DNA of 64,000 bases, from positions 17,536,690 through 17,600,689 of the forward strand of contig NC_088655.1 in the NCBI RefSeq assembly GCF_964019385.1. Reading direction: 5' to 3'. This DNA comes from Sycon ciliatum (taxonomy: Eukaryota; Porifera; Calcarea; Leucosolenida; Sycettidae). This document shows positions 1 to 64,000 of the stretch, piece after piece; within the stretch, counting starts at the first letter, position 1; each line of letters opens with the position of its first letter. The notes beneath the pieces were generated by a model. That model was given only the letters and a program-made list of their open reading frames with translations. It searched no databases and was not told where the DNA came from. A program made the translations under genes and the position numbers.

Positions 1-328
1 ATTTGATTCCAAGATTCAGAGATTCGAACTCACGATAACCTCTTGGTGTCTATGACAAGTATTTTATGCTTATTTCTACTTGCCGCTGAGGTATCCAGCC
101 CTAAACACAACTCGCGTTGAGATATGCAGCACTAACCGTTCTTAGCGCTGCATTTGCAAAGGCTTATACTTTGCGGCGCTGGATAAAGATAAGCTGTCAC
201 AAAATAGGCGGAGAATCTCGGCGCAACAAACCCGTGCGCGCCTAACATTGATGCTGATATAGTGGGTGCTGCGGCGAGTGTGCTATGATGCGGAGTGCGG
301 TTTTGGGTGGCTGAAGCGTATGTTAAGC
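1..328. repeat. 520-bp conserved insert, partial copy
   Basis: This is the last 328 bases of a segment repeated in every unit. It contains a minus-strand frame of 71 codons, but that frame's start lies in the flank. There is a short imperfect hairpin at about 127-152. Confidence 0.6.
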
Positions 329-440
329 TAATTTCCACTAACACCACCAGTTACTTGACAGTCAGCTCATGCGATAAAATAATCATTTCACGAATGTAAC
401 CAGACACATCTAATTGTTAACTAAAACTAACAACACAAAT

Positions 441-754
441 TCACGGTTCGCGTCAGACTCGGCCGAAGGCGTATTTTTCCGCATCCACAGAAACGCCACC
501 AACCTCTTGGATGGAGTCGCAGATGCAGCTTCTAAACGGTTGTAGGTGAGTAGATCAGACCCACCACAACGTGGTCAAAGACGGAATATCCCATTCACTG
601 CATCCATGTTTCCCTCGTGCCAGGCCACGAGTTCCAAAATAACTGTGGGTCGTAGCACGTCTGGAAAAATCTTTCCGTTCCTAAGCAGGACTTGAACCTG
701 GTACCCTCTGTTTCTCAATCATGGTCCTAGACCATACCACTATGCCTGCCTGCC
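441..754 (-). repeat. SINE with tRNA-like head, copy 1
   Basis: Read on the minus strand, the head at about 681-754 has a tRNA-like layout: a D-arm-like stretch (TAGTGGTATGGTC) and a T-arm with stem CAGG, loop TTCAAGT and stem CCTG, which is also a good B-box. About 240 bases of unrelated body follow. Mobility of the family is supported by the separate truncated copy at 57160-57271. It is not an intact tRNA gene because no acceptor stem closes. Confidence 0.65.
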
Positions 755-1376
755 TTAAACTAACAAGAGACACACAAAGAAGAAAAAGCAAGAAAACAAC
801 AGGAAACCACAGGAAACAATGTAAAGATACATACGAGTACGTGCGAACAAAAAGAGTTTTAACTCTGAGTTTCACGCAATAAGTTGTGAGCTCAAGACAT
901 ACCTTGCACACTGTAAACTGGCGTTGGACTTATGCGAGTGAGATAACCCGATGAGTGAAACTTGAAAATTGCTCGGTTGAATGAGAGCAGAGTGTGTTGT
1001 GAATATCAAATATAGCACAGGCCAATAGCCAAATGCGCAAAACAATGCAGGTCATATCATGCGCATTTACCAATATACACTAGACCAGGGACTTGACTAA
1101 CATGACTCAAACTTAGACGAAATTGCGGTTCACAACCATAAACAACATAAAACAGCATGCGAACAAATATGACCTGGGACAAATAACAATCAGACAGTTA
1201 CTTAGAATGGGTTAATGGGAACAATCCTACTTGAACAATGTTGTTTGTGTTGTATGTGTTTTGAAACTCCCCCATGAGTTTTTAGGCGACAGAGATGTCC
1301 ATAATGATAATAGTTATTAAAGTTATTGGATTACTAATTTCCAATAACTTCAGGATAATGTCCGCCCAAGTATTCG

Positions 1377-3055
1377 TTATTCGGACTCAGACTCTTCTGA
1401 AGTATCCTCTTCATCTTCATCGAGATCTTCCACTCTTCGGTCTTGTGAATCTTGCGATTTGCTGGTGCTATATTTCCTGCCCGGTTGAGTTCGGGGTGCT
1501 TTTCTAATATTCTTCCTGGCCCGCTGATTGGCAAACCATTTTCGTATGTTTTTTGTCCCGACGGCAAAATGCTTAGCCAATTCGGCTAACCTTTGTGTAG
1601 ATGGCCAATGATCTTGATCAAACTCATTCGTCAGAACAGCATACCGATCCTTTGAAAATAGGTTGTGGGCTCGGCCACTTCGCAATTTGGTAGTACTTGT
1701 ATCTCGTGGGGCACTAGCGTTCATGTCTACGTCATCTAGCCATGCTTTGAATATAGGGTACAACGAATTCATTGTAGCGTCACAATATAAACGCCTGTCG
1801 AACTTGCTGATAGATGCCCGATTTATTGGAAATTTTTAACGCCATAGGATTTGCAGAGTATCGACGCGAGTTTTTCTTGTGAAATATTTGCCCGTTCCCT
1901 TGCTGTTTTGAGAGCCTTGCGAAACGCCTTATGATCATAACTCAATAAATCTGTCTTTGCCGTCGAAGAAGAGTGATCCAATGCATTTGGTATCGGGCGA
2001 TTTAGGGATGATCTGTAATCTCTTGTTGTCTGCACAAGCGAAGCGTCCTCGCTGTTTTGCTGTTGTGATGTACTCAAGGCGAAAGAACAAGCAATCACAG
2101 GTAAACTAGAAGGTGGATCTGTTTGTGTTGTAAATAATCTTCTGTTGGCTGATGGCGGATATGGGGATGCTCCATAGCGCCTTTTTCTCTCCGTATGAGA
2201 AATATACTCACGGTTTTGCTGTTGCAAGTTACTGACGGCCGAAGAAGAAGCATATCCCTGTAAAGCAGAATGTGTATCGTGCTGCGCTGAACTGGGGGCA
2301 TTCGATATGCTTTTATGGTCTTGGGAGCAAGATGCGGATGCTGTATAATTCCTTGTTCTGGGAACAAGAGAAACGTTCTCGGAGTAATGCTGCCACTGGT
2401 GATGCTCCTGCTCTGGATTGAGAGAGGAATTATACGAGATGCCTTCTAGTCGCTCTCTTGCTCCATGATGCTGAGTAGGAGTCCTAGAAGCAATAGCAGG
2501 CTGTGTAAGGTAAGAGCCACTGCTAGAACTGGCATATTCCACTTGCTGCAAGCCAGCCGAACGAGATACAGATACGGACCCACTTGCAGGTGATAGCTCC
2601 GAACCAATGGTCACATCGGGTTCGACGGGTCTGGAAGTGAAGTAGTTTGTTTCGGTTTGAGCTGGCCGGGGCCCATTCAGCCAACGGGAAATTTCTTGAT
2701 CGTCGTTGGCAACTTGCTTCCAATCCAATGCAATTTTCTCAGCAAAATCTAGCGGTTTGTCTTTGGAGTACTGTCGTGTCTCGATCTTTTCCAGCACGGC
2801 AGTAAGCTCCTTTCGCAGGGGATACGAATCCCAGGGACGTTGATCAGAGTTGTGCTCCATTTCCAGGCTAAGCTTTGATGGACAATTCGATGACGTTGGT
2901 ATCGCCATAGATGTGCTTGATGGGTGATTGAAGTGTGATGTGGAATCTGGTATGATCTCAGTGCTGGGCGACGATGTCCTGCTCTTTGCTGTTGAAGTTG
3001 AAGACTTGATCCAAGAAGGGACACCTGTCGCCGTTTGTGGTGAATGGTTAGCCAT
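1377..3055 (-). pseudogene. POU-homeodomain gene copy 1, frameshifted
   Basis: This paralogue of the intact gene at 32302 has a matching N-terminal half, so it would encode a POU transcription factor. The frame is open from the ATG at 3055 (or from an in-phase ATG at 3229, 58 codons upstream) into the POU-specific domain. There a change of net two bases near 1833-1839 shifts the frame, and translation stops at 1823. The second half of the POU-specific domain, the linker, the homeodomain (WFANQRARK, with A50 and N51) and the acidic tail remain open in the other phase from 1772 to 1377. The homeodomain half is almost identical to that of copies 2, 5 and 6, so decay is recent or the tract was copied in. 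A protein made from it would lack the homeodomain. Confidence 0.85.
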
Positions 3056-3400
3056 ATGAACGTCCTGTAAGATATCGGTTATTTGTTCTCTGCACCCGAA
3101 AAACAATACCGATAGAAGACAAACTGTGCAGTGAGAGAGAATCTTAGAATTCGGTGTTCGAAGAGAACCGACGACAACGGATAGAAAGACACTTGATAAG
3201 CTACGGGGTTGGGAGAAGTCTACGGACATTGAAGACCGTCTCCAGAACTACAGTGTTTTGAGCTTCCTCAGGAGATAATATTTCACAGCTTATATTGCCA
3301 AATAGTGAGGGCTAAAGAAAAATAATTACAAGTGAAAGGGGTTCGCTGTTAGTAACACTTGGCGGGAACAATCACAACTGGAATGTGACAAGGTCTCGCA
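3056..3400 (-). promoter_or_regulatory. Conserved upstream block of POU copy 1
   Basis: This block lies directly before the conserved start codon and is kept in all seven POU copies. It includes an upstream ATG at 3229 and a core near 3329-3361 in which caagtg and cacttg flank a conserved ttcgctgttagtaa. I see no TATA box at a convincing place. A promoter plus 5' leader is the simplest reading, but it is an inference from position and conservation. Confidence 0.4.
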
Positions 3401-3767
3401 CTGAATCCCCTCGTCCTTGGAAATTCAGCTATTTGAGCATCCTGAAAGGCGTCAGTACATTCAACGGATCGTTCTTCTCACATGTGCGTATCACTCAATC
3501 ATTTAAATTTTCTAAAGCTGTTCATATTTGCACGACTCGGCTGTATGTCAGTAATTACAGCATTCGCATTCACACTTACCCAGCTTGATACACCATCAGC
3601 TACCGGTACTTCTGTGCATTTGTTGCCCTCTGCAGTCGCAATAAATCGATAACGTTTTCTCAAGTCTGGCACACTTTTTTCAGTTCTTCTACATGTCCGA
3701 GGTCAACAGTGGCCCATGCTCTTTTATCCACCTCTTTGCGCTATTGGCCACACATTCATTTCTGATG

Positions 3768-4017
3768 GTGACAGTTCAGACTTAGCGCTCTAACACAGGT
3801 CTGCAAGTAGTCACGTGAGAGTCCCCTGGGGCATTCACTCAGTGAACTCACTCACTACTAATCTGGCCGGGCGTCCCACTGCTGTTGTCTCCATGGTATA
3901 TTCATTCTACAGTTATGGCATGGTGTTGGAAAACTCAGACACGTTACGGCCATGCTTGCGGACACTTGAGAGGACCGTGGGGCATTCACTCCGCCCGCCG
4001 CATAGTCGATAGATACT
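3768..4017. mobile_element. Element X, right terminal repeat only
   Basis: This is one end of the long-TIR element described at 13329-14515. The left end and core are deleted; the joint ttctgatg-gtgacag is identical in unit 5 at 34688, so the deletion predates that duplication. Confidence 0.75.
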
Positions 4018-4109
4018 GTTTGTCTACACCAGTGGCGTGTCCAGGATTTGGCTGAGGGGGGGTTGCGGCCGGGATCAAGGCGGGATGGGGTGGGGGTAGA
4101 TGACATCAT

Positions 4110-4785
4110 GCTACTGTCCCAGGTCAGCCATTTTGAAAATCAATGTCAAGAAGCTCCTCCTGTAGCCCCTTCTTCAACAGTTATTCACCGGAACGGCCCC
4201 AGATATTGTTCCGGAGGATCAGCGCACCACACGAGGACAAGTGTCGAACTTGCTTCAAGTCCCCACGGTGGGCCTGCGGTACGATCGAGCATGATGTTTT
4301 GGGGAAGCATTCTCTGGAACGCTCTCCCCTCTGATTTTAGAGTGATACGTGTCCCTGGTCCCTTCCGAAAAGCTCTTTCTGCCATTGATATACTTACTTT
4401 GTCCTCGTTAAACTTTTATTATCTGCCATAAATTCCAACCTTCTCATCTATCAATCATTTGTGCATGCATGTCTATAAAATCAACCACGTGTTCCTGACT
4501 CGATGAGATTGTCTTTCTATTCTTTGACTCCATGAAATTATTGTCTTTCTATTTCTGACTCCATGAAATTGTTCTTGATATAATTTTTTCCCTTTCTTCT
4601 TTTGGTCCTTTCTGTCTTACAAGTTATTATTATTATTATCATTAATTTTCTTGTTTTCCCTTGCATATCATCCCTTCATCATTCTGTGAGAACCTGTCCT
4701 ATGCCGGGGCAGGTGACAAGGCATCTCTGTCTGTTCATTTGGTGAAGTAAAAATAAACAACAACAACAAGCCGTAAATCTCACAC
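4110..4785 (+). mobile_element. LINE 3' fragment inside the 1.63-kb element
   Basis: The plus strand encodes the C-terminal motif of CR1/Jockey-type reverse transcriptases (LWNALPSDFR with a following FRKAL helix), ending at 4431. A 3' untranslated tail follows and ends in an aataaacaacaacaacaa repeat. Everything upstream of the C-terminus is missing. The 5' limit is uncertain by tens of bases. Confidence 0.65.
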
Positions 4786-5195
4786 ACCACGACTCACGAG
4801 CAGTATTTCTGTACACGCAGCAACAAATGTACATTGTAAACTTCAAATTTGCCGTTATGTGAGCGAATCAACTGCTTTTTTCTTTTGTTTTAATATGCGA
4901 GTCCAACAATTTCTCACCGCTCTCAAAGCATCCTTTACATAGGCAGCGGTACTTGTCACTGTGCGCTGTTCTTTATGTTCTGGCTGCTCGCTGACAACAG
5001 GTTCTTCCACGTCTGGCGGAGTTTGACTGTCAGTCCGCTCCGAAAGTTCAACTGGATTGTCTGGAATAACAGCGACTTCATCACTCCCACTGTTTCCTGT
5101 TGGAGCGGCAGCAGGAGTTGCGCCGCCACAGGAACGCTTTACAAAAATTCCAGGCTCTGCTGGCTAGAGCTTGGCCTTTTGGGATGTCCCTGAGA

Positions 5196-5310
5196 CATCG
5201 AAGAAAAGCCTTCGAGTGAACCAAAACACGATTCGAACGAGGATGATCGCCTGAGCCCTCGGCATTCGAATCGTGTTTTGGTTGACTCGATCGAAGACTT
5301 TTCTTCGATG
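5196..5310. repeat. Imperfect hairpin, ~42-46-base arms
   Basis: Bases 5196-5237 pair with 5265-5310, both containing catcgaagaaaag and ccaaaacacgattcgaa or their complements. It may be a small palindromic insertion inside the 1.63-kb element. Confidence 0.65.
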
Positions 5311-5970
5311 TTTGTACCGTTGAAGACGCGTCGAGCGCGTCCCAGCAGGGATCACACTGTACAACAGTACACAGTCAGGTCACCGTGTTTCTGTACTGTA
5401 GCCGTGCATGCTCACTGTACGTAGACTCTACTCTGTCTCTAGCTCTGTAGTCTGTGTAGACTGTACAGTGTACTCGTACTGTACTAGCACCGTGCAACCG
5501 CTTTTGGACAATCGTTTCAGGCCGCGCGGCGCGCGCGCCCCGAGCCTAGTCTAGCTCGACCCGGCGCGCGCCCTGTATTATTTTTCGAAACCTAGGTCGA
5601 AATTTTTGAGGGGGGGGGGGCGCGCGCCCCCCGCGCCCCCCCCCCCTAAACCCGCCACTGTACACTGCTTTATCTACTCTTGATATTATTAATCCGTGTT
5701 AGACTCGTTTGTTAGAGGGTTACACAAGTAAGACTCGTAGCAATACCTGTCTTGCTAAAGATGACTGTTCCACTTACATGCAGTTGTTTCACATACTTGA
5801 AGACCATTGAAGTACAACCATACATGTATATAATGAAGAAACATGGACAAATGAACTATGCCTTAGGCTATAATTTCCACTAACACCACCAGTTACTTGA
5901 CAGTCAGCTAATTCGATAACATAATTATTGCACGAATGTGACCAGACACATCTAAAACTACCAAACAAAT

Positions 5971-6283
5971 TCACGGTTCGCGTGAGCCTCGGCCAAAGGC
6001 CCAGTTTTCTGCATCCGCAGGAACGCCACCACCCCTTGAACCAAAGCGCAGATGCAGCTCCGATACGGTTGGAGATGAGTAGATTAGACCCACCACAAAG
6101 TGGTCAAAGACCGAAATTCCCATTCACTGCATCCATGTTTCCCTCATGCAAGGCCACGAGTTCTCCATTAAGTGTGGGACGCAGCATGGCTGGAAAAATC
6201 CTTCCGCTTCCAAGCAGTTCTTGAACCTGGGATACTCTGTTTTTCAATCATGGTTTTAGACCATACCACTATGCCTGCCTGCC
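5971..6283 (-). repeat. SINE with tRNA-like head, copy 2
   Basis: Same structure as the copy at 441-754. It belongs to the second SINE position of the unit, with its own diagnostic differences such as a longer A run in the head. Confidence 0.65.
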
Positions 6284-6523
6284 CAGAACTAACAAGACAC
6301 ACACAAAGACTTCTGGGAACCTCCTTTTGAAGTTGAATCGGTATAGCCTTGTCAACAGGTGACGTAAGCAGGAATAATCCCGGCCGTTGATCCACGTATC
6401 ACGCTCTGAGCGTTAATTTCCCGGGACCAACATTACGAGTGCTATAACTCAAGAACCGGTCTTTCTATCGCTTTGATAATTGTTCGAGGTGACAGCTGAG
6501 AGTTTTCTCTTCAATCTACATAT

Positions 6524-7770
6524 GAGCCAGAGTACGCCAAAATATGACCACAGACCAAAATTCGGTTTCAGTTTTTTGTTCAAAAATGATCTAACACACC
6601 TAATGTTCACTGTCTGAAAGTTTTGGATTGATCCGACATGTCTAAGTATTGCTACAATGGTATTATATGCAGCACTGTTGAAATGGTGAAATTCTATGTA
6701 CAGCAATGGGATTGTCATTTTTGCTCACAATTGATATGCCCCTTGGTTCATCCTTTTCGGGTCAGTTGCTATGTCGAGGGTCTTATAGCATGAGCTGACA
6801 GGTACTCAGCCACATCCCAATTGTGTATAGGCAGCTGAGATGGGTGTCCGAAATACCTCCTGTTTGGAGCACCACTGGAGAACCGCCAGCGAAAACACGG
6901 TCAACATCAGACTTATAAGATGGCGGAAGAAGTTGGCACTCCATGTCCTCTCCATCACACTACACCTGTGCTTTCAGATATACAGTATACACTGCTGCAC
7001 ACAGTGTTACTCAACATACTAGACGTCGCAGTTATATTCCCCACACCAAAGCCCATCTGCACACGGTTTTCTCCGCACACCAGATAGTACTGCTTTCGCT
7101 GCATACTACTCATGCTAGCGATGTTCCGCATAAGGGTACTCAAAATTATCGACTTGAGCAAGTTGAGGTAGCAGCAGAGTCCAGTGATTGTTTTTGGACT
7201 TGCAACCAATACTGGCATTGTCCTGGATATGTGCAGCAATGACCATTCTGGCCAAATCATCGGCCGACTCACCTCCCAAGTCAGTGTCGATGCCAATCGC
7301 TTGCAAGGTTGTCATCAGAGTAGAATTCCTCATCACTGCAGATCGTGGGACTACCAGCATAAAATCTTTTTACGCTCGATGAAAGTGTCGCCCTCATATG
7401 ACTAGTCGCTGTAGCCATCATCGTCTTCCTTCTGTTTCCGACTCGAATCCTCAAAATATGTTATCCTGCGCATGGAGTGCGATGATGTCGTCGTCTTCCG
7501 CTCCGCAGTACATTACTTCTACTAGGCTTTTCTGTCGATACATCGATGACGATCCGTTTTTCAGCGCAACATGGAATACAAACTCTAACAAATAAACTTA
7601 CTTGCAACAAAGAATTGCATCCGGAACAGTCCAGTCGACCGAGGAGAACAACAACAGCGACTCGCGTTGCACTGCACTGCACTTCATATTTTTTGCCGCG
7701 GAATTCAAATCGCGATTTTCTCGAATTTTTCAAAAAAACCCTGTGGTAATGTTTTAGCGCGCTCGCACTC
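6524..7770. mobile_element. GAGCC-ended DNA element, unit 1
   Basis: The left end, gagccagagtacgcc then aaaatatgaccacag, is repeated inverted at the right end. In unit 4 the same element is flanked by ATAT on both sides, and unit 6 has the site empty near 47935. The minus strand has short acidic frames near the right end (for example FEDSSRKQKEDDDGYSD) but no complete transposase. The 4-bp TSD and GAG termini recall Sola-type elements, which is a guess. The plus-strand frames are not supported. Confidence 0.75.
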
Positions 7771-8439
7771 AAAATAAAATTATTTCGATCTCTCCAAAAG
7801 AGATTTGACCAAGTGACGATAATGTCAAAATGCCTACCCCATCGATCATCGGTGTTCGATCAATGTATGGGCCAGCCAATAAAGGGTTAACTCTGAGTTC
7901 CAAGCATTAAATTTTACGAGTAAGTTCATGTTTTTGACACTTTAGTCTAGCATTTTGGGATATGGTAGGGATACTGATGGTAAGATGGTAAAATAAAGGT
8001 GGTTAAACATCAAGTTGTTTTCTGACATACCTAGCACATTGTAGTCTGGCGTTGGACTTAGGAGAGTGCGATTTCTCGATGAGTGCAACTTTAAAGTTGC
8101 TTAGATGAATGAGAGCAGAGTGTGTTTTGGATATCAAATATGGCACCGGCCAATAGCCAAGACCTCAAAACAATGCAGTTCATATCTTGCGCATTTACCG
8201 GTATACATTAGATTAGGAACTTGACTAACATGACACAACGAAATTGTGGTTCACAACCATAACCAAAATGGGACGACATGCGCCCAAATGCGAGGTGGGA
8301 CAAATACCAATCAAACGGTTACTTAGAACGGGATTAGGGGAACAATCCTACTTGAACAATGTTGTTTGTGTGGTATGTTTTTTTTAACTTCCCCGCGTGA
8401 GTTTTCAGGCGATAGAGATGTCCATCAAAATAATATTAG

Positions 8440-8633
8440 AAACTCGGGTATTGAGCCATTAATAAATGTAGAAAAGAAAAAGAACATATGGAAACGAGTT
8501 AAGAATGTGTTACTACTCTGTGAGTTTTGTGCCTAGTTGTTGCACTTTCTGACTGTATTATAGTATCTAGTTACAGTGGTGGAGAGTTACTCTTAACTGG
8601 TTTCCATACGTTCTTTTTCTTTTCTACATTAAC
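8440..8633. mobile_element. Small MITE in POU 3' flank, unit 1
   Basis: Inverted arms at about 8465-8505 and 8590-8630 (aatgtagaaaagaaaaag and its complement). The insertion is flanked by aatattag (8432-8439 and 8634-8641). It separates the flank shared with POU genes from the homeodomain remnant. The 8-bp duplication would suit a hAT-type MITE. Confidence 0.6.
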
Positions 8634-8695
8634 AATATTAGATTTTGATTTACAAATTTTAAATTCTTTCCGGAAAATGTCCACCCAGGTTTTCG

Positions 8696-8970
8696 TTATT
8701 CGGACTTAGAATTTACAGAAATATCCTCTTCATTTTCATCCCGATCTTCCTCTCTTTGGTCTTGCGAATCTTTGGAGTTGCTGGTGCTACATTCACCGCG
8801 CGGTTGAGTGCGGGGTGCTTTTCTAGAATTATCTTAGGACCGTTGATAGCAGCGCCAATTCCGTATGGTTTTTGTCCTTACGGCAAAACTGTTTGCGAAT
8901 TCGACTACACTTTGTGTAGATGGCCAATGACCTTGAGCAAATTCATCCGTCAGAACAGCATGCTCAACGA
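8696..8970 (-). pseudogene. POU homeodomain remnant 1
   Basis: On the minus strand, bases 8970 to 8696 match the homeodomain and acidic tail of the POU genes (HWPSTQ, FAVRTKTIRNW, then APRTQP and a decayed acidic tail). The Phe after the key Trp is Arg, position 51 is Tyr, and a TAA follows in WRCYQRS-stop. No POU-specific domain or N-terminal half lies upstream, so it is a 3' fragment copied with its flank. The plus-strand open frame over this place is a shadow. Confidence 0.85.
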
Positions 8971-9240
8971 AGTCGCAAAAACTTCTTCTTCACATGTTAC
9001 TCGAAGCGTTCATTTCATTTATTTCACCCATAGACCATACGTTTCATTCTTTGCGAATGGGTTTACTCACAAAGCTAATCGAGTGAAACGAGAAAGTAAT
9101 ACCCGTAGCAATATTTGTCTTGCTCGCGAGTACTGTTCAACCTACATGTACATGCAGTTGTTTCACATACTTGAAGACGGTTGAAGTACAAATACATTCA
9201 TTTAAAGGAAGGAAAATGGAACTACGAATTAGGCTATAAT

Positions 9241-9760
9241 GGTCGGCGCGTCCGCGAGGCAAGTAATATCCTCAAAACCTTCGCTTTCTCTTCTAACGCA
9301 GCAAGTTTCTTCCAAGCACCGACACAACAACCGTCCATCTCGAGTGCGCTTGTCCTGTCGGTACAAGTAGCCACCAAGGCTGAATACTTGTTTTCCACAA
9401 GTTGTGAAAGTATTGAATTTCATGATTCCAAGATTTGATTCCAAGATTCAGAGATTCGAACTCACGATAACCTCTTGGTGTCTATGACAAGTATTTTATG
9501 CTTATTTCTACTTGCCGCTGAGGTATCAAGCCCTAAACACAACTCGCGTTGAGATATGCAGCACTAACCGTTCTTAGCGCTGCATTTGCAAAGGCTTATA
9601 CTTTGCGGCGCTGGATAAAGATAAGCTGTCACAAAATAGGCGGAGAATCTCGGCGCAACAAACCCGTGCGCGCCTAACATTGATGCTGATATAGTGGGTG
9701 CTGCGGCGAGTGTGCTATGATGCGGAGTGCGGTTTTGGGTGGCTGAAGCGTATGTTAAGC
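9241..9760. repeat. 520-bp conserved insert, copy 2
   Basis: The second SINE of each unit lacks this block and has one TAAT at the matching place, while here TAAT stands on both sides (9237-9240 and 9761-9764). That fits an insertion with a 4-bp target duplication. I see no terminal inverted repeats. Two minus-strand frames of 71 codons are kept in all copies, but the segment has no recognised domain. Confidence 0.6.
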
Positions 9761-9872
9761 TAATTTCCACTAACACCACCAGTTACTTGACAGTCAGCAC
9801 ATGCGATAAAATAATCATTTCACGAATGTAACCAGACACATCTAATTGTTAACTAAAACTAACAACACAAAT

Positions 9873-10186
9873 TCACGGTTCGCGTCAGACTCGGCTGAAG
9901 GCGTATTTTTCCGCATCCACAGAAACGCCACCAACCTCTTGGATGGAGTCGCCGATGCAGCTCCTAAACGGTTGTAGGCGAGTAGATCAGACCCACCACA
10001 ACGTGGTCAAAGACCGAATATCCCATTCACTGCATCCATGTTTCCCTCGTGCCAGGCCACGAGTTCCAAAATAACTGTGGGTCGTAGCACGTCTGGAAAA
10101 ATCTTTCCGTTCCTAAGCAGGACTTGAACCTGGTACCCTCTGTTTCTCAATCATGGTCTTAGACCATACCACTATGCCTGCCTGCC
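9873..10186 (-). repeat. SINE with tRNA-like head, copy 3
   Basis: First-position SINE of its duplication block, nearly identical to the copy at 441-754. Confidence 0.65.
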
Positions 10187-10809
10187 TTAAACTAACAAGA
10201 GACACACAAAGAAGAAAAAGCAAGAAAACAACAGGAAACCACAGGAAACAATGTAAAGATACATACGAGCACGTGCGAACAAAAAGAGTTTTAACTCTGA
10301 GTTTCACGCAATAAGTTGTGAGCTCAAGACATACCTTGCACACTGTAAACTGGCGTTGGACTTATGCGAGTGAGATAACTCGATGAGTGAAACTTGAAAA
10401 TTGCTTGGTTGAATGAGAGCAGAGTGTGTTGTGAATATCAAATATAGCACAGGCCAATAGCCAAATGCGCAAAACAATGCAGGTCATATCATGCGCATTT
10501 ACCAATATACACTAGACCAGGGACTTGACTAACATGACTCAAACTTAGACGAAATTGCGGTTCACAACCATAAACAACATGAAACAGCATGCGAACAAAT
10601 ATGACCTGGGACAAATAACAATCAGACAGTTACTTATAATGGGTTAATGAGAACAATCCTACTTGAACAATGTTGTTTGTGTTGTATGTTTTTTGAAACT
10701 CCCCCCATGAGTTTTTAGGCGACAGAGATGTCCATAATGATAATAGTTATTAAAGTTATTGGATTACTAATTTCCAATAACTTCAGGATAATGTCCGCCC
10801 AAGTATTCG

Positions 10810-12367
10810 TTATTCGGACTCAGACTCTTCTGAAGTATCCTCTTCATCTTCATCGAGATCTTCCACTCTTCGGTCTTGTGAATCTTGCGATTTGCTGGTG
10901 CTATATTTCCTGCCCGGTTGAGTTCGGGGTGCTTTTCTAATATTCTTCCTGGCCCGCTGATTGGCAAACCATTTTCGTATGTTTTTTGTCCCGACGGCAA
11001 AATGCTTAGCCAATTCGGCTAACCTTTGTGTAGATGGCCAATGATCTTGATCAAACTCATTCGTCAGAACAGCATACTGATCCTTTGAAAATAGGTTGTG
11101 GGCTCGGCCACTTCGCAATTTGGTAGTACTTGTATCTCGTGGGGCACTAGCGTTCATGTCTACGTCATCTAGCCATGCTTTGAATATTTGGTACAACGAA
11201 TTCATTGTAGCGTCACAATATACACGTCTTCTAAAATTTCTGATAGAGTTCCTAGCGTTTGGAAATTTGGCACCATAGGATATGCAGAGTATGGATACGA
11301 GTCTTTCTTGTGAAATGTTTGTCCGTTCTCTTGCTGTTTTGATCAATTCGCAAAAGGCCTTATGATCATAACTCAATATATCTGTGTTTGCCGTCGGAGA
11401 ACAGCGACCCATTGTACTTGGTTGTGGGAGGCATGGGGATGATCCGTATTCGCTTGTTGTCTGCCCAAGGGAAGCGTTCTCGGTGTTGTGTTGTTGTGAT
11501 GTACTCAAGGGTAAAGAGGAAGAAATCCCAGGTAAACTAGAAGGCGTATCTCTTTGTGTTGTCAATAATATTTTATAGGCTGGTCGGGGATATGGGGATG
11601 CTGCATGACGCCTTGTGCTCTCCGTGTGAGAAACATACTCACGGTTTTGCTGTTGCGAGTTACTGATGGCCGAAGAAGAAGAATATCCCTGTAAAGCAGA
11701 TGGTGCATCGTGCTGCGCTGAACTGCGGGCATTTAATCTACGTCTTTGGTCTTCGGAGCCAGATGCGGATGGTGTGTATTTCCTTGTTATCGGAACAAGG
11801 GAAACGTTCTCTGAGTAATGCTGCCACTGGTGTTGCTCCTGCTGTGGATTGAGTGAGGAATTATACGAGATGCCTTCTAGTCGCTCCTTTGCTCCATGAT
11901 GCGGAGTAGGAGTGCTTGACGCAAAAGCAGATGATATCTCTGAACCAATAGTTTCATCGGGTTCGACGCGTCTGGAAGTGAAGTCGTTTGTTTCGGTTTG
12001 AGTTGACCGGGGCTTATTCAGCCAACGGGCAATTTCTTGAACGTCGTTGACAACTCGCTTCCAATCCGATGCGTCGTCTTCAGCAACATCGAGCGGTTTG
12101 TCTTTGTAGTATTGTCGTGTCTCAATCTTTTGAAGCACGGCCGTAAGCTCATTTCGCAGGGGATACGAGTCCAAGTCATTCTCCAGTTCCAGGCTAAGCC
12201 TTGGTGAACTATTGAACCATGGATGTGGTTGATGGATGACTGAAATATGATGGGGCACTAGTTACGATCTCAGTGCTGGCCAACGATGTTCTGTTCTTTG
12301 CCGTTGCAGTTGAAGACGAGCCGCAAGAAGAGACACCGGTCGCAGTTCGTGGTGGTTGATCAGCCAT
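10810..12367 (-). pseudogene. POU-homeodomain gene copy 2, one N-terminal frameshift
   Basis: This is the closest relative of the intact gene at 40108. The start ATG at 12367 is conserved. About 50 codons in, near 12217-12221, three bases stand where copy 6 has 17, a net loss of 14 that breaks the frame; the short product ends at 12209. After the lesion the frame is open to the normal stop at 10810. An ATG at 12258 enters it and would give 482 residues with the conserved charged N-terminal block, the POU-specific domain, the linker, the homeodomain WFANQRARK and the acidic tail. I call it a pseudogene, but a shortened, functional transcription factor from the inner ATG is quite possible. It is single-exon, like its relatives. 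Confidence 0.7.
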
Positions 12368-12720
12368 ATGAACGTCCTGAAAGATATCCGTTATTTGTTC
12401 TCTGCAACCGCAGCACAATACAAATAGAAGACAAATTGTGCAGTGAGAGAAAATTTTTGAATTTGGTGTTCGAAGAGAACGAACTACAACGGTTAGAAAG
12501 ACAGTTGTTAGGCTACGGGCTTGAAAGTTGTCTACGGGCATTGAAGACTGCAGCCTGGACTAACGCGTTTTGAGCGTCCTCAGGGGGGAATATTTTACAG
12601 CTTCTGTTGCTAAAGTTAAGGCTGAAAAAATTAATCACAAGTGAAAGGTGTTCGCTGTTAGTAACACTTTATAGAAAAGAATCACAATTGCAATGTGATA
12701 AGATTGCCCACTGAATCACC
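12368..12720 (-). promoter_or_regulatory. Conserved upstream block of POU copy 2
   Basis: Equivalent block with the core near 12638-12669. The upstream ATG at 12541 stays in phase with the gene start. Confidence 0.4.
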
Positions 12721-13328
12721 TCGTACTTGGAATTTCAGTAACTTGTGCATGCTGAAAGGCGTCAATACGTTCAAGGGATCGTTGTTCTCGCATGTGCGTA
12801 TCGCTAAATCATTTAATAATCTAAAACTGTTCATATTTGCACCACACAGCCTTCCCTTAGTAATTATAGCATTCGAATTCACACTTGTCCAGCTTGACAC
12901 ACCGTCAGCTATCGTTACTTCTGTGTACTTGTTACCTACTATAGTCGGTATACTTCATATATTATACGTTTTAGGTTTCTCAAGTCTGGCACCTTTATTC
13001 ACTTCTATGTGTACGAGGTCACCAGTTGTCCAAGCTGTTTTATGCTGCATATCTTTGCGCTATTGGTATCACGTTCATTTCCGAGGGCCCTCAAAGTCTG
13101 TGCTCACCTTCCAGGAGCAACGCTGACTCATTCTACACTCTGGTGGGTCACGAGGAGTTTGTCGCGCTGAAAACGGAGGAGAGGGTGTGTCACAATAGTA
13201 TTGTACCACTCCCTCTCCTAATGCATAATTTCGTTATATTATAACAAAAATATGCCTTATGCTACAGACTCAGAGGGTAAAGTGGAGAGACGAAGAGCAA
13301 CGACGATGAACCCCCCCCCGGCTTGAAC

Positions 13329-14515
13329 AGTATCTAACGACCATGCGGCGGGCGGAGTGAATGCCCTATGGGCCTCTCAAGTGTCCGCAAGCGTGGCCAT
13401 AACGTGTGCGTATTCCAACAGCATACCATAGTAGTAGAATAAATATACCATGGAGACAACAGCAGTGGGACGTCCGGCCAGTTTGGTGGTGAGTGAGTTC
13501 ACGGAGTGAATGCCCCAGGGGCCTCTCGCGTGACTACTTGCCATACTGTGTTGAACGGCTAAGTCTGAACTGGCACCCTTATTTCCAGTACACATAATGT
13601 ATACTACATATTGGATAAATTTTGTATTGTAGAATTCCACATGTGTGTATACTGCTCTGTACTTTTGTGCATTGAGCACTCTACCTTGAACTGCCTTCAC
13701 CGGCCTTGTCTATAACATTATCATTTACAATCTGCGGACAGAATTATGACAGTCGTGTACTCTTGGACTAGTTTCTGCTCCATAATCCAGTATGTCATTA
13801 CTATAATAGCTTTCACGTCTGAGGTTGTTGGGATGTCTGTTAGCTCTGGGTTCCCAGTACACAGTAGCGGAAGCTGGTTGGCAAAGTAACTCCAATTTCA
13901 ATTAAAGGTACCAGTGCATTTAGTGTCTGCTTCCATCAAGGCAGCGTGCTGTCTATACTGGTTACCCCAGCAAGTGTAGGGTGTGCATAGATGCATAGAA
14001 CTGTCTTGGCCGTTTTATACCAATGTACCCCGTGTGGTGTAGACCAGGTGTGCATTGGTGGTCGACTCATATGGCCTCGCCAATTGTGTGTACTAGACAG
14101 TTATCTGGCGCAAGTCTTGATCTGTCTCATTCAGATCCATTTCGCTATTGTTGCTATAAGAGAAAATCTGTGGGTGCACATCCAGTGCATTTGTTGCAGA
14201 TATATGTGCTTCTCTTGCAACGGGTGTATACATGGTACACGTACATGTGCATGTACTGGAAATAAGGGTGACAGTTCAGACTTAGCGCTCTAACACAGTA
14301 CTGCAAGTAGGCACGTGAGAGTTCCCTGGGGAATTCACTCCGTGAACCCACTCACCACCAAACTGACCGCGCGTCCCACTGCTGTTGTCTCCATGGTAAA
14401 TTCATTCTACATTGATGGTATCGTGTTGGAAAACACACACGTTATGGCCATGCTTGCGGACACTTGAGAGGCCCGTGGGGCATTCACTCCGCCCGCCGAA
14501 TAGTCGATAGATACT
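13329..14515. mobile_element. Element X, complete 1.19-kb copy with long TIRs
   Basis: The first ~270 bases are the reverse complement of the last ~275. Both ends read agtatcta, then cgac, then a GC-rich ggcgggcggagtgaatgccc. Inside each arm, a gagtgaatgccc motif with an adjoining ggcctct-type stretch occurs twice, giving sub-repeats that have recombined in other copies. The core has no coding sequence I recognise, so the element looks non-autonomous. In unit 6 the same element is 1197 bp once its nested insertion is removed. Superfamily not determined, because no empty site for X is present in the window. Confidence 0.75.
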
Positions 14516-14561
14516 GTTTGTCTACTCTTGTTTATCTACTCTTGATATTATTAATCCGTGT

Positions 14562-17296
14562 AAGGGATTGGATTGGATTGGTTTATTTAACGTCGAATAA
14601 CAAACAGGCAGTGTTGCCTTATTACATGAGATCGACTAAAGACAAACAGGCACACAAATGTAAGGAAAAGATTAAAAAGAAAAAAAAGAAAATAGAAAAA
14701 AAGAGTAGGATTTAAGACAGCAGCTAGCTAGCAGAGGAAAGATTGCATAATTATTTGATCAGTGAGCAACGTAAGTCGGTGAATTTTTCAGGTGGGGTAA
14801 GAGAGCGGTCCGGAATTGACCTGGTTTCTTCAGTGATCGTATAGATGCAGGCAACTTATTCCAGAGAGCGGGACATTGATATGAAGGGCTGCGTGTGGCA
14901 GCGGCAGATATGATCCTCGGGAAAAGAAGCAGGGGAACATCTGTGCTCCTCGTTCGACGGGTGTGTGACAGAGGTGTGACAAGGTCATGAAGAAGCACAC
15001 TACAGTTATTATGAATTACACGAAATGTTAGCAGGAGGAGTTTGCGGCAATACATTGATTGCAGGGGTTGAATGCTGAGGCGTTCAAAAAGAGGGGCAGT
15101 TGGAGACAGGAACGGAGCAGAGCAGACAACACGCACAGCTCGCTTGAGAAGTTTCTCAAGACGATCACGTTGTGCAGAGGAAAGGGAAGAGGAAAAGCTG
15201 TTGCATGCGTATTGGAATGTGGGTAAAATTATACATCTCAAGTAGGTTGAGCGGCATGGCATTGGGAGGCACTGCCTGTGGCGGAAGAGAATGGCAATCT
15301 TTGAGGACACTGTCTTGGCTATATGGTCAACCATTGTGTTCCATTTCAGGTCGTCATCGATGTGCAAGCCCAGGTACTTGGCGCTTGTCACTTGCTGGAG
15401 GAGTGTAGCTGCACAGTGCACATTCAATGTCTTGTCGTCATGACGATTGGCAGGAATAAACAATATTTGTGTTTTTCGACTATTCAGGATTAGGTTGCGC
15501 TCACCAAGCCAGTTGCTGAGATGGGTGATGGCTGAAGACAGGTTGTGTGACAGCACTACCTTGTCCTTCCTGCTATCGTGTAGCATGATGTCGTCCGCGA
15601 ATTGGGTTACCTGGACGGCAAACTGATCCACTTCACTGGCCACATCCCTGACATATATGACAAACAATAGTGGTCCCAGTACAGACCCTTGGGGAACCCC
15701 ACTTGAGCACGTGAAAGATGAGCTACTATCGCCGCTGATGACGACTTGTTGTTGACGATTTGAGAGGTAGTCGCTTAACCAGTTCAGGGCTGTGCCGGAG
15801 ATTCCAAGCTGGAATAGGTCTTCGACAAGTGTCTGATGCTGGACCTTGTCAAAGGCCTTTGACATGTCCAGGAAAGCAGCGCCAGTTGACAGCCCGTCAT
15901 CTCGGGCTCTTAGGAATTTGTCTGTAACCATTGTGAGAGCATCCTCTGTAGAGTGCTGGCGTCTGAAGCCAAATTGACAGGAAGGGTAAAGATTATGTTC
16001 AGCCAGGTATTGACTGAGTTGCTCATGGACGATACGCTCAAGCAGCTTGGAGACTATAGGGAGCAAAGAGACAGGTCTATAGTTGGTGGGTTGACTGGGG
16101 TCACCACCTTTGTAGACGGGAGTGATGTTGGCGATTTTCATGTTCGGTGGCAGCTGGCCTTCGGACAATGATTTGTTGAAGATGAGCATCAGTGAGGGTG
16201 CAAGAAGGTCAGCGCATGATTTAAGAATCGTTCCGGGCAAGCCATCACTGCCAGTAGCTTTTGTCATGGCTATTGACGATAGGAGCTTACGCACACGGGC
16301 AATGGTAACAGGCTTAAAGATTGAAAGGCTGTTCGGAGACATGGGGCCTTGAGGTAGAGTCAAGGCTGGGGGACGTTGAGGATCATTGACAATGCCTGCA
16401 AACACATTACCAATGTCATCCGGGGAGCATTTGGGAAGAGTGTGGACTGGCTGCCGTCCGCTCAGCTGATTCAATACACGCCAAGTCTGCCTTGGGTTCC
16501 CTGTAGCGTTCACAAATGCTTCATTGTAATGCTGTTCCTTCAGTGCTCGGCTAGTGCGGGTAACCTCCCGTCTGCTCTGCTGGAAGCTGCGGTAGTCCAC
16601 ATCAAGTCTGGTTCTCAGCCACTTACGATGCAGTTTGTTGCGCCTGCGTACAAGCGCTGCGAGCTCCGAGGTATACCATGGTGCGACCTTGTGGGCACGG
16701 TGCTTCCGAGGCCGGAGTGGTGCATGTTGATCTACGAGTGACATGAGACACTCGTGCCACTGGGTCCACATTTCGGTACAGGTTCCCTTCATGGAGCACA
16801 GGTTAGCACACTGGATATCTTGCCGAAACAGGTCCATATTGATACGTCTGATGTTCCGTGTCTGTGCAGGAGCTGCAGGAGGAATTCGAATTGGAACCAT
16901 GTTGAAAGGGGTTGTCACAGCATGGTGGTCGCTGAAGGAGATAGCATGAGTCGCAGCAGGAGAAGCACATCCCATTGTGCTATATACTAAGTCAATTGTA
17001 GTTGGTGGTCCTCTTAGTCCAATACGAGTGGGGCTGCGTACATGCTGCTGCAGTCCATAACTTGTAGCAATATCAGCCAGCCGCATATGATTACTGCAAT
17101 TGCGACTGGTGTCAACATTAAAGTCTCCACAAAGTATTGTCTGCGTCGTTGGGCTGCAGGCTTTACTCAGCAGGGCTTCAAAGGAGTCCCAGTATGAAAC
17201 AGTGCACCCTGGTGGCCGGTATGGTAATGCTATGGTATTGATCACATTATAATGGCCTGCAGTGTATACCAGATTCACACTGACGGTGTCCCCCTA
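14562..17296 (-). mobile_element. 5'-truncated CR1/L2-like LINE
   Basis: This non-LTR retrotransposon copy has one long open frame and a 3' tail. The 3' end on the minus strand reads ttaaataaacc then repeats of aatcc, a microsatellite-like tail typical of CR1/L2 elements. The 5' side ends near 17296, where the frame meets a TAG and the endonuclease N-terminus is missing. It lies just beyond the right end of X in this block. I could not identify a target duplication. Confidence 0.85.
14759..17278 (-). CDS. LINE endonuclease/reverse transcriptase ORF2, N-terminally truncated
   Basis: This uninterrupted 839-codon frame encodes the retrotransposition enzyme of a CR1/L2-type LINE. Residues 1 to about 125 are the C-terminal half of an APE-type endonuclease, with GDFN at 51-54 and SDHH at 116-119. 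The reverse transcriptase spans about 375-640: NYRPVSLL near 399, LDMSKAFD at 470-477 holding one catalytic Asp, GVPQGSVLGPLLF at 527-539, and FADD at 560-563 with the Asp pair. The C-terminal LWNKLPASIR motif lies near 805. Missing are the catalytic Glu and the rest of the endonuclease N-terminus, and any ORF1. The first Met is simply the first in an open truncated frame, so the element cannot move by itself. An intact RT frame suggests a young insertion. Confidence 0.88.
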   Translation of the reverse strand: MNLVYTAGHYNVINTIALPYRPPGCTVSYWDSFEALLSKACSPTTQTILCGDFNVDTSRNCSNHMRLADIATSYGLQQHVRSPTRIGLRGPPTTIDLVYSTMGCASPAATHAISFSDHHAVTTPFNMVPIRIPPAAPAQTRNIRRINMDLFRQDIQCANLCSMKGTCTEMWTQWHECLMSLVDQHAPLRPRKHRAHKVAPWYTSELAALVRRRNKLHRKWLRTRLDVDYRSFQQSRREVTRTSRALKEQHYNEAFVNATGNPRQTWRVLNQLSGRQPVHTLPKCSPDDIGNVFAGIVNDPQRPPALTLPQGPMSPNSLSIFKPVTIARVRKLLSSIAMTKATGSDGLPGTILKSCADLLAPSLMLIFNKSLSEGQLPPNMKIANITPVYKGGDPSQPTNYRPVSLLPIVSKLLERIVHEQLSQYLAEHNLYPSCQFGFRRQHSTEDALTMVTDKFLRARDDGLSTGAAFLDMSKAFDKVQHQTLVEDLFQLGISGTALNWLSDYLSNRQQQVVISGDSSSSFTCSSGVPQGSVLGPLLFVIYVRDVASEVDQFAVQVTQFADDIMLHDSRKDKVVLSHNLSSAITHLSNWLGERNLILNSRKTQILFIPANRHDDKTLNVHCAATLLQQVTSAKYLGLHIDDDLKWNTMVDHIAKTVSSKIAILFRHRQCLPMPCRSTYLRCIILPTFQYACNSFSSSLSSAQRDRLEKLLKRAVRVVCSAPFLSPTAPLFERLSIQPLQSMYCRKLLLLTFRVIHNNCSVLLHDLVTPLSHTRRTRSTDVPLLLFPRIISAAATRSPSYQCPALWNKLPASIRSLKKPGQFRTALLPHLKNSPTYVAH

Positions 17297-17620
17297 GTTT
17301 CCATCTATACTATCTTTTGCTTTGCCTGGTTCAATATCCGTTGGTTTTTTACTGGGTTTGCATTTTGTTCTGTTTTTATCAATGTTCGTATTGCTTTTCC
17401 ATTCATTGTGGGGTTAATCTCAAGTAAAAGAGGCGGTCATTCGCGCACAGAAACGTGGCTCTACAATTCCACCGGCTCATTCCGCCACGGTGATTTGATT
17501 TATTCTCCAATGGCTAGTTTTAGAACAAGCTGATTGAGGTGGCAATTCTCACCACGGCTAGACTTAGTGATAGTTTACAGTAAACAATAGGCTTTTTTTC
17601 TTACCCTGCTTTGTCTTTAT
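17297..17620. other. No recognised feature
   Basis: Between the 5' end of the LINE and the 3' flank of POU copy 3, I see no supported gene or repeat. Plus-strand open frames here have no recognisable motif. Confidence 0.5.
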
Positions 17621-18026
17621 GCTGGATGACATAAATGAGCAGAACGTGTAGTGGATATAAAACTCAAACTCAAATGGGGAAAGACAAAGCAAGTCAAATA
17701 TGGCCCCGGCCAATAACCAAGTGCGCAAAACAATGCAGTATACATTAGACCAGGCATTTGACTCACATTACTCAGACGTAGACAAAATTGCGGTTCACAA
17801 CCATAAACAACATGAAACAGCATTCGAACAAATGTGAAGTGGGACAAATAACAATCAGACAGTTACTTAGAACGGGAACAATCCTACTTGAACAATGTTG
17901 TTTGTGTTGTATGTTTTTTGAAACTCCCCCGCATTAGTTTTCAGGGGAGAGAGATGTCCATCATAATTATTGTTATTGATCAACAAATTTCCAATTACTT
18001 CAGGGAAATGTCCGCCCAGGTACTTG

Positions 18027-19427
18027 TCATTCTGACTCAGACTCTTTAGACGCATCCTCTTCATCTCCATCGAGATCTTCCACTCTTTGGTCTTCTGAAT
18101 CTTGCGACTTGCCGGTGCCACATTCGCTGCCTGGTTGAGTTCGGGGTGCTCTTCTAATATTCTTCTTGGCCCGTTGATGACAAAACCATTGCCGTATGGT
18201 TTCTCTCCTTAACGCTAAACTGTTAGCCAATTCGCCTAACTTTTGTGTAGATGGCCAATGATCTTGAGCAAACTCATGCGTCAGAACAGCATAATGATCC
18301 TCTGAAACTTGCTTGCAGGCTCGGCCACTTCGCAATTTGGTAGTACTTGTATCTCGTGGGGGACTAACGTTCCTGTCTACGTCATCTAGCCATGCTTTGA
18401 ATATAGGGTACAACGAAGTCATTTTCGCGTCACAATATGTACAACTTTCAAACCTGTTGATAGAGGTCAGACTGTTTGGAAATTTGGCACCATAGGACTT
18501 GCAGAGTATGGATGCGAGTCTTTTTTGTGAAATGTTTGCCCGCTCTCTTGCTGTTTTGACAACCTTGGAAAACGTCTTATGATCATATCTCAATAAATCA
18601 GTATCTGCAGTTGGCGAAGAGTGATCCATTGTACACGGTTGGGGGCGATTTGGGGCATTCGATATACTACTAGGGTCTTGGGAGCCAGATGGGGATGCTG
18701 TGTAATTCCTTGTACCCTGCGTAAGGGAAACGGTCTCTCTGCAATGCTGTGGTGAGATAGCATGCGAACGGCGATGCTCCTGCTGTGGATTGCGAGAGGA
18801 ATTATACGAGATTCCTTCTAGTCGCTCTCTCGCTCCCTGATGCTGAGAAGGAGTGCTAGAAGCAATAGCAGCCACTGCAAGGTAAGAGCCACTGCTAGAA
18901 CTGGCATATGCCACTTTACGTAAGCCAGACGAACACGATACTGTTTCGGACCCACTTGCAGATGATAGTTCTGAACCAATTTTTACATGGGGCTCGACGG
19001 ATCTGGAAGAGAGGTAGTTTGTTTCGGTTTGAGTTGAGCGGTGTGCATTCAGCCAACGGGCAATTTCTGGATCGTCGTTGGCAACTCGCTTCCAATCCAA
19101 TGCGACTTCTTCAGCAAAATCTAGCGGTTTGTCTTTGGAGTATTCTCCCGTCTCAATCTTTTCCAGCACGGCAGTAAGCGCATTTCGCAGGGGATACGAG
19201 GCCCAGGGACGTTGAGCACAGTTATGCTCCAGTTCCAGGTTAAGCCTTGGTGCACTATTCGATGACATTGGTATCGCCATATATGTGCTTGATGGCTGAC
19301 TGGACTGGATTGTGGTACCATTTTGTATCTCAGGGCTGGCCGACGATGTCCTGCTCTTCGCTGTTGCAGTTGAGGACTTGATGTAAGAAGGGACACCGGT
19401 CGCAGTTCGTGGTGGATGGTCAGCCAT
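18027..19427 (-). CDS. Divergent POU-homeodomain protein, copy 3 (intact)
   Basis: This uninterrupted 466-codon frame likely encodes a nuclear DNA-binding transcription factor. Residues about 80-126 form the conserved charged block (KDKPLDFAE, then IARWLN). Residues about 282-351 match the POU-specific domain: a helix with SQKRLA, then YG..F, a third helix ending in INRFE (canonical ICRFE), and a closing helix FKAWLDDVD. After a linker of about 15 residues, the homeodomain spans about 367-426 and ends in WFCHQRAKK. Cys50 is typical of POU homeodomains, but the normally invariant Asn51 is His417. The acidic C-terminus ends in KESESE. The start at 19427 is the ATG conserved in all seven copies. 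An upstream ATG opens a short out-of-phase frame ending at ATGGCTGA, over the start. No intron is seen. The most distinct intact copy. Confidence 0.85.
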   Translation of the reverse strand: MADHPPRTATGVPSYIKSSTATAKSRTSSASPEIQNGTTIQSSQPSSTYMAIPMSSNSAPRLNLELEHNCAQRPWASYPLRNALTAVLEKIETGEYSKDKPLDFAEEVALDWKRVANDDPEIARWLNAHRSTQTETNYLSSRSVEPHVKIGSELSSASGSETVSCSSGLRKVAYASSSSGSYLAVAAIASSTPSQHQGARERLEGISYNSSRNPQQEHRRSHAISPQHCRETVSLTQGTRNYTASPSGSQDPSSISNAPNRPQPCTMDHSSPTADTDLLRYDHKTFSKVVKTARERANISQKRLASILCKSYGAKFPNSLTSINRFESCTYCDAKMTSLYPIFKAWLDDVDRNVSPPRDTSTTKLRSGRACKQVSEDHYAVLTHEFAQDHWPSTQKLGELANSLALRRETIRQWFCHQRAKKNIRRAPRTQPGSECGTGKSQDSEDQRVEDLDGDEEDASKESESE

Positions 19428-19772
19428 ATGAACGTCCCGAAAGATACCGGCTATTTGTTCTCTGCACCCGGAACACAATACCGATAGAAGACAAACTCTG
19501 CAGTGAGAGAGAATATTTGAATTTGGCGGTCGAAGAGAAACAACGACAGCGGATAGAAAGAAAGTTATGGGCTTGGAAATTGTCTACGGGCATTGAAGAC
19601 TGTATCCTAGACTACAGAGTTTGAGCCTCCTCAGGAGAGAATAATTCACAGCTTCTGTTGCCAAAGTAAGTGCTGACAAAATTTAATAACAAGTGAAAGG
19701 TGTTCGCTGTTAGTAACACTTGGTAGAAAAGAATCACAACTGCAATGTGATAAGATCTCGCACTGAATCACC
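19428..19772 (-). promoter_or_regulatory. Conserved upstream block of POU copy 3
   Basis: Equivalent block with the core near 19690-19723. The upstream ATG is out of phase and its frame ends over the gene start, so it would act as an overlapping uORF. A retroposed fragment interrupts the block at 19773. Confidence 0.4.
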
Positions 19773-20062
19773 TTTAAACTGGCTCTGTAATTTGAAACCA
19801 GTGTTAATCGCGCTCCTTCCTTGCCTACACATTACTGCATATTTTCTCTGTGTGTTCTGCACTGCATGCTTACACATACACACACCCATTTGAATTATAT
19901 ACATACTTTGTGCTTTGGCATTGTCATGTTATGATTCCTTCTAATATTTCCTTTTCTCATAATATTGTGTTCGTTCTTAGCGGGAACCGGAGGTTTTCCT
20001 CTGGTGAGAAGGTAGAATTGCCTGTGCTCTAAACGAATTCAATTAAAAGAAACAAACAAAAT
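19773..20062 (+). mobile_element. Short retroposed fragment with A-rich tail
   Basis: These 290 bases interrupt the upstream block of POU copy 3. The equivalent site in units 2 and 6 is continuous (gaatcacct joined to cgtcc). The right end is A-rich (ttaaaagaaacaaacaaaat), which suggests the 3' end of a LINE or SINE on the plus strand. The family is not recognised. Confidence 0.5.
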
Positions 20063-20615
20063 TCGTCCTTGGAATTTCAGCTATTTGATGATCCTGAAAC
20101 GCGTCAGTACATTCAGGTGATCGTTGTTCTCAAATCGCTAAATCATGTAGTAATCGTCTAAAACAGTTCATATTTGCATCACTCAGCCTTACCTTAGTAA
20201 TTATAGCATTCGAATTCACACTTGTCCAGCTTGACACACCGTCAGCTATCGTTATTTCTGTGTACCGGTACTTGCTACCTACTATAGTCGATATACTTCA
20301 TATATTATACGTTGTAGGTTTCTCAAGTCTGGCACCTTTATTCACTTCTATGTGTACGAGGTCACCAATTGCTGTTTAAGGCTGAAAATCTGAGCGTTAT
20401 TGGTATCACATTCATTTCCGAGGGCCCTCAAAGTCTGTTCTCACCTTCCAGGAGCAACGCTGACTCATTCTGCACTCTGGTGTTTCACGAGGGGTTTGTC
20501 GCGCTGAAAACGGAGGAGAGGGAGTGTCACAATATTAAATATACCTTACGCTGCAGACTCAGAGGGTAAAGTAGAGAGACAAAGAGCAACGACGATGAAG
20601 AGACATAGCTAGAAC

Positions 20616-20904
20616 AGTATCTAACGACCATGCGGTGGGCAGAGTGAATGCCCCAGGGGACTCTCACGTGACTACTTGCAGTACTGTGTTGAAGGGCTAA
20701 GTCTGAACTGGCACCCTTATTTCCAGTACATCTCCATGTATACTACATATTGGATAAATCTTGTGTTGTAGAATTCCACATGTGTGTATACTGCTCTGTA
20801 CCTTTGTGCGTTGAGCACTCTACCTTGAGCTTCCCGCAACGGCCTTGCCTATAAATATAATTTTACTCAATCTCCGGATAGAGTTATATGATAGTCATGT
20901 TCAA
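20616..20904. mobile_element. Element X, left part only
   Basis: Left arm and a little core. About 180 bases are missing between the two gagtgaatgccc sub-repeats, as expected from recombination between them. The copy stops near 20904. Confidence 0.7.
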
Positions 20905-22060
20905 CGTTTTGAAGGTTTCATATAAAACTAGCATACAGACACTGTGAGTTGGTGAAAGACCATGATTGAGATACATGTAGGAGAGATGCCGGGTCCAGAT
21001 TCTTTTCGTAAGCAAGTTTTTCCGGTCGGGCTGCTTTCTGCAGTGAACTGGGAAATTTTAGAGTTGCCCGTGATTTATCCGGAATGCAGAGCGGAGTTAC
21101 ATAATAGACAAAGGTAGACTTTCCCCAATTCCAAGCGGTAGGCAGAAAATGTCGCCGAAAACGAGACTTATCGAAAAATCGCTTAACCTGTCGCCGATTT
21201 TGATGAATTTCTTTGAGAATCGGCTAAAATCTAAAAAATGGTGTTTTTTTACTATGTTTACATAACCAGCTCGAAAAGAATAAGTATGACCGCTCAAGTA
21301 AAAAATATTATCCGTTCTGTTCGGTTGAAGTACAAGTACATGTACTTAAATGAAGAAAAATGGACTATAAATGTAGTTTCCACTAACACCACCAGTTACT
21401 TGACAGTCAGCTCATGGGATAACATATTCAATGCACGCCACAGGCATAGACCAAGGTTACTGACATTCCACAATTAACTGGCTATCGAACCGGGTTTTTT
21501 TCTTCCTATAAATCCTTGGCTCTCCATACGAGTCGATCTTTACAAGTTTCTCATTCATATTATTTTCATGTTTCTTCTTGAATTCCCTATTGTGATGTAT
21601 TTTCGAACTAACAATCTTTCCAAGAAAACGTTCTGGGAAACTTTTATACCTTACTCATAGCGTTATTTTAAAAATGTTAATGTTTATTGACAATACGTTC
21701 CAGCCACGCAACATTCGAGTTCATTCAAAATTACTAAGTACATTCCTTGCAAAGCCTGGGATATCAACACTAAGAATATTGGGTGCAAGTTCAGACGTGG
21801 TTTTCTCGCCCAGTTTAGACTTGGCCGTGTAAGATTGAGCTCTCTTGCCGAATCCAATGTAATGATTTAAGTGTTGGAGCAGAGTTTCAAAACGTCAGGG
21901 ACCATGGCAGAATTTACCCAGACACATACTTGTATTAACTAACAAGACAACCAAAGGAAACAATGTACGGCTACAAATCAGTAAGTGCAAACAATAAGAG
22001 GACGAAAACGGTTTCTATTCTAGCATTATGGGACACGTTAGCGATACTATCACTTTTAAC
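20905..22060. other. Diverged spacer between POU copies 3 and 4
   Basis: Only two parts are recognisable. Bases 21325-21425 match the stretch before the SINE in other units (ccaccagttacttgacagtc), without a SINE after it. From about 22010 the POU 3' flank begins. The remainder holds nothing I can identify. Confidence 0.5.
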
Positions 22061-22557
22061 AAGGTAAATGAAAGGTGAGTAAGTACCAAGTTTTTTTCGG
22101 ACATACCTAGCACATTGAAGTCTGGCGTTGGACTAATGAGAGTGCGATCGCTCTATGAGTGTAAGTTTAAAATTGCTTGGATGAATGAGAGCAGAGTGTA
22201 TAGAGGATATCAAATTATGGCACCGGCAAGTTCTCAAAACAATACAGGTCATATCATGCGCATTTACCAGTATACATTAGACCAGGGATTTGACTAAAAT
22301 GACTCAAACGTACACGAAATCATAAACAATATGAAACGGCATTCGAATGAATGTGAGGTGGGACAAAGAACAATCAGACAGTTACTTCGAAGTACTTAGA
22401 ATGGGATTATGGGAACAATCCTACTTGAACAATGTTGTTTGTGTTGTATTTATTAAAACTTCCCGCATGATTTTTCAGGCGATAGAGATGTCTATCACAA
22501 TCATGGTGATTGAACAGATTTCCAATTACTTCAGGAAAAGGCCCGCCCAGGTATTTG

Positions 22558-24153
22558 TTATTCGGGCCCAGACTCTTCTGAAGTATCCTCTTCATCTCCA
22601 TCAAGATATTCCACTCTTTCGTCTTGTGAATCTTGCAGTTTGCTGGTGCCACATTCACTGCCTGGTTGAGTTCGGGGTGCTGTTCTAATATTTTGTCCTG
22701 GCCCTTTGATTTTTAAACCAGTTACGTATGGTTTCCGTCCGTACGGCAAAACTGTTAGCCAATTCGGCTAACTTTTGTTGAGATGGCCAATGATCTCGAG
22801 TAAAGTCATCCTTCAAAACAGCATACTGATCCTCTGAAAGTTGCTTGCGGCCTCGGCCATTTCGCAATTTGGTAGTACTTGTATATCGTGGGGATTAACG
22901 TTCCTGTCTACGTCATCTAGCCATGCTTTGAATATAGGGTACAACGAATTCATTGTAGCGTCACAATATAAACGCCTGTCGAACTTGCTGATAGATGCCC
23001 GATTTATTGGAAATTTGGCGCCATAGGATTTGCAGAGTATCGACGCGAGTTTTTCTTGTGAAATATTTGCCCGTTCCCTTGCTGTTTTGAGAGCCTTGCG
23101 AAACGCCTTATGATCATAACTCAATAAATCTGTCTTTGCCGTCGAAGAAGAGTGATCCAATGCATTTGGTATCGGGCGATTTAGGGATGATCTGTAATCT
23201 CTTGTTGTCTGCACAAGCGAAGCGTCCTCGCTGTTTTGCTGTTGTGATGTACTCAAGGCGAAAGAACAAGCAATCACAGGTAAACTAGAAGGTGGATCTG
23301 TTTGTGTTGTATATAATCTTCTGTTGGCTGATGGCGGATATGGGGATGCTCCATAGCGCCTTTTTCTCTCCGTATGAGAAATATACTCACGATTTTGCTG
23401 TTGCAAGTTACTGACGGCCGAAGAAGAAGCATATCCCTGTAAAGCAGATGGTGTATCGTGCTGCGCTGAACTGCGGGCATTCGATATGCTTCTATGGTCT
23501 TGGGAGCAAGATGCGGATGCTGTATAATTCCTTGTTCTGGGAACAAGGGAAAGGTTCTCGGAGTAATGCTGCCACTGGTGAGGCTCCTGCTCTGGATTGA
23601 GAGAGGAATTATACGAGATGCCTTCTAGTCGCTCTCTTGCTCAACGATGCTGAGTAGGAGTCCTAGAAGCAATAGCAGGCTGTGTAAGGTAAGAGCCACT
23701 GCTAGAACTGGCATATTCCACTTGCTGCAAGCCAGACGAACGAGATACAGATACGGACCCACTTGCAGGTGATAGCTCCGAACCAATGGTCACATCGGGT
23801 TCGACGGGTCTGGAAGTGAAGTAGTTTGTTTCGGTCTCAGCAAAATCTAGCGGTTTGTCTTTGGAGTACTGTCGTGTCTCGATCTTTTCCAGCACGGCAG
23901 TAAGCTCATTTCGCAGGGGATACGAATCCCAGGGACGTTGATCACAGTTGTGCTCCATTTCCAGGCTAAGCTTTGATGGACAATTCGATGACGTTGGTAT
24001 CGCCATAGATGTGCTTGATGGGTGATTGAAGTGTGATGTGGAATCTGGTATGATCTCAGTGCTGGGCGACGATGTCCTGGTCTTTGCTGTTGAAGTTGAA
24101 GACTTGATCCAAGAAGGGACACCTGTCGCCGTTCGTGGTGAATGGTTAGCCAT
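22558..24153 (-). pseudogene. POU-homeodomain gene copy 4, multiply broken
   Basis: The N-terminal half is nearly identical to copies 1 and 5 but has an in-frame loss of about 28 codons inside the conserved charged block, joining DFAE to TETNYF near 23837. A TGA at 23641-23643 stops the frame. The frame then continues through the POU-specific domain to the linker, where a lost G near 22895 shifts it. A further one-base gain near 22692 shifts it again, just after the homeodomain recognition helix, which reads WFKNQRART: Lys50 with Asn51 intact, a different specificity residue from its neighbours. The tail ends in EESGPE. With at least three disabling lesions it cannot make a full protein. Its homeodomain is not the homogenised type found in copies 1, 2, 5 and 6. 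Confidence 0.88.
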
Positions 24154-24500
24154 ATGAACGTCCTGAAAGATATCGGTTATTTGTTCTCTGCACAACACAC
24201 TACCGATAGAAGACAAACTGTGCAGTGAGAGAGAATCTTAGAATTCGGTGTTCGAAGAGAACCGACGACAACGGATAGAAAGACACTTGATAAGCTACGG
24301 GGTTGGGAGAAGTCTACGGACATTGAACACTGTCTCCAGAACTACAGTGTTTTGAACCTTCCTCAGGAGATAATATTTCACAGCTTATATTGCCAAAGTG
24401 AGGGCTAAAGAAAAATAATTACAAGTGAAAGGGGTTCGCTGTTAGTAACACTTGGCGGGAACAATCACAACTGGAATGTGACAAGGTCTCGCACTGAATC
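24154..24500 (-). promoter_or_regulatory. Conserved upstream block of POU copy 4
   Basis: Equivalent block with the core near 24422-24454, still well conserved although the gene itself is broken. Confidence 0.35.
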
Positions 24501-25048
24501 CCCTCGTCCTTGGAAATTCAGCTATTTGAGCATCCTGAAAGGCGTCAGTACATTCAACGGGTCGTTCTTCTCACATGTGCGTATCACTCAATCATTTAAA
24601 TTTTCTAAAGCTGTTCATATTTGCACGACTCGGCTGTATGTCAGTAATTACAGCATTCGCATTCACACTTACCCAGCTTGATACACCATCAGCTACCAGT
24701 ACTTCTGTGCATTTGTTGCCCTCTGCAGTCGCAATAATTCGATAACGTTTTCTCAAGTCTGGCACACTTTTTTCAGTTCTTCTACATGTCCGAGGTCAAC
24801 AGTGGCCCATGCTCTTTTATCCACCTCTTTGCGCTATTGGCCACACATTCATTTCTGATGGTCCTTAATGTCTGGTCTCAACTTTCAGGAGCAACACTGA
24901 CTCATTCTGCACTCTGGTTTTCCACAAGGTGTTTGTTGCGCTGGAAACGAAGGAGAAGGGAGTGTACAAATATACCTAATGCCGTAGAGTTAGAGGGTAA
25001 AGAGGAGAGACGAAGGGCAACGACGATGAAGAACCCCAGCTAGAATGG

Positions 25049-26168
25049 TATCTATCACCCCTTCGTCTCCAAATCCCTCAACCCCAGCATTCTACTCTAC
25101 AATTCATCCATCCAACCGACTAAATGTTGGCCACATAAACATTTGCAGCCTACGACATAAAACCCATGTTATAACTAAGCTAATAGATGAGCACTGCCTA
25201 GATCTGCTGGCGGTTACGGAAACGTGGCTCGACTCAAGCATCTCGGAAGGCAACACGGCAGTTTATCCTCTCGGTTATCCTGCCTGACTTATTATACTGC
25301 TGCTCTTGCTTTGCAATGAAGCTATCCGCCAAGGACCGACAGCGACTCTCGTCCGTTTATCGTCGTTCTGTACGCGCTGCTTGTGGCTCGAAACTACAAG
25401 AGGACGTCATGCCGCTGTTAGCTAGATTGTCGATTGATCCGTTTGAACATTACCTTATTCGTAGCATTGCTAAATTTATCCATGTTAATCATGTCGTTTT
25501 CCCTCTCCCAAATCTGACGGACCTTTTCCCTCAAGTTTCAACCGGCCCTAGGACAACAAGAAGCTCTTTTAATGCTGCTATTGCAATATCTAAATTCCGG
25601 ACGACTGACGGTGTCAATTCCTTTTCAAATCGTGCTGCCCTGTTCTTTAATTCTTTGCCTGTGGAGTGGCGCACCCAGCACCGCACTACATTTGCTAAGC
25701 ACCTTCAGACCATGCTAAAAGACGCAGCGTCTTTTCAGAAGTATTTTGATCTTCTTTTCAGCAAACTCCCTCATTGATCTGCACCGCCTGTATTGTATAA
25801 CTGTGTTTACTGCGTTCCTAGTTTAAATTCGTTTTTAAAAACATCTCTTTAATTCTTGCACTATCCCATTATGACCATGCTTAAAGACGCAGCGTCTTTT
25901 CAGAAGTATTTAGATCTTCTTTTCAGCAAACGGCCTCATTCATCTGCATCGCTTGTATTGTATACCTGTGTTTACTGCTTACTGCTTACTGCTGCTTTAT
26001 TGTTCCAAGTATCAGTTTAGTTTAGTTTAAATATCTCCTATTATTATTATTTTATTTTTTTTCCTCACCCCACACCCCTCTACCCTGTTATCGGCCCTCT
26101 TAAGAGTTGTGTTCATCACTGTTGAGGCTTCCGATGGAAAATAAAAGAATACTACTACTACTACTACT
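25049..26168 (+). mobile_element. Internally deleted LINE, unit 4
   Basis: A frame at 25045-25287 encodes the start of an APE-type endonuclease (GHINICSLRHK, then LLAVTETWLD with the catalytic Glu). It is followed directly by a 153-codon frame (25316-25777) that matches only the C-terminal end of the reverse transcriptase (FFNSLPVEWR). The catalytic RT core is gone. A stretch of about 90 bases containing gacgcagcgtcttttcagaa is duplicated (about 25710-25800 and 25870-25965). The tail ends in repeated act. The insertion lies in the first bases of an X left arm. Confidence 0.78.
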
Positions 26169-27173
26169 AACGACCATGCGGCGGGTGGAGTGAACGACCC
26201 ACGACAAGTCTGAACTGGCACCCTTATTTTCAGTACACATAATGTATACTACATATTGGATAAATCTTGTATTGCAGAATTGCACATGTGTGTATACTGC
26301 TCTGTACTTTTGTGCATTGAGCAATCTACCTTGAACTGCCTTCACCGGCCTTGTCTATAATATTATCATTTACAATCTGCGGACAGAGCTATGCCAGTCA
26401 TGTAGTCTTGTACTAGTTTCGGCTCCACAATCCAGTGTGTCGTTACTATAATAGCTTTCGTGTCTGAGGTTGTTGGTACGTCTGTTGGCTCTGGGTTTCC
26501 AGTCCTCAGTAGCCGAGGCGGGTTGGTAAAGTAACTCCAATTTCACCTCAAGGTACCAGTGCATCTAGGGTCCGCTTCTATCAAGGCAGCGTGCTGTCTA
26601 TACTGGTTACCCCAGCAAGTGTAGGGTGTGCATAAATGCATAGAACTGTACTGGGCGTTATATACCGATGTACTCCGTGTGGTGTAGACCAGATGTGCAT
26701 TGGTGGTCGATTCATATGGCTTCGCCAATTGTGTGGATTAGAAAGATATCTTGCGCAAGTCTTGATCTGTCTCATTTTGATCTTTTTCGCTATCGTTGCT
26801 ATAAGAGAAAATCTTTGGGTGCACATCCAGTGCATTTGTTGCAGATTTACGTGCTTCTCTTGCGACGGGTGTATACATGGTACATGGTACAATTACATGT
26901 ACTGGAAATAAGGGTGACAGTTCAGACTTAGCGCTCTAACACAGGTCTGCAAGTAGTCACTTGAGAGTCCCCTGGGGCATTCACTCCGTGAACTCACTCA
27001 CTACTAATCTAGCCGGGCGTCCCACTGCTGTTGTCTCCATGGTATATTCATTCTACAGTTATGGCATGGTGTTGGAAAACTCAGACACGTTACGGCCATG
27101 CTTGCGGACACTTGAGAGGACCGTGGGGCATTCACTCCGCCCGCCGAATAGTCGATAGATACTGTTTGTCTAC
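26169..27173. mobile_element. Element X, left arm shortened
   Basis: The core and right arm are complete. The left arm is largely deleted (gagtgaacgacc joins cacgacaagtctg), and a LINE derivative sits within its first bases. Confidence 0.7.
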
Positions 27174-27480
27174 ACTGCTTTATCTACTCTTGATATTATT
27201 AATCCGTGTTAGACTCGTTTGTTAGAGGGTTAGACAAGTAAGACTCGTAGCAATACCTGTCTTGCTAATGATGATTGTTCCACTTACATGCAGTTGTTTC
27301 ACATACTTGAAGACCATTGAAGTACAACCATACATGTATATAATGAAGAAACATGGACAAATGAACTATGCCTTAGGCTATAATTTCCACTAACACCACC
27401 AGTTACTTGACAGTCAGCTCATTCGATAACATAATTATTGCACGAATGTGACCAGACACATCTAAAACTACCAAACAAAT

Positions 27481-27793
27481 TCACGGTTCGCGTGAGACTC
27501 GGCCAAAGGCCCAGTTTTCTGCATCCGCAGGAACGCCACCACCCCTTGAACCAAAGCGCAGATGCAGCTCCGATACGGTTGGATATGAGTAGATTAGACC
27601 CATCACAAAGTGGTCAAAGACCGAAATTCCCATTCACTGCATCCATGTTTCCCTCATGCAAGGCCACGAGTTCTCCATTAAGTGTGGGACGCAGCATGGC
27701 TGGAAAAATCCTTCCGCTTCCAAGCAGTTCTTGAACCTGGGATACTCTGTTTTTCAATCATGGTTTTAGACCATACCACTATGCCTGCCTGCC
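27481..27793 (-). repeat. SINE with tRNA-like head, copy 4
   Basis: Second-position SINE, nearly identical to the copy at 5971-6283. Confidence 0.65.
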
Positions 27794-28034
27794 CAGAATT
27801 TAACAAGACACACACAAAGACTCCTGGCAACCTCCTTTTGAAGTTGAATCGGTATAGCCTTGTCAACAGGTGAAAAAAGCAGGAATAATCCCGGCCGTTG
27901 ATCCACGTATCACGCTCTGAGCGTTAATTTCCTGGGACCAACATTACGAGTGCTATAACTCAAGAACCGGTCTTTCTATCGCTTTGATAATTGTTCGAGG
28001 TGACAGCTGAGAGTTTTCTCTTCAATCTACATAT

Positions 28035-29286
28035 GAGCCAGAGTACGCCAAAATATGACCACAGACCAAAATTCGGTTTCAGTTTTTTGTTCAAAAATGA
28101 TCTAACACACCTAATGTTCACTGTCTGAAAGTTTTGGATTGATCCGACATGTCTAAGTATTGCTACAATGGTATTATATGCAGCACTGTTGAAATGGTGA
28201 AATTCTATGTACAGCAATGGGATTGTCATTTTTGCTCACAATTGATATGCCCCTTGGTTCATCCTTTCCGGGTCAGTTGCTATGTCGAGGGTCTTATAGC
28301 ATGAGCTGACAGGTACTCAGCCACATCCAAATTGTGTATAGGCAGCTGAGATGGGTGTCCGAAATACCTCCTGTTTGGAGCACCACTGGAGAACCGCCAG
28401 CGAAAACACGGTCAACATCAGACTAATAAGATGGCGGAAGAAGTTGGCACTCCATGTCCTCTCCATCACACTACACCTGTGCTTTCAGATATACAGTATA
28501 CACTGCTGCACACAGTGTTACTCAACATACTAGACGTCGCAGTTATATTCCCCACACCAAAGCCCATCTGCACACGGTTTTCTCCGCACACCAGAGAGTA
28601 CTGCTTTCGCTGCATACTACTCATGCTAGCGATGTTCCGCATAAGGGTACTCAAAATTATCGACTTGAGCAAGTTGAGGTAGCAGCAGAGTCCAGTGATT
28701 GTTTTTGGACTTGCAACCAATACTGGCATTGTCCTGGATATGTGCAGCAATGACCATTCTGGCCAAATCATCGGCCGACTCACCTCCCAAGTCAGTGTCG
28801 ATGCCAATCGCTTGCCAGGTTGTCATCAGAGTAGAATTCCTCGTCACTGCAGATCGTGGGACTACCAGCATCAAATCCTTTTACGCTCGATGAAAGTGTC
28901 GCCCTCATATGACTCGTCGCTGTAGCCATCATCGTCTTCCTTCTGTTTCCGACTCGAATCCTCAAAATATGTTATCCTGCGCATGGAGTGCGATGCTGTC
29001 GTCTTCTTCCGCTCCGCAGTACATTACTTCTACTAGGCTCTTCTGTCGATACATCGATGACGATCCGTTTTAGCCGACTCAGCGCAACATGGAATACAAA
29101 CTCTAACAAATAAACTTACTTGCAACAACGAATTGCATCCGGAACAGTCCAGTCGACCGAGGAGAACAACAACAGCGACTCGCGTTGCACTGCACTGCAC
29201 TTCATATTTTTTGCCGCGGAATTCAAATCGCGATTATCTCGAATTTTTCAAAAAAGCTGTGGTCATGTTTTAGCGCGCTCGTGCTC
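28035..29286. mobile_element. GAGCC-ended DNA element, unit 4
   Basis: Copy of the element at 6524-7770 with both target duplications preserved: ATAT at 28031-28034 and 29287-29290. Confidence 0.78.
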
Positions 29287-29942
29287 ATATTTCGATCTCT
29301 CCAAAAGAGATTTGACCAAGTGACGATAATTTCAAAATGCCTACCCCATCGATCATCGGTGTTCGATCAATGTATGGGCCAGCCAATAAAGGGTTAACTC
29401 TGAGTTTCACGCATTACATTTTACGAGTAAGTTCATGTTATTGACACTTTAGTCTAGCATTTTGGGATATGGTAGGGATACTGATGGTAAGATGGTAAAA
29501 TAAAGGTGGTTAAACATCAAGTTGTTTTCTGACATACCTAGCACATTGTAGTCTGGCGTTGGACTTAGGAGAGTGCGATTTCTCGATGAGTGCAACTTTA
29601 AAGTTGCTTAGATGAATGAGAGCAGAGTGTGTTTTGGATATCAAATATGGCACCGGTCAATAGCCAAGACCTCAAAACAATGCAGTTCATATCTTGCGCA
29701 TTTACCTGTATACATTAGATTAGGAACTTGACTAACATGACACAACGAAATTGTGGTTCACAACCATAACCAAAATGGGACGACATGCGCCCAAATGCGA
29801 GGTGGGACAAATACCAATCAAACGGTTACTTAGAACGGGATTAGGGGAACAATCCTACTTGAACAATGTTGTTTGTGTGGTATGTTTTTTTTAACTTCCC
29901 CGCGTGAGTTTTCAGGCGATAGAGATGTCCATCATAATAATA

Positions 29943-30140
29943 TTAGAAACTCGGGTATTGAGCCATTAATAAATGTAGAAAAGAAAAAGAACATATGGAA
30001 ACGAGTTAAGAATGTGTTACTACTCTGTGAGTTTTGTGCCTAGTTGTTGCACTTTCTGACTGTATTATAGTATCTAGTTACAGTGGTGGAGAGTTACTCT
30101 TAACTCGTTTCCATACGTTCTTTTTCTTTTCTACATTAAC
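29943..30140. mobile_element. Small MITE, unit 4
   Basis: Same MITE as at 8440-8633, at the equivalent position before the second homeodomain remnant. Confidence 0.6.
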
Positions 30141-30202
30141 AATATTAGGTTTTGATTTACAAATTTTCAATTCTTTCCGGAAAATGTCCACCCAGGTTTT
30201 CG

Positions 30203-30475
30203 TTATTCGGACTTAGAATTTACAGAAATATCCTCTTCATTTTCATCCCGATCTTCCTCTCTTTGGTCTTGCGAATCTTTGGAGTTGCTGGTGCTACATT
30301 CACCGCGCGGTTGAGTGCGGGGTGCTTTTCTAGAATTATCTTAGGACCGTTGATAGCAGCGCCAATTCCGTATGGTTTTTGTTCTTACGGCAAAACTGTT
30401 TGCGAATTCGACTACACTTTGTGTAGATGGCCAATGACCTTGAGCAAATTCATCCGCCAGAACAGCATGCTCAAC
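30203..30475 (-). pseudogene. POU homeodomain remnant 2
   Basis: Same truncated homeodomain and tail as the remnant at 8696, with the same Trp-Arg-Cys-Tyr change. The shared lesions mean the fragment was already dead before the large units duplicated. Confidence 0.85.
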
Positions 30476-30754
30476 GAAGTCCCACAAACTTCGTCTTCAC
30501 ATGTTACTCGAAGCGTTCATTTCATTTATTTCATCCATAGACCATACGTTTCATTCTTTGCGAATGGGTTTACTCACAAAGCTAATCGAGTGAAACGAGA
30601 AAGTAATACCCGTAGCAATATTTGTCTTGCTCGCGAGTACTGTTCAACCTACATGTACATGCAGTTGTTTCACATACTTGAAGACGGTTGAAGTACAAAT
30701 ACATTCATTTAAAGGAAGGAAAATGGACCAATCAACTACGAATTAGGCTATAAT

Positions 30755-31274
30755 GGTCGGCGCGTCCGCGAGGAAAGTAATATCCTCAAAACCTTCGCTT
30801 TCTCTTCTAACGCAGCAAGTTTCTTCCAAGCACCGACACAACAACCGTCCATCTCGAGTGCGCTTGTCCTGTCGGTACAAGTAGCCACCAAGGCTGAATA
30901 CTTGTTTTCCACAAGTTGTGAAAGTATTGAATTTCATGATTCCAAGATTTGATTCCAAGATTCAGAGATTCGAACTTACGATAACCTCTTGGTGTCTATG
31001 ACAAGTATTTTATGCTTATTTCTACTTGCCGCTGATGTACCAAGCCCTAAACGCAACTCGCGTTGAGATATACAGCACTAACCGTTCTTAGCGCTGCATT
31101 TGCAAAGGCTTATACTTTGCGGCGCTGGATAAAGATAAGCTGTCACAAAATAGGCGGAGAATCTCGGCGCAACAAACCCGTGCGCGCCTAACATTGATGC
31201 TGATATAGTGGGTGCTGCGGCGAGTGTGCTATGATGCGGAGTGCGGTTTTGGGTGGCTGAAGCGTATGTTAAGC
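30755..31274. repeat. 520-bp conserved insert, copy 3
   Basis: Same length and ends as the copy at 9241-9760, with few substitutions. TAAT stands on both sides. Confidence 0.6.
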
Positions 31275-31386
31275 TAATTTCCACTAACACCACCAGTTAC
31301 TTGACAGTCAGCTCATGCGATAAAATAATCATTTCACGAATGTAACCAGACACATCTAATTGTTAACTAAAACTAACAACACAAAT

Positions 31387-31678
31387 TCACGGTTCGCGTC
31401 AGACTCGGCCGAAGAAACGCCACCAACCTCTTTGATGGAGTCGCAGATGCAGCTCCTAAACGGTTGTAGGTGAGTAGATCAGACCCACCACAACGTGGTC
31501 AAAGATCGAATATCCCATTCACTGCATCCATGTTTCCCTCGTGCCAGGCCACGAGTTCCAAAATAACTGTGGGTCGTAGCACGTCTGGAAAAATCTTTCC
31601 GTTCCTAAGCAGGACTTGAACCTGGTACCCTCTGTTTCTCAATCATGGTCTTAGACCATACCACTATGCCTGCCTGCC
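31387..31678 (-). repeat. SINE with tRNA-like head, copy 5
   Basis: First-position SINE with a deletion of about 22 bases in the body near 31413. Confidence 0.65.
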
Positions 31679-32301
31679 TTAAACTAACAAGAGACACACA
31701 AAGAAGAAAAAGCAAGAAAACAACAGGAAACCACAGGAAACAATGTAAAGATACATACGAGCACGTGCCAACAAAAAGAGTTTTAACTCTGAGTTTCACG
31801 CAATAAGTTGTGAGCTCAAGACATACCTTGCACATTGTAAACTGGCGTTGGACTTATGCGAGTGAGATAACTCGATGAGTGAAACTTGAAAATTGCTCTG
31901 TTGAATGAGAGCAGAGTGTGTTGTGAATATCAAATATAGCACAGGCCAATAGCCAAATGCGCAAAACAATGCAGGTCATATCATGCGCATTTACCAATAT
32001 ACACTAGACCAGGGACTTGACTAACATGACTCCAACTTAGACGAAATTGCGGTTCACAACCATAAACAACATGAAACAGCATGCGAACAAATATGACCTG
32101 GGACAAATAACAATCAGACAGTTACTTAGAATGGGTTAATGGGAACAATCCTACTTGAACAATGTTGTTTGTGTTGTATGTTTTTTGAAACTCCCCCCAT
32201 GAGTTTTTAGGCGACAGAGATGTCCATAATGATAATAGTTATTAAAGTTATTGGATTACTAATTTCCAATAACTTCAGGATAATGTCCGCCCAAGTATTC
32301 G

Positions 32302-33978
32302 TTATTCGGACTCAGACTCTTCTGAAGTATCGTCTTCATCTTCATCGAGATCTTCCACTCTTCGGTCTTGTGAATCTTGCGATTTGCTGGTGCTATATTT
32401 CCTGCCCGGTTGAGTTCGGGGTGCTTTTCTAATATTCTTCCTGGCCCGCTGATTGGCAAACCATTTTCGTATGTTTTTTGTCCCGACGGCAAAATGCTTA
32501 GCCAATTCGGCTAACCTTTGTGTAGATGGCCAATGATCTTGATCAAACTCATTCGTCAGAACAGCATACTGATCCTTTGAAAATAGGTTGTGGGCTCGGC
32601 CACTTCGCAATTTGGTAGTACTTGTATCTCGTGGGGCACTAGCGTTCATGTCTACGTCATCTAGCCATGCTTTGAATATTTGGTACAACGAATTCATTGT
32701 AGCGTCACAATATAAACGCCTGTCGAACATGCTGATAGATGCCCGATTTATTGGAAATTTGGCGCCATAGGATTTGCAGAGTATCGACGCGAGTTTTTCT
32801 TGCGAAATATTTGCCCGTTCCCTTGCTGTTTTGAGAGCCTTGCGAAACGCCTTATGATCATAACTCAATAAATCTGTCTTTGCCGTCGAAGAAGAGTGAT
32901 CCAATGCATTTGGTATCGGGCGATTTAGGGATGATCTGTAATCTCTTGTTGTCTGCACATGCGAAGCCTCCTCGCTGTTTTGCTGTTGTGATGTACTCAA
33001 GGCGAAAGAACAAGCAATCACAGGTAAACTAGAAGGTGGATCTGTTTGTGTTGTAAATAATCTTCTGTTGGCTGATGGCGGATATGGGGATGCTCCATAG
33101 CGCCTTTTTCTCTCCGTATGAGAAATATACTCACGGTTTTGCTGTTGCAAGTTACTGACGGCCGAAGAAGAAGCATATCCCTGTAAAGCAGATGGTGTAT
33201 CGTGCTGCGCTGAACTGCGGGCATTCGATATGCTTCTATGGTCTTGGGAGCAAGATGCGGATGCTGTATAATTCCTTGTTCTGGGAACAAGAGAAACGTT
33301 CTCGGAGTAATGCTGCCACTGGTGATGCTCCTGCTCTGGATTGAGAGAGGAATTATACGAGATGCCTTCTAGTCGCTCTCTTGCTCCATGATGCTGAGTA
33401 GGAGTCCTAGAAGCAATAGCAGGCTGTGTAAGGTAAGAGCCACTGCTAGAACTGGCATATTCCACTTGCTGCAAGCCAGACGAACGAGATACAGATACGG
33501 ACCCACTTGCAGGTGATAGCTCCGAACCAATGGTCACATCGGGTTCGATGGGTCTGGAAGTGAAGTAGTTTGTTTCGGTTTGAGCTGGCCGGGGCCCATT
33601 CAGCCAACGGGAAATTTCTTGATCGTCGTTGGCAACTTGCTTCCAATCCAATGCAATTTTCTCAGCAAAATCTAGCGGTTTGTCTTTGGAGTACTGTCGT
33701 GTCTCGATCTTTTCCAGCACGGCAGTAAGCTCATTTCGCAGGGGATACGAATCCCAGGGACGTCGATCACAGTTGTGCTCCATTTCCAGGCTAAGCTTTG
33801 ATGGACAATTCGATGACGTTGGTATCGCCATAGATGTGCTTGATGGGTGATTGAAGTGTGATGTGGAATCTGGTATGATCTCAGTGCTGGGCGACGATGT
33901 CCTGCTCTTTGCTGTTGAAGTTGAAGACTTGATCCAAGAAGGGACACCTGTCGCCGTTCGTGGTGAATGGTTAGCCAT
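32302..33978 (-). CDS. Divergent POU-homeodomain protein, copy 5 (intact)
   Basis: This is a 558-codon uninterrupted frame, likely a sequence-specific nuclear transcription factor. The first 370 residues are rich in Ser, Thr, Gln and Pro, except for a conserved charged block at about 78-128 (KDKPLDFAE, DWKQVANDD, ISRWLN). The POU-specific domain lies at about 374-443: ANISQEKLA with the helix-2 Gln, YGAKF, a third helix two residues longer than usual (RASISMFD), and MNSLYQIFKAWLDDVD. The linker is about 15 residues. The homeodomain spans about 459-518, with HWPS before helix 2 and WFANQRARK in helix 3 (W506, A508 at position 50, N509 at position 51). The tail ends in an acidic EESESE stretch. 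The start at 33978 is conserved in all copies; the upstream ATG here leads only to a short frame ending in TGA. Single exon. The N-terminal half matches copies 1 and 4, the C-terminal half copies 2 and 6. Confidence 0.88.
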   Translation of the reverse strand: MANHSPRTATGVPSWIKSSTSTAKSRTSSPSTEIIPDSTSHFNHPSSTSMAIPTSSNCPSKLSLEMEHNCDRRPWDSYPLRNELTAVLEKIETRQYSKDKPLDFAEKIALDWKQVANDDQEISRWLNGPRPAQTETNYFTSRPIEPDVTIGSELSPASGSVSVSRSSGLQQVEYASSSSGSYLTQPAIASRTPTQHHGARERLEGISYNSSLNPEQEHHQWQHYSENVSLVPRTRNYTASASCSQDHRSISNARSSAQHDTPSALQGYASSSAVSNLQQQNREYISHTERKRRYGASPYPPSANRRLFTTQTDPPSSLPVIACSFALSTSQQQNSEEASHVQTTRDYRSSLNRPIPNALDHSSSTAKTDLLSYDHKAFRKALKTARERANISQEKLASILCKSYGAKFPINRASISMFDRRLYCDATMNSLYQIFKAWLDDVDMNASAPRDTSTTKLRSGRAHNLFSKDQYAVLTNEFDQDHWPSTQRLAELAKHFAVGTKNIRKWFANQRARKNIRKAPRTQPGRKYSTSKSQDSQDRRVEDLDEDEDDTSEESESE

Positions 33979-34320
33979 ATGAACGTCCTGAAAGATATCG
34001 GTTATTTGTTCTCTTCACCCGGAAAACAATACCGATAGAAGACAAACTGTGCAGTGAGAGAGAATCTTAGAATTCGGTGTTCGAAGAGAACCGACGACAA
34101 CGGATAGAAAGACACTTGATAAGCTACGGGGTTGGGAGAAGTCTACGGACATTGAAGACTGTCTCCAGAACTACAGTGTTTTGAGCTTCCTCAGGAGATA
34201 ATATTTCACAGCTTATATTGCCAAAGTGAGGGCTAAAGAAAATTAATTACAAGTGAAAGGGGTTCGCTGTTAGTAACACTTGGCGGGAACAATCACAACT
34301 GGAATGTGACAAGGTCTCGC
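33979..34320 (-). promoter_or_regulatory. Conserved upstream block of POU copy 5
   Basis: Equivalent block with the core near 34250-34283. The upstream ATG frame ends in TGA before the gene start. Confidence 0.4.
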
Positions 34321-34687
34321 ACTGAATCCCCTCGTCCTTGGAAATTCAGCTATTTGAGCATCCTGAAAGGCGTCAGTACATTCAACGGATCGTTCTTCTC
34401 ACATGTGCGTATCACTCAATCATTTAAATTTTCTAAAGCTGTTCATAGTTGCACGACTCGGCTGTATGTCAGTAATTACAGCATTCGCATTCACACTTAC
34501 CCAGCTTGATACACCATCAGCTACCGGTACTTCTGTGCATTTGGTGCCCTCTGCAGTCGCAATAATTCGATAACGTTTTCTCAAGTCTGGCACACTTTTT
34601 TCAGTTCTTCTACATGTCCGAGGTCAACAGTGGCCCATTCTCTTTTATCCACCTCTTTGCGCTATTGGCCACACATTCATTTCTGAT

Positions 34688-34938
34688 GGTGACAGTTCAG
34701 ACTTAGCGCTCTAACACAGGTCTGCAAGTAGTCACGTGAGAGTCCCCTGGGGCATTCACTCCGTGAACTCACTCACTACTAATCTGGCCGGGCGTCCCAC
34801 TGCTGTTGTCTCCATGGTATATTCATTCTACAGTTATGGCATGGTGTTGGAAAACTCAGACACGTTACGGCCATGCTTGCGGACACTTGAGAGGACCGTG
34901 GGGCATTCACTCCGCCCGCCGAATAGTCGATAGATACT
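34688..34938. mobile_element. Element X, right terminal repeat only
   Basis: Same structure and deletion joint as the copy at 3768-4017. Confidence 0.75.
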
Positions 34939-35261
34939 GTTTGTCTACTGTAACACTGCTTTATCTACTCTTGATATTATTAATCCGTGTTAGACTCGTT
35001 TGTTAGAGGGTTACACAAGTAAGACTCGTAGCAATACCTGTCTTGCTAATGATGACTGTTCCACTTACATGCAGTTGTTTCACATACTTGAAGACCATTG
35101 AAGTACAACCATACATGTATATAATGAAGAAACATGGACAAATGAACTATGCCTTAGGCTATAATTTCCACTAACACCACCAGTTACTTGACAGTCAGCT
35201 AATTCGATAACATAATTATTGCACGAATGTGACCAGACACATCTAAAACTACCAAACAAAT

Positions 35262-35574
35262 TCACGGTTCGCGTGAGACTCGGCCAAAGGCCCAGTTTTC
35301 TGCATCCGCAGGAACGCCACCACCCCTTGAACCAAAGCGCAGATGCAGCTCCGATACGGTTGGAGATGAGTAGATTAGACCCACCACAAAGTGGTCAAAG
35401 ACCGAAATTCCCATTCACTGCATCCATGTTTCCCTCATGCAAGGCCACGAGTCCTCCATTAAGTGTGGGACGCAGCATGGCTGGAAAAATCCTTCCGCTT
35501 CCAAGCAGTTCTTGAACCTGGGATACTCTGTTTTTCAATCATGGTTTTAGACCATACCACTATGCCTGCCTGCC
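35262..35574 (-). repeat. SINE with tRNA-like head, copy 6
   Basis: Second-position SINE, nearly identical to the copy at 5971-6283. Confidence 0.65.
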
Positions 35575-35814
35575 CAGAACTAACAAGACACACACAAAGA
35601 CTCCTGGGAACCTCCTTTTGAAGTTGAATCGGTATAGCCTTGTCAACAGGTGACGTAAGCAGGAATAATCCCGGCCGTTGATCCACGTATCACGCTCTGA
35701 GCGTTAATTTCCCGGGACCAACATTACGAGTGCTATAACTCAAGAACCGGTCTTTCTATCGCTTTGATAATTGTTCGAGGTGACAGCTGAGAGTTTTCTC
35801 TTCAATCTACATAT

Positions 35815-37067
35815 GAGCCAGAGTACGCCAAAATATGACCACAGACCAAAATTCGGTTTCAGTTTTTTGTTCAAAAATGATCTAACACACCTAATGTTCA
35901 CTGTCTGAAAGTTTTGGATTGATCCGACATGTCTAAGTATTGCTACAATGGTATTATATGCAGCACTGTTGAAATGGTGAAATTCTATGTACAGCAATGG
36001 GATTGTCATTTTTGCTCACAATTGATATGCCCCTTGGTTCATCCTTTTCGGGTCAGTTGCTATGTCGAGGGTCTTATAGCATGAGCTGACAGGTACTCAG
36101 CCACATCACAATTGTGTATAGGCAGCTGAGATGGGTGTCCGAAATACCTCCTGTTTGGAGCACCACTGGAGAACCGCCAGCGAAAACACGGTCAACATCA
36201 GACTAATAAGATGGCGGAAGAAGTTGGCACTCCATGTCCTCTCCATCACACTACACCTGTGCTTTCAGATATACAGTATACACTGCTGCACACAGTGTTA
36301 CTCAACATACTAGACGTCGCAGTTATATTCCCCACACCAAAGCCCATCTGCACACGGTTTTCTCCGCACACCAGAGAGTACTGCTTTCGCTGCATACTAA
36401 TCATGCTAGCGATGTTCCGCATAAGGGTACTCAAAATTATCGACTTGAGCAAGTTGAGGTAGCAGCAGAGTCCAGTGATTGTTTTTGGACTTGCAACCAA
36501 TACTGGCATTGTCCTGGATATGTGCAGCAATGACCATTCTGGCCAAATCATCGGCCGACTCACCTCCCAAGTCAGTGTCGATGTCAATCGCTTGCCAGGT
36601 TTTCATCAGAGTAGAATTCCTCATCACTGCAGATCGTGGGACTACCAGCATCAAATCTTTTTACGCTCGATGAAAGTGTCGCCCTCATATGACTCGTCGC
36701 TGTAGCCATCATCGTCTTCCTTCTGTTTCCGACTCGAATCCTCAAAATATGTTATCCTGCGCATGGAGTGCGATGATGTCGTCTTCTTCCGCTCCGCAGT
36801 ACATTACTTCTACTAGGCTCTTCTGTCGATACATCGATGACGATCAGTTTTAGGCGACTCAGCGCAACATGGAATACAAACTCTAACAAATAAACTTACT
36901 TGCAACAAAGAATTGCATCCGGAACAGTCCAGTCGACCGAGGAGAACAACATCAGCGACTGGCGTTGCACTGCACTGCACTTCATATTTTTTGCCGCGGA
37001 ATTCAAATCGCGATTTTCTCGAATTTTTCAAAAAACCCTGTGGTCATGTTTTAGCGCGCTCGGGCTC
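35815..37067. mobile_element. GAGCC-ended DNA element, unit 5
   Basis: Copy of the element at 6524-7770. The right target duplication has drifted to ATAA. Confidence 0.75.
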
Positions 37068-37726
37068 ATAAAAAAATTATTTCGATCTCTCCAAAAGAGA
37101 TTTGACCATGTGACGATAATGTCAAAATGCCTACCCCATCGATCATCTGTGTTCGATCAATGTATGGGCCAGCCAATAAAGGGTTAACTCTGAGTTTCAC
37201 GCATTAAATTTTACGAGTAAGTTCATGTTTTTGACACTTTAGTCTAGCATTTTGGGATATGGTAGGGATACTGATGGGGAGATGGTAAAATAAAGGTGGT
37301 TAAACATCAAGTTGTTTTCTGACATACCTAGCACATTGTAGTCTGGCGTTGGACTTAGGAGAGTGCGATTTCTCGATGAGTGCAACTTTAAAATTGCTTA
37401 GATGAGCAGAGTGTATTTTGGATATCAAATATGGCACCGGTCAATAGCCAAGACCTCAAAACAATGCAGTTCATATCTTGCGCATTTACCTGTATACATT
37501 AGATTAGGAACTTGACTAACATGACACAACGAAATTGTGGTTCACAACCATAACCAAAATGGGACGACATGCGCCCAAATGCGAGGTGGGACAAATACCA
37601 ATCAAACGGTTACTTAGAACGGGATTAGGGGAACAATCCTACTTGAACAATGTTGTTTGTGTGGTATGTTTTTTTTAACTTCCCCGCGTGAGTTTTCAGG
37701 CGATAGAGATGTCCATCATAATAATA

Positions 37727-37924
37727 TTAGAAACTCGGGTATTGAGCCATTAATAAATGTAGAAAAGAAAAAGAACATATGGAAACGAGTTAAGAATGTG
37801 TTACTACTCTGTGAGTTTTGTGCCTAGTTGTTGCACTTTCTGACTGTATTATAGTATCTAGTTACAGTGGTGGAGAGTTACTCTTAACTCGTTTCCATAC
37901 GTTCTTTTTCTTTTCTACATTAAC
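37727..37924. mobile_element. Small MITE, unit 5
   Basis: Same MITE as at 8440-8633, before the third homeodomain remnant. Confidence 0.6.
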
Positions 37925-37986
37925 AATATTAGGTTTTGATTTACAAATTTTCAATTCTTTCCGGAAAATGTCCACCCCGGTTTTCG

Positions 37987-38258
37987 TTATTCGGACTTAG
38001 AATTTACAGAAATATCCTCTTCATTTTCATCCCGATCTTCCTCTCTTTGGTCTTGCGAATCTTTGGAGTTGCTGGTGCTACATTCACCGCGCGGTTGAGC
38101 GCGGGGTGCTTTTCTAGAATTATCTTAGGACCGTTGATAGCAGCGCCAATTCCGTATGGTTTTTGTCCTTACGGCAAAACTGTTTGCGAATTCGACTACA
38201 CTTTGTGTAGATGGCCAATGACCTTGAGCAAATTCATCCGTCAGAACAGCATGCTCGA
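37987..38258 (-). pseudogene. POU homeodomain remnant 3
   Basis: Third copy of the same truncated homeodomain and tail, with the same breakpoint upstream of the homeodomain and the same inactivating changes. Confidence 0.85.
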
Positions 38259-38538
38259 CGAAGTCGCAAAAACTTCTTCTTCACATGTTACTCGAAGCGT
38301 TCATTTCATTTATTTCACCCATAGACCATACGTTTCATTCTTTGCGAATGGGTTTACTCACAAAGCTAATCGAGTGAAACGAGAAAGTAATACCCGTAGC
38401 AATATTTGTCTTGCTTGCGAGTACTGTTCAGCCTACATGTACATGCAGTTGTTTCACATACTTGAGGACGGTTGAAGTACAAATACATTCATTTAAAGGA
38501 AGGAAAATGGACCAATCAACTACGAATTAGGCTATAAT

Positions 38539-39058
38539 GATCGGCGCGTCCGCGAGGAAAGTAATATCCTCAAAACCTTCACTTTCTCTTGTAACGCAGC
38601 AAGTTTCTTCCAAGCACCGACACAACAACCGTCCATCTCGAGTGCGCTTGTCCTGTCGGTACAAGTAGCCACCAAGGCTGAATACTTGTTTTCCACAAGT
38701 TGTGAAAGTATTGAATTTCATGATTCCAAGATTTGATTCCAAGATTCAGAGATTCAAACTCACGATAACCTCTTGGTGTCTATGACAAGTATTTTATGCT
38801 TGTTTCTACTTGCCGCTGAGGTATCAAGCCCTAAACACAACTCGCGTTGAGATATGCAGCACTAACCGTTCTTAGCGCTGCATTTGCAAAGGCTTATACT
38901 TTGCGGCGCTGGATAAAGATAAGCTGTCACAAAATAGGCGGAGAATCTCGGCGCAACAAACCCGTGCGCGCCTAACATTGATGCTGATATAGTGGGTGCT
39001 GCGGCGAGTGTGCTATGATGCGGAGTGCGGTTTTGGGTGGCTGAAGCGTATGTTAAGC
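38539..39058. repeat. 520-bp conserved insert, copy 4
   Basis: Same length and ends as the copy at 9241-9760. Its first bases are gatcgg where the others have ggtcgg. Confidence 0.6.
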
Positions 39059-39170
39059 TAATTTCCACTAACACCACCAGTTACTTGACAGTCAGCTCAT
39101 GCGATAAAATAATCATTTCACGAATGTAACCAGACACATCTAATTGTTAACTAAAACTAACAACACAAAT

Positions 39171-39484
39171 TCACGGTTCGCGTCAGACTCGGCCGAAGGC
39201 GTATTTTTCCGCATCCACAGAAACGCCACCAACCTCTTGGATGGAGTCGCAGATGCAGCTCCTAAACGGTTGTAGGTGAGTAGATCAGACCCACCACAAC
39301 GTGGTCAAAGACCGAATATCCCATTCACTGCATCCATGTTTCCCTCGTGCCAGGCCACGAGTTCCAAAATAACTGTGGGTCGTAGCACGTCTGGAAAAAT
39401 CTTTCCGTTCCTAAGCAGGACTTGAACCTGGTACCCTCTGTTTCTCAATCATGGTCTTAGACCATACCACTATGCCTGCCTGCC
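39171..39484 (-). repeat. SINE with tRNA-like head, copy 7
   Basis: First-position SINE, nearly identical to the copy at 441-754. Confidence 0.65.
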
Positions 39485-40107
39485 TTAAACTAACAAGAGA
39501 CACACAAAGAAGAAACAGCAAGAAAACAACAGGAAACCACAGGAAACAATGTAAAGATACATACGAGTACGTGCGAACAAAAAGAGTTTTAACTCTGAGT
39601 TTCACGCAATAAGTTGTGAGCTCAAGACATACCTTGCACATTGTAAACTGGCGTTGGACGTATGCGAGTGAGATAACTCGATGAGTGAAACTTGAAAATT
39701 GCTTGGTTGAATGAGAGCAGAGTGTGTTGTGAATATCAAATATAGCACAGGCCAATAGCCAAATGCGCAAAACAATGCAGGTCATATCATGCGCATTTAC
39801 CGGTATACATTAGACCAGGGACTTGACTAACATGACTCAAACTTAGACGAAATTGCGGTTCACAACCATAAACAACATGAAACAGCATGCGAACAAATAT
39901 GACCTGGGACAAATAACAATCAGACAGTTACTTAGAATGGGTTAATGGGAACAATCCTACTTGAACAATGTTGTTTGTGTCGTATGTTTTTTGAAACCCC
40001 CCCCATGAGTTTTTAGGCGACAGAGATGTCCATAATGATAATAGTTATTAAAGTTATTGGATTACTAATTTCCAATAACTTCAGGATAATGTCCGCCCAA
40101 GTATTCG

Positions 40108-41679
40108 TTATTCGGACTCAGACTCTTCTGAAGTATCGTCTTCATCTTCATCGAGATCTTCCACTCTTCGGTCTTGTGAATCTTGCGATTTGCTGGTGCT
40201 ATATTTCCTGCCCGGTTGAGTTCGGGGTGCTTTTCTAATATTCTTCCTGGCCCGCTGATTGGCAAACCATTTTCGTATGTTTTTTGTCCCGACGGCAAAA
40301 TGCTTAGCCAATTCGGCTAACCTTTGTGTAGATGGCCAATGATCTTGATCAAACTCATTCGTCAGAACAGCATACTGATCCTTTGAAAATAGGTTGTGGG
40401 CTCGGCCACTTCGCAATTTGGTAGTACTTGTATCTCGTGGGGCACTAGCGTTCATGTCTACATCATCTAGCCATGCTTTGAATATTTGGTACAACGAATT
40501 CATTGTAGCGTCACAATATACACGTCTTCTAAAATTTCTGATAGAGTTCCTAGCGTTTGGAAATTTGGCACCATAGGATATGCAGTGTATGGATACGAGT
40601 CTTTCTTGTGAAATGTTTGCCCGTTCTCTTGCTGTTTTGATCAATTCGCAAAAGGCCTTATGATCATAACTCAATATATCTGTGTTTGCCGTCGGAGAAC
40701 AGCGACCCATTGTACTTGGTTGTGGGAGACATGGGGATGATCCGTATTCGCTCGTTGTCTGCCCAAGCGAAGCGTTCTCGCTGTGTTCCTGTTGTGATGT
40801 ACTCAAGGGTAAAGAGGAAGAAATCCCAGGTAAACTAGAAGGCGTATCTCTTTGTGTTGTCAATAATATTTTATAGGCTGGTCGGGGATATGGGGATGCT
40901 GCATGACGCCTTGTGCTCTCCGTGTGAGAAACATACTCACGGTTTTGCTGTTGCGAGTTACTGATGGCCGAAGAAGAAGCATATCCCTGTAAAGCAGATG
41001 GTGCATCGTGCTGCGCTGAACTGCGGGCATTTAATCTACGTCTTTGGTCTTCGGAGCCAGATGCGGATGGTGTGTATTTCCTTGTTCTCGGAACAAGGGA
41101 AACGTTCTCTGAGTAATGCTGCCACTGGTGTTGCTCCTGCTGTGGATTGAGTGAGGAATTATACGAGATGCCTTCTAGTCGCTCCTTTGCTCCATGATGC
41201 GGAGTAGGAGTGCTTGACGCAAAAGCAGATGATAGCTCTGAACCAATAGTTTCATCGGGTTCGACGCGTCTGGAAGTGAAGTCGTTTGTTTCGGTTTGAG
41301 TTGACCGGGGCATATTCAGCCAACGGGCAATTTCTTGAACGTCCATGACAACTCGCTTCCAATCCGATGCGTCGTCTTCAGCAACATCGAGCGGTTTGTC
41401 TTTGTAGTATTGTCGTGTCTCAATCTTTTGAAGCACGGCCGTAAGCTCATTTCGCAGGGGATACGAGTCCAAGTCATTCTCCAGTTCCAGGCTAAGCCTT
41501 GGTGAACTATTCGATGACTTTGGTATCGCCATGGATGTGGTTGATGGATGACTGAAATATGATGGGGCACTAGTTACGATCTCAGTGCTGGCCGACGATG
41601 TTCTGTTCTTTGCTGTTGCAGTTGAAGACGAGCCGCAAGAAGAGACACCGGTCGCAGTTCGTGGTGGTTGATCAGCCAT
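40108..41679 (-). CDS. Divergent POU-homeodomain protein, copy 6 (intact)
   Basis: This is a 523-codon frame from the conserved ATG at 41679. The frame also stays open to an upstream ATG at 41853, which would add 58 residues with a hydrophobic, Cys-rich stretch. I prefer the inner start because only that ATG is kept in phase in all copies. Residues about 72-122 hold the charged block, 339-408 the POU-specific domain (ISQERLVSI, YGAKF, SIRNF, FKAWLDDVD), and about 424-483 the homeodomain with W471 and helix 3 WFANQRARK (A50, N51). The C-terminus is acidic. Family knowledge predicts a nuclear DNA-binding regulator recognising a bipartite site. It is single-exon, minus strand, nearly identical to frameshifted copy 2, and shares its homeodomain half with copies 1 and 5. 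Target genes are unknown. Confidence 0.88.
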   Translation of the reverse strand: MADQPPRTATGVSSCGSSSTATAKNRTSSASTEIVTSAPSYFSHPSTTSMAIPKSSNSSPRLSLELENDLDSYPLRNELTAVLQKIETRQYYKDKPLDVAEDDASDWKRVVMDVQEIARWLNMPRSTQTETNDFTSRRVEPDETIGSELSSAFASSTPTPHHGAKERLEGISYNSSLNPQQEQHQWQHYSENVSLVPRTRKYTPSASGSEDQRRRLNARSSAQHDAPSALQGYASSSAISNSQQQNREYVSHTESTRRHAASPYPRPAYKILLTTQRDTPSSLPGISSSLPLSTSQQEHSENASLGQTTSEYGSSPCLPQPSTMGRCSPTANTDILSYDHKAFCELIKTARERANISQERLVSIHCISYGAKFPNARNSIRNFRRRVYCDATMNSLYQIFKAWLDDVDMNASAPRDTSTTKLRSGRAHNLFSKDQYAVLTNEFDQDHWPSTQRLAELAKHFAVGTKNIRKWFANQRARKNIRKAPRTQPGRKYSTSKSQDSQDRRVEDLDEDEDDTSEESESE

Positions 41680-42030
41680 ATGAACGTCCTGAAAGATATC
41701 CGTTATTTGTTCTCTGCAACCGCAGCACAATACAAATAGAAGACAAATTGTGCAGTGAGAGAAAATTTTTGAATTTGGTATTCGAAGAGAACGAACTACA
41801 ACGGATAGAAAGACAGTTGTTAAGCTACGGGCTTGAAAGTTGTCTACGGGCATTGAAGACTGCAGCCTGGACTAACGCGTTTTGAGCGTCCTCAGGGGGG
41901 ATTTTACAGCTTCTGTTGCTAAAGTTAAGGCTGAAAAAATTAATCACAAGTGAAAGGTGTTCGCTGTTAGTAACACTTGGTAGAAAAGAATCACAACTGC
42001 AATGTGATAAGATTGCCCACTGAATCACCT
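41680..42030 (-). promoter_or_regulatory. Conserved upstream block of POU copy 6
   Basis: Equivalent block with the core near 41947-41980. The upstream ATG at 41853 is in phase with the gene. Confidence 0.4.
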
Positions 42031-42135
42031 CGTACTTGGAATTTCAGTAACTTGTGCATGCTGAAACGCGTCAGTACGTTCAAGGGATCGTTGTTCTCGC
42101 ATGTGCGTATCGCTAAACCATTTAATAATCTAAAA

Positions 42136-42627
42136 TATACAAATAATCTACGTGGAGATAAAAGTTTAATAATAGCAATGAAAAGTATGAATGCCGCAGA
42201 CATCACCACGCAACATGACAATTTGTTCAAGGTTTGGTTTTGTGTGTTTCCAAAATCGATTTTCACGTTCCGATCATCAGTGGAAATACGGAACTAAAGA
42301 GATCAAGGGAAAAACAAAGGTTAAAAATCCAAAGAAGTGTGACACATGACGGGTAACTTGTGGTAAGTTTTACAAAAAGTGAGAACTAAAATAAAGAGTA
42401 ATCTTTATTTTAGTTCTCACTTTTTGTAAAACTTACCACAAGTTACCCGTCATGTGTCACACTTCTTTGGATTTTTAACCTTTGTTTTTCCCTTGATCTC
42501 TTTAGTTCCGTATTTCCACTGATGATCGGAACGTGAAAATCGATTTTGGAAACACACAAAACCAAACCTTGAACAAATTGTCATGTTGCGTGGTGATGTC
42601 TGCGGCATTCATACTTTTCATTGCTAT
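42136..42627. mobile_element. Hairpin insertion, perfect 227-bp arms, 13-bp TSD
   Basis: The direct repeat taataatctaaaa (42123-42135 and 42628-42640) flanks a segment absent from unit 2 near 12816. The palindrome arms are 42170-42396 and 42403-42629, with a 6-base loop, and I see no mismatch. A 13-bp duplication is more typical of LINE-type endonuclease than of DNA transposases, so a snap-back cDNA insertion is one explanation. Confidence 0.8.
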
Positions 42628-43374
42628 TAATAATCTAAAACTGTTCATATTTGCACCACACAGCCTTCCCTTAGTAATTATAGCATTCGAATTCACACTT
42701 TTCCAGCTTGACACACCGCCAGCTATCGTTACTTCTGTGTACTTGTTACCTACTATAGTCGATATACTTCATATATTATACGTTTTAGGTTTCTCAAGTC
42801 TGGCACCTTTATTCACTTCTATGTGTACGAGGTCACCAGTTGTCCAAGCTGTTTTATGCTGCTTATCTTTGCGCTATTGGTATCACGTTCATTTCCGAGG
42901 GCCCTCAAAGTCTGTGCTCACCTTCCAGGAGCAACGCTGACTCATTCTACACTCTGGTGGGTCACGAGGTGTTTGTCGCGCTGAACACGGAGGAGAGGGT
43001 GTGTCACAATAGTATTGTACCACTCCCTCTCCTAATGCATAATTTCGTTATATGGGCCTCAACCAGCGAAAACAGCCCTTAGGGTTAACATTTTCAAAAT
43101 TCCTTTTTGGTTAGAAATTTGTTGAATCACATCTACTGAAGGAGCTCAGCCAAGAAAAAGTTCAATATTCCGATTCTAAATGGGTTTATACACCAATAAA
43201 CAATATTTACTCCAAATAGTGCAATTTATGTATACGATGTATGTGTACAATGAATATTCAGCATTCGAACTTCGGAAGGTGGGTGGGCAGCTTGAATACT
43301 TTTGAACTAGTGAAGTAAGCAGCTATAATGACAAAGAATAGCTGATGATCGACGAGGAGACAATAGTCGTAAAA

Positions 43375-43991
43375 TGGCAATAAATAAGATAAATTGTGCA
43401 CTCATAACAACAGCAAAAATGAAGAAAGTCAAGTTCCATAACGTTTTCTTGTGACTGTCATCAGTGGAACGCCGTCACATAAAAATGTAATAACTAAAAC
43501 ACACACTTATATACATGTAGCTAATATGGTTTCAGGTAGAAATACAGCAGCTAACAAGTACAAAAAGCGAAGTTTGCACCTTTGCAATGTGTGAATATAG
43601 TGTATGTGAGAAAGGTAGTGGCAGATGAATGTGATACTGTGTGAATGAATGTAATGGTGCGTGTGTATTACTTGAAGAGTGTGAGTGATACAACGTTTTC
43701 TTTCTGCACCATTACATTCATTCACACAGTATCACATTCATCTGCCACTACCTTTCTCACATACACTATATTCACACATTGCAAAGGTGCAAACTTCGCT
43801 TTTTGTACTTGTTAGCTGCTGTATTTCTACCTGAAACCATATTAGCTACATGTATATAAGTGTGTGTTTTAGTTATTACATTTTTATGTGACGGCGTTCC
43901 ACTGATGACAGTCACAAGAAAACGTTATGGAACTTGACTTTCTTCATTTTTGCTGTTGTTATGAGTGCACAATTTATCTTATTTATTGCCA
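43375..43991. repeat. Perfect hairpin, 286-bp arms, 45-base loop
   Basis: Bases 43375-43660 are the reverse complement of 43706-43991 as far as I can read, with loop 43661-43705. Arms this long without visible mismatch imply a very recent origin or an assembly artefact. Confidence 0.85.
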
Positions 43992-44400
43992 TAATAGCTG
44001 ATGAGTGCGGAGAAATGATCGACATATTCGCAGCTGCATCCTGCGTGGAGTCGTTCCCCAATCTCGTCTTCCATTTCTTCCTCCGCAGCTGAAGACACGA
44101 CGTCGCTACCGTCACTAACCCCAGACTCCGAATTTATCTCACTTGACGACTCCTCATCTTTCGACTCTGACGAGTCATCGGCCACCTTGAGCCGCATCGC
44201 AGCAGGAGCTGACGGCTGCGATTCCACCTTGCTGTTGACATCGATGTCGGAACCAAAGAACGTTTCATCCTCATTCTGAACTTCAGCGGCTACTTCAACA
44301 TCCACTCCCCACCAGGCTCGAGCTAGCTGTAGGCAATGACTGCAGTGTGTGCTCTGCGAACAGCTCTGGCGTCCGCAGCCATCACAACAAGATCAAGGAA
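43979..44400 (-). pseudogene. Acidic, Cys-containing reading frame in transposon
   Basis: The minus-strand frame runs from about 44400 to 43979 with no stop after about 44378. It begins with a cysteine cluster (CDGCGRQSC, then THCSHC) and continues into an acidic Ser/Glu/Asp-rich stretch such as NEDETFFGSDID. Its stop lies at the edge of the hairpin, so the C-terminal part may have been replaced by the palindrome. It may be the N-terminus of a transposase or a captured gene. I do not recognise a family. Confidence 0.4.
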
Positions 44401-45177
44401 CACAGGAGTCGCCACTCGACACCACTTCAACTTCAAAATAAATTACTTCAAGCAAGGAGTTCAAGAAGTCGTCGCGCTGTTCGCAGCGCGATGAAAAATC
44501 GTTGAACGTCACAAATCGACGTTTTTCTCGAAAAAATTACGAAATATCTAAGAGTCGTTTTCGCTGATTGCGGCTCATATTATAACAAAAATATGCCTTA
44601 TGCTACAGACTCAGAGGGTAAAGTGGAGAGACGAAGAGCAACGACGATGAACCCCCCCCGGCTTGAACAGTATCTAACGACCATGCGGCGGGCGGAGTGA
44701 ATGCCCTATGGGCCTCTCAAGTGTCCGCAAGCGTGGCCATAACGTGTGCGTATTCCAACAGCATACCATAGTAGTAGAATAAATATACCATGGAGACAAC
44801 AGCAGTGGGACGTCCGGCCAGTTTGGTGGTGAGTGAGTTCACGGAGTGAATGCCCCAGGGGCCTCTCGCGTGACTACTTGCCATGCTGTGTTGGAGGGCT
44901 AAGTCTGAATTGTCACCCTTATTTCCAGTACATCTACATGTATACTACATATTGGATAAATCTTGTGTTGTAGAATTCCACATGTGTGTATACTGTTCTG
45001 TACGTTTGTGCATTGAGCACTCTACCTTGAACTGCCTTCACCGGCCTTGTCTATAATATTATCATTTACAATCTGCGGACAGAGTTATGACAGTCAAGTA
45101 CTCTTGTACTAGTTTTGGCTCCACAATCCAGTATGTCGTTACTATAATAGCTTTCGTGTCTTAGGTTGTTGGTATGT

Positions 45178-46431
45178 GAGCCCCGGCCAGCGAAAACCAG
45201 CACTTGTGTACTTGATAGCAATCATCAAAATGTGACGTCAAAGTTTGGGACGCGCAGTGAGCTGCCTTTGGAGATTCTTTTTCGATCGAGTGGGCGTCTT
45301 TGTTGTCAAAGGAGTTTCAAGTGTCTTCAAATGTCTCTGGTCAATTTATTTTAGCGCTAGGTGAGAGCTCGTCACACGGAGGTTGAGTTTAGACACAGCG
45401 ATGGCGACAGGTGTCGCGACAAAGACTTAGGTCCAGAGTTGTCAGCGTGAGACTCCCTGTACGAAGCGGCGCTGAAAGTTAGTTCGCGATCGGAATTATT
45501 TCTTTGGTGGCGATCTCGCTGAGTTTGTCCAGCAGTGGCGAGTCTTATATGCATAGCAACGTAGAGCCCTCATAAAATCGACACTGGATACTGGTGGCGA
45601 CGATAGTCAGTGCTGAAGTAATAGCGACTGCGAGGAGAAGCTAAATGTCGACCCGCTGAGCGATCCGTATTTCTACATCGACAACAATGATGTTGCAGAC
45701 ACTGATGGAGGGCTTCTCACGGCGCAAAACAGAGCATAGTATTCTCAGTACTCTACCTTGCCAGACGACGCCAAGCTGGCTGCTGCCTGTGCTGAGAAAG
45801 GAGATCCCTAAAAACTCAAACCGGCTGAACGCTTTGGGGCAACATGTTCACGTGCTACAAAACGCGAGTATTCGCTCATATCATTGAAATACAATTATGC
45901 TGAAATCATGGTCTGAGTGAAAGGGTGCAAGGGAGTGGATGTCAGAGGTATTGGTCAGTACATCTATCAGTATGGCAAGCTTTGGGACAACGCCCAAACT
46001 GCCAGCGCAGAGGTCCCTGAACACAATTTGGAAGGCCAGCCACCAATCATCGTTTTGCACTCTGGTGTTGTAAAGAAGGTAGTGATGTATACGGAATATC
46101 GTCACCGTGACTTCTGAACTACTCATGCCTGCACAGGCTGCAGCACCAAGAGGGCAAGCCTGACTTGCATTCTATTTACTTACATGTACCTGTTCCACAT
46201 CACAATCAGAAACTGTAGGATCAACTTGCATGGAGTCACTAGGCATGGATGCTGCGCCAACTGCACCGAATCTTGACCTCTCTGATTTCAAACTCTATTT
46301 TCCATGCTTTCGGATATCAGATTGTCACCAAACTTGATAACTTGAATGAGTAATAGTGTAGAAACAATTTCGAGGGAAAAAATAATTTTTCAAAAAATTA
46401 CACATGTTCAGGTTTCTGCTGGCTGGGGCTC
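45178..46431. mobile_element. GAGCC-ended DNA element nested in X
   Basis: The ends gagccccggccagcg and, inverted, gagccccagccagc are flanked by ATGT (45174-45177 and 46432-46435). The target site is empty in the X copies of units 2 and 4. At 1254 bp it is about the size of the element at 6524-7770. It carries a decayed reading frame. Confidence 0.8.
45620..46117 (+). pseudogene. Decayed reading frame in GAGCC element
   Basis: One plus-strand frame reads as protein-like from about 45620 to a TGA at 46115-46117 (DPYFYIDNNDVADTDGG early; GIGQYIYQYGKLWDN late), but has stops at 45737, 45809 and 45914. The composition is ordinary for a soluble protein, with an acidic start. I do not recognise it. 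It could be part of a transposase or a captured host gene. Confidence 0.4.
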
Positions 46432-47436
46432 ATGTCTGTTGGCTCTGGGTTCCCAGTACTCAGTAGCCGAGGCTGGTTGGTAAAGTATCTCCAAGTTCAC
46501 CTCACGGCACCAGTGCATCTAGTGTCTGCTTCTATCAAAGCAGCCTGCTGCCTGAACTTTGAAGTACTTTTTACCCCAGGAGGTGTAGGGTGTGCATAGA
46601 TACATAGAACTGTCTTGGTCGTTATAATTATACCGATGTACCCCGTGTGGTGTAGACCAGGTGTGCATTATTTGTCGATTAATATGGCTTCGCCAGTTGT
46701 GTGCATTAGGTAGTTATCTGGCGCAAGTTTTTTTGGATCAATAAGATCTATTTCGCTATCCTTGCTATAAGAGCAAATCTGTGGATGCAGATCCAGTGCA
46801 TTTGCAGATTTGCGTGCTTTTCTTGCGACGGGTGTATACATGGTACACGTACATGTAGATGTACTGGAAATAAGGGTGACAGTTCAGACTTCGCGCTCTA
46901 ACACAGTACTGCAAGTAGTCACATGAGAGTCCCCTTGGGCATTCACTCCGTGGACTCCCTCACCACCAATCTGGCCGGGCGTCCCACTGCTGTTGTCTCC
47001 ATGGTATATTCATTCTACAGTTATGGTATGGTGTCGGAAAACACACACGTAACAACCATGCTTGCGGACACTTGAGAGGCCCGTGGGGCATTCACTCCGC
47101 CCGCCGCATAGTCGATAGATACTGTTTGTCTACTCTGGTTTATCTACTCTTGATATTATTAATCCGTGTTAGACTCGTGTGTTAGAGGGTTAGACCAGTA
47201 AGACTCGTAGCAATACGTGTCTTGCTAATGATGACTGTTCCACTTACATGCAGTTGTTTCACATATTTGAAGACGGTTGAAGTACATGTACATGTATATA
47301 TGAAGAACCATGCACCTTGGAACTACGACTTAGGCTATAATTTCCACTAACACCACCAGCTACTTGACAGTCAGCTAATTCGATAACATAATCATTGCAC
47401 GAATGGGCCCAGACACATCTAAAACTAACAAAAAAA

Positions 47437-47749
47437 TCACGGTTCGTGTGAGACTTGGCCCAAGGCCCAGTTTTCCGCATCCGCAGGAACGCCACCACCC
47501 CTTGAACAAAAGCGCAGATGCAGGTCCTATACGGTAGGAGATGAGTAGATCAGAGCCACCACAAAGTGGTCAAAGACCGAAAATCCCATTCACTGCATCC
47601 ATGTTTCCCTCATGCAAGACCACGATTTCCCAATTAACTGTGGGTCGCAGGGTGGCTGGAAAATTCCTTCCGCTTCCAAGCAGTTCTTGAACCTGGGACC
47701 CTCTGTTTCTCAATCATGTTCTTAGACCATACCACTATGCCTGCCTGCC
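47437..47749 (-). repeat. SINE with tRNA-like head, copy 8
   Basis: Second-position SINE, more diverged than the copies in units 1, 4 and 5. Confidence 0.65.
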
Positions 47750-48654
47750 CAAAACTAACAAGAAACACACAAAGACTCCCTGGAACCTCCTTTTGAAGTT
47801 GATTCGGTGTAGCCTTGTCAACAGGTGGCGTAAGCAGGAACCAACATTACGAGTGCTTTAACTCAAGAACCGGTCTTTCTATCGCTTTGAAAATTGTTCG
47901 AGGTGACAGCTGAAAGTTTTCTTTCAATCTACATAATTTCGATCTCTCCAAAAGAGATTTGCGCAAGTTAGGATAATTTCAAAATGCCTACCCCAACGAT
48001 CATCGTTGTTCGATCAATGTATTGGCCAGCCAATTGAGGGTTAACTCTGAGTTTCACGCGTTAAATTTTATGAGTAAGTTCATGTTTTTGACACTTTAGT
48101 CTAGCATTTTGGGATGTGGTAGGGATACTGATGGTAAGATGGTAAAATAAAGGTGGTTAAACATCAAGTTGTTTTCTGACATACCTAGCACATTGTAGTC
48201 TGGCGTTGGACTTAGGAGACTGCGATCGCTCGATGAGTGCAACTTTAAAGTTGCTTAGATGAATGAGAGCAGAGTGTGTTTTGGATATCAAATATGGCAC
48301 CGGCCAATAGCCAAGACCTCAAAACAATGCAGGTCATATCTTCCGCATTTACCGGTATACATTAGATCAGGGGCTTGACTAACATGACTCAACTAAATTA
48401 CGGTTCACAACCATAAACAACATGAAACGACATGCGCACAAATGCGATGTGGGACAAATAACAATACGAATAATGATAGTTACTGAGAACGGGATTATGA
48501 GAATAATCATATTATGGGACAAATAACAATCAGACAGTTACTTTGAATGGGAGTATGAGAATAATCATATTATGCTACTTGAACAATGTTGTTTGTGTTG
48601 TATGTTTTTTTTTAACTTCCCCGCATGAGTTTTCAGGCGATAGAGATGTCCGTC

Positions 48655-48855
48655 ATAATTCGGTCTCTTTTCAGTTTCTTTCATCGGTTCCGACCGTTGG
48701 AATGCACTCCCCGCTGCAGTCCGCTTATGCTCTTCACTGCACCTATTCCGTCATTCAGTACTTTCATTTCTAGGGTACCCTGTAAGAAGGCCTTAGGCCT
48801 GTGGTGATTGCCCTATCAAAAATTTGATAATAATAATAATAATAATAATAATATT
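48655..48855 (+). mobile_element. LINE 3' tail with ata repeats
   Basis: About 200 bases absent from the equivalent place in units 1, 4 and 5. They end in at least eight ata repeats (about 48826-48853), as LINE 3' ends often do. The short coding remnant before the tail is too small to classify. Confidence 0.5.
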
Positions 48856-50190
48856 AGAAACTCGGGTATTGAGCCATTAATAAATGTAGAAAAGAAAAAG
48901 AACATATGGAAACGAGTTAAGAATGTGTTACTACTCTGTGAGTTTTGTGCCTAGGTGTTGCACTTTCTGACTGTATTATAGTATCTAGTTACAGTGGTGG
49001 AGAGTTACTCTTAAGAGAGCATGTCTGAGAATACCAAAGTATGTGTGCAAGTGGATCTCTCCGATTTCGCTTAAAATTTGCAGGTAGGTTCCCTTTGGGG
49101 TGTAGATCGTTTGTGCAAAGCCCTTGAAAAAGTTTCTGAAGGGAACCTTAAAATTTGGATACCCCTCACAAATGGCCGAAATATCCCAGTCATTATTTAT
49201 GGGTCTAGAAACGAGTCACGCCACAGCGTATAGGAACAAGCTATGAACAAAACTCCATCAAGCCAACATTGCATACCCTTAGAAGAGTTCCTGGAGCAGT
49301 ACCGCTTAGCCACGCCAGGATCCCAGAAGACGAGGTCCATCACCCCCTGACGCCACAAATGATCGTCTTGAAAATAGCCAATTTACAAGCGCTGGCAGAA
49401 TAGCCAGCTACGTCCTCAATTGCCCAGAACTATACACCGGCAGAAAGTAGAACACCTCTTCTAGCGCTGACCGCTGAGGACATGTCCCCCATCTTCCTTT
49501 TGGGGTTTTCTTGAAATAAACCTTTTTGAATTTTTCTACTCGACCATGCTGAAATACCTGCGCAGGAAAGCTCGCCCCTCCGCGACGTCTCCTCAGCAAT
49601 TTCTACTCCAACACTACTCCTAAGGCCGCAGAACAAAGTGTATTGTTGGCTCGGACAAGAAAAAACAGCGGTGATCATTTGTCACTCCAAACGACAAGCT
49701 TCTTCTTGCGCCACCAATAATTTTTTGTGCGACTGTTGAAGCAAAAGTGATTGAAGTCCTTAGCGCAGTTTTTGAATTTTATTGCAAGATGCATGGTGAC
49801 GATCATTTGTGGCGTCAGGGGATGATGGACCTCGTCTTCTGGGATCCTGGCGTGGCTAAGCGGTGCTGCTCCAGGAACTCTTCTAAGGTGAGGCAATGTT
49901 GGCTTGATGGAGTTTTGTTCATAGCTTGTTCGTATACGTTGTGGCGTGACTCGTTTCTAGACCCATAAATAATGTGATATATCGGCAATTTCTGAGGGGT
50001 ATCCAAATTTCAAGGTTCCCTTCAGAAACTTTTTCAAGGGCTTTGCACAATCGATCCACACCCCAAAGGGAACCTACCTGCAAATTTTGAGCGAAATCGG
50101 AGAGATCCACTTGCACACATACTTTGGTATTCTCAGACATGGTCTCTTAACTCGTTTCCATACGTTCTTTTTCTTTTCTACATTAATAAT
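48856..50190. mobile_element. Small MITE, unit 6, split by TTAA fold-back
   Basis: The left part (48856-49014) and right arm (50147-50190) of the MITE are separated by the TTAA element at 49015-50146. The other three copies provide the empty site. Confidence 0.65.
49015..50146. mobile_element. TTAA fold-back element with ~350-bp arms
   Basis: The ends gagagcatgtctgagaatac and, inverted, gagaccatgtctgagaatac are flanked by TTAA (49011-49014 and 50147-50150); the site is a single TTAA in units 1, 4 and 5. The arms 49015-49367 and 49797-50146 are imperfect inverted copies. TTAA targets are known for piggyBac, Kolobok and Sola3. Both arms contain related reading frames beginning MSENTKVCVQVDLSDF, with stops in the left arm. 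No transposase motif is visible. Confidence 0.78.
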
Positions 50191-50249
50191 ATACGGTTTT
50201 GATTTACAAATTTTCAATTCTTTCAGGAAAATGTCCGCCCAGGTTTTCG

Positions 50250-50518
50250 TTATTCGGACTTAGAATTTACAGAAATATCCTCATCATTTCCATCGCGATC
50301 TTAGTCTCTTTTGTCTTGTGAATCTTTGGATTTGCTGGTGCTACATTCACAGCGCGGTTGAGTTCGGGGTGCTTTTCTAGCATTCTCTTTGGACCGTTGA
50401 TAGCAACGCCAATTCTGTATGGTTTGTCCTTACGGCAAAACTGTTTGCGAATTCGGCTACATGTTGTGTAGATGGCCAAGATCTTGAGCAAATTCATCCG
50501 TCAGAACAGCATGCTCAA
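50250..50518 (-). pseudogene. POU homeodomain remnant 4
   Basis: Fourth and most distinct copy. It keeps the Trp-Arg-Cys-Tyr change but lacks the TAA after it, and has an extra two-base loss before the recognition helix. Confidence 0.82.
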
Positions 50519-50798
50519 CGAAGTCGCACCAACTTCTTCGTCACATGTTACTGGAAGAGTTCATTTCATTTATTTCACCCATAGACCATACGTTTCATTC
50601 TTTGCGAATGGGTTTACTCACAAAGCTAATCGAGTGAAACGAGAAAGTAATACCCGTAGCAATATTTGTCTTGCTAGTGAGGACTGTTCAACCTACATGT
50701 ATATGCAGTTGTTTCACATACTTGAAGACGGTTGAAGTACAAGTACATTGATATAAAGGAAGAAAAATGGACCAATCAACTACGAGTTAGGCTATAAT

Positions 50799-51317
50799 GG
50801 TCGGCGTGTCCGCGAGGATAGGAATATCCTCAAAACCTTCGGTTTCTCTTCTAGCGCAGCAAGTTTCTTCCACGCACCGACACAACAACCGTCCATCTCG
50901 AGTGTGCTTGTCCTGTCGGTACAAGTAGCCACCAAGGCTGAATACTTGTTTTCCACAAGTTGTGAAAGTATTGAATTCATGATTCCAAGATTTGATTCCA
51001 AGATTCAGAGATTCGAACTCACGATAACCTCTTGGTGTCTATGACAAGTATTTTATGCTTATTTCTACTTGCCGCTGAGGTATCCAGCCCTAAACACATC
51101 TCGCGTAGAGATATGCAGCGCTAACCGTTCTTAGCGCTGCATTGGCAAAGGCTCATACATTGCGGCGCTGGATAAAGATAAGCTGTCACAAAATAGGTGG
51201 AGAATCTCGGCGCAACAAACCCGTGCGCGCCTAACATTGATGCTGATATAGTGGGTGCTGCGGCGAGTGTGCTATGATGCGGAGTGCGGTTTTGGGTGGC
51301 TGAAGCGTATGTTAAGC
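50799..51317. repeat. 520-bp conserved insert, copy 5
   Basis: This is the most diverged copy, one base shorter than the others, but still alignable end to end. Confidence 0.6.
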
Positions 51318-51426
51318 TAATTTCCACTAACACCACCAGTTACTTGACAGTCAGCTCATGCAATATATATATTTCACGAATGTAACCAGACACATCTAAT
51401 TGTTAACTAAAACTAACAACACAAAT

Positions 51427-51739
51427 TCGCGGTTCGCGTTAGACTCGGCCAAAGGCGTATTTTCCGCATCCACAGAAACGCCAACAACCTCTTGGATGGA
51501 GTCGCAGATGCAGCTCCTAAACGGTTGTAGGTGAGTAGGTCAGACCCACCACAGAGTGGTCAAAGACCGAATATCCCATTCACTGCATCCATGTTTCCCT
51601 CGTGCCAGGCCACGAGTTCCAAAATAACTGTGGGTCGTAGCACGTCTGGAAAAATCTTTCCGTTCCTAAGCAGGACTTGAACCTGGTACCCTCTGTTTTT
51701 CAATCATGGTCTTAGGCCATACCACTATGCCTGCCTGCC
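51427..51739 (-). repeat. SINE with tRNA-like head, copy 9
   Basis: First-position SINE of unit 7, with scattered substitutions. Confidence 0.65.
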
Positions 51740-52397
51740 TAAAACTAACAAGACACACACAAAGAAGGAAAAGTAAGAAAACAACAGGAAACCACAGGAA
51801 ACAATGTAAAGATACATACGAGCACGTCCCAACAACACAACAGATAATGGGACAGCAACCGCAGGGGACATGCGATGTTGACCAGGGGTGGGAAGCAATA
51901 CTGTCCAGGTTTCCTTCGTCCAGAGAGTAATACTAGGGTTCCCGAACACGCTCAATATCAGGGTACGTTCCAGACGGAGCGATAACTAAAGCGGCAGGTA
52001 GCGCGTAATCCTCGCGAGGTGAGGTAACATGACGGCACACTGCACAACTCCACTGTTGTAACGCCAAACCAATTCATAACAGTTTTAAAAGCCACCACTT
52101 TGATTGTGTAAGGTGTGCGAGACACCCCAGTCAGCTGCCAGGCCAAGTCAACTGGCTAAAGCTTTACGTATCTTGATCTCGCTTGTGCATGCCGTCCTTA
52201 TGTTTTCGGTGTTGAATCTTAATGAAGTATTTATATGTTTTCCTCTTGCTGTCTTTTCAGTACCAAGCCAGTACCTAGGCCGTGGAACAGACACCGGATC
52301 ACCCACGACTGGACATGATGCAAGCGATTGGGAACGGCCTTGTGTGGTGTATAAATGGGTAACCCGGCTTGCCATTATTTAGTGTGTATGTGAGTGA

Positions 52398-52925
52398 TGA
52401 TGGAGTGAGTAAGAAGCCCGATGGGCAGTGATGACACATGATTGCGTAGGGCTTGATGCAATACTCACGGAGAAGCCCAATGGGCAGTGAGCACACAAGA
52501 TTGTGTATGGCTTGATGCCATAATGAGGGAGAAGCCCGATGGGCCGTGATGGCACATGGTTGTGTATGGCTAGATGCCATGATGAGGGGGAGGGAGAAGC
52601 CCGATGGGCAGTGATGAGTATGGCTTGGTGCCATAATGAGGGAGAAGCCCGATGGGCAGTGATGACACATGGTTGTGTATGGCTTGATGCCATGATGAGG
52701 GAGAAGCCCGATGGGCAGTGATGGCACATGGCTGTGTATGGCTTGATGCCATGATGAGGGAGAAGCCCGATGGGCAGTGATGACACATGGTTGTGTATGG
52801 CTTGATGCCATGATGAGGGAGAAGCCCGATGGGCAGTGATGACACATGGTTGTGTATGGCTAGATGCCATGATGAGAGAGAAGCCCGATGGTCAGTGATG
52901 ACACATGATGGTGTATGACTTGATG
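52398..52925. repeat. 59-bp minisatellite, about nine copies
   Basis: The unit begins gagaagcccgatgggcagtg and continues with a tgtgtatggcttgatgccat stretch. Copies start at 59-base steps (for example 52701 and 52760), with one shortened copy near 52620. Because 59 is not a multiple of three, all minus-strand phases are open and produce long but artificial reading frames. Confidence 0.9.
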
Positions 52926-52964
52926 AACGATCATGTGTTTATGAATGATGACAGACATGTTGAA

Positions 52965-52966
<2 letters not shown>

Positions 52967-53003
<37 letters not shown>
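52967..53003. repeat. GA microsatellite
   Basis: Uninterrupted run of ga dinucleotides directly after the minisatellite. Confidence 0.95.
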
Positions 53004-53007
<4 letters not shown>

Positions 53008-53094
53008 GAGTTACATAGAGGTATGTGGGTTTTTTATGTCTCGGTACCGGCTTTTCACCCCGTTTTTTGTCGGGGCACGCGGAGGAGTGTACGT

Positions 53095-53210
53095 ACACGG
53101 GCAGTACGTGGGTGTACAGGATGTGTGTGCGTGTGTGTACAGTATGTGTGGGTACAGTGAATGTGCGTAAGAGTGCATGAGTGTGCAGTAAGTGTGTGAG
53201 GGGCGGACGT
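53095..53210. repeat. GT-rich low-complexity tract
   Basis: Irregular gtgtgtg, gtgtac and gtacagt runs. No gene. Confidence 0.8.
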
Positions 53211-54910
53211 GTGCATCCGATACAGGATTCCTTCTCTTGCAGGAACTGAACGGACGTCCAGCCCAATCACGGAAGTACAGCACCTCACATTGAATTTACT
53301 GGCAGTACTACTCCATGATGTAGCACTCGCAACCTAGCAGGGGAACTTTCGGGCATTTCGCAGAGATATTGTCTGCTCGGAGTGCACTGCCGATCATGTT
53401 ATCCTGGCTGATGTGTGCTCGCCCGGTTGCCACCGGACCCAACCTGGCCTACTAGTGAGCATCCCAGGGCAAGTCTGGCCGGGTCTCCATAATGTTCATA
53501 GTAACTATACACTTGGCCACAGATGGTGGTCACAGTGCCCAAGACTTTGGCACACTGGCGCCATGCGCCACACTGCTCGTTTTCCTTGTCCAAATCTATG
53601 TGTGCTGCTCTCCTATCGGCCTCACTATCCTTTACATCGTGAATGTGATTGCTCTGGTAGACCACTACCCCATGTACTGAATAGTCGCTTTGTGAGTGAA
53701 AAGTTTTGTTTTTTCACGGCTGAGCGTAGCGAAAGAGTGCAAAAAACGTATTTTTCACTCACGAATATTTTCGTGCATTTGCTCTTGTTCTGCGCAACTC
53801 CGTTGAACCTGCCATCGTGGTCTTTGTTTTTCCTCGTGGTAGTTGAAGTTGCCTGCCCACCCACCCTGGTTTCATGGGAGTCGTCCGCTGTTCTTCTTGA
53901 CAATCTATGCCTATGTGTGTGGCTTATGATTATGACATACACCGGTTATTACATACCATTTCTTGCTATCTCTATTCTTGGGTCTGACTGGCAGCGGGGC
54001 AGGAATTAATGAAGTAGAAAGGTTTTTTGGCCGAAAGGCGTGTTTTTCCTCTAGCCCGGTTGAGCGGTCGTGGCTAGGAATGTAGGGAGTCATTGTTTTT
54101 CAGGCGCTCCCCTGCTGCCCAGTCACCCATGCTCACCACTGGCCATGCTGTTTCACTTGATTTCACGGCCTTTTCTCCCGCTTGCTGGCGGTTCTTTGAT
54201 GGATTTAGATGTTTTTCGGCTATTTATCTATTATGTGGCTGCAAGTGTGGTTTTTTGCTTCTACTCATTTCTGGAAAACCACCACGGTGGTGAGTGTGAT
54301 TGCTCTGGTAGACCACTACCATCGTGAGTGTGATTGCTCTTGTAGACCACTACCCCATGTACTGAATAGTCGCTTTGTGAGTGAAAAGAGTTTTAACTCT
54401 AAGTTTCACGCAATAAGTTGTGAGCTCAAGACATACCTTGCACATTGTAAACTGGCGTCGGACTTATGCGAGTGACATAACTCGATGAGTGAAACTTGAA
54501 AATTGCTCGGTTGAATGAGAGCAGAGTGTGTAGTGAATATCAAATATGGCATCGGCCAATAGCCAAATGCGCAAAACAATGCAGGTCATATCATGCGCAT
54601 TTACCAGTATACATTAGACCAGGGACTTGACCAACATGACTCAAACGTAGACGAAATTGCGGTTCACAACCATAAACAACATGAAACGGCATTTGAACAA
54701 ATATGACCAGGGACAAATAACAATCAGACAGTTACTTAGAATGGGATTATGGGAACAATGCTACTTGAAGAATGTTGTTTGTGTTGTATGGTTCTTTAAA
54801 CTCCCCCATGAGTTTTCAGGCGGTAGAGATGTCCATAATGATAATAATTATAATAGTTATTGGATTACTAATTTCCAATAACTTCAGGATAAGGTCCGCC
54901 CAAGTATTCG

Positions 54911-56571
54911 TTATTCGGCCTCAGACTCTTCTGAAGTATCCTCTTCATCTTCATCGAGATCTTCCACTCTTTGGTCTTGTGAATCTTGCGATTTGCACAT
55001 GCTATATTTACTGCCCGGTTGAGTTTGGGGTGCTTTTCTAAAATTCTTCTTGGACTGTTGATAGTCAAACCAATTCCGGATGGTTTTTGTCCTTACGGCA
55101 AAATTGTTAGCCAACTCGGCTACCTTTTGTGAAGATGGCAAATTCATACGTCAGAACAGCATACTGATCCTCTGAAAATTACTTGCGTGCTCGGCCACTT
55201 CGCAATTTGGTAGTACTTGTATCTCTTGTGGCACTAGCGTTCCTGGCTACGTCATCTAGCCATGCTTTGAATATTGGGTACAACGAATTCATTGTAGCGT
55301 CACAATATATACGTCCTCTAAAATTGTTGATGGAGTGCCCACTGTTTGGAAATTTGGCACCATAGGATATGCAGAGTATGGATGCGAGTCTTTCCTGTGA
55401 AATGTTTGCCCGTTTTCTTGCCGTTTTGATGAATTCGCAGTACGCCTTATGATCATACCTCAATAAATCTGCCTTTGCCTTCAGAGAAGAGTGATCCATT
55501 TTACTTGGTAGTGGGAGATTTGGGGATGATCCGTAATCACTTGTCTGCCAAAGCGAAGTGTTTTCGCTGTTTTGCTGTTGTGATGTACACAAGGGTAAAG
55601 AGGAAGCAATCCCAGGTAAACTAGAAGGCGTATCTCTTTGTGTTTTCAATCACTTTCTATAGGCTGGTGGCGGATATGGGGATGCTGCATAGCGCCTTTT
55701 TCTCTCCGTATGAGAAATATACTCACGGTTTTGCTGTTGTGAGTTACTGACGGCCGAAGAAGAAGCAAATCCCTGTAAAGCAGATGGTGTATCGTGCTGC
55801 GCTGGACTGCTGGCATTCGATATACTTCTATGGTCTTGGGAGCCAGATGCGGATACTGTGTAATTCCTTGTTCTCGAAACAACGGAAACGGTCTCTGAGT
55901 AATGCTGCCACTGGTGATGCTCCTGCTGTGGATTGAGGGAGGAATCATACGAGATGCCTTCTAGTCGCTCTTTTGCTCCATGATGCTGAGTAGGAGTGCT
56001 AGAAGCAATAGCAGGCTGTGTAAGGTAAGAGCCACTGCTGGAACTGGCATATGCCACTCGCTGCAAGCCGGGCGAACGATATACAGATACGGACCCACTT
56101 GCAGATGATGGCTCCGAACCAATGGTCACATCGGGTGCGACGGGTCTGGAAGTGAAGTAGTTTGTTTCGGTTTGAGCTGGCCGGGGGCCCATTCAGCCAA
56201 CGGGCAATTTCTTGATCGTCGTTGGCAACTTGCTTCCAATCCAATGCGATTTCTTCAGCAAAATCTAGCGGTTTGTCTTTGGAGTATTGTCGTGTCTCGA
56301 TCTTTTCCAGCACGGCAGTAAGCCCATTTCGCAGGGAACACGAATCCCAGGGACGTTGATCACAGTTGTGCTCCAGTTCCAGGCTAAATCTTGTTAGACT
56401 ATTCGATGACGTTGGTATGGCCATGGAAGTGTTTGATAGATGACTGAAGTGTGGTAGGGCATTAGTTTCGATCGCAGTGCTGGCTGACGATGTTCTGTTC
56501 TTTGCTGTTGCAGTTGAAGTCTTGAAGCAAGAGGAGACACCGGTCTCAGTTCGTGGTGATTGGTCAGCCAT
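54911..56571 (-). pseudogene. POU-homeodomain gene copy 7, decayed
   Basis: The conserved ATG at 56571 opens a frame that breaks at an extra G near 56187. In the restored phase a TGA at 55650-55652 and a TAA at 55179-55181 interrupt it, the latter just before the homeodomain. A deletion near 55138-55145 then shifts it again within helix 1 or 2. The POU-specific domain is still recognisable between these stops (ANISQERLASI, YGAKF, SINNF, FKAWLDDVA). The recognition helix reads WFDYQQSKK, so positions 50 and 51 are Asp and Tyr and Arg53 is lost, which is not compatible with normal homeodomain contacts. The acidic tail (EESEAE) survives. This is the oldest-looking full-length copy. Confidence 0.88.
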
Positions 56572-56930
56572 ATGAACGTCCTGAAGGATACACGTTATTT
56601 TTACTCTTCAACCGCAACACAATACAATAGATTAATGACAAATTCTGTAACGAGAGAAAATTTTAGAATTTGGTGTTCGAAGAGAACCAACTACAACGAA
56701 TAGAAAGACAGTTGATAAGCAACGGGCTTGAAAGTTGTCTACGCGCATTGAAGACTGTATCCTGGTCTACAGCGTTTTGAACTTCCTCGGGAGAGAATAT
56801 TACTCAGCTTCTGTTGCTAAAGTTATGGCTGAAATAATTAACCACAAGTGAAAGGTGTTCGCTGTTAGTAACACTTGGTAGAAAAGAATCACAATTGGAA
56901 TGTGATAAGATTTCCCACTGAATCATCTCG
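56572..56930 (-). promoter_or_regulatory. Conserved upstream block of POU copy 7
   Basis: Equivalent block with the core near 56844-56877. Stops interrupt the upstream frame. Confidence 0.35.
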
Positions 56931-57159
56931 TCCTTGGAAATTCAGCTATTTGTGCATGCTGAAACGCGACTGTAAGTTCAAGTGATCGTTGTTCTCACGT
57001 GTGCGTATCGCTAAACCATATAATTGTCTAAAACTGTTCATATTTGCACCACTCAGCCTTTCTTTAGTAATTATAGCATTCGTATTCACACTTGTCCAGC
57101 TTGGTACACCTTCAACTATCGTTCGTTCTGTGTACTTGTTACCTATTATAGTCGGTATA

Positions 57160-57271
57160 ATTATTAAAATAAAAATGTCACGGTTCGCGTGAGACTCGGC
57201 TGGAAGCCGAGTTTTCTGCATCCGCTGTGGGAATGCCATCACCCTCTAGGATCGAAAGCGTAGATGCAGCC
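57160..57271 (-). mobile_element. 5'-truncated SINE with target duplication
   Basis: This 112-base piece matches the body of the SINE family, without the tRNA-like head, and ends in an AT-rich tail. It is flanked by the direct repeat gtcggtata (57151-57159 and 57272-57280). The same site is empty in POU copy 2 near 12942. This independent insertion shows that the family moved by target-primed retrotransposition and defines its 3' end. Confidence 0.8.
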
Positions 57272-57534
57272 GTCGGTATACTTCATATATTTCACCTTTA
57301 AGGTTTCTCAAGTCTGGCACCTTTATTCACTTCTATGTGTACGAGGGCACCAGTTGCCCAAGCTGTTTTAGGCTGCCTATCTTTGCGCTACTGGTATCAC
57401 ATTCATTTCCCAGGGCCCTCAAAATCTGTTCTCACCTTCCAGGTGCAATGCTGACTCATTCTGCACTCTGGTGTTTCACGAGGTGTTTGTCACGCTGAAA
57501 ACGGAGGAGAAGAGTGTTACAACTAATATGCCTA

Positions 57535-57863
57535 CAGTCCATTTCACACAAAGATGGGCCCTGGCTCTGGCGAGCTCCCGTATTAGGCGTTTTTCAAGAT
57601 TTTATCGTACACAGTGCGGTGCTCTGAAATTTGAAATTTGAAAAAGTGTCCAAAAAGGGTACCCGAACTGGGGTTCGAACCGTACAATGCACAAACGGCC
57701 TGGATTTTGATTGTTTTTCCCAATTCAGTCTTGGGGCAAAACCTGGCCGAAATTCTATTCTTGCTATGGCTTGCTTTTTGGAGAAATAGACTTCAGAAAC
57801 AAAGTTTGAAGAGGATTACACAGGGGATTGCAGAAAATATTCCATCTTTTTCTGAATGGACTG
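57535..57863. mobile_element. 329-bp MITE, TA-flanked
   Basis: The ends cagtccatttcacacaaaga and, inverted, cagtccattcagaaaaagat are flanked by TA on both sides. The equivalent site in units 3 and 4 is undivided. CAGT ends with a TA duplication indicate the Tc1/mariner group. It also contains a B-box-like ggggttcgaaccg at about 57672, which I do not read as a tRNA. Confidence 0.75.
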
Positions 57864-58419
57864 TAATGCAACAGACTCAGAGGGTAAAGAGGAGAGACGA
57901 AGAGCAACGACGATGAAGAGCCAAGGCTAGAACAGTATCTAACGACCATGCGGCAGGCGGAGTGAATGCCCCACGGGCCTCCCAAGTGTCCCAAACCGTA
58001 GCCGTAACGCATGTGTTTTCCAACACCATACCATAACTGTACCATGGGGAAAAAAACAGTGGCGCGCCTGGCCAGTTTGGTGGTGAGTGAGTTCACGGAG
58101 TGAATGCCCCAGGGGCCTCTCGCGTGACTAGTTGCATTATTGTGTTGGAGGGCTAAGTCTGAACTTTCACCCTTATTTCCAGTACATCTACATGTATACT
58201 GTCATATTGGATAAATCTTGTCTTGTAGAATTCCACATGTGTGTATATTGCTCTGTACTTTTGTGCATTGAGCACTGTACCTTGAACTGCCTTGAACGAC
58301 CTTGTCTGTAATATGTATTTAATATTGACTGAGTACGAGGTCAATATAGGAATAGTATAGAATTTGAATTTGAAGTCGGATGCAGTTTTTCGAGCTCTGA
58401 CCCAAAATCTGTTTTAGAC

Positions 58420-59555
58420 ATGCTGCCTAGCGGGACCCCCTCTCCAGGGGCCGCTGGGAGCAGTGGTGAAGTCAGTGAAGCTATGGAAGCACCCATGGAT
58501 CCGTGGAGAAGACTGAGCGCCAGAGAACTGATGGCCCGGACAGTGGTATTTCCCGCAGTCAAAGATATCAAGCTGGCCACCTACGTGCAGTGCCTGGAAA
58601 AGCATGGAATCGAGGCTGAGGCGATCCTGTCTGTACAGGTAAGCTCCTCCGGGCAGTGCAGAATAACCTTTACGGAATCCTCATTAGCCATTTTGGTGTC
58701 CAAGAACGGCTTCGTGCTCAATGAACGGCATATTTCCCCGGAATGTGTGGCGGGTACCCCCAACGTCCAGCTCCCCATATTCACGATATTCCTGTGTGGG
58801 TGAGTGATGGAGCCGTAGAAGCTGCACTTTCCCAGTACGGTACGGTGCAGGGTGCCATACGACATGGCAGACTCAAAATCCGGGATGGCGTTTTCATTGC
58901 GACAGGAGTGAGGTTTGCCACCTTCAAACTTGGCACAAACAAGACCGTACCATCGTACGTGAAATCACGGGACGGGAAGAGCAATTTCCGCGTGTACCAT
59001 GCTGATCAAACACCCACATGCAGGCTATGCAACAAGCCAGGGCACATCGCCAAGGACTGCCCGGAAAAGACTCAAATAAGCAAATCAACCACCAAGACTT
59101 CGTCCAACAACAGAGCTGTAGACTCATCCTCCGAACATAAAACCAAAAACAACACCAGCCTTCTCTCCACCGAGTCTGAGCGAGCGGAGGTACTTCTCTC
59201 AGACATAGTTGCCAACCGACAAGGTAACCAACAAGGCAAGGAATCTGATAGCGAATCAGACGATGACCATCAGTCAAGCTCCTCCGAGCCAGAAGACTTT
59301 GGTGCTACGCCAAACACCTCAGATCATGAACCGCTGGGGCAAGCAGTAGCATCAAACCAGACCACAAATGTCCACCATCAACACCGACCACCGGCTCAAG
59401 ACTGCAATTTCGATTCATGCGAAGGCGAAGTCAACTTGGGCAACTCCAAGCGTTTGCGCCCGAGTGTCACCCCCGACAGACCTGAGGATAATGGCATGAG
59501 ATCACGGAATCGCAAGAAGAGAAAGCAGCCCCCAGGAAGTGCATCACGGTGCTAG
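58420..59555 (+). pseudogene. LINE ORF1 (nucleic-acid-binding protein), frameshifted
   Basis: ORF1 proteins coat the element RNA. The frame starts at 58420 and is open for about 115 codons. It then shifts near 58775 into the phase that runs to a TAG at 59553-59555. The second part has an RRM-like stretch (VSDGAVEAALSQYGTV, then FATFKL) and one CCHC zinc knuckle, CRLCNKPGHIAKDC, with the spacing C-X2-C-X4-H-X4-C. A charged Ser/Glu-rich tail follows. One frameshift separates it from a full reading frame. Confidence 0.8.
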
Positions 59556-59609
59556 CGGCCTCTCCATCGAATCGAAGAAAAAGAACAAGCCAACAGGAAT
59601 CGATTCGCA

Positions 59610-62600
59610 ATGCCAGTAGTAAGTCACTATACTACTTTGCTAGTCCTTTCATTTCTTTCAATACTCATGCTTAATCCTCACGCCCAATCTTTTCTCCCCC
59701 ACAATGCTACGCAATCAGATCATATTTCATACGATCGCTCTTTCTGCGGGACAAGCAAGTTCAATTTCCTGAGCTTCAACGCTCGCAGCTTGTTCAACAA
59801 AATGGACGAGATTGCGCAAGTAGCCATAGAAAAGAGATCCAGTCTTATCGCCATATGTGAAACTTGGGCAAACCCCCTAGAGCCAGACTCTCTATACGAA
59901 CTCCCCGACTACTCCCTTTATAGGCATGATCGGCAGCACTGTAGAGGCGGAGGAGTCGCCGTGTATGTTCACTCATTCATCCCACACAAACACAAAACAA
60001 ACATCACGATGAGCAACTTAGAATCACTCTGGCTCGAACTTGACCTACCGAATGTATCACTTACAGTCGGATGCTCCTGCCGTCCTCCAAACACAGATCC
60101 GTACACATTCTGCCAACAACTGGAGCCCTGTCTAGGTCTCTGCAACATGAACTCTCCGTTTCTATTGGTAGGAGATCTTAACGCAAAGCACACCTCATGG
60201 CTTCCCACTGATATCACTGATAGAGCTGGCGACCTGCTGAGCTACCTACTAGACACTGCAGGATTAAACCAGCACGTGTCTTTTCCGACCTGTATTTCCA
60301 GAGGCAACTTGAAGTCCTGCCTCGACGTTGTCATCTCCAACGTACCAGAAGAAGACCTATCTGTCACATCGTATCCCCCTGTCGGAGCGTCAGATCATGT
60401 ACTCGTCGGAGGACATGTGTCCCTTGCATGCCCACCACAAGCACCAACACCCCAGCAAAACGTCGAAGCTTGGCGCTGGAACTGGGACCCTGATCGCGTC
60501 GTCGCACTGAAAGAAGCCCTGAGCTCAATGCAGCTTTTGCCACCAGCTGAGGAAATCCCGCAGTTATCAATGACAGACCTCTGGTCGCATTGGCATGACT
60601 CGCTTATCAACACAGCACACTTGTACTGTACTAACTTCGCACCACGACGTACACACCAGACATGCCCAGGTCGGCGACCATGGATGACTCAACAGCTTCT
60701 TTGCAGCATTAAACTCAAGCATCAGCTCTACCGTCAGTATCTCAGAAATCGCAGCGCCGAGAACTGGCTCACATTCGTTACTCAACGCAATAGGACCACA
60801 ACACTACTGAGAGAAGCTAAATCCGCCTTCGTATCCACTACCACGCAAGGCGACGTAACTGGTGTCCCACAGCGAAACCTGTACAAGTTAAGGAAATCAC
60901 TGCGGTCGTCCCCGAAAAAGGAGCTTCCACCTATTTCAGCGAACGAAACAGTGGCTAGATCAGATGGAGAAAAGGCGGAAGCGTTTAACAATTTTTTTCA
61001 TTTCGGAAAGCCAGAAGTCCGTCTCCGGACCAACTGAAGCCGTGCCAGAGATTGGCGTGTCGCGCATCATCGGAAGCGAACTGAAGGAAATCATCACCAC
61101 CCAGGAGGAGGTCAGAAAACTCCTTTCCGCTCTTGATTTTCGGAAGTTGGCTGGGTACGATGGCATCCCGACGAAATTGCTTAAGATCACTGCAGACGAA
61201 ATATCGTGCTCCCTCGCAACACTTTTCAACGAGTCTTTCTCGCGAGGCGAGCAGCCACAGGACTGGCGCGACGCCACTATCAGTCCTCTACACAAGAAAG
61301 CCTCTCGTGCAGAGGTCACCAATTATAGACCAATCTCGCTCCTAAGCGTTGTCAGCAAGGTTCAGGAGAGGATTGTTCACCAACGCCTCTACACCCACAT
61401 TGAGCCCCACCTACCGGCCGACCAATCTGGATTTCGATCTAAGGATAGTACTGAACTACAGCTCTCCCGCCTAGTGCATGAGATTTCCGCCAGCCGAGAT
61501 TCCGGTCAGGCAGTGTCAGCATGCTTCTTTGACTTATCAAAGGCTTTTGACCGAGTCTGGCATGCTGGCCTCCTGGCCAAACTTGAGCACCTTGGTGTCC
61601 GTGGCATTGCCCTTACCTGGCTCACAAGCTACCTGACTCGCCGCCGACAACGCGTCAAGGTTGGCTCCGCTTTGTCATCATGGAAATCCATTCCAGCTGG
61701 AGTACCCCAGGGCTCTGTCCTGGGGCCTCTTCTTTTCCTGGTGTACACGATCGACCTCCCCCCAGCATGTACAAACTCTCACACTAAATGCAGCCAGTTC
61801 GCCGATGACACGGCACTCATCGCGACGCATTACACGAGGGATTTGTCAGCTGCATTCCTCCAACGTGCCGTGGACGCAGCAGGACGATGGTTGAAGGATT
61901 GGCATCTCCTCGTCAACACCACGAAAACCGTCGTCCTTTCCTTCCAACCCCAACACACCATCCACATCACGCTCCACTCGACTCGGCTGCAGCAGGTCCA
62001 CCAACATAGGCACCTTGGTGTTACACTCCAAGACGATTTGCGATGGACCCAACACATCATAGAAACCACCAACAAAAGCCAAAAAACTACTACACCAACT
62101 CCACAAGACACGTGGCACAATGAACGCTTCCAGCCTATTGTTAATATACACAACCTACATCCGACCCGTTCTCGAATATGGCAGCCTTGCCCTCTCGAAC
62201 ACCACACAGCAACAGCGGGACACACTGGAGAGAATTCAACGCCGTGCTATGCGCATCTGCCCTCGGATTCCCCTCTTTGCACCAGTTCACCACAGCTCCC
62301 TCCTCCATCACGCAAAGCTCCCCACCCTTAGCTCACGACTCCTTGTTAAACAAGCCCTACTAGCATGGGACATCCACCACCAAACCTCCCCACCACACCT
62401 GCAACAACCACATCTTGCACCACAACGTCAACACCAACCATACACCCTTCGACAGACAAGGACCTACTCCATCGGACACGCACACACGAACAGGCACCGA
62501 GACTCCCCCATCAACAGTGCCCTCACCCTCTACAACTCACTCCCTATCGACATCACAACCCAACCTCGTAGAAATTCTTTCCGAAACAATGCATCCAGTC

Positions 62601-62650
62601 TTCTTTTGAGCAGTACCTGCTCCTGCTCCGCGCATCCCCCTGGTTTCTGA
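59610..62650 (+). pseudogene. LINE ORF2 (endonuclease and reverse transcriptase), frameshifted
   Basis: ORF2 begins 54 bases after the ORF1 stop. The first 475 codons (59610-61037) hold an APE-type endonuclease: FNARSL near residue 57, the catalytic Glu in CETW at 83-86, GDLN at 188-191 and SDH at 261-263. A frameshift near 60990 moves to the second phase (to 62331), with the reverse transcriptase: NYRPISLL, FFDLSKAFDRVW, GVPQGSVLGPLLF and FADD at 61798-61809. Another shift near 62085 leads to the C-terminal frame ending at 62650. All catalytic motifs are present; only the frame is broken. A hydrophobic first 25 residues is unusual for ORF2 and may reflect an upstream start choice. Confidence 0.85.
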
Positions 62651-64000
62651 TATCTCGAACGTGTAATTAACTATCTCGATCACCCCTGCTAACATTATTG
62701 CCCCGCTTGTTTTTCATGATCCATTGCTTCTTGCCTCCCGGTTAATTTCCATCTAGCTGTTTCTGGCTAGTACCAGTTCTATCGCACTTATTAATCATCC
62801 TTATTGGCGTCACGCCATCGTGGAATAAAAGAATATAGTAATATAGGAAATAAAAGCCGAGTAAAAGACCGAGGCGAAGCCGAGGTTTTTTACAAGGTTT
62901 TTATTTCCTATACTGACCAAGTACGAAGTCAATATTAGATTTATCACGACAAACAGTCCGTATTTCAAATTCCAGAACGATAACCTCATGAATCCCGGTT
63001 TTATGATTGCACAACCGTTGCACCACCACCTACTCATGCAGTGACAATGCTGCACTAGGCACCGTTCAACTGCGCAACCCCATAAGCAGTCAAATATAAG
63101 CAGTCAATATAGCCCTAAGGAGTGAAATATGCAGGAATATTTGACTGCTTAGGTAGGGCAAAAATCTATGTGAGTCAATACTAAGAGAGTGATAATATCA
63201 TTTACAATCTGTAGACAGAGCTATGACAGTCATGTAGTCTTGTACTAGTTTCGGCTCCACAATCCAGTGTGTCGTTACTATAATAGCTTTCGTGTCTGAG
63301 GTTGTTGGTATGTCTGTTGGCTCTGGGTTCCCAGTACTCAGTAGCCAAGGCTGATTGGTAAAGTATATCCAAGTTCAACTCAAGGCACCAGTGCATCTAA
63401 TGTATTCTTCTATGAAAATAGCGTGCTGTCTATACTGGTTACCCCAGGAAGTGTAGGGTGTGCATAGATGCATAGAACTGTCTTGGCCGTTTTATACCGA
63501 TGTACCCCGTGTGGTGGGGACCAGGTGTCCATTAGTGGTCAATTCACATGGCTTCGCCAGTTGTGTGGATTAGACAGTTATCTGGCGCAAGTCCTGATCT
63601 GTCTTATTCAGTTCTCTTTCGCTTTGGTTGCTATAAGAGAAAATCTGTGGGTGCACATCCAGTGCATTTGTTGCAGATTTATGTGCTTCTCTTGCGACGG
63701 GCGTATACATGTTACACGTACATGTACATGTACTGGAAATAAGGGTGACAGTTCAGACTTAGGGCTCTACCACAGTACTGCAAGTAATCACGTGAGAGGC
63801 CCCTGGGGCATTAACTCCGTGAACTCCCTCACAACCAAACTGGCCGGACGTCCCACTGCTGTTGTCTCCATGGTTTACTCGTTCTACAGTTCTGGTATGG
63901 TGTTGGAAACACACACACGTTACGGCCATGCTTGCGGACACTTGAGAGGCCCGTGGGGCATTCACTCCCCCCGCCGCGTAGTCGATAGATCCTGTTTGTC

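What the first reader, a model, noticed from the sequence alone, without database searches (positions are those of the whole stretch)
1377..56571. Tandem array of seven single-exon POU-homeobox genes plus four homeodomain remnants
Eleven POU-derived loci lie head to tail on one strand within 55 kb. Three are intact and one nearly so. POU genes are usually few and dispersed in animal genomes, so a local birth-and-death expansion of a divergent, intronless POU type is unusual. The array may act as a lineage-specific regulator family. The conserved ATG, the domain order and the acidic tail argue for selection on at least some copies.
Basis: partly seen in the sequence, partly recalled or inferred. 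Interest (0 to 1): 0.92.

Follow-up and report, generated by a model that had tools for sequence, protein, structure and literature searches.

The report
POU gene array with hypervariable DNA-contact residues
An unnamed animal genome carries a large chromosomal cluster of POU-type transcription factor genes in which the amino acids predicted to read the DNA sequence change unusually fast while the surrounding fold is kept, as if the genes were being selected to recognise ever-new DNA targets.

Summary
In detail: seven POU-homeobox loci and four broken homeodomain remnants lie on one strand of the window; three loci are intact. The window samples a much larger thing. About 95 related match clusters lie on this chromosome between 15.96 and 18.65 Mb, in several subfamily arrays. 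The window's array has about 40, plus one intact copy on another chromosome; 19 of these 41 are full-length open frames.

Average dN/dS among intact copies is about 0.9, but this average hides a pattern. In the two DNA-recognition helices, DNA-facing positions (POU-specific 43, 44, 45, 48, 49; homeodomain 50, 51) vary widely, while structural residues among them stay fixed. Site models find positive selection in both domains, not in the linker or tail. A second array, about 30% identical, shows the same POU-specific positions and different homeodomain ones (47, 54; there 50 is fixed). Seven other POU loci read in this genome keep the main canonical contacts.

My reading: a birth-and-death family of POU proteins selected for new DNA-binding specificities, behaving like KRAB zinc-finger clusters or PRDM9 but belonging to another family. 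Targets and function are unknown; genome defence is a guess.

The parts
1380..3055 (-). POU-type copy 1, frame change near residue 407
   Evidence: homeodomain half open (152-aa frame)
8756..8965 (-). homeodomain remnant (pseudogene)
10864..12367 (-). POU-type copy 2, frame change at residues 51-57, rest open
18027..19427 (-). POU-type copy 3, intact 466 aa
18375..18578 (-). POU-specific domain of copy 3
   Evidence: PF00157, residues 284-351; same place
18162..18305 (-). homeodomain of copy 3
   Evidence: PF00046, residues 375-422
22561..24153 (-). POU-type copy 4, pseudogene with 3 stops
30263..30487 (-). homeodomain remnant (pseudogene)
32302..33978 (-). POU-type copy 5, intact 558 aa
32650..32853 (-). 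POU-specific domain of copy 5 (18.3 bits, below the curated cut-off of 27)
   Evidence: residues 376-443
32437..32586 (-). homeodomain of copy 5
   Evidence: residues 465-514
38047..38256 (-). homeodomain remnant (pseudogene)
40108..41853 (-). POU-type copy 6, intact; conserved ATG at 41679 (523 aa), an upstream ATG gives 581 aa
50253..50516 (-). homeodomain remnant, most decayed
54953..56571 (-). POU-type copy 7, pseudogene with frame changes and 2 stops

Best explanation
The window is a slice of a birth-and-death cluster of POU-type transcription factors. Units with one POU gene duplicate in tandem (main copies 4.5-14.8 kb apart in the window); many copies decay and others stay open. In the survivors, selection favours amino-acid change at residues of the POU-specific and homeodomain recognition helices that face DNA bases, while the folds, an N-terminal region and an acidic tail are kept. 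The result is a repertoire of similar proteins predicted to bind different DNA sequences. Shown here: array structure, kept frames, positive selection at these positions, and the same POU-specific positions in a second array. Inferred: that the proteins are made, bind DNA and differ in target. Guessed (about one in three): that the driver is conflict with changing genomic sequences such as transposons or satellites.
For: Variability (30 POUs rows and 29 HD rows): array-1 entropy 1.9-2.4 bits at POUs 43, 44, 45, 48, 49 and 2.96 at HD50 (ten residues). POUs46 Ser and 47 Ile are invariant in 30 of 30, HD W48 and F49 in 29 of 29. Site models, M2a against M1a: POUs P=3.5e-8 and HD P=3.1e-6 (24 sequences, separate trees), array 2 P=4.5e-7 (9 sequences); linker P=0.35, tail P=1, N-terminus P=0.027 with w2 of 1.5. 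FUBAR-like scan: 15 of 147 codons positive, including POUs 43, 44, 45, 48, 49, 54, 56 and HD 7, 41, 43, 50; 0 positives in 8 simulated nulls of 147 codons. Array 2: 10 of 148 codons, including POUs 43, 44, 45, 48 and HD 47, 54. Contacts known from Oct4 and Brn2 (PMC4720428, PMC9943670, passages): with six positions fixed beforehand 3 of 6 are positive against 12 of 141, P=0.014; adding POUs56, done after I had seen it positive, 4 of 7 against 11 of 140, P=0.002. The highest pN of the 15-codon windows, 0.300, lies at residues 411-425, on POUs helix 3 (409-418). Neutral drift would put about 36 stops on the terminal branches of the 17 intact copies. Seven other POU loci read (L001, L002, L004-L008) keep Gln44, Arg49, HD Cys50, Asn51 and Gln54 in one POU-specific domain and the homeodomain.
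Against: HD50, the most variable site of array 1, is invariant Ile in 9 of 9 of array 2 and scores there as conserved. HD51 Asn is lost in 9 of 24 copies, so some may not bind DNA in the standard way. In array 1 HD47 is not positive (0.12), and HD51 (0.88) and HD54 (0.70) miss the 0.9 threshold. With separate trees only POUs 43, 44, 48, 54, one other POUs codon, and HD 7 and 41 pass 0.9 in the scan. Positive sites outside known base contacts exist: 4 unnumbered codons, HD 7, 41, 43 and POUs54 in array 1; HD 21, 57 and two others in array 2. Synonymous divergence is raised at contact codons (0.227 against 0.144) and near HD helix 3 (0.24-0.28, median 0.126), so gene conversion or deep divergence contributes. 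Six of the 24 sequences are broken outside the domain region. The simulated null had no recombination and no synonymous-rate variation; the models are my own, on fixed trees. One canonical gene (L002) has a second, non-canonical POU-specific domain.
Confidence: 0.7

Rival explanations
1. Decaying gene family: most copies are dead or dying, and variation at the helices reflects loss of constraint after DNA binding was lost.
For: dN/dS median 0.91 overall; 4 of 7 window loci and 4 of 4 remnants are broken; HD51 Asn lost in 9 of 24.
Against: Relaxation gives omega near 1; the selected class is fitted at 4. Neighbouring structural codons are identical across copies (TCT at POUs46, TGG at HD48, TTT at HD49, each 27 of 27). 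Eight intact copies sit on terminal branches where survival without a stop has P of 0.003 to 0.075.
Confidence: 0.12
2. The variable helices contact proteins, not DNA: the POU fold is a scaffold for fast-evolving protein recognition, for example in a mating, allorecognition or immune setting.
For: Loss of HD51 Asn in 9 of 24 copies; positive sites outside base contacts (HD7, 41, 43; POUs54).
Against: POUs helix-3 sites are positive in both arrays and coincide with base-contacting positions of known POU structures. ETCHbox homeodomains show selection at residue 7 and at a residue 43, read there as DNA-related (PMC8208926 passages).
Confidence: 0.12
3. ETCHbox-like developmental family: fast-evolving early-embryo homeobox genes with few real targets, not a target-recognition arms race. 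This differs from the best explanation in the role, not in the selection signal, so the two overlap and the odds do not add up to one.
For: Precedent of tandem arrays, gene conversion and positive selection inside homeodomains (PMC8208926, abstract and passages).
Against: The number of copies and the concentration on POUs helix 3 go beyond what I saw of that case.
Confidence: 0.3
4. Assembly artefact: uncollapsed haplotypes or misassembled repeats.
For: Some copies are near-identical (copy 5 against 17852625, 99%); a POU pair with identical proteins in inverted orientation on C9.
Against: 23 of the 30 loci listed with a locus are 70-81% identical to copy 5; ENA proteins match three distinct loci at 99.7-100%.
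Confidence: 0.04

Closest known systems
ETCHbox homeobox genes of eutherian mammals (ARGFX, DPRX, LEUTX, PARGFX, TPRX), PMC8208926 (abstract and passages seen)
   Same: Fast-evolving homeobox genes, tandem arrays including a large LEUTX array in rabbit, gene conversion, positive selection inside homeodomains including residue 7 (LEUTX) and recognition-helix residue 43 (ARGFX).
   Different: Derived from CRX, PRD class, mammals, early embryo. Here POU type, dozens of copies, and selection also on the POU-specific recognition helix.
KRAB zinc-finger gene clusters and PRDM9, PMC3126818 (abstract and passages seen)
   Same: Tandem clusters with gain and loss; positive selection on DNA-contacting residues of recent paralogues and of PRDM9 (10 of 12 selected sites contact DNA).
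   Different: Zinc fingers against POU-specific plus homeodomain; none of the five window ORFs scanned has a zinc finger. The same paper says that orthologous KRAB zinc-finger genes mostly avoid such changes.
Canonical POU class transcription factors (Oct, Brn, Pit)
   Same: POU-specific domain followed by a homeodomain; structural residues kept.
   Different: Copy 3 has a two-residue insertion before helix 3 of the POU-specific domain, and contact residues are non-canonical and variable.
DUX4/Dux arrays (recalled, from no call)
   Same: Homeobox genes without introns in tandem arrays.
   Different: Double homeodomain, no POU-specific domain; units near-identical.

Membership tests
POU class homeobox | POU-specific domain | tested here: met
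   Copy 3 PF00157 37.7 bits, cut-off 27; copies 2, 5 and 6 score below cut-off (13.9, 18.3, not listed) but align along the same region as paralogues; 23 of the 38 PF00157 matches in the genome lie on C14
POU class homeobox | homeodomain C-terminal of it | tested here: met
   PF00046 36-41 bits, cut-off 22.9, in 4 of 5 ORFs; the fifth is the N-terminal part of copy 1
POU class homeobox | canonical contacts (POUs Gln44, Thr45, Arg49; HD Asn51) | tested here: not met
   Variable within arrays; HD51 is Asn in 15 of 24. This bears on binding mode, not on ancestry; POU-type is used here as a description of domain content
POU class homeobox | placement in a POU class by phylogeny | not tested
   No tree with animal POU classes was built
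ETCHbox genes | PRD-class homeodomain derived from CRX | tested here: not met
   POU-type by domain content and by the structure-sequence search
KRAB-ZNF / PRDM9 | C2H2 zinc-finger array with an effector domain | tested here: not met
   No such Pfam match in five ORFs
KRAB-ZNF / PRDM9 | positive selection at DNA-contact residues of tandem paralogues | tested here: met
   with the reservations in the Against line (analogy, not membership)
KRAB-ZNF / PRDM9 | silencing of transposons or setting of recombination sites | not testable with these tools
   needs expression and chromatin data

The most novel reading that the evidence does not exclude
A POU-based counterpart of the KRAB zinc-finger or PRDM9 systems: a large, rapidly turning-over repertoire of two-domain DNA readers, probably in an early-branching animal, selected residue by residue at its recognition helices to follow changing genomic targets such as transposons, satellites or recombination hotspots.
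Probability: 0.3. Interest if true: 0.95.

Novelty: new variant of a known kind. Interest (0 to 1): 0.8.

Why it matters
POU and homeodomain factors are textbook examples of deeply conserved DNA recognition. A natural library of dozens of paralogues with altered recognition helices would show that this two-part reader can be retargeted by evolution, would give directly testable specificity codes, and would suggest that animals without KRAB zinc fingers may have built a comparable repertoire from another fold. It would also make the question of what drives such systems testable outside vertebrates.

Tried and rejected
N-terminal region as a degenerate first POU-specific domain: hhalign gave probability 0.1, rejected for array 1. 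N-terminal region as a transposon-borne module: 57 genome matches, all on C14 or at the C3 copy. Family outside this species: the profile search found 5 proteins, all ENA (P0001-P0004, P0006), the single-protein search 5, all ENA (P0001-P0005). As a control, a canonical POU of the same genome found 196 proteins, 120 listed, the named ones from many animals, so the database covers animals; both are limited by word matching and a cap of about 8000 scored candidates. Innexin search for taxon placement: no match, but no control rang either, so uninformative. COX1 search: no match, so no taxon from mitochondria. Conserved splice acceptor upstream of the ATG: a CAG is present in many copies but changed in L009, L010, L037 and L038, unresolved. 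A tblastn rerun failed on file naming and was repeated. A profile search of the whole genome was not possible.

Rows dropped before counts: L010, L038, L066 (near-duplicates) and L025, L026, L030, L061, L062 (frame changes in the domain region) were left out of the 24-sequence tests. Of the 24, six (L012, L013, L014, L027, L028, L032) are broken or cut short outside the region tested. The entropies used 30 (POUs) and 29 (HD) rows, the codon counts used 27. The 17 intact copies were used for and the N-terminus, linker and tail rows; 15 for the sliding windows. The 7 homeodomain-only hits were left out of the 95 clusters, as were matches on C1, C3, C5 and C9.
Full report
WHAT IS IN THE WINDOW. 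The window is G000:C14:17536690-17600689 of a 538-Mb assembly in 313 contigs. Seven POU-type loci and four homeodomain remnants lie on the minus strand. Three loci are intact (466, 558 and 581/523 aa); copies 1 and 2 are each split by one visible frame change; copies 4 and 7 carry stops. The four remnants carry stops, and three share the same broken helix. Copy 3 passes the Pfam cut-offs for both the POU-specific domain and the homeodomain; copies 2, 5 and 6 pass for the homeodomain only. The 24 solved-structure sequences matched by copy 3 at E<=0.01 are all POU proteins.

SCALE. A whole-genome search with copy 5 gave 94 matches, 93 on C14 and one, a full-length copy, on C3. Searches with other members and merging of hits give 95 match clusters on C14: 40 at 17.36-17.90 Mb (the window's array), 24 at 18.22-18.65 Mb (array 2), 7 at 16.73-16.83 Mb, 23 at 16.50-16.73 Mb and one at 15.96 Mb. 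The merging rule is mine; clusters may be genes, pseudogenes or fragments; the weakest have E-values near 1e-4; the tool calls its counts lower bounds. Arrays 1 and 2 are about 30% identical. Of the 41 array-1 loci (40 plus the C3 copy) 19 have the N-terminal region, both domains and the acidic tail in one open frame: 17 plus L063 and L064. In one of them, L024, the conserved ATG reads ATA. Four more (L012, L013, L014, L065) are open through the homeodomain but lack the acidic tail.

SAME SPECIES, ANOTHER ASSEMBLY. ENA proteins P0001, P0002 and P0003 match loci L025, L028 and L061 at 99.7, 99.8 and 100%. Each is listed with a longest contig of 101,534 bases, which suggests one contig with several units; the contig itself was not seen.

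OPEN FRAMES ARE KEPT. Simulated substitutions on the terminal branches of 17 intact copies would create about 36 stops. Eight of these copies lie on branches where survival without a stop has a probability of 0.003-0.075 each, about 3% on average, indels not counted. The copies were chosen as intact out of 41 loci, so the joint figure overstates the case; but at about 3% one would expect one or two such survivors among 41, not eight.

AVERAGE dN/dS HIDES TWO CLASSES OF SITE. Pairwise NG86 dN/dS has a median of 0.91 over 129 pairs with dS above 0.05. With Oct-type numbering (mapping checked against the 7xrc alignment), array 1 shows entropy of 1.9-2.4 bits at POUs 43, 44, 45, 48 and 49, while 46 (Ser) and 47 (Ile) are invariant and 50 is Phe in 29 of 30. 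In the homeodomain, position 50 carries ten different residues and 51 carries N, H, Y or R, while W48 and F49 are invariant. In Oct4, Gln44, Thr45, Arg49 and Ser56 are DNA-interacting, and V139, N143 and Q146 (homeodomain 47, 51, 54 by my conversion) contact the AT flanks (PMC4720428 and PMC9943670, passages seen). pN/pS at six such positions is 1.62 in array 1 and 1.45 in array 2, against 0.49 and 0.30 for the rest of the two helices, where I also set aside POUs 43, 48 and HD50. pS at these six positions is itself higher than in the rest of the domains (0.227 against 0.144 in array 1; 0.282 against 0.112 in array 2).

FORMAL TESTS. M2a beats M1a in the POU-specific part (P=3.5e-8), the homeodomain part (P=3.1e-6) and array 2 (P=4.5e-7), not in the linker (P=0.35) or tail (P=1); the N-terminus is weak (P=0.027, w2=1.5). 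A FUBAR-like scan flags 15 of 147 codons in array 1, with no positive in 8 simulated sets that had neither recombination nor synonymous-rate variation. With separate trees for the two domains fewer sites remain: POUs 43, 44, 48, 54 and one other POUs codon; HD 7 and 41. Array 2 flags POUs 43, 44, 45, 48, HD 21, 47, 54, 57 and two other codons; there HD50 is invariant Ile and scores as conserved. Enrichment of literature contacts among array-1 positives: 3 of 6 against 12 of 141, P=0.014, for the six chosen first; 4 of 7 against 11 of 140, P=0.002, when Ser56 is added after the fact. The tests are my own implementations on fixed trees.

CAVEAT ON LOCAL RATES. Along the protein pN peaks at 0.300 at residues 411-425, over POUs helix 3, where pS is ordinary (0.154, median 0.126). 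At HD helix 3 pS is also high (0.242-0.277), so deeper divergence or gene conversion adds to the signal there. Codon identity argues against general hypermutation: the codons of the structural positions are TCT in 27 of 27 at POUs46, TGG in 27 of 27 at HD48 and TTT in 27 of 27 at HD49.

INTERNAL CONTROL. Seven other POU loci were read, three of them from a separate array of about seven loci on C1 (63.63-63.84 Mb). All seven keep Gln44, Arg49, HD Cys50, Asn51 and Gln54; POUs 45 is Thr, Ser or Ala, and HD47 is Val, Ile or Thr. The gene at C9 (L002) has a further POU-specific domain with a non-canonical helix (FSRSSLQRF). So the pattern is not general for POU genes of this genome, as far as read.

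WHOSE GENOME. No name is given. The 12 best homeodomain loci that I read (of 117 matches) include one that looks Msx-like to me and none that I recognised as Hox, and there are two PAX loci. Sycon has two Pax genes, demosponges a single PaxB (PMC4083861, abstract and passages seen). A sponge, perhaps calcareous, is my guess; the innexin and COX1 searches were uninformative.

HOW IT PROBABLY WORKS. Tandem duplication supplies copies; selection keeps the folds, an N-terminal region (39-48% identical between array-1 loci and one member at 16.81 Mb) and an acidic tail, and favours new residues at DNA-facing positions. The likely outcome is a set of DNA readers with different targets. What they regulate is unknown. 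A conflict with changing genomic sequence would explain continued diversification, but there is no target, expression or silencing evidence, so I give that step about 0.3.

KNOWN KINDS. ETCHbox genes show tandem arrays and positive selection inside homeodomains, including residue 7 and a recognition-helix residue 43 (PMC8208926, abstract and passages). Recent KRAB zinc-finger paralogues and PRDM9 show selection at DNA-contact residues, while KRAB zinc-finger orthologues mostly do not (PMC3126818, abstract and passages). I found no description of a POU array of this kind in seven searches of the open library (seen as listings, a few papers as passages); subscription papers and preprints are not held there. 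Hence a new variant of a known kind.

Noticed in passing
G000:C1:64401823-64600837: Nine NK-like homeobox matches in about 200 kb on one strand, one with a stop; eight were read, six of them nearly identical, with a conserved recognition helix.
   Followed up: partly
G000:C1:63630515-63840085: Separate tandem array of about seven better conserved POU loci, at least one with stops; the three read keep canonical contacts.
   Followed up: partly
L002 and L003 (G000:C9:18886042-18889242 and 19077953-19081153): POU gene with two POU-specific domains before the homeodomain in one frame, present twice in opposite orientation with identical proteins.
   Followed up: no
L056, L073, L058 (C14:16.54-16.79 Mb): Relatives with two POU-specific domains (L056, L073) or two homeodomains (L058) in one open frame.
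   Followed up: no
G000:C14:18505269 and 17531503: Matches to the family listed in very long open frames of 2020 and 1733 aa.
   Followed up: no
window 14759-17086 (-), 58743-62331 (+): Non-LTR retrotransposon-like ORFs: reverse transcriptase, endonuclease and zinc-knuckle matches.
   Followed up: no
window 43374-43992 and 42163-42636: Long inverted repeats between POU units (287-nt arms 100% and 235-nt arms 99% complementary).
   Followed up: no
window 52299-52870 (-): Two overlapping ORFs with a repeated peptide, by eye a minisatellite; no repeat search was run there.
   Followed up: no
P0004 (ENA) against G000: A POU copy, apparently of the same species, with no match above 96% in this assembly, hinting at copy-number or allelic variation.
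   Followed up: partly
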